From the NCBI GenBank assembly GCA_025617745.1, contig CM046856.1:44011049-44075048 (forward strand): a stretch of DNA of 64,000 nucleotides. The letters are read 5' to 3'. Positions 1 to 64,000 of this stretch are shown here, one piece after another. Position 1 is the first letter of the stretch; each line of letters begins with the position of its first letter. A program made the position numbers and the translations under genes. Origin of the DNA: Heliocidaris erythrogramma. Its lineage: Eukaryota > Echinodermata > Echinoidea > Camarodonta > Echinometridae. The notes beneath the pieces were generated by a model that saw only the letters and a program-made list of their open reading frames with translations, was not told the origin of the DNA and did not search any database.

Positions 1-650
1 CGCATATGAAAAACGGTCCTATAGCGCCGTGCTCCTCCCTCCTCCATGTTCTCTCAAGGCACACCCACAGCCACCCACAGACACCCACAGACATCGCGCA
101 CACTAGTGCACTCTTGAAGAGAAGGCTGAGTTCTGGTAAAAGTGAAAGAATAATGTCAGTCTGATAGATCACCAAATTCCCACATATTTGAAATAATTAT
201 GAAATATAGCCGAAATGTGTGGACCAGACTTTCATCCCGCATGTGTATGTAGCCCATATACCAGTTTCTGAGTACAGTGGATGTGATTTTATGCAAGATT
301 GAGTCAATTTCTCATCATTTTGATGATTCCGAAGCCTCAAAGTATATATCAATTCTTATTTACTGCGTAATCAACGTTTCCCCCAATTGCTCCCAGTTCT
401 GTTAATGTAATAATAATCACATGACCAGTATTCAATTTTGTATGTACAGATAAAGTAGAATACTGGACTCTGTGATTGCAATGTTAAAGAAGCTGTCTAG
501 CGTTTATTTGAAGAGGTTGAATATGTAATAAATAAAAATAATGTATGCTGTAAGGATTGTAAGTCATCAAAATGATTACTGAAAATTTGACTCAATCTTA
601 AGTTGACCAAAACTAGTAAAGGGTGAAAACACTACACATAATGGGAACAG

Positions 651-2000
651 GTGTAGCCAGGATTTTTCAATACGGGGGCCAGACGTGAAGGATCAAACCG
701 CATTGCCAGGATTTCATTTTAGGGGGGCGGTTGAGAAATTGGTGATGGCGAAATTTGTGATGAGCACGCAAAGCGTGCTCCCCAAGAGGTGGGTGCAGGG
801 AGGTGGAGCCCCCCCCCCCCCCCCCTCCCGCGTGAAGCGCGAAAGCTCTTACGTTTTACAGCAAATTTGAGATAAAGATATCGCCTCGTAAATTTTTTTT
901 TAAGGCGGAAATTTAGTTCGACGCGGCTGCTTTTCAGTTATTTTGGACGCAATACTGCACTGTATGTAATGGGTGGGTGCAGGGAGGGGGGGGGGGGGGA
1001 TTTTTCCCCTTCCCGCGCGATAGAGTCAAGAAATTCAGCAAGACGACCTGAAGTTGAGATTTCTTTCAAAAGTTGAACTTTTGCAAATGCTGTTTTATAC
1101 ACTTTATCCTATATTCGGAGCGCAATATTTAGCATGAGTCATATGAAACTTACATGATATAGCGAGCAAAGCAATTACATCTTTATTTTTTCAAACTTTT
1201 TGAACCCTTTGAGCTATTTAAGAACTATTTGCTGGGGGAGCGAAATTACGAGATCCTGACCTGAAAGAAAATAATTATGCGAGGGAGCGAAGCGACCAAG
1301 CTTTGGAAAATTTTCGCATTTCAAACCTTCAAAAAATATATTTCTAGTGCATTTACCCTCCGGATGTGTTTTTTTTTTCTTCATTTCCCCTATTTTTCTT
1401 TCTCTCCTTTGCGTTTTTTGCGCCCCCTCCAAGTGCTGCCCGGGACACGTGCCCCGTGCCCCCTGCCCCCCCCCCCCCCTAGATACACCACTGGGCAAAG
1501 AGACCGATAAAACTTGCATTTTAGAGCATCCCATAATGGTTTTGCACGGATCAATGGACGGAACCCCTTAACTGAGAATAACAATGCGAGCGAACGAATT
1601 TTCTTCGATATTTTCGCATTGAAATTACGGCATTTCTTATTTCCTTACTTCTAATCATTAAAGAATGTGATGGTATTTCAAGATCAAACATGAGTTTGGA
1701 TAATTATTAGTTTTAAGTTAATGTATCATAATTCTTATTTGTTTTATCCAATTTTCTTTTTTTTTTATTTTTTTTTTATTTTATTCATTTATTTATTTAT
1801 TTATTTTTATTTATTTATTTTTTTATTTATTTTTTTTAATTTTTATTTTATTTTATTTTATTTATTTATTTTTTATTTTATTTATTTATTTATTTATTTA
1901 TTTTTTTTTTGGGGGGGGGGGGGTGATAATACAGGCCATCCCCCTACCTCAATTTTTTTTTTGATATATACCCCCATCCCCCCGGGATCGACACCCATGG
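651..2000 (+). repeat. Dispersed repeat, copy 1 of a 1.2-1.35 kb family
   Basis: It starts near 'gtgtagccaggatttttcaa' and ends near 'gatcgacacccatgg'. The same order of blocks returns in direct orientation at 5976-7178: the gcgcaatattta block, 'gagggagcgaagcgacc', the 'gcgccccctccaagtg' block, 'gtttggataattattag', and 'acaggccatccccc'. Part of it returns inverted at 7361-7808, and another part inverted near 50062-50217. Poly-C and poly-G runs of 10-18 bases punctuate it. No coding capacity or terminal repeats are visible, so the class of element is unknown. Confidence 0.75.
1755..1923 (+). repeat. (TTTA)n low-complexity tract followed by a G run
   Basis: Irregular TTTA/TTTTA repeats run from about 1755 to 1908 and are followed directly by about 14 G residues. 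The matching position in the second repeat copy (near 7080) has only the G run, so the TTTA expansion is specific to this copy. Confidence 0.85.
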
Positions 2001-3027
2001 TAACAGGGGTGGGTGCCCATAAATTAATTTTACCTTTATCAGAACTCTATCTTTTTAAATGAACATTCATCTGGTTCCTTATTCTTCTACATGAGCCGTA
2101 TTTGCAATTGAGATAACAGGCCATTGAGGCTGTTTCATGGGTGATTTCAGTTGAATTGTTGTCATGTGGGGACGAAAACTTAACCCAATCGATATTTTGT
2201 CCGGTATTGAGGCTTTCTAAAAGTGTAGGCGTCGACATTGAAAAAGAAGTCTCGTGTACATCTGGACCTCGTCTTAGAGTTGCGATTGCTTCAAATCTAT
2301 TGCAACTCTTTATAAGAGAGGAGATATATTGTCAACAAGTTGGATTAGATAGTCGGAGCCATACCGTGTAAAAGATTTTACGAGTCTGCTCTGTTGACAA
2401 GACAACAGATAAGATTCTGGTTGGAGTTTGTGTTGAGTAAAATGCAAACTCATAAAATCGGCTCCATTTTGTTTGCAATATGACCTGTCCTCCTTGTTCC
2501 AACATTTACTGTAGAGGTGTTCGACCAGGGTCATTTCTCTCTTTCTTGACCATATCCAAACATTTCATTGTTAAAGCTCCTGCAGAGGTATATATCTTGA
2601 AATGGATTGGACGTTGTCTGGTAATCTTTGCTGGTATTTACAATAGCAGATCGAAATTACACATGGATTGGCTATATGGACATTCATTTCACACTTTTAT
2701 ATAAACCTTGTACTGAATAAAAGTCTGTTCATTTCGAAAAGGTACTTTGTTACCGCTTGAATGTCTCATGATATGCATTGATAATAGAGCTTTAAACCCC
2801 CTCCAAACCCCCCCCCCCCCCGTAAGCGACATGCAAAAAAAAAAAAATAAAAAAATAAAAAAAAATAAAAAAAAAATAAACCCTGCCAGAATGCCCACCT
2901 TTATAAAATCCGTGGACCAATCCAGATTCAAAATAGCTTTTCTTCGTTTCACTTGAGCATTATATACATGTCACTCATTGAATTCTTACTGAAGTGCCCA
3001 GAATAGTACACTTCAGCCTAATAGTAC

Positions 3028-3231
3028 ACTGTAAAAAAAATGTCTGTAATTTTACAGCAAATCTGGCGTCAGCAGTGTCGCCATAACTTCTGATGTAAAA
3101 ATACAGATTAGTTGTTACTTTTTCCTATGAAAATGATGTACAAATAACATCAGATTAGCTGTTATGAGTAAATACAGAACTAACCTGTATTTTTTTCCCT
3201 GTAAAAATACAGATATTTTTTACAGGGTAGT
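3028..3231. mobile_element. MITE-like element with CACTGTAAAAA ends
   Basis: The left end reads 'acactgtaaaaaaaatgtct' and the right end is its near reverse complement, finishing 'atattttttacagggta'. About 30 bp at each end pair imperfectly. The internal ~140 bp repeat 'tgtaaaaatacag' motifs and carry no coding capacity. The size, terminal inverted repeats and lack of coding fit a non-autonomous DNA transposon. The superfamily is uncertain. Confidence 0.65.
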
Positions 3232-4771
3232 ATCTCTGAATATTTCTATCAGTATTTCAAAACTTAAAATGTCGTACGATATATTTCTGTCTGTCCCTCA
3301 CTGTTAAAAAAGAAGGTAAACAACAGATATGCTATAACCTTCAGAAGGCATGTTCATATGTAGCCAGTTGTAGATGAGATAGATGCATTGAATGATATAA
3401 GATTTATTTCATTGTTTTTAATTTCATTTACATATTAAATTTGACATTTTGAGATCATGAATTCGTCGGATTTTTGTGATATTATCAGGAAAAGAACATC
3501 ATTTTCAATTATAAGTATTCTTCTATTTTTCCCCATGTTGTCTTATATCAATTCTAAACGCTAAATTCTAAATACCCTGATACTGAGTTTCTTGAACCGA
3601 GTACATGCCCCTTCAGAATACGTGACATGCTTGTTTAGAATTCATTTCTCTCTTATCTAAATTCCAATTGAATAACAGTATTCTAAACTGTAATGTAATG
3701 TATTGTTTTACATACAAGAACATATTCAGAGAAACATCATAAAATATGCAGGTACACACTTGCAAAATCACATAAAAGTATATCTATGTTCTCAGTTTAG
3801 CGCACATGAGATGGAAAATTTGGGGAGCATGGAGATTCACAAACCGAAAAGTCATTGACCGACTTGATAACCATGATAACAGGAAAATGACTTAACCCAT
3901 TTTCTCGGTGTTCAGATTCCACGTTCAGAGAAACCTAATATCGCTATATTGGAAATATATTTTACAATAAAGATCGTTCCGCAATGATTTAGATCATGTA
4001 GGGTCTCATAGAATGCATAGAGCTTCAAGTTCAAGAGAAGCATGCATACACTCTAACAAATCGACCCTTGTACCTGATTAAGTAAAAAGATTGCCTCAAT
4101 TTATATAAATATCATTGGCCGTGACAACGCTTAAAATAATTTAGTGTAAATAACTAAATCATTAAAGTATGCGTTTATTTAAAAAAAATCAATATGTTGA
4201 GATTGAATGAATCGAGTTTTTTTGGTATTTGAACTTATTCAGTGTAACATACGCATCCGTATCGAGTAAAAGTATAACACTAATATTGTGGCACATTTTT
4301 TGGTCCAATTTCTCTTGCAATGCCAATGGACATGTAAACGACTAAGAACGGGTACACTTTTTATTGGGTCTGAACTATACATGATTATCCAACGAGGGCG
4401 TTAGATTCACGTGGGGCCAAATCTGCCACTCTGAATGTATAGCCAATATATGTTTATAAATGAAGCTAACCTTTGTATTTGTTTCCTATGTATTTCTGTA
4501 CAGGTTTCACCGAGGCTTGAGTACACCCACATACCTTAATTACATCTTCAAGTGTCCGTATACGGCGTGTCTTAAAACTGGGGATATACAACGCAGGATA
4601 TTTGTTAAATTTAACGACACAGCACGTCAAAGTTCTTCGAAATTAACACTCGAGTATCAGGAGCGTACGTATCCGGCTACGTGTGTCGTCATGAACGCTT
4701 GACGGTATCACTTGCACTGACGGGCATTTGAGAGTGGGTGTTGCAGACTGAAGAAGGTGCCCATCAATCAA

Positions 4772-5330
4772 ATGGCATTAGAATTTCACGGTAGACAACA
4801 TCAAAAGGAAAACTGTGATTATAAACTGAAAGGCGAAAGTGAATCTCCTCATCACGAGGAGTGCCTGGATCGTGAGGAATCACACAAAATCACATCAGAC
4901 TTCCCCATCACAAGTGCCTGTAGTTCCAGTATAACCATGTCGTCACAGGAACCTTTCTCGGGAGACAGTGACCGCGTGTCGGTTGCATCATCTACAGAGC
5001 AAGAGGCAACTCCAGGAGTACAGACTTTGAAGGCACTCTCTCTTAACGGTCTCAACCAAAATCTATGTTATTCCACAAGTGCTTCTGAGGATTCAAAGTC
5101 GATGCCTCCGGGTGTTAAGGGAGGACGCCCCCACCCCATCCTCTCGTGGGGAGATGTAACGGAGATACCCAATGGCGCAACGGGCAAGACACAGGAGTAT
5201 GTCAAGCATCCAGTAGGAGCGTCATCAAGTAGCGGTGATCCATGGCAAGTGAGATCTACACAGAACCCAACTAGACCTCTGGTCAGAAGACCTACTCCAA
5301 TGGCAATTCGTGTGCCAAAATCTGTACTTG
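4772..5330 (+). CDS. Gene A coding exon 1
   Basis: Residues 1-186. The donor 'cttg|gtaagt' at 5331 interrupts a codon after its first base. The exon encodes Ser/Thr-rich sequence with many possible phosphorylation sites and ends in the first basic RRPTPMAIRVPK motif. The ATG at 4772 has G at +4. An alternative GTG 15 bases upstream is unlikely to be used. Confidence 0.8.
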
Positions 5331-8300
5331 GTAAGTCTTAGCAAAGGGTAGAGGGTCGTCGTTAAATTATTTTAAATGGGGTTGTCAGACAGAACTTGTC
5401 CACAGGTTTCCCAATTAAAAACGGAAAAAAAAAATGCCAAAAAGCGATAAAGAAGCTTTTAAAATTTTGGAATATGCCAACAAGGCAAACTCATCCAGCA
5501 AGCGAAAAAAAATGGGGGTCACGAATCCCAAAATTTGGTGACGAGGGTGGGCATGTTTCAAAAGTATTCGTATATTTTCTACGGTGTCACTGTCAGGGGT
5601 GTCGATCCGTGTTCATGATTGGTGGATGACCGGCGAGGGAGCGAAGCCAGTGGCGTATATAGGGATTATGGCACCCGGGGCAAACAATGAAGTTAGGCCC
5701 CCCCCCCCCCCGAGTGCCCAACAAATTGCAAAAAGGTTAATGTACGAGCGAGAGAGCAAAGCGACCTAGCGGCAATTTTTTCAATTTTTAACCCTAAAAA
5801 AATGCAATTTCTTGTGCATTCTACCCAGGAAATTTTGCAATTGACCGCAATATTGAGCGGTAGAGAAGCTCGAATTTTATACATTGATGAACGGTTTTCT
5901 CTTCACTCACGTCTACAATCGGGAGCAAAACTAACAAAAACCCTATTGGGGACGTAATATATAACAGGAGCACTGGCGTAGTCAGGATTTTTCAATAGGG
6001 GGGGGGGCAGACTTGAAGGATCCAACCGCGTAGCCAGGATTTCATTTTGTGGTGCGGTTGTGAGGGAATTTCCCCCCTCCCGCGCGAAGCGTGAATGCTC
6101 TGACGTTTTATAGCAAATTTGAGAGAAAAATAACGGCTCGTAGCACCTTTTTTTAGGCGGAAAGTTAGCTCGACACCCAGACTGCTTTTCAATTTTTTGG
6201 AGGTACTATACTGCACTGTTATGTCACAGGCATGGGTGCAGGGAGAGGGGAGTTATTTCCCCTTTCCCGCGTGAAGCGCTAATACTTTGACGTTTTAGCA
6301 AATGTTAGGCTTTTGTTCTACCACTTCCCCCCGCTTTTTCGCTTTCGTTTTTTTTAGGGGGATGAATAGGGGGCCACGGGCCCCTTGTGCCCCCTGGCTA
6401 CGCCTATGAGCAGTAGTCATATGATACTTACACAAAGCAATTACATCTTTATTTTTTCAAATTTTGAACCCTTTAAGCTATTTAAGAACTATATACTGAG
6501 GGTGCGAAATTACGAGATCCTGAAAGAACATAATTGTGCGAGGGAGCAAAGCGACCGAGCTTTGGAAAATTTTCTTTCAAAACTTCAAAAACTAAATTTC
6601 TAGTGCATTTACCCAGCGGATATGGGGGAACATAATCCGTAAGAATTATGATTTTTCTTCATTTCCCCCTTTTTTTTCTTTATTTCCCCCTTTTTTTTCT
6701 TTCTCCCTTTTTTTTCTTTCTCTCCTTTGCGTTTTTGCGCCCCCTCCAAGTGCCGCCTGGGGCACCTGCCCCCCTGCCCCCTAGATACGCCACAGAGCGA
6801 ATCGACTGAGCCGGGGGGGGGGGGGGGTATGGGAGGGGGACTATCAAAATCTGTTTATGAAACTTACGTTTTAGAGCATCCCATAATGGTTTTTAATGAA
6901 AGGAAGGAATGATCGGATCTACGCCAATGTGAGCGAACAAATTTTCTTCAATATTTTTTACATTGAAATTATGTTATTTCTTTTTTCCTTACTTCTATTT
7001 CAAGATCAAACATAATGAGTTTGGATGATTATTAGTTTTAAGTTAATGTATCATAATTCTCATGTTTTTTATCCAAAATATGGGGGGGGGGGGGATTATA
7101 ATACAGGCCATCCCCCACCTCAATTTTTTTTTATATATACCCCCCATCCCCCCCCCCCCCCGAGATCGACACCCATGGTCACTGTCAATTTATCTTGGAA
7201 TCATCCATTATTAAAAATCATATTCATATTTGCCTTTCAGATTACAGGCATGTATGCAGAGTGCAATTCTTAGGGAGAATACGGTTAGGATGGTTCGTAA
7301 ACTTAATAACTATATCACAGACATAGCATCTGACACAGGAGGATCCATTATGTCCATGCAGGGGCGTATCTAGGGGGCATTGGGGCACGTGCCCCGGGCG
7401 GCACTTGGAGGGGCGCAAAAAAGGCAAAAAAGAGAAAGAAAAAGGGGGAAATTAAGAAAGAAATCATAATCCTTAAGGATTATGCGCCGTCTATCGGCAT
7501 TGGAAATACACTTTTTGAGAATTTAAAATACATAAATTTTTCTAAAGCTCAGTCGCTTTGCTCCCTCGCATAATTATTTCCCTTCAGGATCTCGTAATTT
7601 CGCGCCCACAGTAGCCTATATATTTCTTAAATAGCTTATTTTTAGGGTTCAAAATTTGCAAAATAAAGATGTAATTGTCGTTGCTTTGCTTCCTATCATG
7701 TAAGTTTTATCTGCCTCTTGCTAAATATTGCGCCCCCAATATAGGAAAAAAGTGCATAAAACAGCAGAGCATTTGCAGAGCTTCAACATTTAAAAGAAAT
7801 CTCAATATATAAAAAAATTAATTTTACAATATCAATATGACTTTTTCTTATAAAACTATCGGTGGGAGGCTGTTCAGCGGATGAAACTATGAGGATGAGT
7901 ACTGACAATATTTTATGATTGAGTGAGTACTGGCTACTTTTGTAAAGCTCGCAAAAATTGGTTTGCGCAAAAATGTCTCATTCTTGAAATTGATCAAATT
8001 GCCTATCAGGCAGTAGCTGCATGTTCTCTGTCAATTATCAGTAACTGAATTGAATAAGCATTTAATCCTTAATCCTATACCTAGGCGCACATCCCATCCC
8101 TCCCTTCACACACACACACGCACACACACACACACACACACACGCAGGTTTACATGGCTTTACTTCCGAGGACAAGTATTGTTCCTCTATTGTTCCTCGT
8201 CCTCGGACAGTCGACGGAATAAAGCACAAATTCATTGTTCGACGTTCGAGGACTATTGTCCGGCTTCCGAGGACCATTGTTCTCATGATTTTTTTGTTGT

Positions 8301-11300
8301 TCTCTGTCCGAAAATGTCCTCGGACATAATGCTAAACAGACCCACACACACACACATTGTTTACAAGGTCTTGTAACTTTTAAGAGGAATAAGAAATTTG
8401 AATTAAAAAAAAGAAAATATGTTAGGCAAATTCTCCTCCCGTTAATGAATCCGATCTTTCCAATATTCTTCAGGCAAAATGGGTATTGGTGCAGATGATT
8501 TGTGCTGTAAAAAAACACCACCTGTAATGGTGGTGGTGGTGGTGGTGGTGGTGGTGTGGGTTGGGGCAGTGGCGTATCCAGCAATGGGTGAAGCTGGTGT
8601 AGCTCCTTCTTGATCATGTTGAGGGTCCAGGAAAAAACAGTACTACTTGCCATGCTCAGTATGCTTTCTACAAGAACGGAGCTGTCCGGATACATATTTT
8701 AACCCCTGCCTTGTGAGCATCCCGTCCCCCTCCCCTTTATCAATTTGTGGATACTCCACTGTGGGTGTGCACTGCTAGGTATATGGTTAATGATTAAATG
8801 ATCGTTCAAATCAATTATTGATGGTTAACAGAAAACATGAGTTACTGCCTGATACGCACGATAATCAAATTCAAGACCGAGGCATTTTGCGCAAATCAAT
8901 TTTTGCGAGTTTTACAATAGTAGCCAGTATTCACTCAAGCTTAAAACATTACTCATTACATTACATTAGCCATCCGATGAAACAGACCCTCAACCATGAT
9001 TTTATAAGAAAAAAGTCGTATCGAAATTGTGAAATTATGATTCTGGATGATATTTTCAAAGTGTGTACTTTATTTATACGCACTGTATAGGATAACTGTT
9101 TTCAGATCTTTTTGCGTTTTCCCCTGGGGGTGCAATATGACATCATGACAGGCATGTGATAATAAGTAATCATTTTGTACCCCCTCCTCCCCTTCATTCA
9201 TCATACATTAAATGTATGATGAATGGAAAACAAACGAGAATGCTACGCCATTTACAATCTGTGGACGTCTCCCCCTCACAAAAGGCGCACAGCGTTGGAT
9301 TCTCTCGCATTCCACTAATTACTTTAATTGGACAAGTGGTGATATCTTTAGAGGCTTTCTGTAAATGGCAGGCACATCATACCTCCACGCTTTATTACAA
9401 AATAGAGCAGTCTTGAAAACAGACCCATTTGTGTCTCGGTATCCTATTCACAACCACGCATAATTCAAAAGTACTAATTTTACAATACATATATTCTATA
9501 AAACAGTACACCTTTTCTGTGTCCTAAAGCTAGTCATTCTCAATTGGACCAGTTATTGGCGGGACGGGGGCAGCCCCCTGAAAATCTACAGGGGGAATAG
9601 CTCCCATCCGGTAGAATTTAAAAAAAAATGAATGATACTCTGAAGAAATTGTCAACCCATCATTACTTTGTCTCATCATGCTTAGGTTGCTTAGCGAAAT
9701 TTAGTGTCGTGCATATTGTTGAAAAATCATGATTTTATTGCATTAAGGTAGAAACATTTTTTTTTGTATTTGTAACTTTTTATTATAACAACAATCAAAC
9801 AAATTAACATTTACAAGAGATTGAGGGGATTGAAAACAAATTACAAAGTAAATGATTCGAAAAAAAATTAAAAAGGACTGGCATAGAAATTATACACAAA
9901 GGTAGCAGTGAGCAGCTGCACATAGAAGCGATTACTTTACACACACACAATTAAAACAAATATCAAAGATCGAAACGACATTTCTTGAAGTGAGCAGGCA
10001 GGCAGTTTGTTTCTGTTTGTTTTTTTCTTTGTTTTTTTTGGCTGACAAATATTCTAATTCTTTCTGTTTCTTTTCAAAAAATATGAATGAAACAAAATTA
10101 TTATTAAATTTGCAGGTATAAATATGATATTTTAACAACAGAAATAAATAAATAAGAGACAAATGTGTCGCTACAACTTTAACTTTTTTTCAAAATTAGT
10201 GATACTGATGTTTCAGTAACAATTCTTTAAAATTATGTCAAAGAGATCCTGCCAAACAGGACCAACCTTTTCGAATTTGCAAAATAAATGAATAAGTGTT
10301 TCCTCCTTTTGGTCACATAGAGAACAGTTAGAGGAAGTTTTCCTTTTAATCTTGCAAAGAAAATCATTCAAGGCAATCGCTCTGTGAAAAATCTTGAAAT
10401 AAGATGATCTTTAATTTAGAATCTGTGGTACTAAAGAAATTAGTGCAATGGATCTTTTCCCATTCTGTGGAAACCGGGACAGTCATTCCAGCTAACTTTA
10501 GGTAGAAACATATCATTGAGGCTTAATCATAGCGGGAAAATGCCAGTGATCTCTACGGAAAGATTTTGTCCGTAGAGATCAGTGGAAAATACCTTTACCA
10601 TCTCGATTAGGCTTAATATTTTCAAAACTGTTTTTACATAATTATGTCAAATTACAACTGTTAAATTCATTACTATCATCAACAATTTTTGCCACTGCGT
10701 TTCGCTACTAATCAAGCCTTTAACTTGAATTTCATATCGCAGCAAAGACTAGCGAAAAGGGGATGGGACATTTTTAAAAGTGTGGGCATTGTACGGTCAA
10801 GATGCTGATAACGCTTCCCCTTCTTTGCAGTCCCCTTTTTGTAATAAGCTCATCAAGACCCCTGTGCTACCACCCCCATTGGACTATGAAGTGCCCTCCT
10901 CCCTCTCCTCAGGAAATACTGGCTACGCCTTTGTATTTACTCTTAGATTTTCTTTACAAATGGTAGGTACGTGAACTTTTAGAGCGAGCCAGTGCCATAT
11001 GACGTTTTCTTTACAGTTTATGCACAATAGGCACATGGAAACTTCCGAATTCTTCCCCGTTTAGATTATGACGTCGAATGATTAAATGCATCGTATTAGT
11101 CAAGATAAATGAATTTAAAAACCACCACTTATAAATAAGTGCACTTCCTTTCAAGCATAAATGTGAAGAGAACATGCTCCTCTTTCACCAAACTACTTCA
11201 GCTCAAAATCGGAAGTGTCATTCGCACTTCATTTGTTTCTATGGCAACCATTTCGTTTCTTGATTTAGAGGGGTACTTGTGCACACAGATATGTCGAACG

Positions 11301-14300
11301 CAGAAGTACTTTCTCAAATTAGACATGCGTATTACGCACGACGCGGTGAAATGTGAGCATTTATTTCACCGCCTGTATTTTAGTCTGCATTAATGTCTTA
11401 TTTTGGTCTCCATTATCAATGAAGCAGAAGAATCACAAGAACATCGACAGCAAAATTCCGCAAGAGAGATGTAATTAAATTCTGATGTATAGTTATCCGA
11501 ATTCAAAAGAGATTTGAATCTTTAAAATCTGATTTGTTGATACAAATCGTGACACTTGAATCGAGGACGGATCCAAGATTTTGTTCAAAAACAAGAAATA
11601 GAAACCTTTTGGGTCGAAAATTTGAAGGGGAGGCTGGCACATTTTGGAGATTGTATACTTCACGTATGCCACTTGGGTTTCAAAAAGGAGGCATGGGTCG
11701 GTTGTACCCCTGTTAAATCCGCAAGTCATTTGAATACAGTAAAGGCAATTGGAGGAAACAGTTCCGTTTGTGAGTTGTAATGACGACTGTGTTATGAGAA
11801 TACTGCGTCTTGAGGTTGGGAAGCGCGGGGGAAGTTTATTGCGATTCTGTCGGCGGCTCTGTGTACCAGGCATACAAATTGGACATATGATGTCATAACT
11901 CATAGATATTAGGATAAACCGTTATCTTGTCACTCTTTCACATCAGTACATTTACTTTATGAGGGGTAGAGGATTTTCTACTTTGAACCTTTTTTTCTGG
12001 GGTACCTGGCATTGCAGAGGTTATATGTGTTCACGTTAAAATAACATTGCTGACTTATCTGGCTATCCGCGTATATTGGTTACATCATGGCTGACAAATG
12101 TCATGGTTGCTGAACTAAAAGAGAGGAAGAAAAACATGTAGGTTATATGAAAGATAAAAAAACAACATTATTTATAGCTTGTCCCAGCTTTTCGAACTTT
12201 TCGACTGTATCAGAACAAACCAGGCATACTCATCCTATTGGATGTGCATTTTAATGTAAAAAAAACCAAACAAATTAATTCGCTCTATACTAATGTGCAT
12301 TATCGTCATATTATTATCGCAATAATCACCAACATGATCATTATCAGCATCACCATCATCAGCATCATAATAATTGTCATCGTCATGACCATCGTTATTG
12401 TCATCACCGTCATTATCAACAGCAGCAGCAACATCGTTATTATTAACATCAACGTCATCATCACCATTGCCATCATTACTGTAACCATCATCATCGTCAT
12501 TATCATCACCACCAATATAATCATTATTATCATCACTACCACCATCACGATTCTCAGATGTTATTCACTGGTGAATCATGGTATCAAAATTTGGTATAAC
12601 ACGTGGTATTATATTTTCTTTTGTGTTTAGTTCAGTTGTTTCTGTTTTATGTTTTGTTTCTTTTTGTCCTACAGATAAAGCTTCAAATAAAATGATGACC
12701 GAATCATTCGAAGAAGAAGACGAAGACAAGGTGATTGCAGATGGAGAGGAAAGTCCTGTACCAGTCTCGTTGAAAGAAGTAACAAACACCGACGTCCTGG
12801 TCATAGAAGACGTCGAGGGCAGTGACATTGGTACCCCATCACCAGGACTGTCGACCCCGAAAGATCTTCCACTCGGCCTAGGGGTCGAAGGCCGCACCAC
12901 TGATCGAGGTACCGATGTCGGTAGTCCAACCATTGTCGTCCGAACAGACATCGGCGAGGAGCTCTCTCAAGAGCAGGCAGAGCAGCTGGAAGATGCGGAC
13001 GATGACGACGAGGAAGAAGAGGACGATTTCGACTTCGGCGACAAGCAGTTCCTGTCGCCAACGGCGTCGAAATCTTTCGGAAAGAATCCCGAGCCACCAG
13101 CAAGTAACAGTCACATCCAGACTGTCCCTCATCAGCCACGGAAGTTCGTCCGCAGGCAGACACCTATCAAGTTGGATCTGCCAAAAAACCTCAAAGGTAA
13201 GATTGCGTGCCTGGACCAAAATTAAGTTTGTGTTTGGTTTTTTCTTCTTTTCTTTTGTTCATTCGAATCATCTCTTTCCTGATGTTCACTAATATCAAAT
13301 GAAAATGATTTTTGTATATATCGTGATATCCCATATACAACTTACATCGTCAAATCTCTAACAAGCAATTTCAATTTAATAAAACACGATCGCAAAGACT
13401 TTTGAGAAATCAACTCAAGAGTAGTTTCAGTACCATTTTGTATATTTTAAATAAAAATGTTTGGATTAAGTAACAAATCAACAGTACTTTTTGCACATTT
13501 CACTAGGTGATAGACAAGGCTATTGAAATTCCTGAAGTTGATTGGGAAAGGCTCTGCGATCGTGTCAAAGGAGATTTTCGCAGGAGAAAGAGGAATATCT
13601 CATGCAAGTAATAGCAATCGAAAGTAAAACTCAGTTATCACAATAGAGAGGTTGAAAAAAAGAATGACACATTGCTGAAATGCAAAGTAAAACAACATTC
13701 ACAAATTCAAATATTACGCCATTCTTCGTCCTTATGTTTTCAGATGTCATGGCGAAAAACACAAGCGAAGGCATCATGGAGGAAGAGGAAGAGGAAGAGG
13801 AAGAGGAAGAAGAAAAAGAAAACAACGAAGTGAGCGAGAGTGACCAGCAGAGATCAGAAGATATTCAAGCCACAAGCAACCAACTGGACAACACTGAGAC
13901 TCCAATGGATAACACTCCAGCAGACAGTACTACTACAATGGATAACACTACATCTTTGGATGCCCCTGCTGTAACTGAAAACACAGAAGTCACTGAAACT
14001 AACGCAATCGGCGAAGACATCTCGAAAAAAGACAATGTTACTGACCAAGCCGGTGTGTCAAGGCGTCCAGATATTATCGATTCAGTGAACTGCAATAATA
14101 ACAACCACGAAGCATCCTCTTTGGACGTTGTGGGTGGAGCGCGTGAGGACACTCTTAAATCTCAGGTTGGAGCAAACCTCAAGGATGATGAACAAGAGAT
14201 GGGTTCTCCCACTCAACGACGATCTCTCTTTAAGAAGTCTGCGACGTCTGCGATCAAGGACGGAAGCGGAAGCCCTTCGTCGGCAAGGAGGAAAGTGTCT

Positions 14301-15291
14301 CCCCATCACACCAAGATATTGCAGAGACAGCAGACACCAATCGAAATCAAAGTGCCCAAGAATATCATTTCAGGTAATATTCTAGCGTCCCATCCAGGAA
14401 ACTTTTATTTTTCTCCTTCTTTTTTACTACTTCCTCATTGTTTTCTTTCCTCCTCCTCCTTCTTCTTCATCTTCTTCCTTTCCTTCTTCTCCCTTTCCTT
14501 CTTCTCCCTTTTTTATAAACATAACGTGTCCTATAATTTACAATTTGTTTTCATATCAATTTGCTAGATAAGTCGGTATTAGATTATTTTGTATTGTAAA
14601 CACATTGATAAAAAAACAAACAATGCTTAATGGTAACAGAGAACGTTGAGTTATGGTAAAGGTAAGAAAATAAACAGTGAGCTTTTAAAATATTTTTTTC
14701 ATCTAATTGTAAGAATATCAATGTCACTTTAAATGTATTCGTCTTGAAAAGCCCTCATATTAAGAATATCAAATAATTTTGTTTAATATTTAGATAAATG
14801 GAGAAATGTGCAACTGATGTAATCCCGTATTCTTTGATGCATTATATTTTACAGATTATTTGTTCATAAGTGTTGATTATATGTCGTTCTGGAATGATTT
14901 AATAAAATCTTTCAATTGAAAGAAAAAAAAAAAAAAGAATATCACTAGAATTATTTGTAAATATTTAAGAGCTTTGTAAAAAAAAAAAATTTTGTTTTAT
15001 TTGTACTCCAACATACCCCCATCTGGGTGATGCTCTTTTCACTTTTTTGTGATTTTCAGCCAGACTGAGTGAATTTCTTCTGATTTTGATGACTCAAAAA
15101 AACTCACAATACAAAAAATATTCTTGTTTCACTATTCGCAATGATTTCTGGATTGTTTCTTTCACATTACAATCACATGACCAGAACTCAACATTCTCTT
15201 TATAATTTTTCCCCGCCTCCTCCTGATTACAGAAGCTATGAGGGAAAGGACACCGGACGCATTCTTAGAAGAGGACGAGGATGAAAGCTGA
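4772..15291 (+). CDS. Gene A: disordered acidic protein with splice-junction-spanning R-R-x-T-P repeats
   Basis: Four coding exons join as 4772-5330, 12675-13196, 13744-14373 and 15233-15291. All junctions are phase 1 with GT/AG sites, and the total is 1770 nt (589 aa plus TGA). The start chosen is the first ATG after an in-frame TGA at 4718, giving MALEFHGRQ. The protein is rich in Ser, Thr, Glu and Asp, with no signal peptide, membrane segment or recognised fold. Basic motifs recur at residues 172-186 (RRPTPMAIRVPKSVL), 346-360 (RRQTPIKLDLPKNLK) and 555-570 (RQQTPIEIKVPKNIIS). Each is followed about 12 residues past the splice junction by an acidic run. A further R-x-R-T-P lies at 574-578. 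RRxT resembles a basophilic-kinase (PKA-type) site, and RRPTP recalls the protein phosphatase-1 inhibitor I-1/DARPP-32 motif, but this is only a resemblance. The function is unknown. Earlier exons or alternative 5' ends may exist. Confidence 0.8.
5976..7178 (+). repeat. Dispersed repeat, copy 2 (direct)
   Basis: It matches 651-2000 block by block in the same orientation, from 'gcgtagtcaggatttttcaa' to 'gatcgacacccatgg', with small indels and a missing (TTTA)n expansion. The two copies bracket the first coding exon of gene A. Confidence 0.75.
7361..7808 (-). repeat. Dispersed repeat, inverted partial copy
   Basis: The sequence from 'ggggcgtatctagg' through 'cactttttgag', 'gcgcccccaatatagg' to 'aaatctcaatata' is the reverse complement of about 1055-1500 and of the matching part of copy 2. 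It sits 180 bp beyond copy 2 in the opposite orientation. Confidence 0.75.
7821..9036. mobile_element. Element with ~220 bp inverted arms
   Basis: The left arm (7821-8042) and right arm (about 8811-9036) are reverse complements with moderate divergence. Landmarks are 'actttttcttataaaa' against 'ttttataagaaaaaagt', and 'tttgcgcaaaaatg' against 'cattttgcgcaaat'. The interior carries the (CA)n/TCCGAGGAC repeat and a (TGG)n tract but no gene. It looks like a foldback-type or large MITE element that has taken in other repeats. Confidence 0.65.
8151..8344 (+). repeat. TCCGAGGAC repeat, copy 1, downstream of a (CA)n tract
   Basis: About 190 bp matches 48310-48503 at roughly 95% identity by eye. Both copies contain several TCCGAGGAC/GTCCTCGGA units, so the sequence is rich in short inverted repeats. 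Both copies are preceded by a (CA)n microsatellite. It is non-coding and probably a non-autonomous mobile element. Confidence 0.75.
9780..10404 (-). pseudogene. L1/Tx1-like LINE 3' fragment
   Basis: On the minus strand 10404-10213 reads as 63 codons then TGA and includes CSLCDQKEETLIHLFCKF. This CX2C...HX2C knuckle with following aromatic residues is typical of the C-terminus of L1/Tx1-type LINE proteins (compare CSFC...EHLFWDCP in the related element near 41480). AT-rich sequence down to about 9780 may be its 3' tail. The rest of the element is absent, so this is a 5'-truncated dead copy. Confidence 0.7.
12300..12555 (+). repeat. CAT/ATC/ATT microsatellite
   Basis: Degenerate trinucleotide repeats (cat, atc, att, acc) fill this stretch. 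They create long Ile-rich and Met-rich open frames on both strands that are not genes. Confidence 0.9.
12675..13196 (+). CDS. Gene A coding exon 2
   Basis: The acceptor is 'tttttgtcctacag|' and the donor 'caaag|gtaaga'. The exon is 522 nt, a multiple of three, and phase 1 at both ends. It opens with DKASNKMMTESFEEEDED (residues 187-204), carries a second acidic run (DADDDDEEEEDDFDFGD), and ends with FVRRQTPIKLDLPKNLK. Skipping it would keep the reading frame. Confidence 0.85.
13555..13637 (+). repeat. 83-bp repeat shared with the MITE at 16.5 kb
   Basis: This intronic segment (tgcgatcgtgtcaaaggaga ... ctcagtta) is almost identical to 16514-16595, differing at about three positions and one indel. 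There it is the centre of a TTAA-flanked MITE. Here I see no clear MITE ends, so it may be a solo fragment or the source sequence. Confidence 0.85.
13744..14373 (+). CDS. Gene A coding exon 3
   Basis: The acceptor is 'cttatgttttcag|' and the donor 'tttcag|gtaata'. The exon is 630 nt, phase 1 at both ends. It opens with DVMAKNTSEGIM and a 12-residue Glu run encoded by a gaggaagag microsatellite, which may vary in length. A low-complexity Thr/Asp/Asn section follows, and the exon ends LQRQQTPIEIKVPKNIIS. The open frame continues past the donor to 14567, but that extension is intronic pyrimidine-rich sequence. Confidence 0.85.
15233..15291 (+). CDS. Gene A terminal coding exon
   Basis: The acceptor 'ctcctcctgattacag|' is strong. 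The 59 nt encode EAMRERTPDAFLEEDEDES then TGA. They complete the third splice-junction repeat and supply the acidic C-terminus. The preceding donor (phase 1) joins in frame. The match of EAMRERTPDAF-LEEDEDE to the openings of exons 2 and 3 is independent support that this short exon is real. Confidence 0.8.
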
Positions 15292-16144
15292 ACCATTCCT
15301 GGACTCTTAAAATCTTATGACTGATAATTTGGCTCACATTTCTTCCAAGCAAGATGGGAAATCCCCCAAACAGAGAAGGCTGGTTTCCGCTGAACCGAGA
15401 CTATACTGCGGTATTTCGAATACCTGGCCGCAGAAATCACTTCTACCAGTATCTTTATACTTAATCAGTTTTAAAATGATTGACATCAGCGTTATCCGCC
15501 ACAGCATATCGGCGTTGCCGATTCTAAGGATCAGTGTAACAAATCCAATTGGTGTTATCAGAAAGCAAATATTTCACACACCAGTGTTTCCACTTTCCAG
15601 CCTCGCAGATTGGTGCTACTGTATAGCTACTCAAACATCCAGACCAGTTTAAAATGAATATAACACATGCGAAAACACTACGATGGAACTTTTGCAGTGC
15701 TATTTAAGAGCGGGAAATGGCATGTATAATGAATAAGTGGTAGCCTATGAAATAAGTTTTCTTTTCTTTTTACTTTTTTTGTTGCAAAGTACATGTACAT
15801 GTATAAACATTGACTGTTTGCCTCGCTGCATTAATTAATTTGTTGCCCTGTTGACAGTACCCTGCAGTAATTGTTTTAAGTACATTTTAAGGAAGCGGTT
15901 ATCCTTGTACCGAATTAAGAGTCTGCAGTTTTGTGATCTCTTGTAAGATACAGTCCTGTTATTCACTTTCCAAGATTATTATCGCAACGAGATGCCGGTG
16001 TTAGCAAACTACTTGTACATAGTACATTAACGGTGATGGATTCTTCTGCTCATTCATCACTCCATGGAACCCTGCTTGCAGATCTATGCGGTTTAAACTG
16101 TCCCAGTATTTGTGCAACATGTGAGGGCATTTTGATATAATTAT

Positions 16145-16757
16145 GGCCCGTATTCTGAACGCCGGGTCAACTTAAACTGCGGTCTAAGTGTGCTTTAAAC
16201 CCAGTTTAAAATTGCCCTTTTAGAAAATCACATTCAGAACTCCGGTCTAACTCAAACTCCATTCTAAGTGCGGTTTAACTTTGTACATGTACATAAATTT
16301 AGACGAACTTGCGGTCTAAGTCAGTTTCAATTAAACTCTGCATGGCTTAAAGGGGAAGTCCAGTCCCGAACCAACTCAGTTTTAATGAAAGCAGAAAAAT
16401 CAGGCCTATAGATCAAACAAAGTTTGAGGAAAATCGGACAACTAATAAGAAAGTTATGATTTTTTTTTAGTGGCATGAAAAACTACAGAAACAATGAAAA
16501 TCACTAGACAAATTGCGATCGTGTCAAAGGAGATTTTCGCAGGAGAAAGAGGAATATCTCATGCAAGTAATGACAATCGAAAGTAAACTCAGTTAAAAAT
16601 TCATAACTTTCTTATTAGTTGTCCGATTCTCCTCAAATTTTTTTTGATCTGTTTGTCTGATTTTTCTGCTTCTATCAAAACCAAATAATTTTTGGACTGG
16701 ACTTACCCTTTAACGTAGACTGGAGTTTAATTTAAACCAGAGTCCAGCATACGGGCC
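16145..16757. mobile_element. MITE with GGCCCGTAT... ends (outer element of a nest)
   Basis: The left end 'ggcccgtattctgaacg' pairs with the right end 'cagcatacgggcc'. The next ~40 bp (aaactgcggtctaag against agactggagtttaa) also pair imperfectly. A second element (16347-16713) is inserted inside at a TTAA. It is non-coding. Confidence 0.7.
16347..16713. mobile_element. TTAA-flanked MITE nested in another MITE
   Basis: TTAA occurs at both borders. The ends AAGGGGAAGTCCAGTCC and GGACTGGACTTACCCT are inverted repeats. Longer arms (gaaaatcggacaactaataagaaagttatga against tcataactttcttattagttgtccgattctcc) also pair. A TTAA target duplication is characteristic of piggyBac-type insertion. The centre is the 83-bp module also found at 13555. 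Confidence 0.8.
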
Positions 16758-16896
16758 TATGACTTCATCGACATTAATTATTCTTTATAGTTGCAAGATG
16801 AAGGATGCACCGAGTAAAGAACAAATCATTTTCAGTTGCAAATTACCATAATTCTTGGTGCCGTATTCATAATACGCACAGTTGCATCTTGGCATG

Positions 16897-17300
16897 ATTA
16901 CACCGAAATCGCAAGGAGTCTCGGGGCGTCCCGAGACTGCTTTTTGTGCGTTTACACCGACATGCGCAAAGCTACCCGAGACAGGTTTCGAGCGATACTT
17001 TCTGTTTGCGGACTTGGGCGGACTCTATTTAGTACGCGCTGTGTTGGCGATGACGCAATCATTCCACACGTGCTAGCAGCGCACAGGCAGCGCACAGGCA
17101 GCGCACAAACCGGGTCTCGGGTAGGTTAGCGTTTACGCCGGATCCTAAGGAGTCTCGGGGCGCCCCGAACTAGTCTCGGACTACATCGCTTGGTAGTTCA
17201 GAAGTGGTCTCGGGTAGGTTTCGTGCGTTTACACCGGATTTGAAACCTACCCGAAACCAGTCTCGGGGCGCCCCGAGACTCCTGGGGATTCCGGTGTAAT
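16897..17300. mobile_element. GC-rich foldback/MITE with 22-bp palindromes
   Basis: The ends 'attacaccg' and 'cggtgtaat' are inverted. The internal AGTCTCGGGGCGCCCCGAGACT is a perfect palindrome at the right end and occurs in near-perfect form at the left. CTACCCGAGAC and GTCTCGGGTAG units repeat several times. It stands out from AT-rich neighbours by GC content and lacks coding capacity. Confidence 0.75.
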
Positions 17301-20299
17301 AGGGGTGATTTAAAGTAGTACTGTCTTATGCTACATTTGTATAAAATACAATTATTAGGTGACCGAGTTGTGCTTACTCTGCCTCAATTCAAATCCTTGA
17401 TGAAAAGAAAAAACAAAAAACAAAACGTGTAGGAATATAAACATTTTTTTTGTTGGTGTGTGTAATAAAGAGATTTTACGTTCGTATTCCAAACGTAAGG
17501 GGAAAATACCGCAAATTATTTTACTCTCTGTTTTCATTGGTCTTTTTGCATGTTTTGACTTTGGTGATAGCCCGCATATTAAAGACATTAGCATGACTGA
17601 TAGGCATATTATTATGCCTATGAAGAAATGGTTGAGTTCAACTTGTACGCGGCGTGCTTCTCTCATTTTCTGTATTACCATTATTTCCTGGATTTATTGC
17701 AACGAAAATGTAACCATTGATCAGTTGACAATAGTAGTGTCCTTTCACTTTCAAACCCTAAACTGCATAACCAAATAAAGCGAATTCCTGATGAGCATCG
17801 AGTCTTTTCATGCTTGTGATATCAATTAATTCCACTTGAATGTATTCTTTATTTTATCCTTTTCCAATCACAAATTAATTGAAATGTACATGCACGACGC
17901 GTGATATCAACACTATGTAGTTATCATAGGCTTAATGTATATCAACAAATTACCTTTTAATATTTGATTTTATGACTAGATTTCAGAGTTATTAAGTATA
18001 ACCGTGGATGTCCAACTGGATACAGAGCATTTAGCAAGTGTGGAGTGTCGCGTGAAAGGGAAGATAATTCGGAATTTAATGATTTTCGATTTAATTTCAC
18101 TTGTTTGCTTATATATTATGCTTTAAAATATTTCAGATAAACATTGCACTTGGTTAACATTTGGCATGAGAAAAACTACTTTTATCATACTTTTTGTTTA
18201 TCAATCGGTACCAAAATCAAAGTGTATTCCTTTTTAAAAAATCTTAATTATTCATACACCAACGTTGCAGGCACTGTAATTTTAAGCCTGTCGTATCTTA
18301 ACAAACTTGTCCTACAAAGAAAATCATCAATGATATTAAGGATTATTAAAGTTGAACTGTACACTTTGGTGACCATACTGTGATAACATATTCGTGTTAC
18401 AAATCCCTTGCGTTAAAATGAAAGAACTGTCATGCTTAGAATCAGTGGTTCATTTCGTCATGCTAGCACAAAATATACTGATATCATTGTAAATTGCAAC
18501 ATTTTTACGTGTAACCAGATTCATAAATATGAATTCCATCGCTAAGCATTTACATCATTTTTTACCAATTTTTTTTAATGCACACGCTAAATTACACTCT
18601 AATATACTGTTGAAATGTGCTGTCATGGAGACGTGTAATTCAATGGAAAACTCTACATTTTCCATAGACGTCATGTATATATTTTTTGAAGAAGCCTTAT
18701 AGGTGAAATATCGAACCTTTTGTGTCTAACGGAGTCATGTATTATGTGTCTCTATTTTTAATCTCCGTCGCAGAACTATATATATATATATAAATATATA
18801 AATATATAGTCTTTTCTTTTGCAATGTATTTTGTGTGGAAATAACGTTTATCAATTGTTCAGTAAATCGTATTTCAATTTTGCTAACATGAATCTATGTT
18901 TGGTATCTTCCGTGTGACAGAAAAGGATTTTTGTAAGTCGAGTCTTATTACCAATATTTCTATTAAAAAAAAACTGTGATATATGCATTTTCTTGTGTGA
19001 AATATCAGAATACAATATAAAACTGGACAAAGGAAAAGTTGAGAGTTTGCGTAATGATTTCTGCTGTTGGAACGTTTATTCTTTATTCATAGTAACCGTG
19101 GCTTATCAATTTGGTTCTCGGTTTATTCATATACCACATGAGCAAATAAAGCAACGTAAAGACAAATTAAAAGGGATTAAGTACTTATATCCATTTGCAG
19201 TCTCCAATCTGAAAAGATCAATGCATTTCTGATTAATGGTAATAATATAAAGCAAATATGTCTCTTGATACTACACTGTAATGATTTTCTAAAAGACAGT
19301 ATAAATAAGGACAAATGAAAAAAGATTTTACTTCCAAAGTCTAAATAAACTGACGCATTGTGTTTAATCACTACTTCGTAAAATAGTGGGTTATATCTCG
19401 AGGCGGATCCAGGTTTTTGTTTAAAAAGGGGGGAAGCAATTCCAAAATATACAAAATCGAGGGAGCATATTTTGTTATTTTTTTGTTTTGTAGTTAAGGT
19501 ATGCCAAATGAGTTTCTAGGGATACACGGCAGGTTTTGCCCCTCCCCCAGTTGATTGTTGTGTATTTTCTTCTAAATCAACTTCATGGAGTACAGCTAAT
19601 CTGATCGCAAGAGGACCAATGTATAACTTCAGCGAGAAAGGACAGGTAAAGTGCAAATATATTGACCAATGTTAAAGCTCCGTTCGACTAAGTTCTGATA
19701 AATATTAAAACATATCGTTCTCTAGAAGGCTTAAAGGTTTCCAAGTATAATTAAGAAAATAGCCAATAGAGCTAATATTATATCACCACCTTTAACATAA
19801 TTCATACTTCTTTTTAAATCTGAAAAGAGATAAATAAAATTGCCGTCGCAACAAAGTCTCTTTCTATAGCATAAACATATTCAGCACAGCTAAGCTGTTT
19901 GATTGAAATCTTTGTAAAGGGCGCTATTAGTATTGTGATTTTATATTACATGAATAATCATTGTAGCTACAAGAGTTAATATAGATGAAACATGCTATTC
20001 TCTATTTTGTTGTTGTTGAATCATTATAATTATAAAGACATAGTTTTTCTTATACAGAATATAGATTTGCCTATTAAATAAACCAACTTGCAGAAAGGGC
20101 GAGTCGGGGCAATAGACGAGTTGTAATAATATCTTCAAATTATCTTCATAGTTTTCAAACAGAAGCTGCTACTGATAACCAGAGCGCTTTGCCGAATGTT
20201 TTCCCTAAATAGCAACTCTTCTAAGAGTAAGGTATCGATAAAATTAAGATAAGAAACCTTGTCAATAAATTGAGATCTCGACAGGGTTCTGTCAACGTT

Positions 20300-21572
20300 C
20301 TACTTATCTCCTTCTTCACTGCTTTCTTTCTTTTTATCTCTATTTTTCTTTTTGCCTTTTCTCTTTTTCTTTCCATCTTTCTCTTCACTGCTTCTTTTCT
20401 CTTCACTACTTCTTTTCTCTTTACTATTTCTTTTCTCTCTACTACCACTTTCCCCCTCGCCACTGATTTCGTTTCCACCTAATTCGTTACTTTCCTCTTC
20501 CTGAATGCTGTATATAGCCTGGGCATACGGCTTGCAGATTTCATTTTCGGTATCTAACTGCGGGGCTTGTCCGCTTCCAAAACCAAAATTGAATACCGCC
20601 TCGGCATCTCCAGTGGATATCCGGAAAAGGGAAACCGAGATGTAATCCGGATCTTTGTAACGAAGGAACGGTGCACAGCGTTGAGAAGAAACCGGATCAA
20701 ACAAACCGGTATGAATTACATTATCTTCAACCGCAAACCAATAGTAGTTCGGATCGTCCGTGGATACCAGCCCGGCGTTTGAAACCGACGCCACGGGTAT
20801 ATTGCCTCTTCGGATATCACTTCTTGTGTTTCCCATTGCTCCATAAACTGAATATAAACAGGATATTACATGAATACTTCAATTCAATGGGCTTTACAAA
20901 TTTTAAAGACATGATAGGAATGTCCGGCTGTTTTATTCTGTTTGAGATGGATTGTTTCTCACGTCACAATGTCAGAGAAAATATTAATAACTTCGCACAC
21001 TCTAAAAAGTCAAATGTTAAATATACATTTAAAAGGTTGGAGGAGTGACAACATTTTCAAAATGGTAAATGAACACTTTTAACATGCTGCATAGAGCCTT
21101 TAAACTATTAGATCCAGCATGTTAAAAGTGTTAATTTACCATTTTAAAAATGTTGTCACTCCTCCAACCTTTTACATGTAGATTTAACATTTGAGTTTTT
21201 AGAGTGCAGGGTTCCTAATAAATGGAAATCTGCTCTAACAGGATTTAAACGGTAACTGGGGATAATTTTCACATCATCACAGTAGTTAGATCTCGGCATT
21301 CATTCTTAAATATCTGAACATTTGACTCCACAAATTATTCTCAAATCTCTCACTTTTTATTAAATGTCTAGATGTGAAATTCTGTACTGTAGTTGAAAAT
21401 TGTTACGTCACGGTTTATTAACAAAAATAAACGGTCTTACCTATTTCATACACTTCCCCTCTTTGTTGTCCCGATGTTGACAATACGACCTTCCATGGTT
21501 TCTTAGTGACAAGTTGTACAGCATAGAAATAGGGGGAGGGAGCTTCATCGGTGTAAGAGCCGGCAGCTGGAA
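20300..21572 (-). CDS. Gene B FAMeT domain 12 and charged C-terminal tail (exons 32-33, residues ~1879-2104)
   Basis: Exon 32 (21572-21441) gives YFYAVQLVTKKPWKVVLSTS and VYEI. Exon 33 (20847-20300) gives NTRSDIRRGNIPVAS, NYYWFAVEDNVIHTGLFD and APFLRYKDPDYISVSLF, then diverges. The last ~68 residues are a repetitive Glu/Lys/Arg/Ser tail (SSEEKRSSEEKDGKKKRKGK) encoded by a purine-rich tract. Length variation there is likely. It ends at the stop codon at 20302-20300. Confidence 0.87.
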
Positions 21573-24500
21573 CTAATTTTGTTGTAAATTAAAGAATAGT
21601 GGACGAGTTCTTACAACGATATATGATTAAGTTCATGGAACGCGTATAAAAGGAGCAGCCTTTACAAATGTAATCGGTGAAAAGGAACTTCCTTACATTC
21701 AATGTCTTGTATAATGGAATGAATTGGATGAAACTAACAAAATGAGTTGAGTCGCCAGACAGACAAAACAAGAATTGAACTAATTTCCAGACGTCACAAA
21801 TATCTTTCAAATCAAACGGGCTACATCACATCTTAGGCTAGTAACTTCTTGTTTCTCTCAGAGATAATTGTATTTTGGATCCATTCCATTCTGATATTTG
21901 ATATGTATGTCAGTAAAGGTGGATTAATCTGAAGAGTCTATATTACTTGCGAATATTTCAGGAATCTACGAATACACATGTACCATTTTGACATTTAATT
22001 TTGGATCACGTACGCTAATCTTTAGTTATCAATACAAGAATTTTTTTACTTGAAAAAAAAAAATATCAATCACATTTCTAACAGTCATTTCAAATTGTTA
22101 CAATGTTGTTTATGATCAAACATACTCAGTGCTGATGTTACCTGTAGAGTAAGTGAAGTGGGATGAACTCTTCAAACTAAATCCGGCATAGCTGACCGAT
22201 AGAGGTTCGGGATCCGTCCATTCCAACAGCGGTTGGGTTACTTGCTCATCATGGACCCGGATAGTCCCGTCATATACCGATATCAAGAAGCTCCTTGTTA
22301 AATTATAGAAAAACAATTTTGATTTCTAATACCAGATTTTGTAGAAACCTTTTTGTTAATAATAATAATAATAATAATAAACAAGCATTTGTCAAGCGCC
22401 ATCAATCTAGTAAACTATTCCGAGGCGCTGTATATTATTACCCCGGTCATTGGATTCTGGCACGCCCGCACACGGTGTATGCACATTCTCCACTCCCTGG
22501 GGAGCATTCCAGCCAGTCGCACATGCTAAGCAAAGGACATTACCTTTCGCCATCCTACCGGGTACCCATTTAACACCAGATGAAGCATATGCGATGGTAA
22601 AATGCCCCCAATGTTGTTTGATTTTAGGCCCTTCTTTCATTACACTATATATTTTCACTTGTAGGAAACATTTACAAATGAGATCATACGAATCGCTTTT
22701 GTAGTCGTTGCCTATTTCATCAAGATATGTGTTTTGACATTTGTTTGTCTTGACTTGTTTGCGACCGATATATATGTCTGGAACCATTTTAATCGGCGAA
22801 ATTTCATCCCCTTATCAACACGGGGTAATGGAAGACATGATTATGAATATTTATTACAAATCTAAACATGACCCCAAAATAAATAATGCCACTTGCGATG
22901 TTACAATAAGATATATCTCATGATAAGGTGTTTCACTGCCGTCAATGAAAGTGAGTTGCAATGAGTCTGAAGTATAGGTAAACTAATCACTGAAAATTCT
23001 AGGAAAACGGAAATTAGTTTAAACGCTCTAAACGCGGTAAAAAACCACATTTCCATTGGAAGCAGCAAAGGCACACGGGCAAATTTGCCATAGAGAGCCG
23101 ACACCTCTTGCCCAAATATCAACTTTCCATTTTCTAAATTTTGCCACCTCGCGAAGAAATCGAGCAAAAATGACACTTTATTATGATAAACCATGTTATT
23201 TCGTCAATAAAATACATTTACAGAAGATAGAAAACTTCAAATTTAGGAGTAGTACTGCCCGAATATCGATATTTTCTTTAACTTTCGCCGGGCTGCAGCC
23301 CCTACCGCCCCTATCGCCCCAGGCCCCAGCACCTACGCCTAGGGCCTCACTCCTCCTTGAAATAAGCTTCAGAGCACGTCCTGCATCGTGCTGTAAATTG
23401 GTATTAACATCGTATAAGCGGACGAGCGGAACGATTGTGACATACCTCTCTTCCTCTGGCACTAAAAATCCACCGTCCTTGTGCTCACTAACAAGAGCTG
23501 CACACGAACTGCATCTACGTAGCGACACGTCGGTGTTCCCGTCACCGCTGAATACTGCATTATAAGTCATTACATAACAACATTTAATTGAGGCAAGTGA
23601 CTTTGTACCATCGAAAGCTTTCAACTTTCATTTTATTTATTTCATCTTTGATAATATAACAAATAATAAAAATAGGTATATAAAAGTGAATTGCATACGA
23701 AAAAGAAGAAAGAAAAACAACGCACATATTATGGAAGAACAGCTACAAAGAAAGAACAATTACTGATTACGTAAACTACGAACACTATAAACCAAGGACG
23801 ATAATCAAGATATGAAGTGGTTTCTATGATTAACTCACAGTTGAATTAGAAATAAGCTATACGTCACAGAAAACAAATCAAAATACTTACATTTTACAAT
23901 AAATAAAATGGGCAGGGATAAAAATGGCAGAGATGAATGTGTTTTAATTTGTTGTGAACCCTTCTCCAACAGTAATTGAACATACCTTCTGATATTCGAG
24001 TTGCATAATAGGAGTATTAAATGACAAAAGATGTTTTCGATTATTCGTAATGAGGCCAGTAAATGGTTGTTAGATAATGTTACATAATCGCACGTCATGA
24101 AGCCATATCAATCATGTCAATATGAAGACATGCAGATGAAGATAAAATACAAATATGAATGGGTCTGCAGCATGTGGTGCAGCTATCCAGATACATCATG
24201 GCGGGTTGTGTTTAGAGACGATTCTGCTACCTCATTGTTTAGCAATGTTCTGGACAGTTGAGCTGTCCAGAAATACTTCGATTTTAGCCCTAACAATATT
24301 GTATTTTCTCAATGTGTGTGTTGGAGGAGGGGGCAATTTAAGTATGCTGGATCTACCTGTGAGGGGGTGACTTTTCATCACAAAAAGGAGGGGGATACAG
24401 GGGCGGATACAGGATTTTGAAATTTAAAGGGGCACAGTTATTAAAAATTTTGACACGCCAACAAAAATGTGGGATTTTGTGCGTTTTTACTCCAATTTCT

Positions 24501-27500
24501 TTCCTGTGCTAACTCTGACAAATAAGCTCAAAATGGTCCCTATGGCCCCCTCTGTATCAACCTCTTGGATCTACTAGCATTTTACTCACCAACTTCATAC
24601 ATTTCAACTTGTTGGCTTTCACCAGCCGATAAGGCGATCGATATAGCACCCTCTGTCTTGACGCTAAACTCGATGTACTTGCCAAAGTAGTTTTCATGAA
24701 GAGGATGGAAACTGTACTCAAACTTATCCTCCAGGGACGACTGCTCATAAATGTGGGCGTGAAATACATCTACGTCGTGAGTCGATTTGAGATGACCTTT
24801 GAAATTAATAGAAATGTTTAAGGGGTTTTAAAAGTTTGAATGATCTTAAAAGAACTGCCTGTGGGCAAATATAAAGAAGGAATTACCCTACATTAAAGGG
24901 GAATGGAAGGCAACAGACATTAGCGGACAATCATGTAGATAATAGTCAGCCTGTTAAATATTTTAAAATTACTTTTTTTATTATTTAAGAAGAAGAACAA
25001 TGTCTCAAAAAGTTGCAGTTCCTTGCTTTACATTATCCCATGGGGGCTGCCATTTTCTTTAAAAAGTAATGTTAGAGCAGTGCTATTTCTAGGTACGATG
25101 ACACACATGATCACCTGTGGAATGCATGAAACTGGATTTCATCATAATAGACCATTTTTGCAGTCATGTACATTCAAATAAAGGGATTTTTTTATCCTGT
25201 CATATAACCTAATTGTGTCAAGATATTTGGTTCAGCTCTTTCATAAGTGAAGCAGTTTGTTTTTTTGTTAAGCAGGATTTGCATAGACAAGTTGTTGATT
25301 GGTCAGACAAAGGTTTGTCAATTATTCAGAGAAGTGACAAAGACCTACATACAACTGTTCCATACAAAATCAACTGTACGAGAGATGGGCTACCAAGATG
25401 GCTGCCATTTTGCATTGGTGGATTTGGTTCTACAATAGTTATTTATTATGCAAGACCATATCCATTGTGCACAAGTAAATGGACATGTACGACAATGAAA
25501 TCACAGTTATCAAAATGGCAGCCCCCGTGAGGGAATAACGATCAAGGAATCTGCCAACATTAGAGAGACTGATCTCCTTACTGAGCAATCAAATAGAAGT
25601 ATTTTCAAGATATTTTGAACAGTCAGGCTGACAACTTTCCACATGATTATCAGCTAATTTTTTATTGAGTTTCATTCTCCTTCAATATCCTCAAGACATT
25701 GAAGAGGTTCGTCTGATATGTGGAGTTGATTATTAAAAAACAAATTTCTTGTCTAAAAATCAATGGATTGGTGGTGTAACTAGGTAATGTGTTTCTTTTT
25801 ATCCCCTAGATTATACATTGATGATTGATGAAAACGCCAAGATGACACCTGTAGAATCAGCAAGCTAGTAGCTTCTCCATCAGCTGTCGCAGTGACAGAA
25901 ATATGAAAAATTATATAGGTCCTTGAAAGTGTAATTTCATGAATTGCCATTGATTAGCTCTCTTGGATTTAATAACGTCTCTCTCACATTAGCCTGAACA
26001 TAACTTTGGTAGCTGTCAACATATAGTGATACAGTTTCTCACCAGTTGCTGAACTTTAGTAGTAATATTTATAGAACATCCAGTCATAATATGTAATACT
26101 TTCAGCGAAATTTTCAGTGATACAGTTTCTCACCGGTTGCTGAACTGTAGTAGTAATATTTATAGAACATCCAGTCATATGTCACTCTTCCGTCTTCACC
26201 CGACACAAACCAGATGTACCTCGCACCGATCGGCTTCTCTAAATTGGCAACCATGAATGGTTCGCTATCTTCAGCTCCGACTTCTATGATACTACCATCG
26301 ACAGAGACCCAGAACGTAGCGTTGCGATCCCTTGATAGCTGACCTGCATCGGCACTCACAACCTCCACATTGCTGCGAGAGACAGATGATTTCTTGTTGT
26401 TGTCGACCCCCAACCCTGTAGCATGAAACAAAGCGTAAAGATGCTTTCTTTTATTGGTATACCTCAGCTTGATTTTGTAGATATTGTCGTAGAAATTTAT
26501 ATGTGATGTATTACCTCGGAAAGTGTAAAAGCCAAAAAACAATTTTACAGCAAAAGTTGAAAAAAATACCGACCGGATATCCTCCCTCCATTTGAAGGGC
26601 CAGTAAAGAAGGAATTTGGAGTGGAACTACAACTTCGGCAGTCCAAGTACAGTCTATCTATTTGAGTTCAGTAGCTCCCTCCCCAGTCCGGGAGAATACA
26701 GCACCCCCCTTATTAATTTTCTGGGAACGCCACCGATACTGACAATACTCACGGATCTGTACAACGTCAACTGCATCAAAACTGGAAGTCTGATCAGAGA
26801 GGGCAATGAGGGCGTTCTGTTCGGCAGCCACACTGAACATGAATTTCATCTCAGACTGATCACGTGACACTGTGTAGCTTTTGGGATAGCGAAGGTTGCT
26901 GTGCACTTGTCCAGTCTTGAACATGGATATCAAGGTAGTTCCTGTCAAGGTACAAATGCTGAGGATCTGACTTAGGTTATACATCGGTTAGGCGTACTTG
27001 CATGGTTCTAGGTGATGTTTGGAACATTACCAAGTTCGGTTACGGTTAATAGATATCCGTCGACGTTTGGAACACCACAACATTTGTCGATGTACTCACT
27101 TTCGAAAAGAAGAATACTGAATCCTTAAAATTCAGAATGGTTTGAATCAAGTCAATTAGAGTGATTATGAAATCATTGAAACTTACAGGATAAAGACAAA
27201 TAAAGTTGGTTCTTTCCAAAATAAAGTTGGTTCTTTCCAAAATATTTCTATATATTTTCATCCCCGTCGTGCTCCAGCAACATTCTGTAGGCCTATTAGA
27301 CGTAATGTACGTTTCAACACATTTGGCAATTTTCTAAATTATCAAATGATTTGTGCTCTTCCCAATTATTAATATTTTTACCACACCTGAGTAGAAGATA
27401 AACCGATATACTGTCCACTCTCCTGTCGAACCTCCAAGCGTTCCAAATCCTGCCCAACCAATTTTCAGTGGATCGGCGTCTTCATAGTCCAAGATCACTG

Positions 27501-30500
27501 AATCGGCACCCGCCGCCCCGGCGATCAGTCCTAGACGTATCAGAAGCTTGTTCGTTCTGCCGCAGTGTATGAGCTCTACAAAGAACTTGACGGGCTCGTC
27601 GCTGGCCAAGATGGCGTCCGTCTGCACGGTAAGTGTTGCCGAGCAGTAATACAGGGATATACATCGCATGACATGGGTCTCCCTGTTCTCATTAGCCCCG
27701 ATATCTGCATTTATGAATGTGGGATTTAGTAGAATACACAATTATAGGAACAAGTAGGTCAGACATCAATATTCACAATAGGCACCTAAAATGATTGCAA
27801 GAAAATCGGATTTTTCGCACGAAAACTTTGGAAATCCCTCAAGTTGTTATTCCTTTCATCTGATATGAAACCTAAGAGATGATGCAAAACAGCTGAGCGA
27901 CCCAGCTGGGGGAGGTTAATGAAAATATCGTATTCTTTCTGATTTACAGTTTCCGCTGTGTCCCTTTCTTCTTATCCCGGGATATTTTTCCTTTTCCTTC
28001 TTATAGTGATTTGTTTAGCGCCATAATTATGCTTCCGTAGTCGCAAAGACAGGGGTGAATTTAGACTGTGATCGTCTTAGATTAACCGGTCCCCCAACAA
28101 CTCAGCGACCGCTCCTGTAGCTAAAATACCGACGGGATAGACGCGAAAATTTTTAAATGTCACCTATACTAATTTATCCCTTGGACACGAAGTCAAGAAC
28201 ATGTATTTGAAGAATGTTCCTCCGCATGAGGTATTCACTTACGTAGTTTGTAGCTTGGATAATCAGAGTTTCTATTTTCTGACATTGCCACAACAGCGTC
28301 AGAGGGTGCCTTTACTGAAAACTCAAACCTTGCTGGTCGGGAAGTATCGAGAGGACCGATTTCATTTCGAAGTGGCTCGTCTTCGACACCCGAAGTTCTG
28401 AATGTGGCCTTGTCACCTATAGATAACAGAAATGAGCAAAAGTACTTTATCAATCCACGTGCAAGAAATAAAGGGACGTGAAAATAATAAGCATACATTA
28501 CATGAAAAATGCATTATTCTGTGCATCCCACGCAAACACGCTTGTTGCATCGAAATAATCCAAGAGGTTCATATGCAATAATCCTCATAAGCCTTATTCT
28601 CATTCTAAATCTATTTCTTGCTCTTTTGATAACAGTTTTAAATCTACATGTTAATTTCTTTATGAAACTTTAAATAGATCTGAACTTGAAGTTGTATGCA
28701 GTGCGTTGTCAGACATTCTAATTTTCCTTGAAAGTTGCAGTAAGCAAGAGTTAACACGAATATTAGAGAAATTAGTTTCTTATAAATGACAAAGTGCGAA
28801 TCAAATATAAAATTCAAACTAACCTGGTTCTTCTTTGAGCGTAGAGGGCGCTGCCGATGCTGCAGAGGGTTGGTTGGGATCATCCTCGAAGTTATTCTCC
28901 AGTGGCAGTGGGGAGATGGGTTCTACTATTGCCTGAGTTGTAGTATCTCCTTGTAAAAATATGAGACAGGGTGAGAAACATTTACTCGGATTTATGTAGA
29001 AAAATCTATTGATTTTCAAATACGGTAGGGACACTCTTTTAAATCTGTTTCCAATAATAGTTTTTTTCGCACTTAAGTTTTTTTCGCACTTAAATAGTAA
29101 ATGTCAATAGGACTTAAATGAAGAACAACACATATTATGTTGACGGCCAGAAAGGTGTTTATACTCATATGCTTTTGAATAGATTTGACGCCCTTCTGGA
29201 TATCTGCAGACGTGGAATCAGTGAAATTACTGAACATTTCTTTAGCACTTCTACGGTTCTACCTGGGTTGGCGATCACTTGTTTTGCTGTCGTCCAAACT
29301 CCAAGGCATTGTGTGGTCCTGAAACCAGCATATGTCACATGGATCGGATCCGAGTCCTCGAACATTAGAAGCGTGGATCCATCTGATCGCAGGCTACCTG
29401 CAAGACTAGCCTTACCCAACCGCGCGGACAACGTCCCAGCCTTGCTGACGATATCGATGTAGAAAAATGCGGGAAACACGGTGCTGAGAATATCCGGCGT
29501 CTGGATGACGTGAAGCCGAGTGCACACACGCGAGACGCACTTTGTCACGGTGGTCATCTGGTTGTTGTCAGTACCGATTGCTGTGATTGAACAAAAATTA
29601 AAGACGAATGGTGAAATGTTTCCCAGTGATCAAGATAATTCAACATGAAATGCAAGTGTCATTGTCATATATGGACACAGGTTTTGAATGTAAACAACAA
29701 AAAGACCTTCTACAAGGTTTCTGAAAACGTATTTAATTAATACAATTACTTCGTTGTTATTGCAGTGCACCAGATGTGAGGAGGCACCCTATAGTATTAT
29801 CTAATTGTCATTTTTTATCTGTCACTATGTTCACGACTAATAATATGCCTGATGTAAACAAGGGTACACTATTCATGAAGAATATGGAAATGTTTGCTTA
29901 ACTTGTCAAAATAAAGTTTAAAAAATAAAGCTTAGACATCATGTTAAGTTGTTTTTTTAATGAAATGACGTAATACCGAGCGTATAATTGTCAGAGACGG
30001 ATGTAGTTTTAGCTGTAAAGACCACCTCTGCTGGGCACGGAGCTTGGATTGAGAAATCTATCCGGGCTTCCTGGGCAGCTGGGAACGGTCCGAGCTGGTA
30101 AACGTAGTCATCGGACGGCTTTGTGGCAAACTTAGTTGTCGCAGCTGTGGATGGAATTTTAGATGAGTTATTGTAGGTTCCTCAAAACAAAATAAAATGA
30201 TTAAACCTTAAATAGTGACATATCTAGCGGTTCGCAACTCCTCCATTTTCTATTTATTCATCTCTTTAATTTTTTTTCTATCTTTTTCTTTTTTCAGGGG
30301 GGGGGGGGGGGTGGTGGAGTTGCATCCTTAGTATACACGTGTAAGATTTTCCAACTCGACTCCCATAGCATGTATGTATTAAAGTGCTGAGTAATCAAAT
30401 TAAGCTTTAATGGACAATAATAACAAGTAACTTTCGATTAAAAGAACATTTCAGTTGTGCGTGTTACTTACAATCATAACGGATGAATTGGTTGATGACC

Positions 30501-33500
30501 CATGAAGCACCGGAATAGGGCGTGCGGAATCCCACAAAGGCCACTCGCAATGGACGCTGGATGGTGTAGAGTAACAGTTTCCTGTCCACCACGTCGATAC
30601 CACCGACTTTACCTAACCTCACAAAAAGAGCTCCGCCATCAATCGTACTAAGCTCCAAGAAAAATGTTGTAAGCTTTTTGAGGTTCAACACCCGGTATTC
30701 CAAGGCTGTTTCGAGAAGGGTGCAGTTGGAAGCCACACACTGGTGAAGGCTTAGCTTCTTATTGCTGTCGATTCCAATGCCTTGATGTTGAAACGAATAT
30801 ATAGAATGGTACGGATTATCAAAATTCCTGCTACTGTAACCGTTTTATGATGATCATTCGCTCATAAGTCATAAGATCATGAATACGAATTCCCGGGGGG
30901 GGGGGGGGGAATCAGTTATGTGTTCTTGCAAAGAAGTACCGCATAACTTATGGAACCCCCATGGCCATCGATATATACCAAGAGATTACACAACTAGAGA
31001 AATTACAACAGAGAATAAATTAAAGTTATATAGGGAAAAACAAAAGAAACCCTCAGAGGGTATTAATCACAAGTATAGGATTTTGTAGGCTGTAAGCTTT
31101 TATATAAAGGAGTACTTTTCTACTCACTAACGTAAATGCAAACTATGATAAACTTCAATATCAAATGGCGAAAAGTTCTGGAAAGAGGCAAGTCAAAAGG
31201 CCATTGAGACATTTTCCCCCAAAGTAATATTCGCGTAAATTTTCAAAATTGAATGATGAGCGCTTTTAGAACAACTGCAACAGCCATGACAACAGCAACA
31301 GCAACAGCAACAACAGGGAGCTGTATAGGTTAATAATGGCCATTTCACACGAGGCGTTATAACCTGCGCTAATTAATCTATTGATGTAGTCTGATGTAAT
31401 TTGCCCGTAAGCTAGTAATTCAACGCATTGTCTGCACTCTGCATTCTGAATTCACTTTTTTGTACGATGCCTCTCTTAAACCACAGTCACACCAACAAGA
31501 CCGACGCCAGACCGACGCCAGACCGAACAAAAAATTGCGATGCCACCGATGGCCAAGAATCGGTCGGCTTGGAGTCAGTGTGGGATCAGTTTGGTGGTGT
31601 GATTGTGGTATTACATGGCGCGTCAAAGACCACACCAGTCTCGGACGCAGCATTACGTCAGCAAAATAGTGTCTCGAGTGCAACGCATTGCACTTACGTA
31701 TTTCATATCTATCAGGTTGATCGCCCTGGACAGCCGAAATAGATAATATCACTGCAGACTGTGACGTAACGGCGAATTCAAATCGTGAGACGCCCTCTGG
31801 TTTTGCGTCAGCTGATTTGGAGTTCTCGTGATGAGCAAGGGGAAAGTAATGGAACGACTCTCCAGCTGTCGTCTGGAAACTAGTAAGATCCTCTGCAGAA
31901 CAACAAAAGTAAATTTAATCAAAGGAAATGATAAATATACAGCTATGATATAAGCTATGCAAGGTACAATGATTTTGACAATTGTATAAGGGCATCTCTT
32001 CTGGACAGGGCTTTCCAAGATTAAAGCTTAAATGGTGCACGCCTAACTTTAAAGTGGTACTAGTTGTCAACAAGGATTCTGGAAAGTCTCTCGCAATCAA
32101 TTTATTTTTTGACTTGATTAAAGACTAACTGCTGGAAACTTTTCATTAACAAACCCATGAACCAACATTATACTTTCTGTTTAATGGACGGTTAATTCAA
32201 CATTTAAAAAAAAATACAAGCTGGATCAATAATGTGGGGATCATCAGAGTGTTAACATGTAAAAAAAAAGGGGGGGATCAACTTCAAGGCTCTAAAATGA
32301 ATTTTTTTTCAAGTCCAATCACTTAGACCAGTGAAAACCAGTATAACCAGTTTAACTATTTGACCTTGGTATGTTACTTACAAGAGCAGGCCTACGTCAT
32401 ATTCAGCTGGATATTCTGGTCTCTTTAAGGGCGACAGCAGGACACTGAATGGGGGCTAGAACTGCTACGCCTACAAGCTGTAAGCCAGCTAACGAGCAAT
32501 CAAATCCTCAGATTTTACATTTTCCCGCCGAAGGTGAAAAAGATTTTGATTCTAAATGTTGCTGATAAAGTCCCCAAAGGCATGAATTTGTAGAAATTTA
32601 CGAAATGCATTTGCCGACAAAACAGCACGGAGGTGTTAACCCAGATATCTCCCTTCATGTAGAGAAGCCTTTGCCGTCTATTTACCCGGTAGTAAGATCT
32701 TGCGGTGAACCGTCCAATCTCCCCACACATCATAGGTTCTGATTCCCACGTATTCAATCTTCAGTGGACTTGAATCTTCATAAGATAGCAACATAGTGCT
32801 TTCTATATCCAAGACGTCACCTTTACCCAGCCTTATCTATATAAAAAATAGGAAGAAAGATAATCAGTTATTCAGATTATCTATAACATATTTTCAAAGA
32901 CGAAAAATGCCTATATACCATGTTTTAACTTTACATCATAGCAATACATAGTATAGTTGATTTCATAAATTGATCAAGACCTTCACTAGGTAGTAACAGA
33001 GTGCTTTCTATATTGAAAAAATGAAGCAGTACTGAACGTCATTCTTTTTCCCTTATCGATACAGAATACATCATACATTGGGATCATAATAATACTTGTA
33101 CCAACATAATTATATTCAATGAAAAAAATATATTTATTGATATAATCACGCATAATCCATTTTCACCTCGTAAACATCAATTGACCGGAATTTTCATTTT
33201 CTATATCATATAAGACGATCAACATTATATAGTTTAAGGTTATTAAGGTGGTTTAACAGTGCGTGACATATTAATTCGATTGATGTATGCTTACCCTTAC
33301 TAAGCCGTCCGGTGAAGGAATAATCTCGATGAAAAAGAGAGTTTTCTTGATCGACTTGAGAACATAAGGAGTGTCCTCGCTCAGTACAGTATAGCAAACA
33401 GATTCAACACATCTCTTCAATTCTGTCTTTAGGTTGCCCTCTGTACCAATTACTGCGGAGATAACAAGGACATGTAGTTAATATATTAGTCACTTTTTCC

Positions 33501-36428
33501 TCTCATTTGTGTAAAAAACTTCATGTTAATTAATCTTCTAACTTGGGGCTATTACAAATTCCGAATGTAAAAAAATCAAGGGGTGAACGTGCCTTTGCTC
33601 ATGCTGGGCCATCCCTGTGGAATTCTCTTCCACAGGGACTAAGGGACTTAACTTCCAGTGAATTGTTTAAGTCCAACATTAAAACGTATCTCTTTGAGAT
33701 GCCATAACTTGAAAACAGACATTATTTTATTGATTATCTTTATGACCTTTTGTAATTGCGTAGAATTTTTTTGCATGCTTGTATTCTATCATATCTTTCT
33801 TTCAATCATTCTTTTTGTAAGCGCCGTGAGCATTTGATCAAAATGGATTTGGCACTATATAAATTTTATATATTATTATTATTATTATTATTTGCTGCGG
33901 GCTTTATTTCGTCAAAATATTATGGTGAGGTTGGGTTACGATTGGGCTTAGGTTTGGATATAGTGCTGGGTATAGGTTTGAAGTTTGGAAATCGGTGAGT
34001 TTACTGTCGTACAGTTCGGCTATTATATAGCCTTGGTTTAAAAGAAAATTACACTCGAAAATCATACAAATAAGTATAAAAAGAAGTAACAGTGTGATCA
34101 GTATGAAGGAAGAAAATACACATTGGTGATGAAAAGGAGGGTGGAATTTGGGGAGAAAATTGGATATTATTTAGGGGCCGCGGAGCGTTTTTGAATGGGG
34201 AGGGGGTGCTGATTTCATTTCACTTGAATAATGACAATTTCGACCCCTTTTTCGTGGATTTTAAGAAACGAGTCTACTAAAAAAAAAAAGTGGGGGCTGC
34301 AGCCCCCCCCCCCCCCCCCTGGTTCCGCGGCCATGTTATTCACTACTTCGTTTTTAACCGCTGGTAACGTAAATGGATATTTAATTTCATGACAGCATTT
34401 TCAACAACATTAAAATTATTTACAATGCATGTGGGCGGAGATGAGTTCAGGGTGGGAAACTACATTTTCTTCTCGTTTCTCATGTTCCTTCTTTTCGCTC
34501 CCCTCTCTCTTTCTCTATCAGTGCCTCTCACTTTTCGTTACTTTATGAGCCATTCAATGTGCCAGGAAGACTCGAACGTCCATGCCTCTATTTATATGCC
34601 ATTAATAAATAATATTAAACTAACGTATTTCGTAGTAGTCAGTGTCGGATCCATTGTGAGAGATAAGAGCCACGGCAACATTTTTCTCGGCTTTCACTGA
34701 AAACTGGCCTCTGCTCCCAGTCGTTAGATCGAGAGGTCCAAGCTTGTTGATGTAGCCCGAGACACCATCTGTTGTTACATTTGTTGAATCGCCTGGAACG
34801 AGAGGTTAACGCAATAGACCATCATGGATCTTATTGTAAAATGTTACCATGTCGCGATAATAAAATCCAAGTCACATTTAAACATAGATTCGAAAGCAAC
34901 CCTCTTAACCCTTTGATTACTGAATTATCTCATTCCCATAGGCTTAAAGGCATTCGGTTGGATTTTGATATCTGTCTTGTATAATGATGTTCAGAAGAAT
35001 AAATAAATAGCCAGGCACAGAAAGGTTTTCAAATATATAATGCTATTATTAAGATATCTGTGACTGAATACTCCCATTTACGAAAGCGTATGGCCATACG
35101 CTTTAGTCTAACACTGAGTCAATGAGGGAAAATTTTTGTGAAGCACATGCAGCACATGATGATTTTGAAGTGCTTCTTTTCCCCCTGGGCTTCATTTTTA
35201 CACCATATTACATACACTGATAGCATGTAAGGCCAAACAGCTCAGATTTTATCAAGCCTCCACAAAGTTACCTAATCACTTTAATACAGGACCACACATA
35301 TCCGTTAGGCATAGGGTTAACATTTGTACCTGGATGGGCATTGTTGAATATTTCAAGCAAATAAATGCGTTGTGTAAGATGAACGTCAAACTGTCAAAGC
35401 AACATTTATATCTTGTTGGTTTTGTGATTTTATTGGTTTTATATTACCATTATGACCAAAGACGTATACTTGCAGAGCATTCATATCGAATATTATCTGC
35501 CGTGAGGTAAGCGACAAATGTGAATCTAAAGATATGAACAGTAGGATGACAAAATACAGAACTTTTTCGGCTTGAGTTGTCTATGAGATCGGGTGGAAAA
35601 GACGATGACTTTATTGGATAGGAGATTAACAATTTAGGAAGAGAAGAGTAAACTTAACGGAAAGCAGGACATCTCACTATACTACCAGCCGAAGAGACCG
35701 AAAGCTCACAGACCCTCTTGTGAAAAGTTGTCAGAAGGCACCAAGATTCATTGAATTTTAAAAAGGGAAAGACGGGATGGTGCAATGGCAAATTGATGAT
35801 TATCTTTTGGGGGATGGGGTGGTGGGCAGGACATCATTGTATAAATTAAGGGACGTTGGACAAAATGGAGGGGTAATAGTTACCTGACATCTCTACTCGC
35901 GGATCATATTTTGGCGGCTCCAAATCGGGAACTACATTTTCGTCACCGGTTGATCCGTCCAGACTTCCAGCCGATTGACCATTACCAGAGGAACTCACAT
36001 TGCTGACCATCATAATCGGCATAGAATTGAATTGAACTGAACTGACTTGATTTATTCAAAAATATATACATACATCATCACCATACATGTACATGTATCT
36101 AAGATGTAAATTACATGGTATATTCACATAAAAGTTATATATATACCCGGCTTGTCTTTGTTCAAAACTTACCTGCCCCCGACAAAGGAATTAATTAATA
36201 AGGTTGAAGATTTGTCAAATCTGTCGGTCAATTGAATCTGGTGTCGCCGAAACCACTAACCCGTCTCCGTGGTCTAGTGGTTAAGGCACTGGCGTTCTAA
36301 GCCAACGACCCGGGTTCGATTCCCGGCGGAGACATTTTTTCAGCCTTTGCAAAAAATTTCAAAAAGGGAGGACAGCTCTGGGGAACTTTGATTTGAGCTA
36401 CGCAACGTTATTCTCGCATTTCTTTCAC

Positions 36429-36467
<39 letters not shown>

Positions 36468-37374
36468 AAATAAAGGATGACTGAAATGCATTGATTGCCA
36501 ATTACAGAAATTTTATTCTCCAAATTTTCGGGGGTCCTCCCCCTTCGTCAGGGAAAACGTGAATTTGTGTATATTCACGTTTTCCCTGACGAAGTCTTCA
36601 CGTTTTCACGTTTTCAGTCTTCAAGTCTTCACGTTTTCCCTGACGAAGGGGGAGGACACCCGAAAATAAATAATACTATAATATAATACTATAAGATTTG
36701 TCAATCTGTCGGTCAATTGAATCTGGTGTCGCCGAAACCACTAACCCGTCTCCGTGGTCTAGTGGTTAAGGCATTGGCGTTCTAAGCCAACGACCCGGGT
36801 TCGATTCCCGGCGGAGACATTTTTTCAGCCTTTGCAAAAATTTCAAAAAGGGAGGACAGCTCTGGGGAACTTTGATTGAGCTACGCAACGTTATTCTCGC
36901 AATTTCTTTCACATTTGTATTTATTTCCACGAGATTTGCCAAAGCTGTTGTATATGTTATTTCCTTACACTTGTTAATAATTATTCTAATGTATACATGT
37001 ATTCAAAGCATTCGCTTGGATCCAGCTGAGGCACGCGGCTTGTCTTTGTTCAAAACTCACCTGCCCCCGACAAAGGAATTAATTAATAAGGTTGAGGATT
37101 TGTCAATCTGTCGGTCAATTGAATCTGGTGTCGCCGAAACCACTAACCCGTCTCCGTGGTCTAGTGGTTAAGGCATTGGCGTTCTAAGCCAACGACCCGG
37201 GTTCGATTCCCGGCGGAGACATTTTTTCAGCCTTTGCAAAAATTTCAAAAATGGAGGACAGCTCTGGGGAACTTTGATTGAGCTACGCAACGTTATTCTC
37301 GCAATTTCTTTCACATTTGTATTTATTTCCACGAGATTTGCCAAAGCTGTTGTATATGTTATTTCCTTACACTT

Positions 37375-37412
<38 letters not shown>

Positions 37413-39069
37413 GAATGGATCGTTGTAAGCTTTATTCAAAGCTTGATAAAGAAGACATAGTTCCGCGATGGACTGTTAAGTATTCGAGAAAGAGAGAGAA
37501 GAGGTAATTTTTTAAAAGAAAAGAGAATCAAAGTATTTAAAGAAAAAAGGGGTATTCGACATCATTATTGTTGGATAAATATACACAAATTCAAGCAACC
37601 TACCCTTCTGGCAGAAGTGGCCGGGTGACCTTCGAATGTGTTGGTTCGGTCGCAAGTGCTGGTGGTTCTGGTTCTTTCTCGGCGACTGTTGAAGGCTTGT
37701 CAGTGACCATAACTCTATCGTCCCGTCCTTGTAAAGAGATTTAAGGTGAAAAGTTAACATATTTCTAGTAAGTAGCAGTGGCATAGAGTGGGCCCTGTCA
37801 TTTAGGGGACACTGGCATCATGTAGGCCTAGGTGAATTAACAACCCAGGGTGTTGGAGGGGCTCCTATCATCTTCTCTCCCTTTTGTTCGTTCTCTGTTT
37901 TTTCTCTCTTTTTTCGCCTTTAAGTAACTATGCCACGAACGTAGGACCAAGAGATTCTACTTGGTAAATGTTTGAAAGAAAATTTGCACATTTCGTACTA
38001 AAATATAAGTTCAGTACAATTAATCACCTTATGAGGAAATTGTTCTTTGAGGCAGAAGGAATAAAAAGGTCTAATATTTCGAAAACGGATAAGTAATACA
38101 ATAAAAGCTGCTTTAGAAACCACTTGTATAGAAAGATCACCCGTTTATAAACACCACATTTAATGTTTCCCTCGAAGCGTATCTATCATTGAAATCTGTA
38201 CATCGCTAACCTGCAGATAAAAGACTACCTGCTCATAAAGACCACATTTCTTGTCTTCCTTGAGCGGTCTTTATATACAGGTTTCATTGTACTTACCTTC
38301 TTCTCCTATGTATTTCAGACCGAAGAAGGTCCAGAGATCAATGCCGGTGGTCGCTCGCTGGAGACCAATATACTTCAGACTGTCGCGCTCGACGTCGAAG
38401 AGATAAAGCAGGGGAGTGTCCTCACCGCTGATTCCGAAGTAGAGGGACGAATCGACGAGCTTTACAAATAAATAGGCTCGGTCACCCAGATTAAGACGAT
38501 TACCAGAGTAAGAAGCAATGGCCACGCCATTGTAAGCGACATCAATTCGGCTGGTACCAACACTGTCACTGTTTGTGAAAGCTTTGATAGAATGAAAAGG
38601 GAAATTACGCAATATGTACTGTTAACAGATATTTATTTGATATTTATTCATTTATTTATTTCTGATATTTAGACAGGGGGACTCATTATCATCAATAATG
38701 GATGTTCGGGGGTGGGGGATCCAGGATTATCCGAAAGAGAGAAGGGTGATTTTTTTCCCCTCACAGTAATTCTTTTCCTAGGAATATGATTTCAGAAATC
38801 TTACTGGTGATCTTCAGTGCAGTTTTTAACCCCTGAAATTTCTGGCTGCCCTTCAGATTATCCGAAAGGTGGGCCGCCAACCTACTTTACCATTGTAAAT
38901 GTATAATGCTGGTTTTCATGCCCTTTCCCCAATAGTGGGGTAACGGCCCCCTGGCCACCTCGATCTACATATGATTTTCCTTAATCACTCTTCGTCTATT
39001 TATACCCGTTTATAGTACGTCGTAGTTGAATCTACTAAAACACCCCTCCCCCCCCCCCCCAAAAAAAAA

Positions 39070-39100
<31 letters not shown>

Positions 39101-39525
39101 ATAAATTAATTAATTAATTAAACATATAAATTAAAAAAAATAAATAAATAAAAATTTTAAAAAATATATAAACAAATAATATACGCTAGTCATCGACTTG
39201 TCATGTCTTCGTCGTTATTAGATTTCGTTTAATTACATTAAAAATATTGCAGGCGATCAGCAAAATCATCAGCGGGTTTGAACTTTATCTTTTTCTGAAT
39301 ATAGTATCGAAACTCCTGTGAGGGCGTCCCTCCCACATATATATCGGAATGGATCACCCCAAAACTGAATGGATTTTAAAAATTCGTTTCACCATGACCT
39401 CGGCGTTCAGAAAGTTTAAAAGCGAAAAAATTTGCATCGAAACCATGAGCTATTCTTTAGCTCATGGGTAGGATTTTGTAAAGGACGGTGTAGAAAAATT
39501 CGAACATTCTGACAAGGCCCCCCCC

Positions 39526-39569
<44 letters not shown>

Positions 39570-40023
39570 TATCACTTTCATGCAGATAAAAAATAATTAA
39601 TGGGCCAAAATTGGGTTTGTGTAGTTAAGGTATGCCACTTTGGTTTCAAAAGGAGGGGTGCACGGGCCAGGTGATCCCTCCCCCAAGTCCACCAGTGCTT
39701 TAGAAAAATATGACTTCTTTCAAGCATATGTTCGAAAATTCTAGAGTGCCAGTTGGAATCTTACTAAGCTTATATCCTACTCCTGGTTCATGTTTGGGTT
39801 CAGATGAGAAGTACAGGTAGGTCACGTCCGTCACCATGGCTGAAAACAGGAACATGAAGTCCCCCGATGGAATCAGGAGATCATAGACAGGTGCCTCCAA
39901 TGCATGTAAGTAGATTGATACCGCCCCTGTGTAACATAGATACATGGATGCATATTATAGTCAAGCTTGCAATAAAAACACATTTTGGGAAATATCATCT
40001 AGTAAACAGTAATGATGATGTTG

Positions 40024-40066
<43 letters not shown>

Positions 40067-43000
40067 AAATAATAATTATAATAATGATTATAATAATGCT
40101 AATAATAATAATGATGATATTAGTAATAATAACTATAATAATAAGATAATAATAATAAAACTTATGATAAAAATAATTATGATAATAATGATAATCATTA
40201 TATGCTCTTATTTACCCAAGGTAGCCTCATCAGTATAATACTTGCCTTCCTGAGGACCTTGAAATCATTATTACCCCAGCATTAAAAGACAAGAAGAGAA
40301 AATACATTTTTAGAAAAGTCACCCAGTAATAATGATGATGACAATAATAATGATGAAAAAATACTAATACTACTAAAAATAATGATGATAATAATGATAG
40401 TAATAGTAATAATAATGATAATAATAATAATAATAATAAATTGGTCTTATCTACCCAGGGTAGCCCCATTAGTATAATACTTCTCTTTCTGAAAGCCTTG
40501 AAATTATTATTACCCCAGCATTGAAAGACCAATTAATTTATTTACTTTCTGTTCTTCCAAAACCGCCTGAATCCTATTTAAAAGACGTCGAATCTTTACT
40601 TTTCAAATTCATTTGGAACGGAAACCCAGACAAAATAAGCCGCAAAACTTTAATCGGGGATTATGTGGACGGAGTTCTAAAAATGTTACATTTACCCTCA
40701 ATTATTTCAGGCTTGAAAATCGCCTGGGTTAAACGTCTGCTTGATGAAAGTAATGTTGGGCAATGGAAATGTTTTTCCGAACATTGTTTGGCTCCATTTC
40801 GAGGATTTTTTTTTCTAGCATTGTAATATTAAGAACGATGATTCTAATATATTATCTATACAGAATATTTTTATTCGGGAAGTTGCCCAGTCATGGACCT
40901 CTTTAACGCTTGATACGGAAATCAATCGTTCTCACTGCAGACGACAAAGTATATGGAACAATCACTCTGATTCGTGTTAGCCACAAAGTGTTATTCATAC
41001 AATCATGGTTTGATAAGGGGATAGTTACATTATCGGATCTTCTTGACGAAAATGGCAAATTTTTTTACCTACTTTGAATTTCGAAAGAAATACAAGTTTG
41101 ACTGCAATTTCGTAAAATTTTATTCTGTGAAAACAGCTGTTCCCCATAACTGGAAGAAAATATTCCCAAATGTGAAGAGGTAAACCTTACATCTCAAGAG
41201 AACATTATTGAGATTTAAAATATATTGAAGGTAACGAGGGTCTGTCGGTACATTCATAAGTTTAGTGTTAAACAATTTTTTAACCCCCTAAACCAATCGA
41301 TAAATGGAATTCTCTGTTGAATACTCCAAACTTAGACTGGGCAAAAATCTGCTTATTTCCTATCAGGGCATGTTTATCTACACGTATCCGTTATTTCAAA
41401 TTGAAGTTGATTCATCGCATTCTTGGTGTAGACAAGTATCTTAAAACATTACATATCTGGAAATCATATTCATGTTCATTTTGTTAAAGACCCGTCACCC
41501 GAGGAAAGTACAGAACATTTATTTTGGGATTGTCCAATCATCGGGTTTATTGTGGACGTCCAACATTTCATTTTAGATGACAAAGTTACCCTGAATAAAA
41601 TCAACCTCTTATTTGGATTTTATGAAGGTGTTGGATTTCAATTTAATTTCATTATTTTATATGCCAAATACTATATATTTTCCAGCAAATGCAAAAATAG
41701 CATATTATCAATCAGCTCTTTTAAATGCATGTTAACATATTATCGTTCTCTTGAACATTACATGTATATTAAAAATAACAACTTTACATCATTTGATAAC
41801 AGCTGAAAAATATTGTTTTACTGTAAACCTGTTTTACCACTATGTCCTGTATAATCAGAATTACTTTTTGTTGATTCTATTGTTTGTATTATGTACATGT
41901 ATATGTTTTGTTATATATTTGTCATATATTGCAAAGTCAAGAGCAGTACCTAATAAAGAAGTTTCTGTAAAGAAAAAAAAAACGAAAACCGAAATAATTT
42001 AATAACAATTATATTTACATACAATAATAGTGATTATAATAACAATAATAATAATAATAATAACAATAATCGCAATAATAATAATGATAATGATAATACT
42101 ACTACTACTGCTACTAATAATAATAATCGTAATAATAATAATCATAAAAATAATGATAATAATATGGTATTATATACCAAGAGTAGCCTCATCAGTATTT
42201 ATACTGCTCGTGCTGAGGGCCCTGTAAACATTACCACCCAAGCATTACCAGTTATTACCACGTACTCATTTAATTTACCTGAGTCGAGAGGGACATACGT
42301 GTTTAACACCTTTTTCAAGAATATAAGCACAGAATGGGAACCTATGACCTGTCATGGCTCATGAGAGTCAAGATCCTACACCTATAAACAACAGTTCTTC
42401 CTAAATATACTTTCATCAATAATGAAAATCACCTCGTGCTGCGGGGCTAACGTTATAGAAGCGCCATTGAGTCGCATCTCCGTCCAGATTCCCGAAGTTG
42501 ATAAAACGCGGGGGTGGATCTACGACACCTTGTATCTGTGACCCAATCAAATACAAACAGTCCATTCCATGATTCAATTCAATTAAATTATTAAAAGTAG
42601 CGCTAAGTTTATCCTTTTCCATGAAAATATTTAAATATTAAAGATAACATAGAGTAATGTAGACACAATTCAAGAGCATGGTAATATAGGGAAGAACCTG
42701 TAAATCCCTTTAAAGCAAGAGCTTGTGCCGGGTACGCCTGCATGGGTATATGCTAAATATCAAAAGTTTAAAAAGAACTCAATATCAAACCATACAGTAT
42801 TAACACAGCTGTGCATATTATATCACAATGAGACAGGCGGTCTCATAAATCTTCAGATAACTTCTCAGGAGAACTGCGAGACCAATCTCGTGGGTTGTAC
42901 GTCTCTTGGGCTGTAGACCACAGTACCTCCTGGTTCTAAATACAATGTTCAGACCAACTGAGCCCTTGAGTTTCATTTATCTATCCCAATAAATCAACAA

Positions 43001-46000
43001 AGTTCCAATACTTGCTTCCATCATTTTGTGAAAGGGGAGGGAACATAATGCCGAAAATTTTTTGTTGTACACTTAAAGGGGGAATTAACCCTTTAATTAA
43101 AAAAAACTTGGATGAAAGCAGAGAAATCAGAGAATTATCTGTGAATTCTTTAGATAAATAGGTCAAAGAATAAGGAAGTTACTAATTTTTGAAAGTTGAG
43201 ATCACTACTGATATATAGATCCTTATATTGGCAATGCGGTCATTCATGGAGAACTTTCCCACTTGTTTGAACACAAATCCCTTTTCTCAACTCTTATGGT
43301 GAAAAAGACGTTTTTTCCATGGTAGAAATGTATTATGGAGAAAAAGTTTATTTCTATCATTAAAATAGACAGAGGGAGTATTTTGGATATTTTTTTACAC
43401 ACCAAAATGGGAGCGTTCTTCATTATGACCGCATTTCCAACAGGAAATTCCCCATATCATTGGTGATTTCATCTATCAAACATCCATAACTTTCTTATTC
43501 TTTGCAAGACTTTTGTCAAATTTTCATTATTCCCCTTCGCTGAGTTTTCTATTTCTACTCAACACAAATTTCCATGAAGGGCTAATTCCCTGTTAATGTA
43601 TGTCAGTTGGGTATATCAACAGTCCCGTCCACCCCTACCCCATTTGACTATTCTTACCTCCAAAATAGGATCTTCTCCTACTCTTCCCGCCACAATAACC
43701 GAATCTTGTCGTCTGATGTAGATCTTCGTGAAGGCATTGTTTGAAAGGAGACTATCTTCGTCTTTGTCAACGATTTTATCATCGTATTGTACAAGAGAAT
43801 ATATATGTCCGTTGATACGCTGACCAAACACTGTCAATGCAGAAACACAATGGTAAATAATGCAGTATCAAAGTGTTACAAAATAATGAAACCACGAATA
43901 AGATTTCATATTTTATTATTTGTTTGTTTTACAGGATATCTGGTATACCAGCTAAGAGTAAATCTCCTATGAGTTTCAGCAGCGAACAGTGTACTTCTTA
44001 TACAAATGGATAAATGTCATTATATTGTACGAATTAAATTTGCTACATGGTACGCCATTGCAATTCCTCCCACTGCACTTTTGTTTAAAAAAAATTATTT
44101 CAATCTTTGATAATAATAATAATCATAATAATAATATGTCATTTCTGACACATTTTACAAAAAGCAGTATAAAATGGATTAAACTAAAGACCCATTACAT
44201 GTACAGCCATTGTGACGACATACAGGTGTTCCAGTAGTCCATTATGTTTCTTCATACAGGCAGTCTCATAATTATGTCCAATAATAATTGAGGGAGAAAT
44301 GTAAAGAATAACCAGAGTCTCACCGAACGTGTAACTTTTCTGATCTATCGGTAGGGGTGAAAGCGAAACGAACGCATTTTCCTCTGCCTGGACGTCGAAT
44401 GTAAATTCAAACTTTTCGCGTGATAACGGAGCAAATGGATAAATGGGTTGAGGCGGGCCGGATGTGTGATAGGAGTAGATATGGGTGTCCTGTGGTACGG
44501 GTTGCAGGCCAACTGAAAAATCAAGTTTTAATATTCAAGTTTTATTGTCCATATATAAGACAGAAGTTTTACTTCCATTCATGTGCGGTGATTTCTTGTC
44601 ACGACCCCGGGATCGAAGCCCATGCTTCCATTGGCATTACATGCCATGTAGACGTAAAGGATCGTGCGCTTAGAGCAAGAAAGGTATTAACACTGTTAAG
44701 ATGTAAGTAAACCCGCTTTCAGCAAACTAGCCAATGTGAATAGTATTATGAATCACATCGTTATTCAGAAATTGATATAACACCAACGGGAATATTATAA
44801 ATGGTAAATCAATTAATCCATTAGTAATGGGTAGAACCACTTCAGATAAAATATGAAAATGCAAAACATAAATTACCATCTTTTGGTTAAAAACTATTCT
44901 ATTAACCATGGGATAAATTTGTCTTTTGTAGATTTCTCACTTCAATATCATGTTTTTTATAAAGAGTTCAGTAATGCCTTTGTAATGAGAATAGGGGGCA
45001 TTAGGTAAAAATTACCCCCTCCTCTATGCTCTATATTCCGATAGTGGACCGGTACCAATGAATTTAATCATGTCCAGGCAACTATTTCCGACAACTACCC
45101 AGAGAATGATTACCCTTGTTAACTTACCCCCTATGGAGACTGTAGTTGTCTAGGTATTAACTACATCTGTCCAAGAGGTACATCCGGGTACATGTAAGCG
45201 TTCTAGGGGTAGTTTTCCTCGGCCCCGTCTTATCAAGAGTTGCGACTGATTCGAATCGATCGCAACTTGAAATCAATCGCACCTCCTATCTCTTAAGTAC
45301 ACAGTTGCGATTAATTTTAAGTTGCGATCGATTCGAATCAATCGCAACTCTTTATAAGACGGGGCCCAGATTAATGTAATTGTCCATGTACATGTTACTG
45401 TTCTAGGAGGTACTTATCCGGGTGAGAGTCCAAGAGGCAGTTGTCCTGTTATTATTTCTATTTTTTATTTAAATAGATCAAAGAAAGGTTACTTACCAGT
45501 GCTTTTAACTTTGACGTCATAGAATGTCCATCTTCCTTTCTCCCCATGCTCAGTTTGAAAGCGGACATACTGTACAGTATCATAGGGGACATCACTAACG
45601 GTAAGCAGAGGAGTGCGACCTTCAGGGCCAACGGATAGTTTCTCCTGAGAATACCTTGAACACAAGGAGAGATAAAATACCTCCTTACAGCTAACTGACC
45701 TATAACTTCAAATACACAGATTGACACTCTTTATATATAGTAAAACATAACTTTGTTGATTGATTTGATTTCGAATGCAATGATGCACCTCAAATTCATG
45801 CAATTTTGATTATTCTTAATATCTCCTATCCTGATATTTGATAATACTTTCGACGGATTAAGTTACATCAAATCTATAAAGCTTACGCCCAGTTTGTTGG
45901 CCCACACTCCATAGAGTCTTCTTCAATTCTTAATTATTCACATTAAAACGACCCCATTGTGGTGTAAAATAGAGTATATTCTTGTTCTGAATTACATTTT

Positions 46001-48242
46001 GATATGACCCCTTTCCACACTAACACCTATTAAGTGGCACTTTAATCCGCATTCCATCCCTTGTAAGATCCCCCACGATGCCGATGCCCCTAACGCTATC
46101 CTACACTACGCCACTTATAGCTCCGGTATCGGTATATATGCAAGGCGCTCACGATCCATAAGCAGTTCTTTAACCAAGAAGGTTTTTTTCATTTCATTTA
46201 TTTCATTTCCAAACAATAATATAGATACAACATAATTCAAATAATATTTACAATTAATACAAACAGTTAATACAAACGATTCGAACTAATTATCGTATGG
46301 GTAACTGCAAATGACAAACATATAAAACCTTGAACAGAATTAAGTTACTTTTGGAAACTGAGTGGACTGCTAAAAAGCAAGCTTGTGGATTGCAGTCCAC
46401 TCGCGTACAAAATCAACAACAACAAAGAACAATTCACCGATTTTGCAAAAGATGCAATATAATAGTTTTTTTATTTTAAAGTGTATTTACTTATATAGCC
46501 TAAAGGTTTGTAGCAAAACGAATAAAACAAGAGGCAAAGAACAAAGAACGTGGAAAAAAACAAAACAGACAATACATAAAAAAAAAGAAACAATTGCAGG
46601 GACTATACCTGCGCACTGAGGGCAAAGGCCTGGGTCCTGAACCCGAACACAATGAACAGTGTATGATTATGGCGAGGGGCAGTTGGGTGAATTTGCCAGA
46701 ATTATAAGTTTAGAAGACTATTACTAAAAATAAAGGCAGAAGATTAAGGCCGAAGGTGATGAGTTTCAGAAGACATTGGATATTTATTTATAAGAGACTT
46801 TTAAAGTTTTACTTTGAAAGAAGTAAGACTAGGAGCTGTTTTTATGGTGTTATCAAGGTCATTCCAACATTTTGGACCGGTAAAAGTAAGAGTACATTTA
46901 GTAAATATAGTCCTAGTGAATGGTAGATGAAATTCGTCTGATTGGCGGGTAGGATATTTATGAACTGTCTTATTTTTGTGGAACATGATATCAAAGACTA
47001 AGGGTAAAGCGTTATTATTTAATTGATACATAAACTGTCCTAAGTTATAGTGATACAAATCATTGACCTTCAAAATTTTATTTTGATGAAACAAAGCATC
47101 GGTATGTGATCTCCAAGAAACATTACAAATGGTGCTCAGTGCTTTTTTCTGTAATAGTAATATTCTTTCCAAGTACACACTATGGGTATTCCCCCAAGCG
47201 AGTATTTCTCCTTTGCGATTTTTTTCTATCACAATTTTGATGGTGTCAGAGATTAGGATATGTTACCTGATATAGAAAGGTCTGTCGGTAGAGCCACTCA
47301 GTATATCTCTGCGAATGCTTTTTAGGACCTCGTCGTTCAGTGAGATGTAGGAGGTCGGAAAGTTATCCGTTGCATGACCATCGTCGAATACTAAACAAGA
47401 GAAATATATCATGCTTCGAAGAAGGAAATATTCATCTTGGGTGCTGAACGACAAATCATCTCTCCGGCGACAACTGCCCAGCAGAAATCCCTAACTTCAA
47501 GATTGGACCAAACACTATACCTTGAGCTAATCTTAACCATAACCATAACCCTACATCTTTTACCATGCTGATGAAATAAAGCCCACAGCAAATATCGGAC
47601 CACCATTCTTACCCCTAAAAGAGTTTTATTGAACTTTAAAAGTGCGCTATCTAACCATCCAATCATCTATACGTTCAATGGATTTTGAATAAAAAGGAGA
47701 AAAGTCGGTAGCGCAAAGCGTTATAATAAGTATATATAATAAGTATTACGTGTCCAAAAGCTCATAAAAAATAATGAGGTCATATTGTACGCCATACGGA
47801 GTACCTTCAACCAAACTTACATCAATTAATATGTTTTATAGTCTTTAAAACATCTTTTAACAACAGACCACCACGTAGTTTCTATTACTTGTTCCATCAA
47901 ATTCATATTATGAACAGGGGAAAACTCATATTTACATTATATTTTATTAGAATCGTGGTATAATCATTGGTAGCGTCCCATATAATTATTTTGCAAACAC
48001 CAATAAAATTATTTAGCCAGGCAATTCTGTACAGATTAATTAATATTCTCACCCTTGTGGTTTAGCTAATATGTAAGATCTGTTAAAAACACTATTTTGT
48101 CTAAAATTCTGTAAGAGAGACCCGCTCCCGCCCCTAACTACTACAAAAAATCTACCATAGACCTGACTGCTCAATGGTGTGAACACACACACACATTATT
48201 TTCATACTGGGTCTGGGTATGATGAATAAATCACCCCTCACC

Positions 48243-48289
<47 letters not shown>

Positions 48290-51200
48290 ACACACGTACA
48301 CACAGTCTTGTATGGCTTTATTTCCGAGGACAAGTATTGTTCCTCTATTGTTCCTCCGTCCTCGGACAGTCGACGGAATAAAGCACAAATTCATTGTTCG
48401 ACGTTCGAGGACTATTGTCCGGCTTCCGAGGACCATTGTTGTCATGATTTTTTTTTTGTTCTCTGTCCGAAAATGTCCTCGGACATACGGCTAAACACGC
48501 CCACAATTACAACATATACTCATGCATCGTTATTGGTCAAACATTTTAAAACCCCTATTCTTACCGATATTATAGCCATTAGAAAGACCTCTCGGTGAGT
48601 CTGTGAGTATGATTCTGGCCCGCCCTTCCGCCTTCAATTTGAACTGAAGCTCGTACTCTCCTACGGTGTACCCGTAAATTGCGAACAAAGATGGGTTCAC
48701 CCCATCTGTGTAAAACACCTGTACGTCTGAAATGAGGTTAGTAATCGAGAGGAAAAAAACACTGGAAACTTAATACTGAAGAAAATCTTGGGGGAAATAG
48801 CCCAATATACGGATAATTATGTGTCCAACAAATTTCATCGATTCAAATTTTAACAAACTATGACGCGTTTTAAATGTTATTTATTGTTGGACGCCGTTAA
48901 TGCTGTTTCTTGACAATCTTATTTCAAATGAAAATTCAACGTAATGTCCAGCATGTCTGTTAATAAGTAATATCGTTGGGCATTGCGGATCCAGGGGGGC
49001 ATTTCCGGCCCGTACCCCCCCCCCCCTTTTGGAAGAAAAGTATACATTTTGACCATAAAGGATCCGTCGAATGTCGAATGTGCCACCCCCCCCCCCCCAC
49101 TTTTAGAATGAAAACCTTTTTGCTTGTCAGAGAATTATGGAGGGGAATTGGACCCCCATAACCCCCCCCCCCCCCCCCCCCCCCACTGAGCGAATTTTCG
49201 AGAAGCTGGCAAGACCAAAATAATACGGGTGTACCTTTTCCAAAAGTTGACAAACCTGCATTTGTGTCCCCCCCCCCCCCCCCCCCACCTCATACTAAAT
49301 CCTGTCGTTGGGGGAGATGTGCGCTATTCCTTTTAGTTCAATAACATAATTCTTATTCTTATTGATCTCCTTACCTCGATAGCGAATGCAGTCTTCTGTT
49401 TCATCCAGGACATCTGTGTAACCTGCACAAATTAATACAGAAACAGAGCTGGCAATTACAGAGCTGGCATGCCTGGGGAGACGGATAAATACCAACATCA
49501 ATAATTTATAATTAGCAAATTTCTAATATGGCACAGGTAAAGTATTACTGATAAGTGATTTAGTATCGGAAAAGGGTCTAGGATATTAGGAGGAGCACAA
49601 TTCCGAAAAATATCTGAAAAGAAATAGAGAGTGTGATGAAAAGAGGGAGAGAGAAAGGGGTGGTGGGAGGAGGGAGAGAGAGAGGGGGTGGCAAGAGGAG
49701 AAAAAGGGAGGGATGGCGAGATGGGGAAAAAGAGGGGTGACGAAAGGAGGAAAAGAGAGTGTTGACGAGAGGAGGGAGAAAAGAAAAAAGCGAGAGCGAA
49801 AAAGGGGAAGTTAGAGAAAAAAGTGAGAAAAAGAACAGACAAGGAATGATGAAGCGAAAGCAATATAAGGAGAGAGAGAATTGAGAGGCGTGATAGACAT
49901 TTTTTTTTTTCAATAGTAAGAAATCAAGTTACAAACTCACGAGTTCATTCATGAACTTGTTGCTCGTCCACGTACATGCGTATACATTCAAGTGTTGATC
50001 TCTGAACCCACCCGCTAGCGCTTTATAGATGTGCATCTATTGTTGTTACATGTACAGTGCAGTATTGGGTCCAAATAATTGAAAAGCAGTCGGGGCGTGA
50101 AACTAACTTTCCGCCTGAAAAGGTGCTACGAGCCGTTATTTTTCTCTCAGAATTTGCTAAAGCGTCAAAGCTTTCGCGCTTCGTGCCGGAGTGAACCCCC
50201 CCCCCCCCGAGTACGCTTCGCGTGCATATTAGCAATTTTTTTGCTCATAACCGCTCCCCTGAAATTAAAGGGAAATCCAACATTATTGTTGTTGTTGATA
50301 TTATATGAAGCGTAACTTGCTGATTAATTTGATACCAAATTTACCAGAATTGAAGAGCTATGAAAAAAAAGTTATAGAATGTTTTAGACCCCCCCCCCCC
50401 CTACGTCTTTCGCCCGTCGTCTACTGCGCATGGGGCCGCCATTTGCAGTGGACCCCCCGCAACGAATGACGTAGTTCAAATTGGACAACTGGCCTGAAAA
50501 CGAAATCTATCGCATGCGCTATGCGCAGCAGACGACAGTTGTCAGGTGGTTTACTGTGCAGAAATGGACTGCAGCGGTAAAGGTGGAAAAGTTTCTGCAT
50601 AAATCGTATATTTGGTCGAGATATGACGTCCACTTTTACCGCTGCAGTCCATTTCTGAAAATGTTCCGGTCTCTCTTTCGGATTTGGAAACTTGTGAAAA
50701 GACTTTCCACTGCTGAATTTTCAACTTCTATTCCGGCATCCAAACGCTTGTCATTACACATGATTGCTGCTTGCAATGCACAGAAGGCCACCTGACCACT
50801 GTCGTCTAATGCGCATGCGCATGATTTCGTTTTCCGGCCAGTTGTCCGAACCAACGTCATTCGTTACGGGATGTCCTCTGCAAATGGCGACCCCCATGTG
50901 CAGCAGACGAGAGACGAAAGACGTGTTTGGGGATCTAAAACATTCAATAACTTTCTTCATAGCTGTCCAAATATGGTAAATTTGAAAAAGAGAGGGGTGG
51001 CGAGAGGAGGAAGAGAGAGGGATGACGAGAGGAGGAAAAGAAAGGGATTACGAGAGGAGGAAATAAGGGGGTGACAAGAGGAGGGAGGTAGGGTGGTTGC
51101 GAGAGGAGGAAAAAAAGAGGAAAGATGTGGGGGAGGTAGAGAGAGGAGAGGGGGAGGGGGATGACGAGAGGAGGGAAAGAGAGGGGTGGCGAAAGGAGGA

Positions 51201-54200
51201 AAAGAGAGGGACGACGAGAGGAGGGAGGTAGAGAGAGGAGAGAGGGAGGGGGATGACGAGAGGAGGGAAAGAGAGGGATGACGAGAGGAAGAAAAGAGGG
51301 GGGTGACGAGAGGAGGAAAAGAGAAGGGTGACGAGAGGAGGGAGTGAGAGGGGTGACGAGAGGAGGAAAAGAGAAGGGTGATGAGAGGAGAAATAGAGAG
51401 AGGGGTGGCGAGAGCGGGTGGGGAAGAAAGGGGTTGGGAGAGGAGGGAGAGCGGTGACCAGAGGAGGAATAGAGAGGGGTGCCGAGAGGAGGAAAAGAGG
51501 GGAAAGATAGAGAGAAGGCGTAGGGAATGAGAGAGTGAACGGGGTGGCGAGAGGAGGGAGTGAAAGGAGGTGCGAGGGGAGGAGAGAGAGAGAGAGAGGG
51601 GACGAGAGGAGGGAGTGAAAGGAGGTGCGAGAGGAGGAAAAGAGAGGGGTGATGAGAGAGAGAGAGAGAGAGAGAGGGGACGAGAGGAGGGAAAGAGAGT
51701 GGTGGCGAAAGGAGGAAAAGAGAAGGGTGATGAGAGGAGGGAGGTAGAGGGGTGACGAGAGGAGGAAAAGAGAGGGAAGACGTGGGGAGGGAGGTAGGTA
51801 GAGGGGTGACCAGAGGAGGAATAGAGAGGGGTGCCGAGAGGAGGAAAAGAGAGGGGTGATGAGAGGAGAGAGGAGAGAGAGAGAGGGGGGACGAGAGGAG
51901 GGAAAGAGAGTGGTGGCGAAAGGAGGAAAAGAGAAGGGTGATGAGAGGAGGGAGGTAGAGGGGTGACCAGAGGAGGATAAGAGAGGGATGACGAGAGTGA
52001 GGGGGAAATAGTGGGGGGGGGGGGGCGAGACAATAAGCATGACAATGTTTGACTTACCGATCACATCGGGAATCATATCTGGGAAATACCAGTCCGCGGT
52101 ATCGGAGATGAACGAAGAGTAACCGAGATGCTGGAGAAATGTCGCATTCACTCCAGGCAACTCCAAGAAAGGTTCCATGTACTTCTCACCAATCTGAAGA
52201 TTTGAATTCTCCACGTTGATGTAGAAGTCTGCAGGGTCGCCGCTTTCCATCGATTGCCTCGGCGAGTACGTGGTCGAGACCGCGGTTTGGTCGTTGATAC
52301 GGATCTCGGCAGAGATGTCATATTTGTTATCCATGTGAGTGAGGACTGTTCATTATAATAATCGAGGAAAGATAGATGTATATTATCTGAAGGAAATTGA
52401 GCGTGGGACCAGCCTCTGATGGGCACTGGTGTCATGGGGGAGGGCCGTCGGTGAATGAAATCGAGTGGGATGATATTGCGGAAGTGTTACAATCATCTTC
52501 TTTTGACTTTGCCTTAAAATCACTCAGGAGTTAAGGTAAGGAATGTGTAGTTGACTTAGTGTAAAAGGTTAGCCAACATGAGTCAATAATGACAATTAAA
52601 GATGATATATAAAATGGTAAACTTTTAATAACTCATTCAGCTTTTCATAATCATTTGTTAAAATGGCTGTAGAAAGTTTCTCAGCGTGCACTTTACAATT
52701 TGCACTAGTTCTACCAAGTTACATACTTACCAATGTAATAGCAATTCTGAGACTTTTCTTCTTCTGCTAATTCGAGTGCAGTTGTACCCGTCCATTTAAC
52801 AGAGAAGTTGATCTCAAAGTTTCCCTGTGGAAGCTTCAGAAATGGATACAGAATACAAGCATCTCCTGTTGTTGTAGACGTAAATGTACCTGGAAGAACC
52901 AAAATGGTATTGTTGCATGAAATTAATTTCTTTCGAAATTTCCCCATGTCGTCTTCAAGTCTTTCAGGAACAAGGGAGATCAGCTTGTTTGGAATTATTT
53001 AATAAATTCGGATTCAAGTGAATTTACATGTAAGTGTGTTCCTTCTCATAACAACATGTGGTATTGAAACAATTGGTGTGAGATTGTCAGTTTAATTTTT
53101 AAATTTGATATGTTGGCCCAAGTTCTAAAAATCATCATGTTGACAATTATTCTACTCACCCAAGCTTACAAATGTAAGTTTAAAGTGATACTAAGTTTAC
53201 TGGGTTAGAAACAATGAAGTGTTCACGAAAAACAACAATGGAAAGGATATTGCCAAACATAATATATAGTGTAATGATGAGATAGTAAATTATATCACCT
53301 GGAAACTTGGAAAACTTCCACCAGCCCCCGACGCCGGCTGTAGTGAAACCGACATGGTTGACTTCAAGTGGGTTTCGGTCCATCCAAACTAAGAAGGGAT
53401 CCAAAGAGTTGTCCGAACCGACTGCCACGATTCTCTGGTAGAAGAGTATCCAAAACACACGTGGCTCGGTTCCACTTAATCTACCCGGTTTGTTTTCACT
53501 TGCAATCGTATTGCACTGGTGGCAGCGGCGAATAACTGTCCTTGAATTGAAGTCGGCTCCGATTTCTGAAATATTTATAGAAAGTGGGTATAACCGGCAT
53601 CCATTTTGATTTGTGAATGTTATAAACATCAGCTAAATGCAAAGTATATATACATGTACTTATAAATTGATTCATGAAAGAAACATACAGTAAGCCGATT
53701 GAACAGTGATGACATAATTCAGCTATGTGATAGGGCAAATCTTTTACTCATTTAATTCAAAGGATTATGACATTTTGTTTAGCAGCTGCTATCAAGTTTG
53801 TGCAAAACTGTAAACGTTGTCTGTGATGAGCAATGTTATTATTTCAACTGCATTTAGCCTATATCAGGGTCCATGAAATATGATATCCAAAAACAGAATT
53901 ATAGTCTACAAACACAAGATCAGACCCGTAAAATATATCTGGTAAATAATGATCAAAGGGAATTTACTCTATTTTAAATCTAAAATTTTCATGTACTAGT
54001 ATCTATTGTTGTTTTTGTTGTCATAATTATTTTCAGCCATTATCAATCTCATAATCATCCTCTCTTCAATCTTTGGACACTAATTTATTCTCACCGATTT
54101 CATACATAGAATCCAGAACCATGTTCTGCCTGGAGAGGCCGATCAGAGCTCCATGCTCCGCCATTACTTCAAACTTGATAAACTTGACGTCATTGTTCAG

Positions 54201-57200
54201 ACGTGGGAGCACCCAGTTGTAGCTCAGATCATTCCCGGTCTCAAATGATTGACAGTTGTCGATCAGATCGAGTGCGCCAATCACGAGACCTGTAAGAAAG
54301 TAGAGAATTAATATAGCCTTAAACCAGCGAGCAGATACGAGCAGAAAATTCATGTGTTTGTAATAATAATAAAAGATAAAAGATTTCGCCCTAAGTCGCA
54401 GTTAGAGTTATTAGGGCGAAATCTTTTATCTCATTCTTTTGTTACGTTTCGCCCTAACCCACACTCGTTTCGCCCGAACGTTGAGTTTCTATTGTGACGG
54501 AATAAACCTATTGTTACGGTTTCGCCTTAAGTCGCTGTTAGGTAAATAATGATAACAATAATAATAATAACAATAATAATGACGATAATACATGTAATAC
54601 TACTACTGATAAAATATAATTAAGAAAGATAATAAGAAAGATGGAACTAATAATGATAATAATAATAATAATAATAATGAATATTTATAAAGCGCCACAT
54701 CCACTAAAATAAAGTGCTCAAGGTGCTGGAAAATAGAAATTACAGTTACACAGGTAGGATAGAGATCACATAGAAAACATAATTGCAAATTGTCCAAACA
54801 CTACAGCACATGTTGCAAATACATAATAATAATGATAAAAATATACAAAGGTATGTAACATGGGAAGAAATGGCCAGGAAACCAGCATACATTAATCAAA
54901 TGCTTTTTGGAACAGATGTGTTTTCAGGGAAGTCTTAAATGAATTTACAGTGGATATATCTCTAAGTGGCTGTGGCAGTTGGTTCCAGAGAGTGGATCCC
55001 GCATGTGAAAAAGATCGATCCCCCCATAATGTTTTCGTTTTAGGTACAACAAGTAGGGAAGAGTCAGAGGACCTTAGTTGTCTACGGGGATTGTAACGAT
55101 TAAACAAAACAGAGTTATACTCAAGAGCCGTACCATGAAGACAATGAAATACAAGCAAAAGAATCTTAAATATACTACGAAACTTTACAGGAAGCCAATG
55201 AAGCGATTTAAGGATATGTGTTATATGATTAAACTTGTTTGATAAGGTGACAACTCGAGTAGCAGTATTTTGAAACATTTGTAAATGAGAAACTTCAGTT
55301 TGAGGTAAACGGTACATGAGTGAATTACAAAAGTCTAAGCGAGATGAAATAAGAGCATGTACAATCTTCAGAACGTGTGAGGTATTTTCGGATCATTCCC
55401 AAGTTTCTTAGCTGGTAACGTACAGATTTGCAGGTATTGGATACATGGTTTGACATTGACATGGCACAATCAAAAGTTACTCCTAAATTTCTACAAGATT
55501 TACTAGCATAGATAGATACAACAATTATTGATAGAAATACAATGTGTACATTGACATTATAATATAGGATTTCCCGGCCAATTTCGTAAAATTATCATTC
55601 ATATCATTTTCAGTGCATTCAAATTCGTGTGTCCGAAGCGGTGGAGTGACTTTGGTCAAACGATTTCATATTTCGTGCTTTCAAATTCGTTTTTAGGCAC
55701 CAAAATTAATGGTTACCAATTTCGTTTTGGGGCATGAATTTCCACATTTCAGCAATCAAATTAGTGCGATGGGTGTGGTAAGCACCTACAGTCACTTTCA
55801 ATTTCGTTTGCGAGCAATTGGTTTCCTCAATTGAGCATTCATTTTCGTAATACAAATACGTGTAATCTAGAGTGATCTGTCCATTTAATCATTAAAGGTG
55901 ACTTGAAATTCTTTTTGTTATCACTTATTTACTCGTCACAATATTCATCATTTTGATCTCAACATAATTTAACCAACATTTTGTGTTATCTTCAATAATC
56001 AATTATCGCATGCATATTATGATCATCATATTGTTTTAATCATCTTAATTTTACATCAGTGTTTTTATATTATCATGATCATTATGTTTTTGTCATTATA
56101 ATTTTAGACATTTGTTTACATCATGATCATCACATTGTTTTGGATATTTATATTTTACGTCTATAGTTTTTTTTCATTATAAATGTATTGTTTTTGTAAT
56201 CGCCAGTTTTTATTGTCACCATAATCATCTTAATGTTATGTGATGTTCTCTGTTACATCTTTATTTCCATAATCATCGAATATTTTGTGTTCTTCATTTT
56301 ACATCTGTACTTTCATCATCAGGCGTGACCAACGTACAGTACATTGTTCTAGAGTTGATATTCAGCCATCTATGGGTTTGCGTGCTAAGCACCTTCCCGT
56401 GTAGGCCTGGGTATGACGATACCATTGGTCACACTTCTCTTGGGTGATGATATCGACGTTGTTGCGTCCAACTTGCTGGATGAGGTTGCATCGCCACTGT
56501 TGCAAATTCATCTCGGCCATGCGTGCTGCTTCACGGTCGCCGAACCTCCGCTGCCATCGTGGACGTGCGAGGTCTCGTTTGACAGCAGCTTTGAAGGCGC
56601 TGTGTGCCATCTCCGTGGGATTGAGAAATGGTGAATATGGCGGGAGTGTCTTGAGGTGAATTCTCGGGTGGACTCCATCGGCATGTTCTGGCAGTTGCGA
56701 TCTTATATGTGGGCGGGCGTTGTCATAGATGATGAAGACATCCGTGTCAGGAGGAAAGAATTGGTTACACTGGCGTGCCGCCTCCAGGAGGAACGCTTCA
56801 AAGCTCTCCCTTGTGACGGCATCACAGGACATGATGGTATGGTGCACCAAGCCCACTGCATCAGAGACTGCAAAAGTAAAGTTGCAGTTGCGTCCGCGTT
56901 GGCCATGAACTACCATCCTTGCTGGTTCTCAACGTGGAGCTCTCCCCTGCGATCTTCGGGTCCAGATGTTATATCCACATTCATCCACGAAGACGCAGTG
57001 GGCAAGATTGCCAATCTGTAGGAACCAATCCGCATACTCAGCTCGTTGGTCCAGGACACGGGGAACATTTCGAGCATCAGGGACGTCCTCCACCAACTTG
57101 AGCGTTATGAGCATGCCATCTAGCGCCCTGGCAATGGTTGATGTGCTCACCGCGGGTTTATCTGGGAGATATTCAGCCAGATCATCTGTTGTAGTGTCAG

Positions 57201-59440
57201 AGGATTTGTATCGATCAAATGTGCAAATCTTGCCTTCATTTCGTCGTCCATTTTGGTATTCTTTGCCCCACCCCTCGGTAGCTTGTTGCGTCTCCCCTCC
57301 CTCACTGCACTTAGTCTCTCTGGGCTTCGAAGGCTTCGATTAGCCCACCCTATCCTCGTTAATACTGTTATTATGAACTTGTATGCCTATATACGAATTT
57401 GAATATTCGGAATCAGCTGGTGACATGTTGCAGACGAAATTGAATAACCACATTGCCGAAAATGTATGCTCATTCAGTGAATTATAATGCACGACTACGA
57501 AATCGGTTGCCACACTACTTCATTTGAATGACTAAAAACGATTTTGAATGACGATATTTCGTTACATGACCGTATTGGATGAAAACGAATGCTTCTAATA
57601 TGAAATTGAATGGCAAAACCAAACTGACCGGGAAAACCTATATTAAAGGGAGTGGCAAGTCGTAATCCATGGGCCTGACCATTTGGCCTGACTCGGGGAA
57701 ATTCGGATACAATCAGGTCCAATCGTGCGCTACCGAAGGAATGTTATTGCCGGATTCCTCGCGCGATCGTTAACTCGAATCCCTCCGTACGCAACCGACC
57801 AATAAGTTTCAAATACTGGAATAAAGAACGCGCGATCTTGTTTACTCAAATTTGGGTCAATGTGCGAACTTTTATTAGCTGCGCACGATAAATTGAAGTA
57901 GCTTTGAACTTTGATCTAGAGAAAGGAGCTGCCAACTGTAAAAGCGCTCATAGATTGCGACTTGTCGCTCCCTTTAATAGTAATAAAAATGATGATAATT
58001 GATAAATATTATATTATTTCCATTATTAATTTTATCATTATTATTACAGTATTACAATAAACTTGACGTCATTGTTTTTCAGATTCAGATTCAGATTTTT
58101 ATTGCTGTTTTCAATCATATTAACATAATTTACATAATACTGTAGTGCATAACATAATATGAATACAATTATAACACAATATAACAATGATGTTTTTCCA
58201 TAGATATGACACAATATCAAATATCAATAAGTAAAAAAAAAAAAAATAATGCACAAATATTGACTTATATTAAGTGGTGTTGAAAACAGTTGGACGTGTT
58301 TAAGAGCAAAGCTTAATTGTATATTACATGTCCAGAAACTTATATAACTTAATCACGAGTGGGTCGTTCAATAATATTAAATTCATAAAGCATCATTACG
58401 AGAAGCGAAATTATTGATAAGTGAGAATTGATAAGTGAGTTGAGGTAGTAAGACTATTGCCTCAACCCACAAGAAATACTACGTGTGAAAGTACAGTGGA
58501 AGTGGAAGACGGTGTGGAAACAAAAAAAGAATGCAAAGAAGGAGGGTGGAGGAAGGAGGAAAATGAAATATAATGAGAGTGTCTGTGTGTGAGAAGAAGG
58601 AAGAGAGAAGGGAGGAAAAAGAAGGGGTAAATATGGAGTAAAACAGAGAAGAGAGGGGAGATGGAGAGAGAAAGAGAAAAAAAGAAATAGAGAGGTGGGT
58701 CCTGCTCGCTGTCCTCACCCCATTCATTGGGAGCACAACATCATGCAGCTTCGGTTAGTAGTTCCTTCCATTTTTAGGTCACTAAAAATAATTTTCATTT
58801 ATGGCCTAAAACGAAGTATTATGTTGTGAAGCATAATATACACTTTCCTCTGTTTTGCCATTAAAGAAGTAGATTCTAGGATAATGTCAATCAACATATC
58901 GTTCATTTTGTACATGTATATTACATGTATATTTAGGATTTGAAAGCATGCAGTTCATTAAAAAAATCAAAAGATCAATAATTTTTACAATTAATCTTCC
59001 ATTCACTTAATCTAACGAATAATCACTTCATCAATCCATTATTTTTCAATAATTATTAATTTGTACATTTGTAATGTATTGATGAACGTCAGAAGAATGC
59101 TTACACTTAATTGAATAGCTCTGTTTTTGCAAGCAGATAAGCACAAATAAACAATCAACCAAACAATCAATCAAACAGCAAATCCACCTCCCAATCCATC
59201 ATTGATCAAGCAATCAGTCACAGTGATTATTAACCTAATCCATATTTCTTCAATGAGATAATCACTCGATTCTAATACATGTAAAAATCCCATGTAATTA
59301 GTAGCTGATCGTGAGAAGCGAAGTTATGTGTATTCGCGCGTAATAATAACAGCTAAATTTCGTTAACAGCATCATGAAAACTTACCAGCGTAGACAGAAC
59401 TTGGGAGAAATATGCCTATGAAGAGAATAATGAATGCCAT
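20300..59440 (-). CDS. Gene B: secreted protein with about twelve tandem FAMeT (Methyltransf_FA) domains
   Basis: Thirty-three coding exons join in one frame (6315 nt, 2104 aa). In transcript order they are 59440-59386, 54289-54095, 53565-53299, 52889-52731, 52345-52058, 49422-49375, 48726-48565, 47390-47267, 45654-45497, 44512-44324, 43830-43658, 42535-42433, 39926-39765, 38581-38297, 37727-37604, 36002-35884, 34792-34625, 33452-33295, 32836-32686, 31892-31698, 30780-30472, 30144-29977, 29580-29263, 28949-28824, 28416-28243, 27704-27387, 26941-26753, 26415-26134, 24796-24590, 23554-23446, 22293-22142, 21572-21441, 20847-20300. Exon 1 encodes a signal peptide (MAFIILFIGIFLPSSVYA). Each ~155-residue repeat matches the FAMeT pattern: F-V-A half, Y-E-I, S-V-I-R-R, F-W, I-x-V-G, P-F-L-x-W, V-G-F-x-T, G-x-W. 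No membrane segment was seen. The domain name comes from a crustacean enzyme claim; tandem secreted copies suggest binding or structural use, which is inference. Confidence 0.85.
20998..21206. mobile_element. Long hairpin MITE in gene B intron 32
   Basis: The arms are near-perfect reverse complements over about 90 bp, with a loop of about 25 bp centred near 21100. Landmarks are 'ggttggaggagtgacaacat' against 'atgttgtcactcctccaacc', with ends CACTCTAAAAA and TTTTTAGAGTG. If transcribed in the pre-mRNA it would form a strong hairpin. Confidence 0.85.
22142..24796 (-). CDS. Gene B FAMeT domain 11 (exons 29-31, residues ~1723-1879)
   Basis: Exon 29 (24796-24590) gives KYIEFSVKTEGAISIALSAG and MYEV. 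Exon 30 (23554-23446) gives VSLRRCSSCAALVSE (CX2C) and ends in phase 2 inside EEER. Exon 31 (22293-22142) gives SFLISVYDGTIRVHDEQVTQ, PLLEWTDPEPLSVSYAGFS. The phase-2 split just before the FW strand matches the one in domain 3. Confidence 0.87.
22350..22600 (+). repeat. (AAT)n tract with adjoining possible SINE/LINE tail
   Basis: (AAT)8 at 22357-22380 is followed by 'caagcgccatcaatctag' and 'ttccgaggcgctgtatatta'. AAGCGC/GGCGCT motifs next to trinucleotide runs also appear at the 3' ends of the LINE fragments near 33820 and 54690, so this may be another CR1/L2-type tail. It is non-coding. Confidence 0.4.
24893..25687. mobile_element. ~0.8 kb inverted-repeat element in gene B intron 28
   Basis: The left arm starts TTAAAGGGGAATGGAAGG and the right arm ends TCATTCTCCTTCAATA. 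About 80 bp at each end pair imperfectly (aatcatgtagataatagtcagcctgtt against aacagtcaggctgacaactttccacatgatt). Inner blocks (tgggggctgccatttt against aaaatggcagcccc) also pair. Only a TTAA-like border is present at the left. It is non-coding. Confidence 0.7.
26025..26178 (-). repeat. 63-bp tandem duplication of an exon end and donor
   Basis: 26116-26178 (the end of gene B exon 28 and its donor GTGAGA) is repeated at 26025-26087 with about two differences. The copy retains the GTGAG donor and the coding sense, so it is a potential cryptic donor. It lacks an acceptor of its own. Confidence 0.85.
26134..26941 (-). CDS. Gene B FAMeT domain 10 (exons 27-28, residues ~1566-1723)
   Basis: Exon 27 (26941-26753) gives MKFMFSVAAEQNALIALSDQ and VVQI. 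Exon 28 (26415-26134) gives RDRNATFWVSVDGSIIEVGA, EPFMVANLEKPIGARYIWFV and YDWMFYKYYYYS. There is no Cys pair. The end of exon 28 and its donor are duplicated 91 bp downstream in the intron. Confidence 0.87.
27203..27243. repeat. Tandem duplication of ~20 bp
   Basis: 'ataaagttggttctttccaa' occurs twice in direct succession in a gene B intron. No functional role is evident. Confidence 0.85.
27387..28416 (-). CDS. Gene B FAMeT domain 9 (exons 25-26, residues ~1402-1566)
   Basis: Exon 25 (28416-28243) gives ARFEFSVKAPSDAVVAMSEN and SYKL. Exon 26 (27704-27387) gives MRCISLYYCSA (CX5C), KFFVELIHCGRTNKLLIRLG, DPLKIGWAGFGTLGGSTGEW. This copy is close to the family pattern in both halves. Extra Cys (IHCG) occurs in the FW strand region. 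Confidence 0.88.
28824..28949 (-). CDS. Gene B exon 24: Pro/Ala/Ser-rich linker (residues ~1360-1402)
   Basis: The acceptor is TTTTTACAAG| and the donor CCAG|GTTAGT, phase 1-1, 126 nt. It encodes a disordered acidic stretch including EPISPLPLENNFEDDPNQPS and SAASAAPSTLKEEP. It lies between domains 8 and 9. Confidence 0.8.
29263..30144 (-). CDS. Gene B FAMeT domain 8 (exons 22-23, residues ~1198-1360)
   Basis: Exon 22 (30144-29977) gives EARIDFSIQAPCPAEVVFTA and NYTL; its donor GTATTA is weak. Exon 23 (29580-29263) gives VTKCVSRVCTR (CX4C), FFYIDIVSKAGTLSARLGKA, DPIHVTYAGFRTTQCLGVWT. The layout is close to domain 7, which suggests these two neighbours arose by a recent tandem duplication. Confidence 0.85.
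30472..31892 (-). CDS. Gene B FAMeT domain 7 (exons 20-21, residues ~1030-1198)
   Basis: Exon 20 (31892-31698) gives SRFEFAVTSQSAVILSISAV and RYEI. Exon 21 (30780-30472) gives KLSLHQCVASNC (CX4C), TTFFLELSTIDGGALFVRLG, RPLRVAFVGFRTPYSGASWV. The second half is one unsplit exon. All junctions are phase 1. Confidence 0.88.
31479..31615. mobile_element. Small inverted-repeat element in gene B intron 19
   Basis: 'accacagtcacacca' pairs with 'tggtgtgattgtggt'. The interior has tandem 'gaccgacgcca' units and a gtcggt/accgac pairing. It is higher in GC than the flanks and resembles a MITE. Confidence 0.5.
32686..34792 (-). CDS. Gene B FAMeT domain 6 (exons 17-19, residues ~871-1030)
   Basis: Exon 17 (34792-34625) gives GQFSVKAEKNVAVALISHNG and YYEI with donor ATAC|GTTAGT. 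Exon 18 (33452-33295) gives TELKRCVESVC (a CX4C pair) and ends in phase 0 after LVR. Exon 19 (32836-32686) gives RLGKGDVLDIESTMLLSYED, LKIEYVGIRTYDVWGDWTV. The intron between exons 17 and 18 contains a CR1-like LINE tail. Confidence 0.85.
33582..33905 (+). pseudogene. CR1/L2-like LINE 3' end
   Basis: Plus-strand 33582-33707 reads GERAFAHAGPSLWNSLPQGL and then RDLTSSELFKSNIKTYLF before a stop. This is the well-known C-terminus of CR1/L2-type LINE reverse transcriptases (...LWNSLP..LR....F...LKT.LF). A 3' UTR with 'gcactatataaa' and an (ATT)n tail at about 33872-33892 follow. It is heavily 5'-truncated and lies in a gene B intron on the opposite strand. Confidence 0.75.
35884..37727 (-). CDS. 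Gene B exons 15-16: Pro/Thr/Ser-rich linker (residues ~790-871)
   Basis: Exon 15 (37727-37604) encodes a stretch with EKEPEPPALATEPTHSK and ends in phase 2 (GG|GTAGGT). Exon 16 (36002-35884) opens in phase 2 and encodes SSSGNGQSAGSLDGSTGDEN and DLEPPKYDPRVEMS. It is disordered, likely O-glycosylated if secreted (inference), and splits the protein into a 5-domain and a 7-domain part. The intron between the two exons carries three tRNA genes on the opposite strand. Confidence 0.7.
36263..36333 (+). tRNA. tRNA-Arg(UCU), copy 1
   Basis: 71 nt. The acceptor stem GTCTCCG/CGGAGAC pairs perfectly. The D arm is GTCT...AGGC and the T arm CCGGG-TTCGATT-CCCGG. The anticodon loop GTTCTAA gives anticodon TCT. 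A box (TGGTCTAGTGG) and B box (GGTTCGATTCC) are present, and a T6 terminator starts two bases after the gene. No intron. This copy has C27 (CTGGC), which mispairs with A43; the other copies have T27. G at position 32 is unusual. Confidence 0.85.
36423..36662. repeat. (TA)n tract and GAAAACGTGAA foldback between tRNA copies 1 and 2
   Basis: (TA)n runs at about 36432-36465. From 36524, 'ttttcgggggtcctccccct' and 'cgtcagggaaaacgtgaa' are matched by the inverted 'ttcacgttttccctgacg' and 'agggggaggacacccgaaaa' ending near 36666. The ttcacgttttccctgacgaag block occurs again in between. It looks like a foldback insertion. Confidence 0.75.
36748..36818 (+). tRNA. tRNA-Arg(UCU), copy 2
   Basis: Identical to copy 1 except T27, which restores the first pair of the anticodon stem (TTGGC/GCCAA). 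Pol III A and B boxes and a T6 terminator are intact. It lies antisense within the gene B intron between exons 15 and 16. Confidence 0.88.
37150..37220 (+). tRNA. tRNA-Arg(UCU), copy 3
   Basis: Identical in sequence to copy 2, with the same T6 terminator and near-identical flanks. It starts 402 bp after copy 2. Confidence 0.88.
38297..39926 (-). CDS. Gene B FAMeT domain 5 (exons 13-14, residues ~641-790)
   Basis: Exon 13 (39926-39765) gives FMFLFSAMVTDVTYLYFS and GYKL. Exon 14 (38581-38297) gives RAYLFVKLVDSSLYFGISGE, LKYIGLQRATTGIDLWTFF. Phase is 1-1 throughout. There is no Cys pair. The exon 13 donor (CTTA|GTAAGA) splits the codon after Y-K-L, the same place as in the other domains. Confidence 0.85.
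39052..39180 (+). repeat. Poly-C, poly-A and (AAT)n/(AATT)n low-complexity tract
   Basis: A C13 run, an A10 run, then ATA/AAT and TTAA repeats lie in the gene B intron between exons 13 and 14. A second tract of 34 A plus (TA)n lies further along at 39527-39572, between the same exons. Nothing coding. Confidence 0.85.
40018..40530 (+). repeat. (AAT)n arrays alternating with a 70-bp unit
   Basis: (AAT/GAT)n arrays at 40024-40200 and 40326-40440 are each followed by a similar 70-bp unit containing 'tagcctcatcagtataatac' and 'ttgaaatcattattacccc'. A third, more divergent unit follows another array at 42030-42250. The LINE at 40531 begins immediately after unit 2, so the LINE apparently inserted into this array. 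Confidence 0.75.
40531..41985 (+). pseudogene. 5'-truncated L1/Tx1-like LINE
   Basis: 40531-40805 reads through LLFKFIWNGNPDKISRKTLI and LKIAWVKRLLDESNVGQW, the connector region of an L1/Tx1-type LINE protein. Later frames give SCSFC and EHLFWDCP, a CCHC-like knuckle, but frameshifts and stops intervene. It ends with AATAAA and an A-rich tail (about 41953-41984). It is non-functional, on the strand opposite to gene B. Confidence 0.75.
42433..44512 (-). CDS. Gene B FAMeT domain 4 (exons 10-12, residues ~486-641)
   Basis: Exon 10 (44512-44324) contains FEFTFDVQAEENAFVSLS and SYTF. Exon 11 (43830-43658) contains DSVIVAGRVGEDPILE and ends in phase 0. Exon 12 (42535-42433) gives RFINFGNLDGDATQWRFYNV. 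Exon 10 has no internal Met, so it is easily missed when only ATG-started frames are considered. The phase-0 split falls just after the PFLE-like motif, a different place from domain 3. Confidence 0.82.
43073..43596. mobile_element. TTAA-bordered MITE in gene B intron 11
   Basis: Left TTAAAGGGGGAATTAACCCTT pairs with right GAAGGGCTAATTCCCTGTTAA, and TTAA is present at both borders. Inner blocks (gtcaaagaataaggaagtta against taactttcttattctttgca) also pair. It is of the same general type as 16347-16713 but its sequence differs. Confidence 0.75.
45221..45367. mobile_element. MITE with GGCCCCGTCTTAT ends
   Basis: 147 bp. The left end GGCCCCGTCTTATCAAGAGT and right end CTTTATAAGACGGGGCCC are inverted. 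Both arms carry GTTGCGA...ATTCGAATCGATCGCAAC, itself palindromic. A degenerate relative lies at 2268-2320 ('cgtcttagagttgcgattgc'). Confidence 0.8.
45497..48726 (-). CDS. Gene B FAMeT domain 3 (exons 7-9, residues ~338-486)
   Basis: Exon 7 (48726-48565) gives YELQFKLKAEGRARIILTD and GYNI. The second half is split by a phase-2 intron into exon 8 (47390-47267, ending DRPFYI plus two bases of R) and exon 9 (45654-45497, SQEKLSVGPEGRTPLLTVSD, YVRFQTEHGEKGRWTFYDV). There is no Cys pair. The intron between exons 8 and 9 contains a LINE fragment. Confidence 0.85.
46170..47232 (-). pseudogene. LINE reverse-transcriptase C-terminal fragment
   Basis: Minus-strand 47232-46801 reads RILLLQKKALSTICNVSWRS, FMYQLNNNALPLVFDIMFHK and FTGPKCWNDLDNTIKTAPSL, the C-terminal thumb and tail typical of non-LTR reverse transcriptases (L2/CR1 or related clade). 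About 600 bp of AT-rich 3' sequence follows toward 46170. It lies within the gene B intron between exons 8 and 9, in the same orientation as gene B. Confidence 0.7.
48241..48503 (+). repeat. Poly-C/(CA)n followed by TCCGAGGAC repeat, copy 2
   Basis: A run of about 18 C and (CA)n at 48241-48300 precede 48310-48503, the second copy of the repeat at 8151-8344. It lies in gene B's intron just before exon 7 on the coding strand's downstream side. The longest frames here are not coding. Confidence 0.8.
49010..49292 (+). repeat. Cluster of poly-C tracts
   Basis: Four C runs of 11-22 bases lie within 280 bp. The intervening sequence is similar to ordinary intron sequence. Such G4-prone runs often cause sequencing length errors, so base counts here should be treated with caution. 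Confidence 0.85.
49375..49422 (-). CDS. Gene B exon 6: 16-residue linker
   Basis: A 48-nt exon lies between acceptor TTTGTGCAG|GT and donor CGAG|GTAAGG. It encodes YTDVLDETEDCIRYR, with phase 1 at both ends. It separates domains 2 and 3. Its size and symmetry make it a good candidate for optional splicing. Confidence 0.7.
49628..49895 (+). repeat. Purine-rich GA minisatellite-like tract
   Basis: GAGAGAGAAAGGGGTGG-type units, related to the main minisatellite at 50985-52012, are scattered here. Open frames on the minus strand are Ser/Pro/Leu-rich artefacts. Confidence 0.8.
50062..50217 (-). repeat. Partial inverted copy of the 651/5976 dispersed repeat
   Basis: 'gaaaagcagtcggggcgtga', 'actttccgcctgaaaaggtg', 'gtcaaagctttcgcgcttcg' and a poly-C run are the reverse complement of roughly 780-970 and 6050-6230. 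Confidence 0.65.
50266..50989. mobile_element. Long imperfect palindrome (foldback element)
   Basis: The arms span about 50330-50640 and 50640-50989. Paired landmarks are 'tacgtctttcgcccgtcgtc' against 'gacgagagacgaaagacgtg', 'gcgcagcagacgacagttgt' against 'cactgtcgtctaatgcgc', and 'atggactgcagcggtaaa' against 'tttaccgctgcagtccat'. TTAAAGGGAAATCC at 50266 may be the true left end. The right end runs into the minisatellite. GC is higher than surrounding DNA. Confidence 0.8.
50985..52012 (+). repeat. ~25-bp purine-rich minisatellite (about 1 kb)
   Basis: About forty variants of the unit 'gacgagaggaggaaaagagag' + 'gggt' lie head to tail. Some units carry insertions (ggaggtagagagagga) and short (GA)n expansions. 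Higher-order blocks repeat: 51561-51780 and 51840-52000 share the same unit order. The array gives long Ser/Pro/Leu-rich frames on the minus strand that read into gene B exon 5, but it is intronic. Confidence 0.9.
52058..52889 (-). CDS. Gene B FAMeT domain 2 (exons 4-5, residues ~173-322)
   Basis: Exon 4 (52889-52731) gives QGNFEINFSVKWTGTTALEL and CYYI. Exon 5 (52345-52058) gives KYDISAEIRINDQTAV, ADFYINVENSNLQIG, EPFLELPGVNATFLQHLGYS and DWYF. There is no Cys pair. The acceptor of exon 5 (TGAACAG|TCC) is weaker than most but the frame is kept. The spliced open frame runs on into the minisatellite, which is not coding. Confidence 0.8.
53299..54289 (-). CDS. Gene B FAMeT domain 1 (exons 2-3, residues ~19-173)
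   Basis: This is the most canonical copy. Exon 2 (54289-54095) ends with FEVMAEHGALIGLSRQ and MYEI. Exon 3 (53565-53299) carries SRTVIRRCHQC, EPRVFWILFYQRIVAVGSD, PFLVWMDRNPLEVNHVGF and GGWWKF. Both exons are phase 1-1. The CX2C pair after VIRR is absent from the classical family pattern and recurs in other domains of this protein. Confidence 0.88.
54367..54545. repeat. Hairpin with TTTCGCCCTAA repeats
   Basis: 'agataaaagatttcgcccta' is mirrored by 'tagggcgaaatcttttatct' (54373-54431). The unit TTTCGCCCTAA or a near match then recurs at about 54448, 54469 and 54522. An (AAT)n-like tract follows. The TTAGGG inside the inverted unit is by chance and not a telomere array. Confidence 0.65.
54640..55317 (-). 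pseudogene. CR1/L2-like LINE fragment, 3' end
   Basis: Minus-strand 55317-54892 reads LQMFQNTATRVVTLSNKFNH, LHWLPVKFRSIFKILLLVFH, CLHGTALEYNSVLF and STLWNQLPQPLRDISTVNSF, the C-terminal part of a CR1/L2-type reverse transcriptase. A 3' UTR with 'aagcgccaca' and an (ATT)n tail down to about 54640 follows. It is truncated, in gene B intron 1 and sense to gene B. Confidence 0.8.
55567..57638 (-). mobile_element. Tc1/mariner-superfamily DNA transposon (DD36E-type)
   Basis: The terminal sequences AATATAGGATTTCCCGGCCA (55561-55580) and the reverse complement of 57619-57644 match at 22 of 26 positions, with TA at both borders. Between the ends and the transposase, CAAATTCGT/AATTTCGT motifs recur many times on both sides (subterminal repeats). 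Apparent autonomous size is about 2.07 kb. The right end abuts a second, TTAA-flanked element. Confidence 0.8.
56362..57270 (-). pseudogene. Broken DDE transposase of the 55.6-57.6 kb element
   Basis: Minus-strand frame 3 (with 57150 as first base of a codon) reads from about 57270 through DDLAEYLPDKPAVSTSTIAR, HCVFVDECGYNIWTRRSQ, then an in-frame TGA at 56931-56929, then MVVHGQRGRNCNFTFAVSD, VFIIYDNARPH and PPYSPFLNPTEMAHSAFK to a stop at 56362. The likely catalytic residues are D (VDECG), D (YDNARPH) and E (NPTE), with 36 residues between the last two. The fold is that of the IS630/Tc1 DDE_3 family. The N-terminal helix-turn-helix part is degenerate. It is probably inactive because of the stop. 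Confidence 0.8.
57643..57977. mobile_element. TTAA-flanked MITE next to the transposon
   Basis: TTAAAGGGAGTGGCAAGTCG at the left matches the reverse complement of CGACTTGTCGCTCCCTTTAA at the right with about three differences, and TTAA lies at both ends. The interior is non-coding. It has inserted within a few bases of the Tc1/mariner element's right border. Confidence 0.8.
58077..58400 (-). mobile_element. Probable LINE 3' tail
   Basis: Read on the minus strand, AT-rich sequence ends in AATAAAAATCTGAATCTGAATCTGAA. A short (TCTGAA)n tail after an AATAAA-like signal is common in CR1/L2 families. There is no coding part, so the assignment is tentative. Confidence 0.4.
58486..58885 (+). repeat. 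400-bp repeat, copy 1 (block C)
   Basis: 'gaaagtacagtggaagtgga' to 'gattctaggataatgtca' is almost identical to 61903-62305 in direct orientation, with a few small indels. It contains a purine-rich tract and 'tgggtcctgctcgctgtcct'. Minus-strand Ser/Phe/Leu-rich frames here are artefacts of the purine tract. Confidence 0.85.
59386..59440 (-). CDS. Gene B exon 1: signal peptide
   Basis: The ATG has A at -3 and G at +4 (caacATGG). The 18 residues MAFIILFIGIFLPSSVYA have a hydrophobic core and a small residue before the likely cleavage site. The donor CGCTG|GTAAGT gives phase 1. The first domain starts at once in exon 2. Intron 1 is over 5 kb and holds the transposon. No TATA box or promoter element was recognised upstream. 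Confidence 0.85.
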
Positions 59441-60741
59441 GTTGCACTCTTTTGGAATCCTCTTTAGAATGATCAAATTGAATCAGACAGACAGACATTA
59501 ATGAGTGATTCAAGTCATCTCAATCAATCGTGACTTTCTCTGTCTCTGTCTACGTCTCTGTCAAGAATTGTGTCTGACGTTTAGGATTTGATCATATGTC
59601 TATTAGTATTTCTCATATTCTTTGCTCGCCCCACTTCGCACTCTTCCAACAACTCATACAGACAGGCTTGTACCCACAGAAGCAATTGCTTGTGGATGTT
59701 CGCTCTTAGCTAAAATGGAAGTGGAAAACTACAAGTGGCTGATCCGGAGGGGAGGTGTAGGGGAACATATACCCCCGGTCAGAAATTCAAAAATTCTGCT
59801 ATATTTAGTTTAGAAATGCACATTCGAAAACGTTTGCCCCTCACCCCCGAGTCTCGGGCCAAGTTTGATAAACAATTTTGAACCCTCCATTACCCCCTCC
59901 TTCCTTATACCTCCAGAAGATCTTAAAATCCCCAGGAGGTTATGCCATCCTGTAAAATAATAACGTCACGAATACTCAACTTTTGGGGTTGAAAGACAGT
60001 GATTCGCGTTTTGTCATGGAATAATAATTATCCTAACTTTTTTTTTAAATCTTGTTTGAAGTATGGGCAAACGCGTGCAGACAAATAAAGTCCGTGTGAA
60101 TAGCTCCAATCGATCCTTTCTGCAGTAAATCAATTCATGTTTGTTTTGCTGACTGTAAAGATTGAACTTTCCCTAATGCTATTTGACATACTCCAAACAT
60201 CTGGATATATGTCAATCTTTCCATGATGTGACAATATTTACACTTCACAGACGCATCATTAACAAAGCGATCAATACTAGATCCATACTCAGTGTGGTAT
60301 ATAGTTAAGCGCACACGTCCTCATTATTTAAGGAGTAAACTGACAGACAGTAGTTAATTTCACATAAAACTTGGTCAAAGGGTATTTGAGTTATAAAGTA
60401 CTAACATTTTATTAGACATTTATCATAATAATTACCATCAAAGAAACATCTTCATTTTTGTGACAAGATAAAACTGTTAATGACTGAATCTCTTTTTAAT
60501 ATATAAAATTAATTTTAAATTTTACCAATAGCCAATAATTTAGCGTATGTGCATTTGTTATAAGTTTAAATAGACTAAAAAGAAATGAAAATGAAGAAAT
60601 GGATGATTAAAGGTCTGTAGATGGATACAACAAAAATGGAAAGTCAAGGATGGAGGGTAGAGAGATTGTAATGGAACAAGAAGGATGAGGATGAATTCCT
60701 TGTTGTCTAAAACGAATATGCCACAGGTCAACATTAGTCTA
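59441..60741. other. Region immediately upstream of gene B
   Basis: The promoter and any untranslated first exon of gene B should lie here on the minus strand. I see no TATA box, initiator or other site that I could defend. The sequence is unremarkable AT-rich DNA with tctgtctctgtctacg repeats near 59535. Confidence 0.5.
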
Positions 60742-61203
60742 GTCGGAAATAGGGTCCCCGTGCACCATCGAGATATATATTTTTAAACCAAGTTTATGTA
60801 ATGCCTGAAGTGTCTAGATTATGAATTTTTATGTTCCCATTGCCAAATCGTGTCCCACGGGGTTCAAAATCGGCCAATTTGGGGGCCATCTTGGATTTTT
60901 GATGAAATTTCACAATTAGCATAATCTTTTACACAAGGCATTTTGCCTTTTCTGAGTAATATTAGTATGAGGAGTTGATTTAGACAGTTTCTTTTGTGAT
61001 ATGATTAACTGGATTCCACAGAACATCAAAAAGTGGTGAAAGAGTGCTTACATTTTGACTAAAAATCGGGCATACTATAACGCCATTAACCCCTTCCCTT
61101 TGTCCCATCTCCTTCTTCTCTCCCGTCTCTCTGCCTGCCTGTCATTTTGTCTGTCTCTGTATGTTCGTCTGTCTGTCTCTGCATGTCTGTCCGTCTGTCT
61201 GTT

Positions 61204-61238
<35 letters not shown>

Positions 61239-63233
61239 TTCTCTCTCACCCTCCCTCTGTCCATTCCCTCCTCTTATTTCCTCCCCATGCCCATGCATGG
61301 TGTTTCTCCCTATGTCGTTTACTCGTTTCTCCCCCTTTCATCTCAAAACAACGTCTCTCCATTCCACACTCCCTTTCTCTTCCCATCCATCCCCTCTCTT
61401 CATTCCATCACGTATCCTTTTCCTCAACTATCTCTCTCTCTCTCTCTCTTTCTAACCTCTCCGCTCGTTTCCTCCTCCCCTCTCCATCCGTGCATCTTTT
61501 GTAACTCTCGCATGTCTCCATTTTGATACCTCGGTTCATTGTGAGATAATCATCTCCAGTACTCCAAAAGTAGACATAATGCTACTCAATGCTCATTGAT
61601 TGAACAAATCATTCCAAGTAATCATTCTAAATGTTCACAAATGAATTGATCATGGAATGACTTTATTATCAAAGCCCATGGAATACTCATCAGTTTTAAC
61701 GTTATTAGGGTCAGAAACTATCGCATTCACTAATTTAAACCGTTGTTGGAAATAGTTTTAAATACAAATACATCATAATCTTCATGAATTTTGTGACCAA
61801 CTATTATAAGATTATATGGCATAAATCGGTTTTAATAAAAATTTAAGGGGAAAGCCCAAAGCCCATAGCATAGCATGAGAAACGGATAGACAAACCCGTG
61901 AAAGTAAAGTGGAAGTGGAAGACGGTGTGGAAACAAAAAGAATGCAAAGAAGGAGGGTGGAGGAAGGAGGAAAATGAAATATAATGAGTGTGTCTGTGTG
62001 TGAGAAGAAGGAAGATAGAAGGCAGGAAAAAGAAGGGGTGAATAGGGAGTAAAACAGAGAAGAGAGGGGAGATGGAGAGAGAAAGAGAGAAAAAAAAAGA
62101 AATAGAGAGATGGGTCCTGCTCGCTGTCCTCACCCCATTCATTGGGAGCACAACATCAGCTTCGGTTAGTAGTTCCTTCCATTTTGAGGTCACTAAAAAT
62201 AATTTTCATTTATGGCCTAAAACGAAGTATTTTGTTGTGAAGCATAATTATACACTTTCCTCTGTTTTGCCATTAAAGAAGTAGATTCTAGGATAATGTC
62301 AAAAATCTTTACATCAGATAAAAAATCGGGCATACTATAACGCCATTAACCCCTTCCCTTGACCCTTTGTCCCATCTCCCATCTTTTGTAACTCTCGCAT
62401 GTCTCCATTTTGATACCTCGGTTCATTGTGAGATAATCATCTCCAGTACTCCAAAAGTAGACATAATGCTACTCAATGCTCATTGATTGAACAAATCATT
62501 CCAAGTAATCATTCTAAATGTTCACAAATGAATTGATCATGGAATGACTTTATTATCAAAGCCCATGGAATACTCATCAGTTTTAACGTTATTAGGGTCA
62601 GAAACTATCGCATTCACTAATTTAAACCGTTGTTGGAAATAGTTTTAAATACAAATACATCATAATCTTCATGAATTTTGTGACTCGGTTTTAATAAAAA
62701 TTTAAGGGGAAAGCCCAAAGCCCATAGCATAGCATGAGAAACGGATAGACAAACCCGCCAAGAAAGGCAAGCAATCCTTACCATAATCTACTGTAATAAT
62801 GTATCTATGTTCGATTTGGTCTCAAATTACTAATTTTACTGACTTTGATCTTAAAACATTAATCAATATAAAGTACTCAATTTAAAATTTCAAAATGTTA
62901 TGAAATTCCTTGCAATAATTGCAGACAGTCAAAGTATAACGTATTTATAAATCAAATCACAAAATAAACTCTCTAAATCGACTTTCTTATACTAATATTA
63001 CTTAGGAAAGCTTATTGTCTTTTACTTCCATAATGTCTAGTTCAAAAGACATGCTAATTATAAAATTTCATCAAAAATTCAAGATGGTCCCCAAAATGGC
63101 TGATTTTGAATCCCGTGGGACATGATTTGGCAATGAAAACATAAAATTTTATTAAATAGACACTTTCAGGCATTAGAAAAGACTTGGTCAAAAAAATGTA
63201 TCTCGATGGTGCATGGGGACCCCTATTTCCGAC
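60742..63233. mobile_element. 2.5 kb element with ~260 bp terminal inverted repeats
   Basis: The left arm (60742-61000) and right arm (about 62960-63233) are reverse complements with moderate divergence. Landmarks are 'gtcggaaatagggtccccgt' against 'atggggacccctatttccgac', 'accatcgagata' against 'tatctcgatggt', and 'tgagtaatattagtatgagg' against 'cttatactaatattacttag'. The interior is a partial tandem duplication: block A 61061-61107 and 62318-62364, block B 61490-61902 and 62383-62757, with block C (61903-62305) between. No transposase was seen, so it is a non-autonomous foldback-type element. Confidence 0.75.
61140..61250 (+). repeat. (CTGT)n/(TC)n microsatellite
   Basis: CTGTCTGT and TCTCTCTC repeats are present in the first copy of the A-B duplication and absent from the second. 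They create Ser/Cys-rich artefact frames in all forward readings. Confidence 0.9.
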
Positions 63234-63239
63234 CAGGGG

Positions 63240-64000
63240 CAGCGGAGTGTCTTTCAAAGTGAGGGGGGGGGGGGGGGGGGGGGGTCACCAGCAAAAAAGG
63301 GCACCGGGTGAGGGGCACCTACAAGCGGTGAACATGAAGCAAAAATGGACCATTTGTAACATTGGTATTACCCTACAGTCTAATTAATATAATTATTATC
63401 AAGCATCACATTCTTCCTTTTTATTGTGGTTCTGGACAATACTTCAGCTTCCACAATTAGCAGTTGTGTCTAATGGTCTAATGATTCATGTGGGAGTGAG
63501 CGAAGCGAGCGAGCAAAAATTTTGGACTTTTTTTTCTAATGCTGAAGTCCTTGAGTTGTGCATTATTTACAGTTATACAATGAAAATGACAACAGCAAAA
63601 TCATTCGGGGGGAATTCGAATGATCTTTTAAATTGTACATTAACCTTAGCGTTTTCTTTTGGAGTACACCGATATATAACATACTTTATGAGATCTGCTT
63701 GATTTCATACTGTAAGAACGAGCGAGCGTAGCGAGCGAGTTATGGGAACATTTTCAGAAAATATTGCCCTTTCTTGGTGTAAATCATAGGCACATTCGAG
63801 CGAGCGGAATGAGGAATCATCTCCTGGGGGGGGGGGGGGGGGGAGGCATTGTGCCCCTGTTGCCTCCTGCTCCGCTGATATGGGGTACTTGTTACTACAT
63901 TAAGCCGCACCGATTTTTAAAAGCTATAAATATGGCTCTTTTTCAAAAAATTACAATTTCGATACTGATTAGTTCCTAGGGACATGCAGAACAACATATT
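63240..64000 (+). repeat. Poly-G tracts and GAGCGAAGCGAGCGAG motifs
   Basis: Poly-G runs of 15-20 lie at about 63264-63284 and 63826-63843. 'gagcgaagcgagcgagc' (63497) and 'gagcgagcgtagcgagcgag' (63720) resemble 'gagggagcgaagcgacc' inside the 651/5976 repeat family, so this may be a diverged member. No gene was recognised. Confidence 0.6.

Follow-up and report, generated by a model that had tools for sequence, protein, structure and literature searches.

A candidate sea urchin gene for a large, probably secreted protein with about twelve tandem FAMeT modules

Does a run of open stretches on one strand of an echinoderm chromosome, each resembling half of a domain named after a methyltransferase, belong to a single gene, and what would its product do? 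The question is raised by a window of 64,000 nucleotides (the whole stretch of DNA analyzed here, G000:C4:44011049-44075048) from the Heliocidaris erythrogramma genome, which we searched as a 1.06-Gb assembly of 26 contigs. Contig C24 is mitochondrial: AAA occupies positions of COI where Asn is expected, and the reading frames, named by eye, follow the order ND2, COI, ND4L, COII, ATP6, COIII, ND3, ND4, ND5, ND6 (on the minus strand) and CYTB, which is the order of sea urchins. Contigs C22 to C26 are small and nine of those from C1 to C21 measure 37 to 79 Mb, so that about 21 chromosomes are likely. These features fit an echinoderm and most likely a sea urchin. Starting from open stretches picked by eye, iterated profiles located pairs of half-domain stretches between 54 and 20 kb on the minus strand. 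A preliminary description had joined exons by eye into one secreted protein with twelve copies of the domain; we rebuilt this chain and asked which of its features hold.

Exon chain and start of the protein

The chain was built with a purpose-written spliced-alignment program that combines a profile of the FAMeT module, generic splice-site weights set by us and codon usage. The program considers open chains only, and GT-AG boundaries and frame agreement are built into it and carry no independent weight. Thirty-three exons make up the accepted chain, which runs on the minus strand from 59440 to 20300 (Table 1); the count by eye had been the same. Its 6345 nt including the stop, a length divisible by three, form one open frame with a single stop and 2114 residues, in place of the 2104 first proposed. 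The predicted product, of about 230 kDa, would comprise about twelve two-part FAMeT modules: a chain of twelve domains, and not the "12-mer" it had been called. Four linker exons are provisional, being called from coding statistics; without them the chain has 29 exons and 1975 residues and is still open, so the open frame does not depend on the weakest exons. Phase 1 is used by 27 of the 32 introns, phase 2 by three and phase 0 by two, and every exon that opens a half-module (12/12 N-halves and 12/12 first C-half exons, 24/24 together) is entered in phase 1. By the generic weights, splice scores fall below zero at 3/32 donors and 7/32 acceptors. Linkers between modules are probably disordered, as judged from their composition, and the charged tail noted earlier is borne out, with Lys, Glu and Ser making up 45 of the last 77 residues.

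Table 1. Exons of the accepted chain, in order of transcription, with one variant (coordinates are those of the window)
Feature	Position	Strand	Evidence
Exon 1, signal-peptide-like MAFIILFIGIFLPSSVYA, phase-1 donor	59386..59440	-	scan for ATG, hydrophobic core and phase-1 donor
Module 1 N-half	54095..54289	-	splice model; PF12248 module 1, 95.3 bits
Module 1 C-half	53299..53565	-	splice model, PF12248
Module 2 N-half	52731..52889	-	splice model; PF12248 module 2, 28.9 bits
Module 2 C-half, acceptor -0.5	52058..52345	-	splice model, PF12248
Provisional linker exon, 16 codons, skippable	49375..49422	-	splice and coding scores
Module 3 N-half	48565..48726	-	splice model; PF12248 module 3, 21.0 bits, below 24.2
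Module 3 C-half, first part	47267..47390	-	splice model, PF12248
Module 3 C-half, second part, acceptor uncertain, -1.6	45497..45690	-	splice model
Variant of module 3 C-half, second part	start 45654, with 9-nt exon 46349-46357	-	splice model
Module 4 N-half	44324..44512	-	splice model; PF12248 module 4, 32.6 bits
Module 4 C-half, first part	43658..43830	-	splice model, PF12248
Module 4 C-half, second part	42433..42535	-	splice model, PF12248
Module 5 N-half, putative, weak donor -1.1	39765..39926	-	position and phase
Module 5 C-half, putative, acceptor -0.5	38297..38581	-	own profile, position, phase
Provisional linker exon	37604..37727	-	splice and coding scores
Provisional linker exon	35884..36002	-	splice and coding scores
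Module 6 N-half, weak donor -2.5	34625..34792	-	splice model; PF12248 module 6, 63.4 bits
Module 6 C-half, first part	33295..33452	-	splice model, PF12248
Module 6 C-half, second part	32686..32836	-	splice model, PF12248
Module 7 N-half	31698..31892	-	splice model; PF12248 module 7, 34.2 bits
Module 7 C-half, acceptor -0.8	30472..30780	-	splice model, PF12248
Module 8 N-half, weak donor -3.2	29977..30144	-	splice model; PF12248 module 8, 40.8 bits
Module 8 C-half	29263..29580	-	splice model, PF12248
Provisional linker exon, 42 codons, skippable	28824..28949	-	emerged after coding score was retrained
Module 9 N-half	28243..28416	-	splice model; PF12248 module 9, 54.8 bits
Module 9 C-half	27387..27704	-	splice model, PF12248
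Module 10 N-half	26753..26941	-	splice model; PF12248 module 10, 59.0 bits
Module 10 C-half	26134..26415	-	splice model, PF12248
Module 11 N-half	24590..24796	-	splice model; PF12248 module 11, 84.9 bits
Module 11 C-half, first part	23446..23554	-	splice model, PF12248
Module 11 C-half, second part, acceptor -1.0	22142..22293	-	splice model, PF12248
Module 12 N-half, short (an exon missed by the model may hold its first strand)	21441..21566	-	splice model; PF12248 module 12, 45.6 bits
Last exon: module 12 C-half, Lys/Glu/Ser-rich tail, stop	20300..20847	-	splice model

Agreement in frame over 32 junctions had been offered as the argument against chance assembly; given how the program works, that argument passes to the scores. 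With free ends, the minus strand from 59440 to 20300 scores 1103 (two transposase pieces of intron 1 counted in), and 1080 once the start is fixed and intron 1 is blanked out. The opposite strand of the same stretch scores 55, the two strands of the first 20.2 kb of the window 34.5 and 105, and four dinucleotide shuffles 4.4 to 9.1. The program placed no FAMeT segment on either strand of positions 1-20.2 kb, and one short or low-scoring profile segment in three of the four shuffles, in one case a low-scoring segment of 91 positions.

Several candidate pieces were set aside. The 9-nt exon of the variant in Table 1 appeared and vanished with program settings, and further exons, including a read-through of a minisatellite, came up only at other settings. 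A chain start with three upstream pieces was rejected, two of them being transposase-like sequence in intron 1, and the final run had its start fixed at the ATG at 59440 and intron 1 blanked. The transposase-like frames occupy 56362-57339 on the minus strand; DDE_3 matches within 56362-56928, and the remainder, 56929-57339, has no Pfam match. The minisatellite (50989-52002) is GA-rich, with a period of 25 and about 40 copies, directly follows the C-half exon of module 2 and yields long artefactual frames.

A scan of the window for an ATG followed by a hydrophobic core and a phase-1 donor gave one candidate on the minus strand, exon 1, and one on the plus strand. The signal peptide proposed earlier thus has a counterpart in exon 1, called signal-peptide-like by a simple hydrophobicity rule; this exon is not certain to be the start, since an in-frame ATG at 54353, at the next exon, offers an alternative hydrophobic start directly ahead of module 1. 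Both starts being hydrophobic, secretion is likely in either case. Elsewhere on the plus strand, three stretches (4721-5341, 12575-13225 and 13668-14567) share the motif R-[RQ]-[PQ]-T-P-[IM]-x-[IL]-x-[VL]-P-K; they match no Pfam family at E under 0.001 and are perhaps repeated exons of another gene.

Family membership and predicted fold

As the profile in the alignment program was trained on the window, Pfam weighs more as a test of membership. PF12248 (Methyltransf_FA, "FAMeT"; curated cut-off 24.2 bits), run on the twelve spliced modules, scores above its cut-off in ten (28.9 to 95.3 bits), matching over both halves of the profile, while module 3 stays under it (E 0.0003) and module 5 has no match at E up to 1. 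Eleven of the twelve copies first counted are therefore matched, and we infer the identity of module 5 from its position and exon pattern. Once spliced, module 1 scores higher than either of its two exon-holding open stretches alone (13.9 and 65.4 bits), which supports the join. A further profile, made from 13 domains at other places in this genome, is a partly independent test, as these domains were excised with a profile that included the window modules. By this profile 11 of the 12 modules beat 200 shuffles each; module 5 reaches 1.0 bit, and one of its 200 shuffles scores higher. Divergence is strong in modules 2 to 5. The twelve modules match no lectin family of Pfam, galectin included, at E up to 1, the modules scanned have no match to DUF3421, and A2M domains match neither the twelve modules nor the module 5-6 linkers.

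The fold was predicted for a paralogous FAMeT domain, from a locus on C7 outside the window, from an alignment in which 17 of 20 rows span the C-half only. Three other alignments (A1, A2 and A4) had rows in the wrong place and did not enter the prediction. The model is an all-beta sandwich (pLDDT 88.5) of 11 strands, with no helix of four or more residues; a three-domain model was poor (pLDDT 55.8). Among the second-look matches listed, its closest folds are CBM66, galectins and other lectin-like proteins, at sequence identities of 4 to 16%. Foldseek TM-scores by query length range from 0.37 to 0.62 among the best 50 matches, a mixed list with coronavirus spikes at ranks 4 and 7. Against a viral fold library there were 53 matches with E of 0.001 or less, the best 50 being mostly without a name or known function and three of them LamG or concanavalin-like. 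Sequence searches of the PDB found nothing significant (best E 0.29 for the C7 three-domain protein and 1.2 for alignment A3). The predicted model of the paralogous domain thus has the galectin-type, concanavalin-like jelly-roll fold and lacks the alpha/beta fold of AdoMet-dependent methyltransferases. By extension from this relative, each window module is most likely a lectin-like beta sandwich, and, given such a shape, an enzyme is less likely than a sticky or matrix protein. Concanavalin-like sandwiches also take ligands other than sugar.

Relatives in the genome and unity of the locus

A six-frame search of the genome with PF12248 returned 44 matches, with clusters on C21 and C12; only two exons of the array gene pass E 0.001 in this search, so its counts for multi-FAMeT genes are lower bounds. 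We fetched 20 FAMeT loci of 8.7 to 9.9 kb each, whose edges may cut genes. Fifteen hold one N-half and one C-half, the latter in two parts at two loci; three have just a C-half, two C-halves occur in L019, and L032 contains two modules. The N-half stops at the split point of the window modules in 13 of the 15 and extends past it in L028 and L029. An EGF-like stretch lies upstream on the same strand in 6 of the 20 loci, each time above the Pfam EGF cut-off.

Some of these loci are of interest in themselves. L028 and L029 (G000:C1, 30.25 and 30.27 Mb) lie 13 kb apart and are identical in their matched half-domains; they look like a recent duplication, or else like a duplicate in the assembly. 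L031 and its neighbor L032 (C16:40.88-40.90 Mb) jointly resemble a three-domain gene with introns, which matches, module by module and at 48 to 61% identity, an intronless three-FAMeT frame followed by a run of A (L001, G000:C7:20669294-20672668); L001 is an apparent old retrocopy, whose intron-bearing counterpart seems to lie on C16. On the same chromosome as L001, L007 (G000:C7:20452405-20455668) is a second, broken relative with inserted sequence. The small contigs G000:C25 and G000:C26 (L009, L010, L014) carry frames that look bacterial by eye and are probably assembly contamination.

Pairwise identity among the window modules is 11 to 34%. The tree unites modules 6-9 (98/99) and, with less certainty and on long branches, modules 2-5 (91/98, flagged open); the twelve do not form one clade. 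Recent tandem duplication as the sole origin is thereby out, given the low identities and the well-supported cluster of modules 6-9, and the array looks old.

The same tree bears on whether the model has fused two or more adjacent genes, which we judge unlikely. The likeliest break would fall between module 5 (38297) and module 6 (34792), a gap of 3.5 kb that holds two provisional linker exons, called from splice and coding scores, and three tRNA-like repeats; modules 6-9 also cluster apart from modules 2-5, where long branches meet. Yet the exit of module 5 and the entry of module 6 share one frame whether or not the linkers are included, and the minus strand of the window has no second first exon of the signal-peptide type with a phase-1 donor, a scan that first exons of other kinds would escape. 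With phase-1 entry throughout the half-modules and no such second first exon, one gene is likelier than several. The tRNA-like copies (plus strand, 61 to 65 bits) lie at 36263-36334, 36748-36819 and 37150-37221; the open stretches that follow the last two of these are almost identical, so they probably belong to a repeated element. That the locus is a decaying pseudogene is very unlikely: the sub-zero splice scores, the divergence of modules 2-5 and the failure of both Pfam and the 13-domain profile to detect module 5 would fit decay, but 33 exons stay open in one frame over 6.3 kb, a count to be read with the program's restriction to open chains.

Candidate functions and comparison with known systems

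FAMeT proteins elsewhere share extracellular binding, and for this reason we favor, as the probable reading, a single gene whose secreted, lectin-like product would be multivalent and serve in a matrix or as an adhesive. The tandem FAMeT array, with short or probably disordered linkers between its modules and the charged tail at its end, would act as a multivalent binder, each lectin-like sandwich making a weak contact with glycans or glycoproteins of the extracellular matrix, mucus, a substrate or a microbial surface; many such contacts could sum to firm attachment or cross-linking. Use as an adhesive or in the extracellular matrix would be likeliest, and a binding, adhesive or matrix role had been suggested before; it fits the predicted fold and is putative, as are secretion, ligand, multivalent action and tissue. 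More tentatively, "FAMeT" itself may be a misnamed animal lectin-fold module, with this echinoderm protein a giant, multivalent extracellular lectin whose twelve or so sites would serve to adhere, assemble matrix or capture microbes. The domain turns up in adhesives, shell matrices and complement-related proteins of animals, named after an enzyme that it probably is not, and a lectin-like fold repeated about twelve times suggests a concrete function that can be tested.

The main alternative use, a serious contender that we nonetheless consider less than likely, is that of an innate-immune pattern-recognition lectin binding microbes in coelomic fluid. It draws on the lectin-like fold predicted for the paralogous domain, on the number of PF12248 matches in the genome and their clustering on some chromosomes, and on an oyster study that, going by its title, reportedly describes a haemocyte FAMeT protein with microbe binding. 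Its binding mechanism is, however, that of the matrix or adhesive protein, the use alone differing, and the EGF neighbors of FAMeT loci point equally to matrix or adhesive.

A skeletal or shell-type biomineral matrix protein, whose acidic chain and charged tail would interact with calcium carbonate, is more doubtful still. FAMeT domains have links to molluscan shell and repair and figure in shell-matrix or repair lists, as far as portions of two reports indicate (PMC6003135; PMC8194122), and a 34-exon version of our model has a calculated pI of 4.9, but the tail is a Lys/Glu mixture with a calculated pI of 9.3. A multi-domain farnesoic acid O-methyltransferase is barely credible, having the Pfam family name and nothing else in its favor against an all-beta fold predicted for a family member and, in passages of PMC10015273, a lack of reliable proof of methyl transfer by FAMeT and unchanged hormone levels in a fly mutant; the doubt cast earlier on the methyltransferase name is supported by both.

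How does the predicted protein compare with known FAMeT proteins? No array of such size is described in the titles and passages on FAMeT or PF12248 that we consulted, a literature that leaves out most subscription journals. Crustacean proteins with two PF12248 domains and insect PF12248-DUF3421 proteins belong to the same family by Pfam score, but arthropods mostly have one or two copies per protein and some flies up to four, according to passages of PMC10015273, whereas the window protein combines some twelve copies with a signal-peptide-like exon, and its scanned modules do not match DUF3421. The CPAMD8/alpha-2-macroglobulin family likewise has a Methyltransf_FA domain, as indicated in excerpts of PMC9358689 and PMC9363628, together with A2M domains, which are unmatched in the twelve modules and module 5-6 linkers. 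To CBM66 and galectins the likeness is one of predicted fold alone, at the low identities given above and with no match to a sequence family.

The closest comparison is with other echinoderms. According to sections of PMC9382459, six footprint proteins of sea stars (Sfp1, 3, 4a, 5, 7 and 8) carry FAMeT domains. These proteins are secreted, as the window protein probably is; those described combine FAMeT with other domains such as EGF, hyalin or WAP, Sfp7 and Sfp8 having two FAMeT domains each, whereas the window protein has FAMeT only. Cysteine content counts against adhesive likeness: the sea-star AC1 proteins are termed cysteine-rich there, and the 33-exon model is cysteine-poor (23/2114, 1.1%). 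The main text of a study of sea-urchin tube feet (PMC7037938) contains none of the terms FAMeT, farnesoic, methyltransferase or galectin. The same sections of PMC9382459 call the role of FAMeT unknown and suggest that its presence in adhesives may be specific to sea stars. FAMeT exons beside EGF exons, the combination seen in the sea-star Sfps, also occur elsewhere in the genome examined here, and these genes, together with the FAMeT array itself, bear on that suggestion, with adhesive use in the sea urchin putative.
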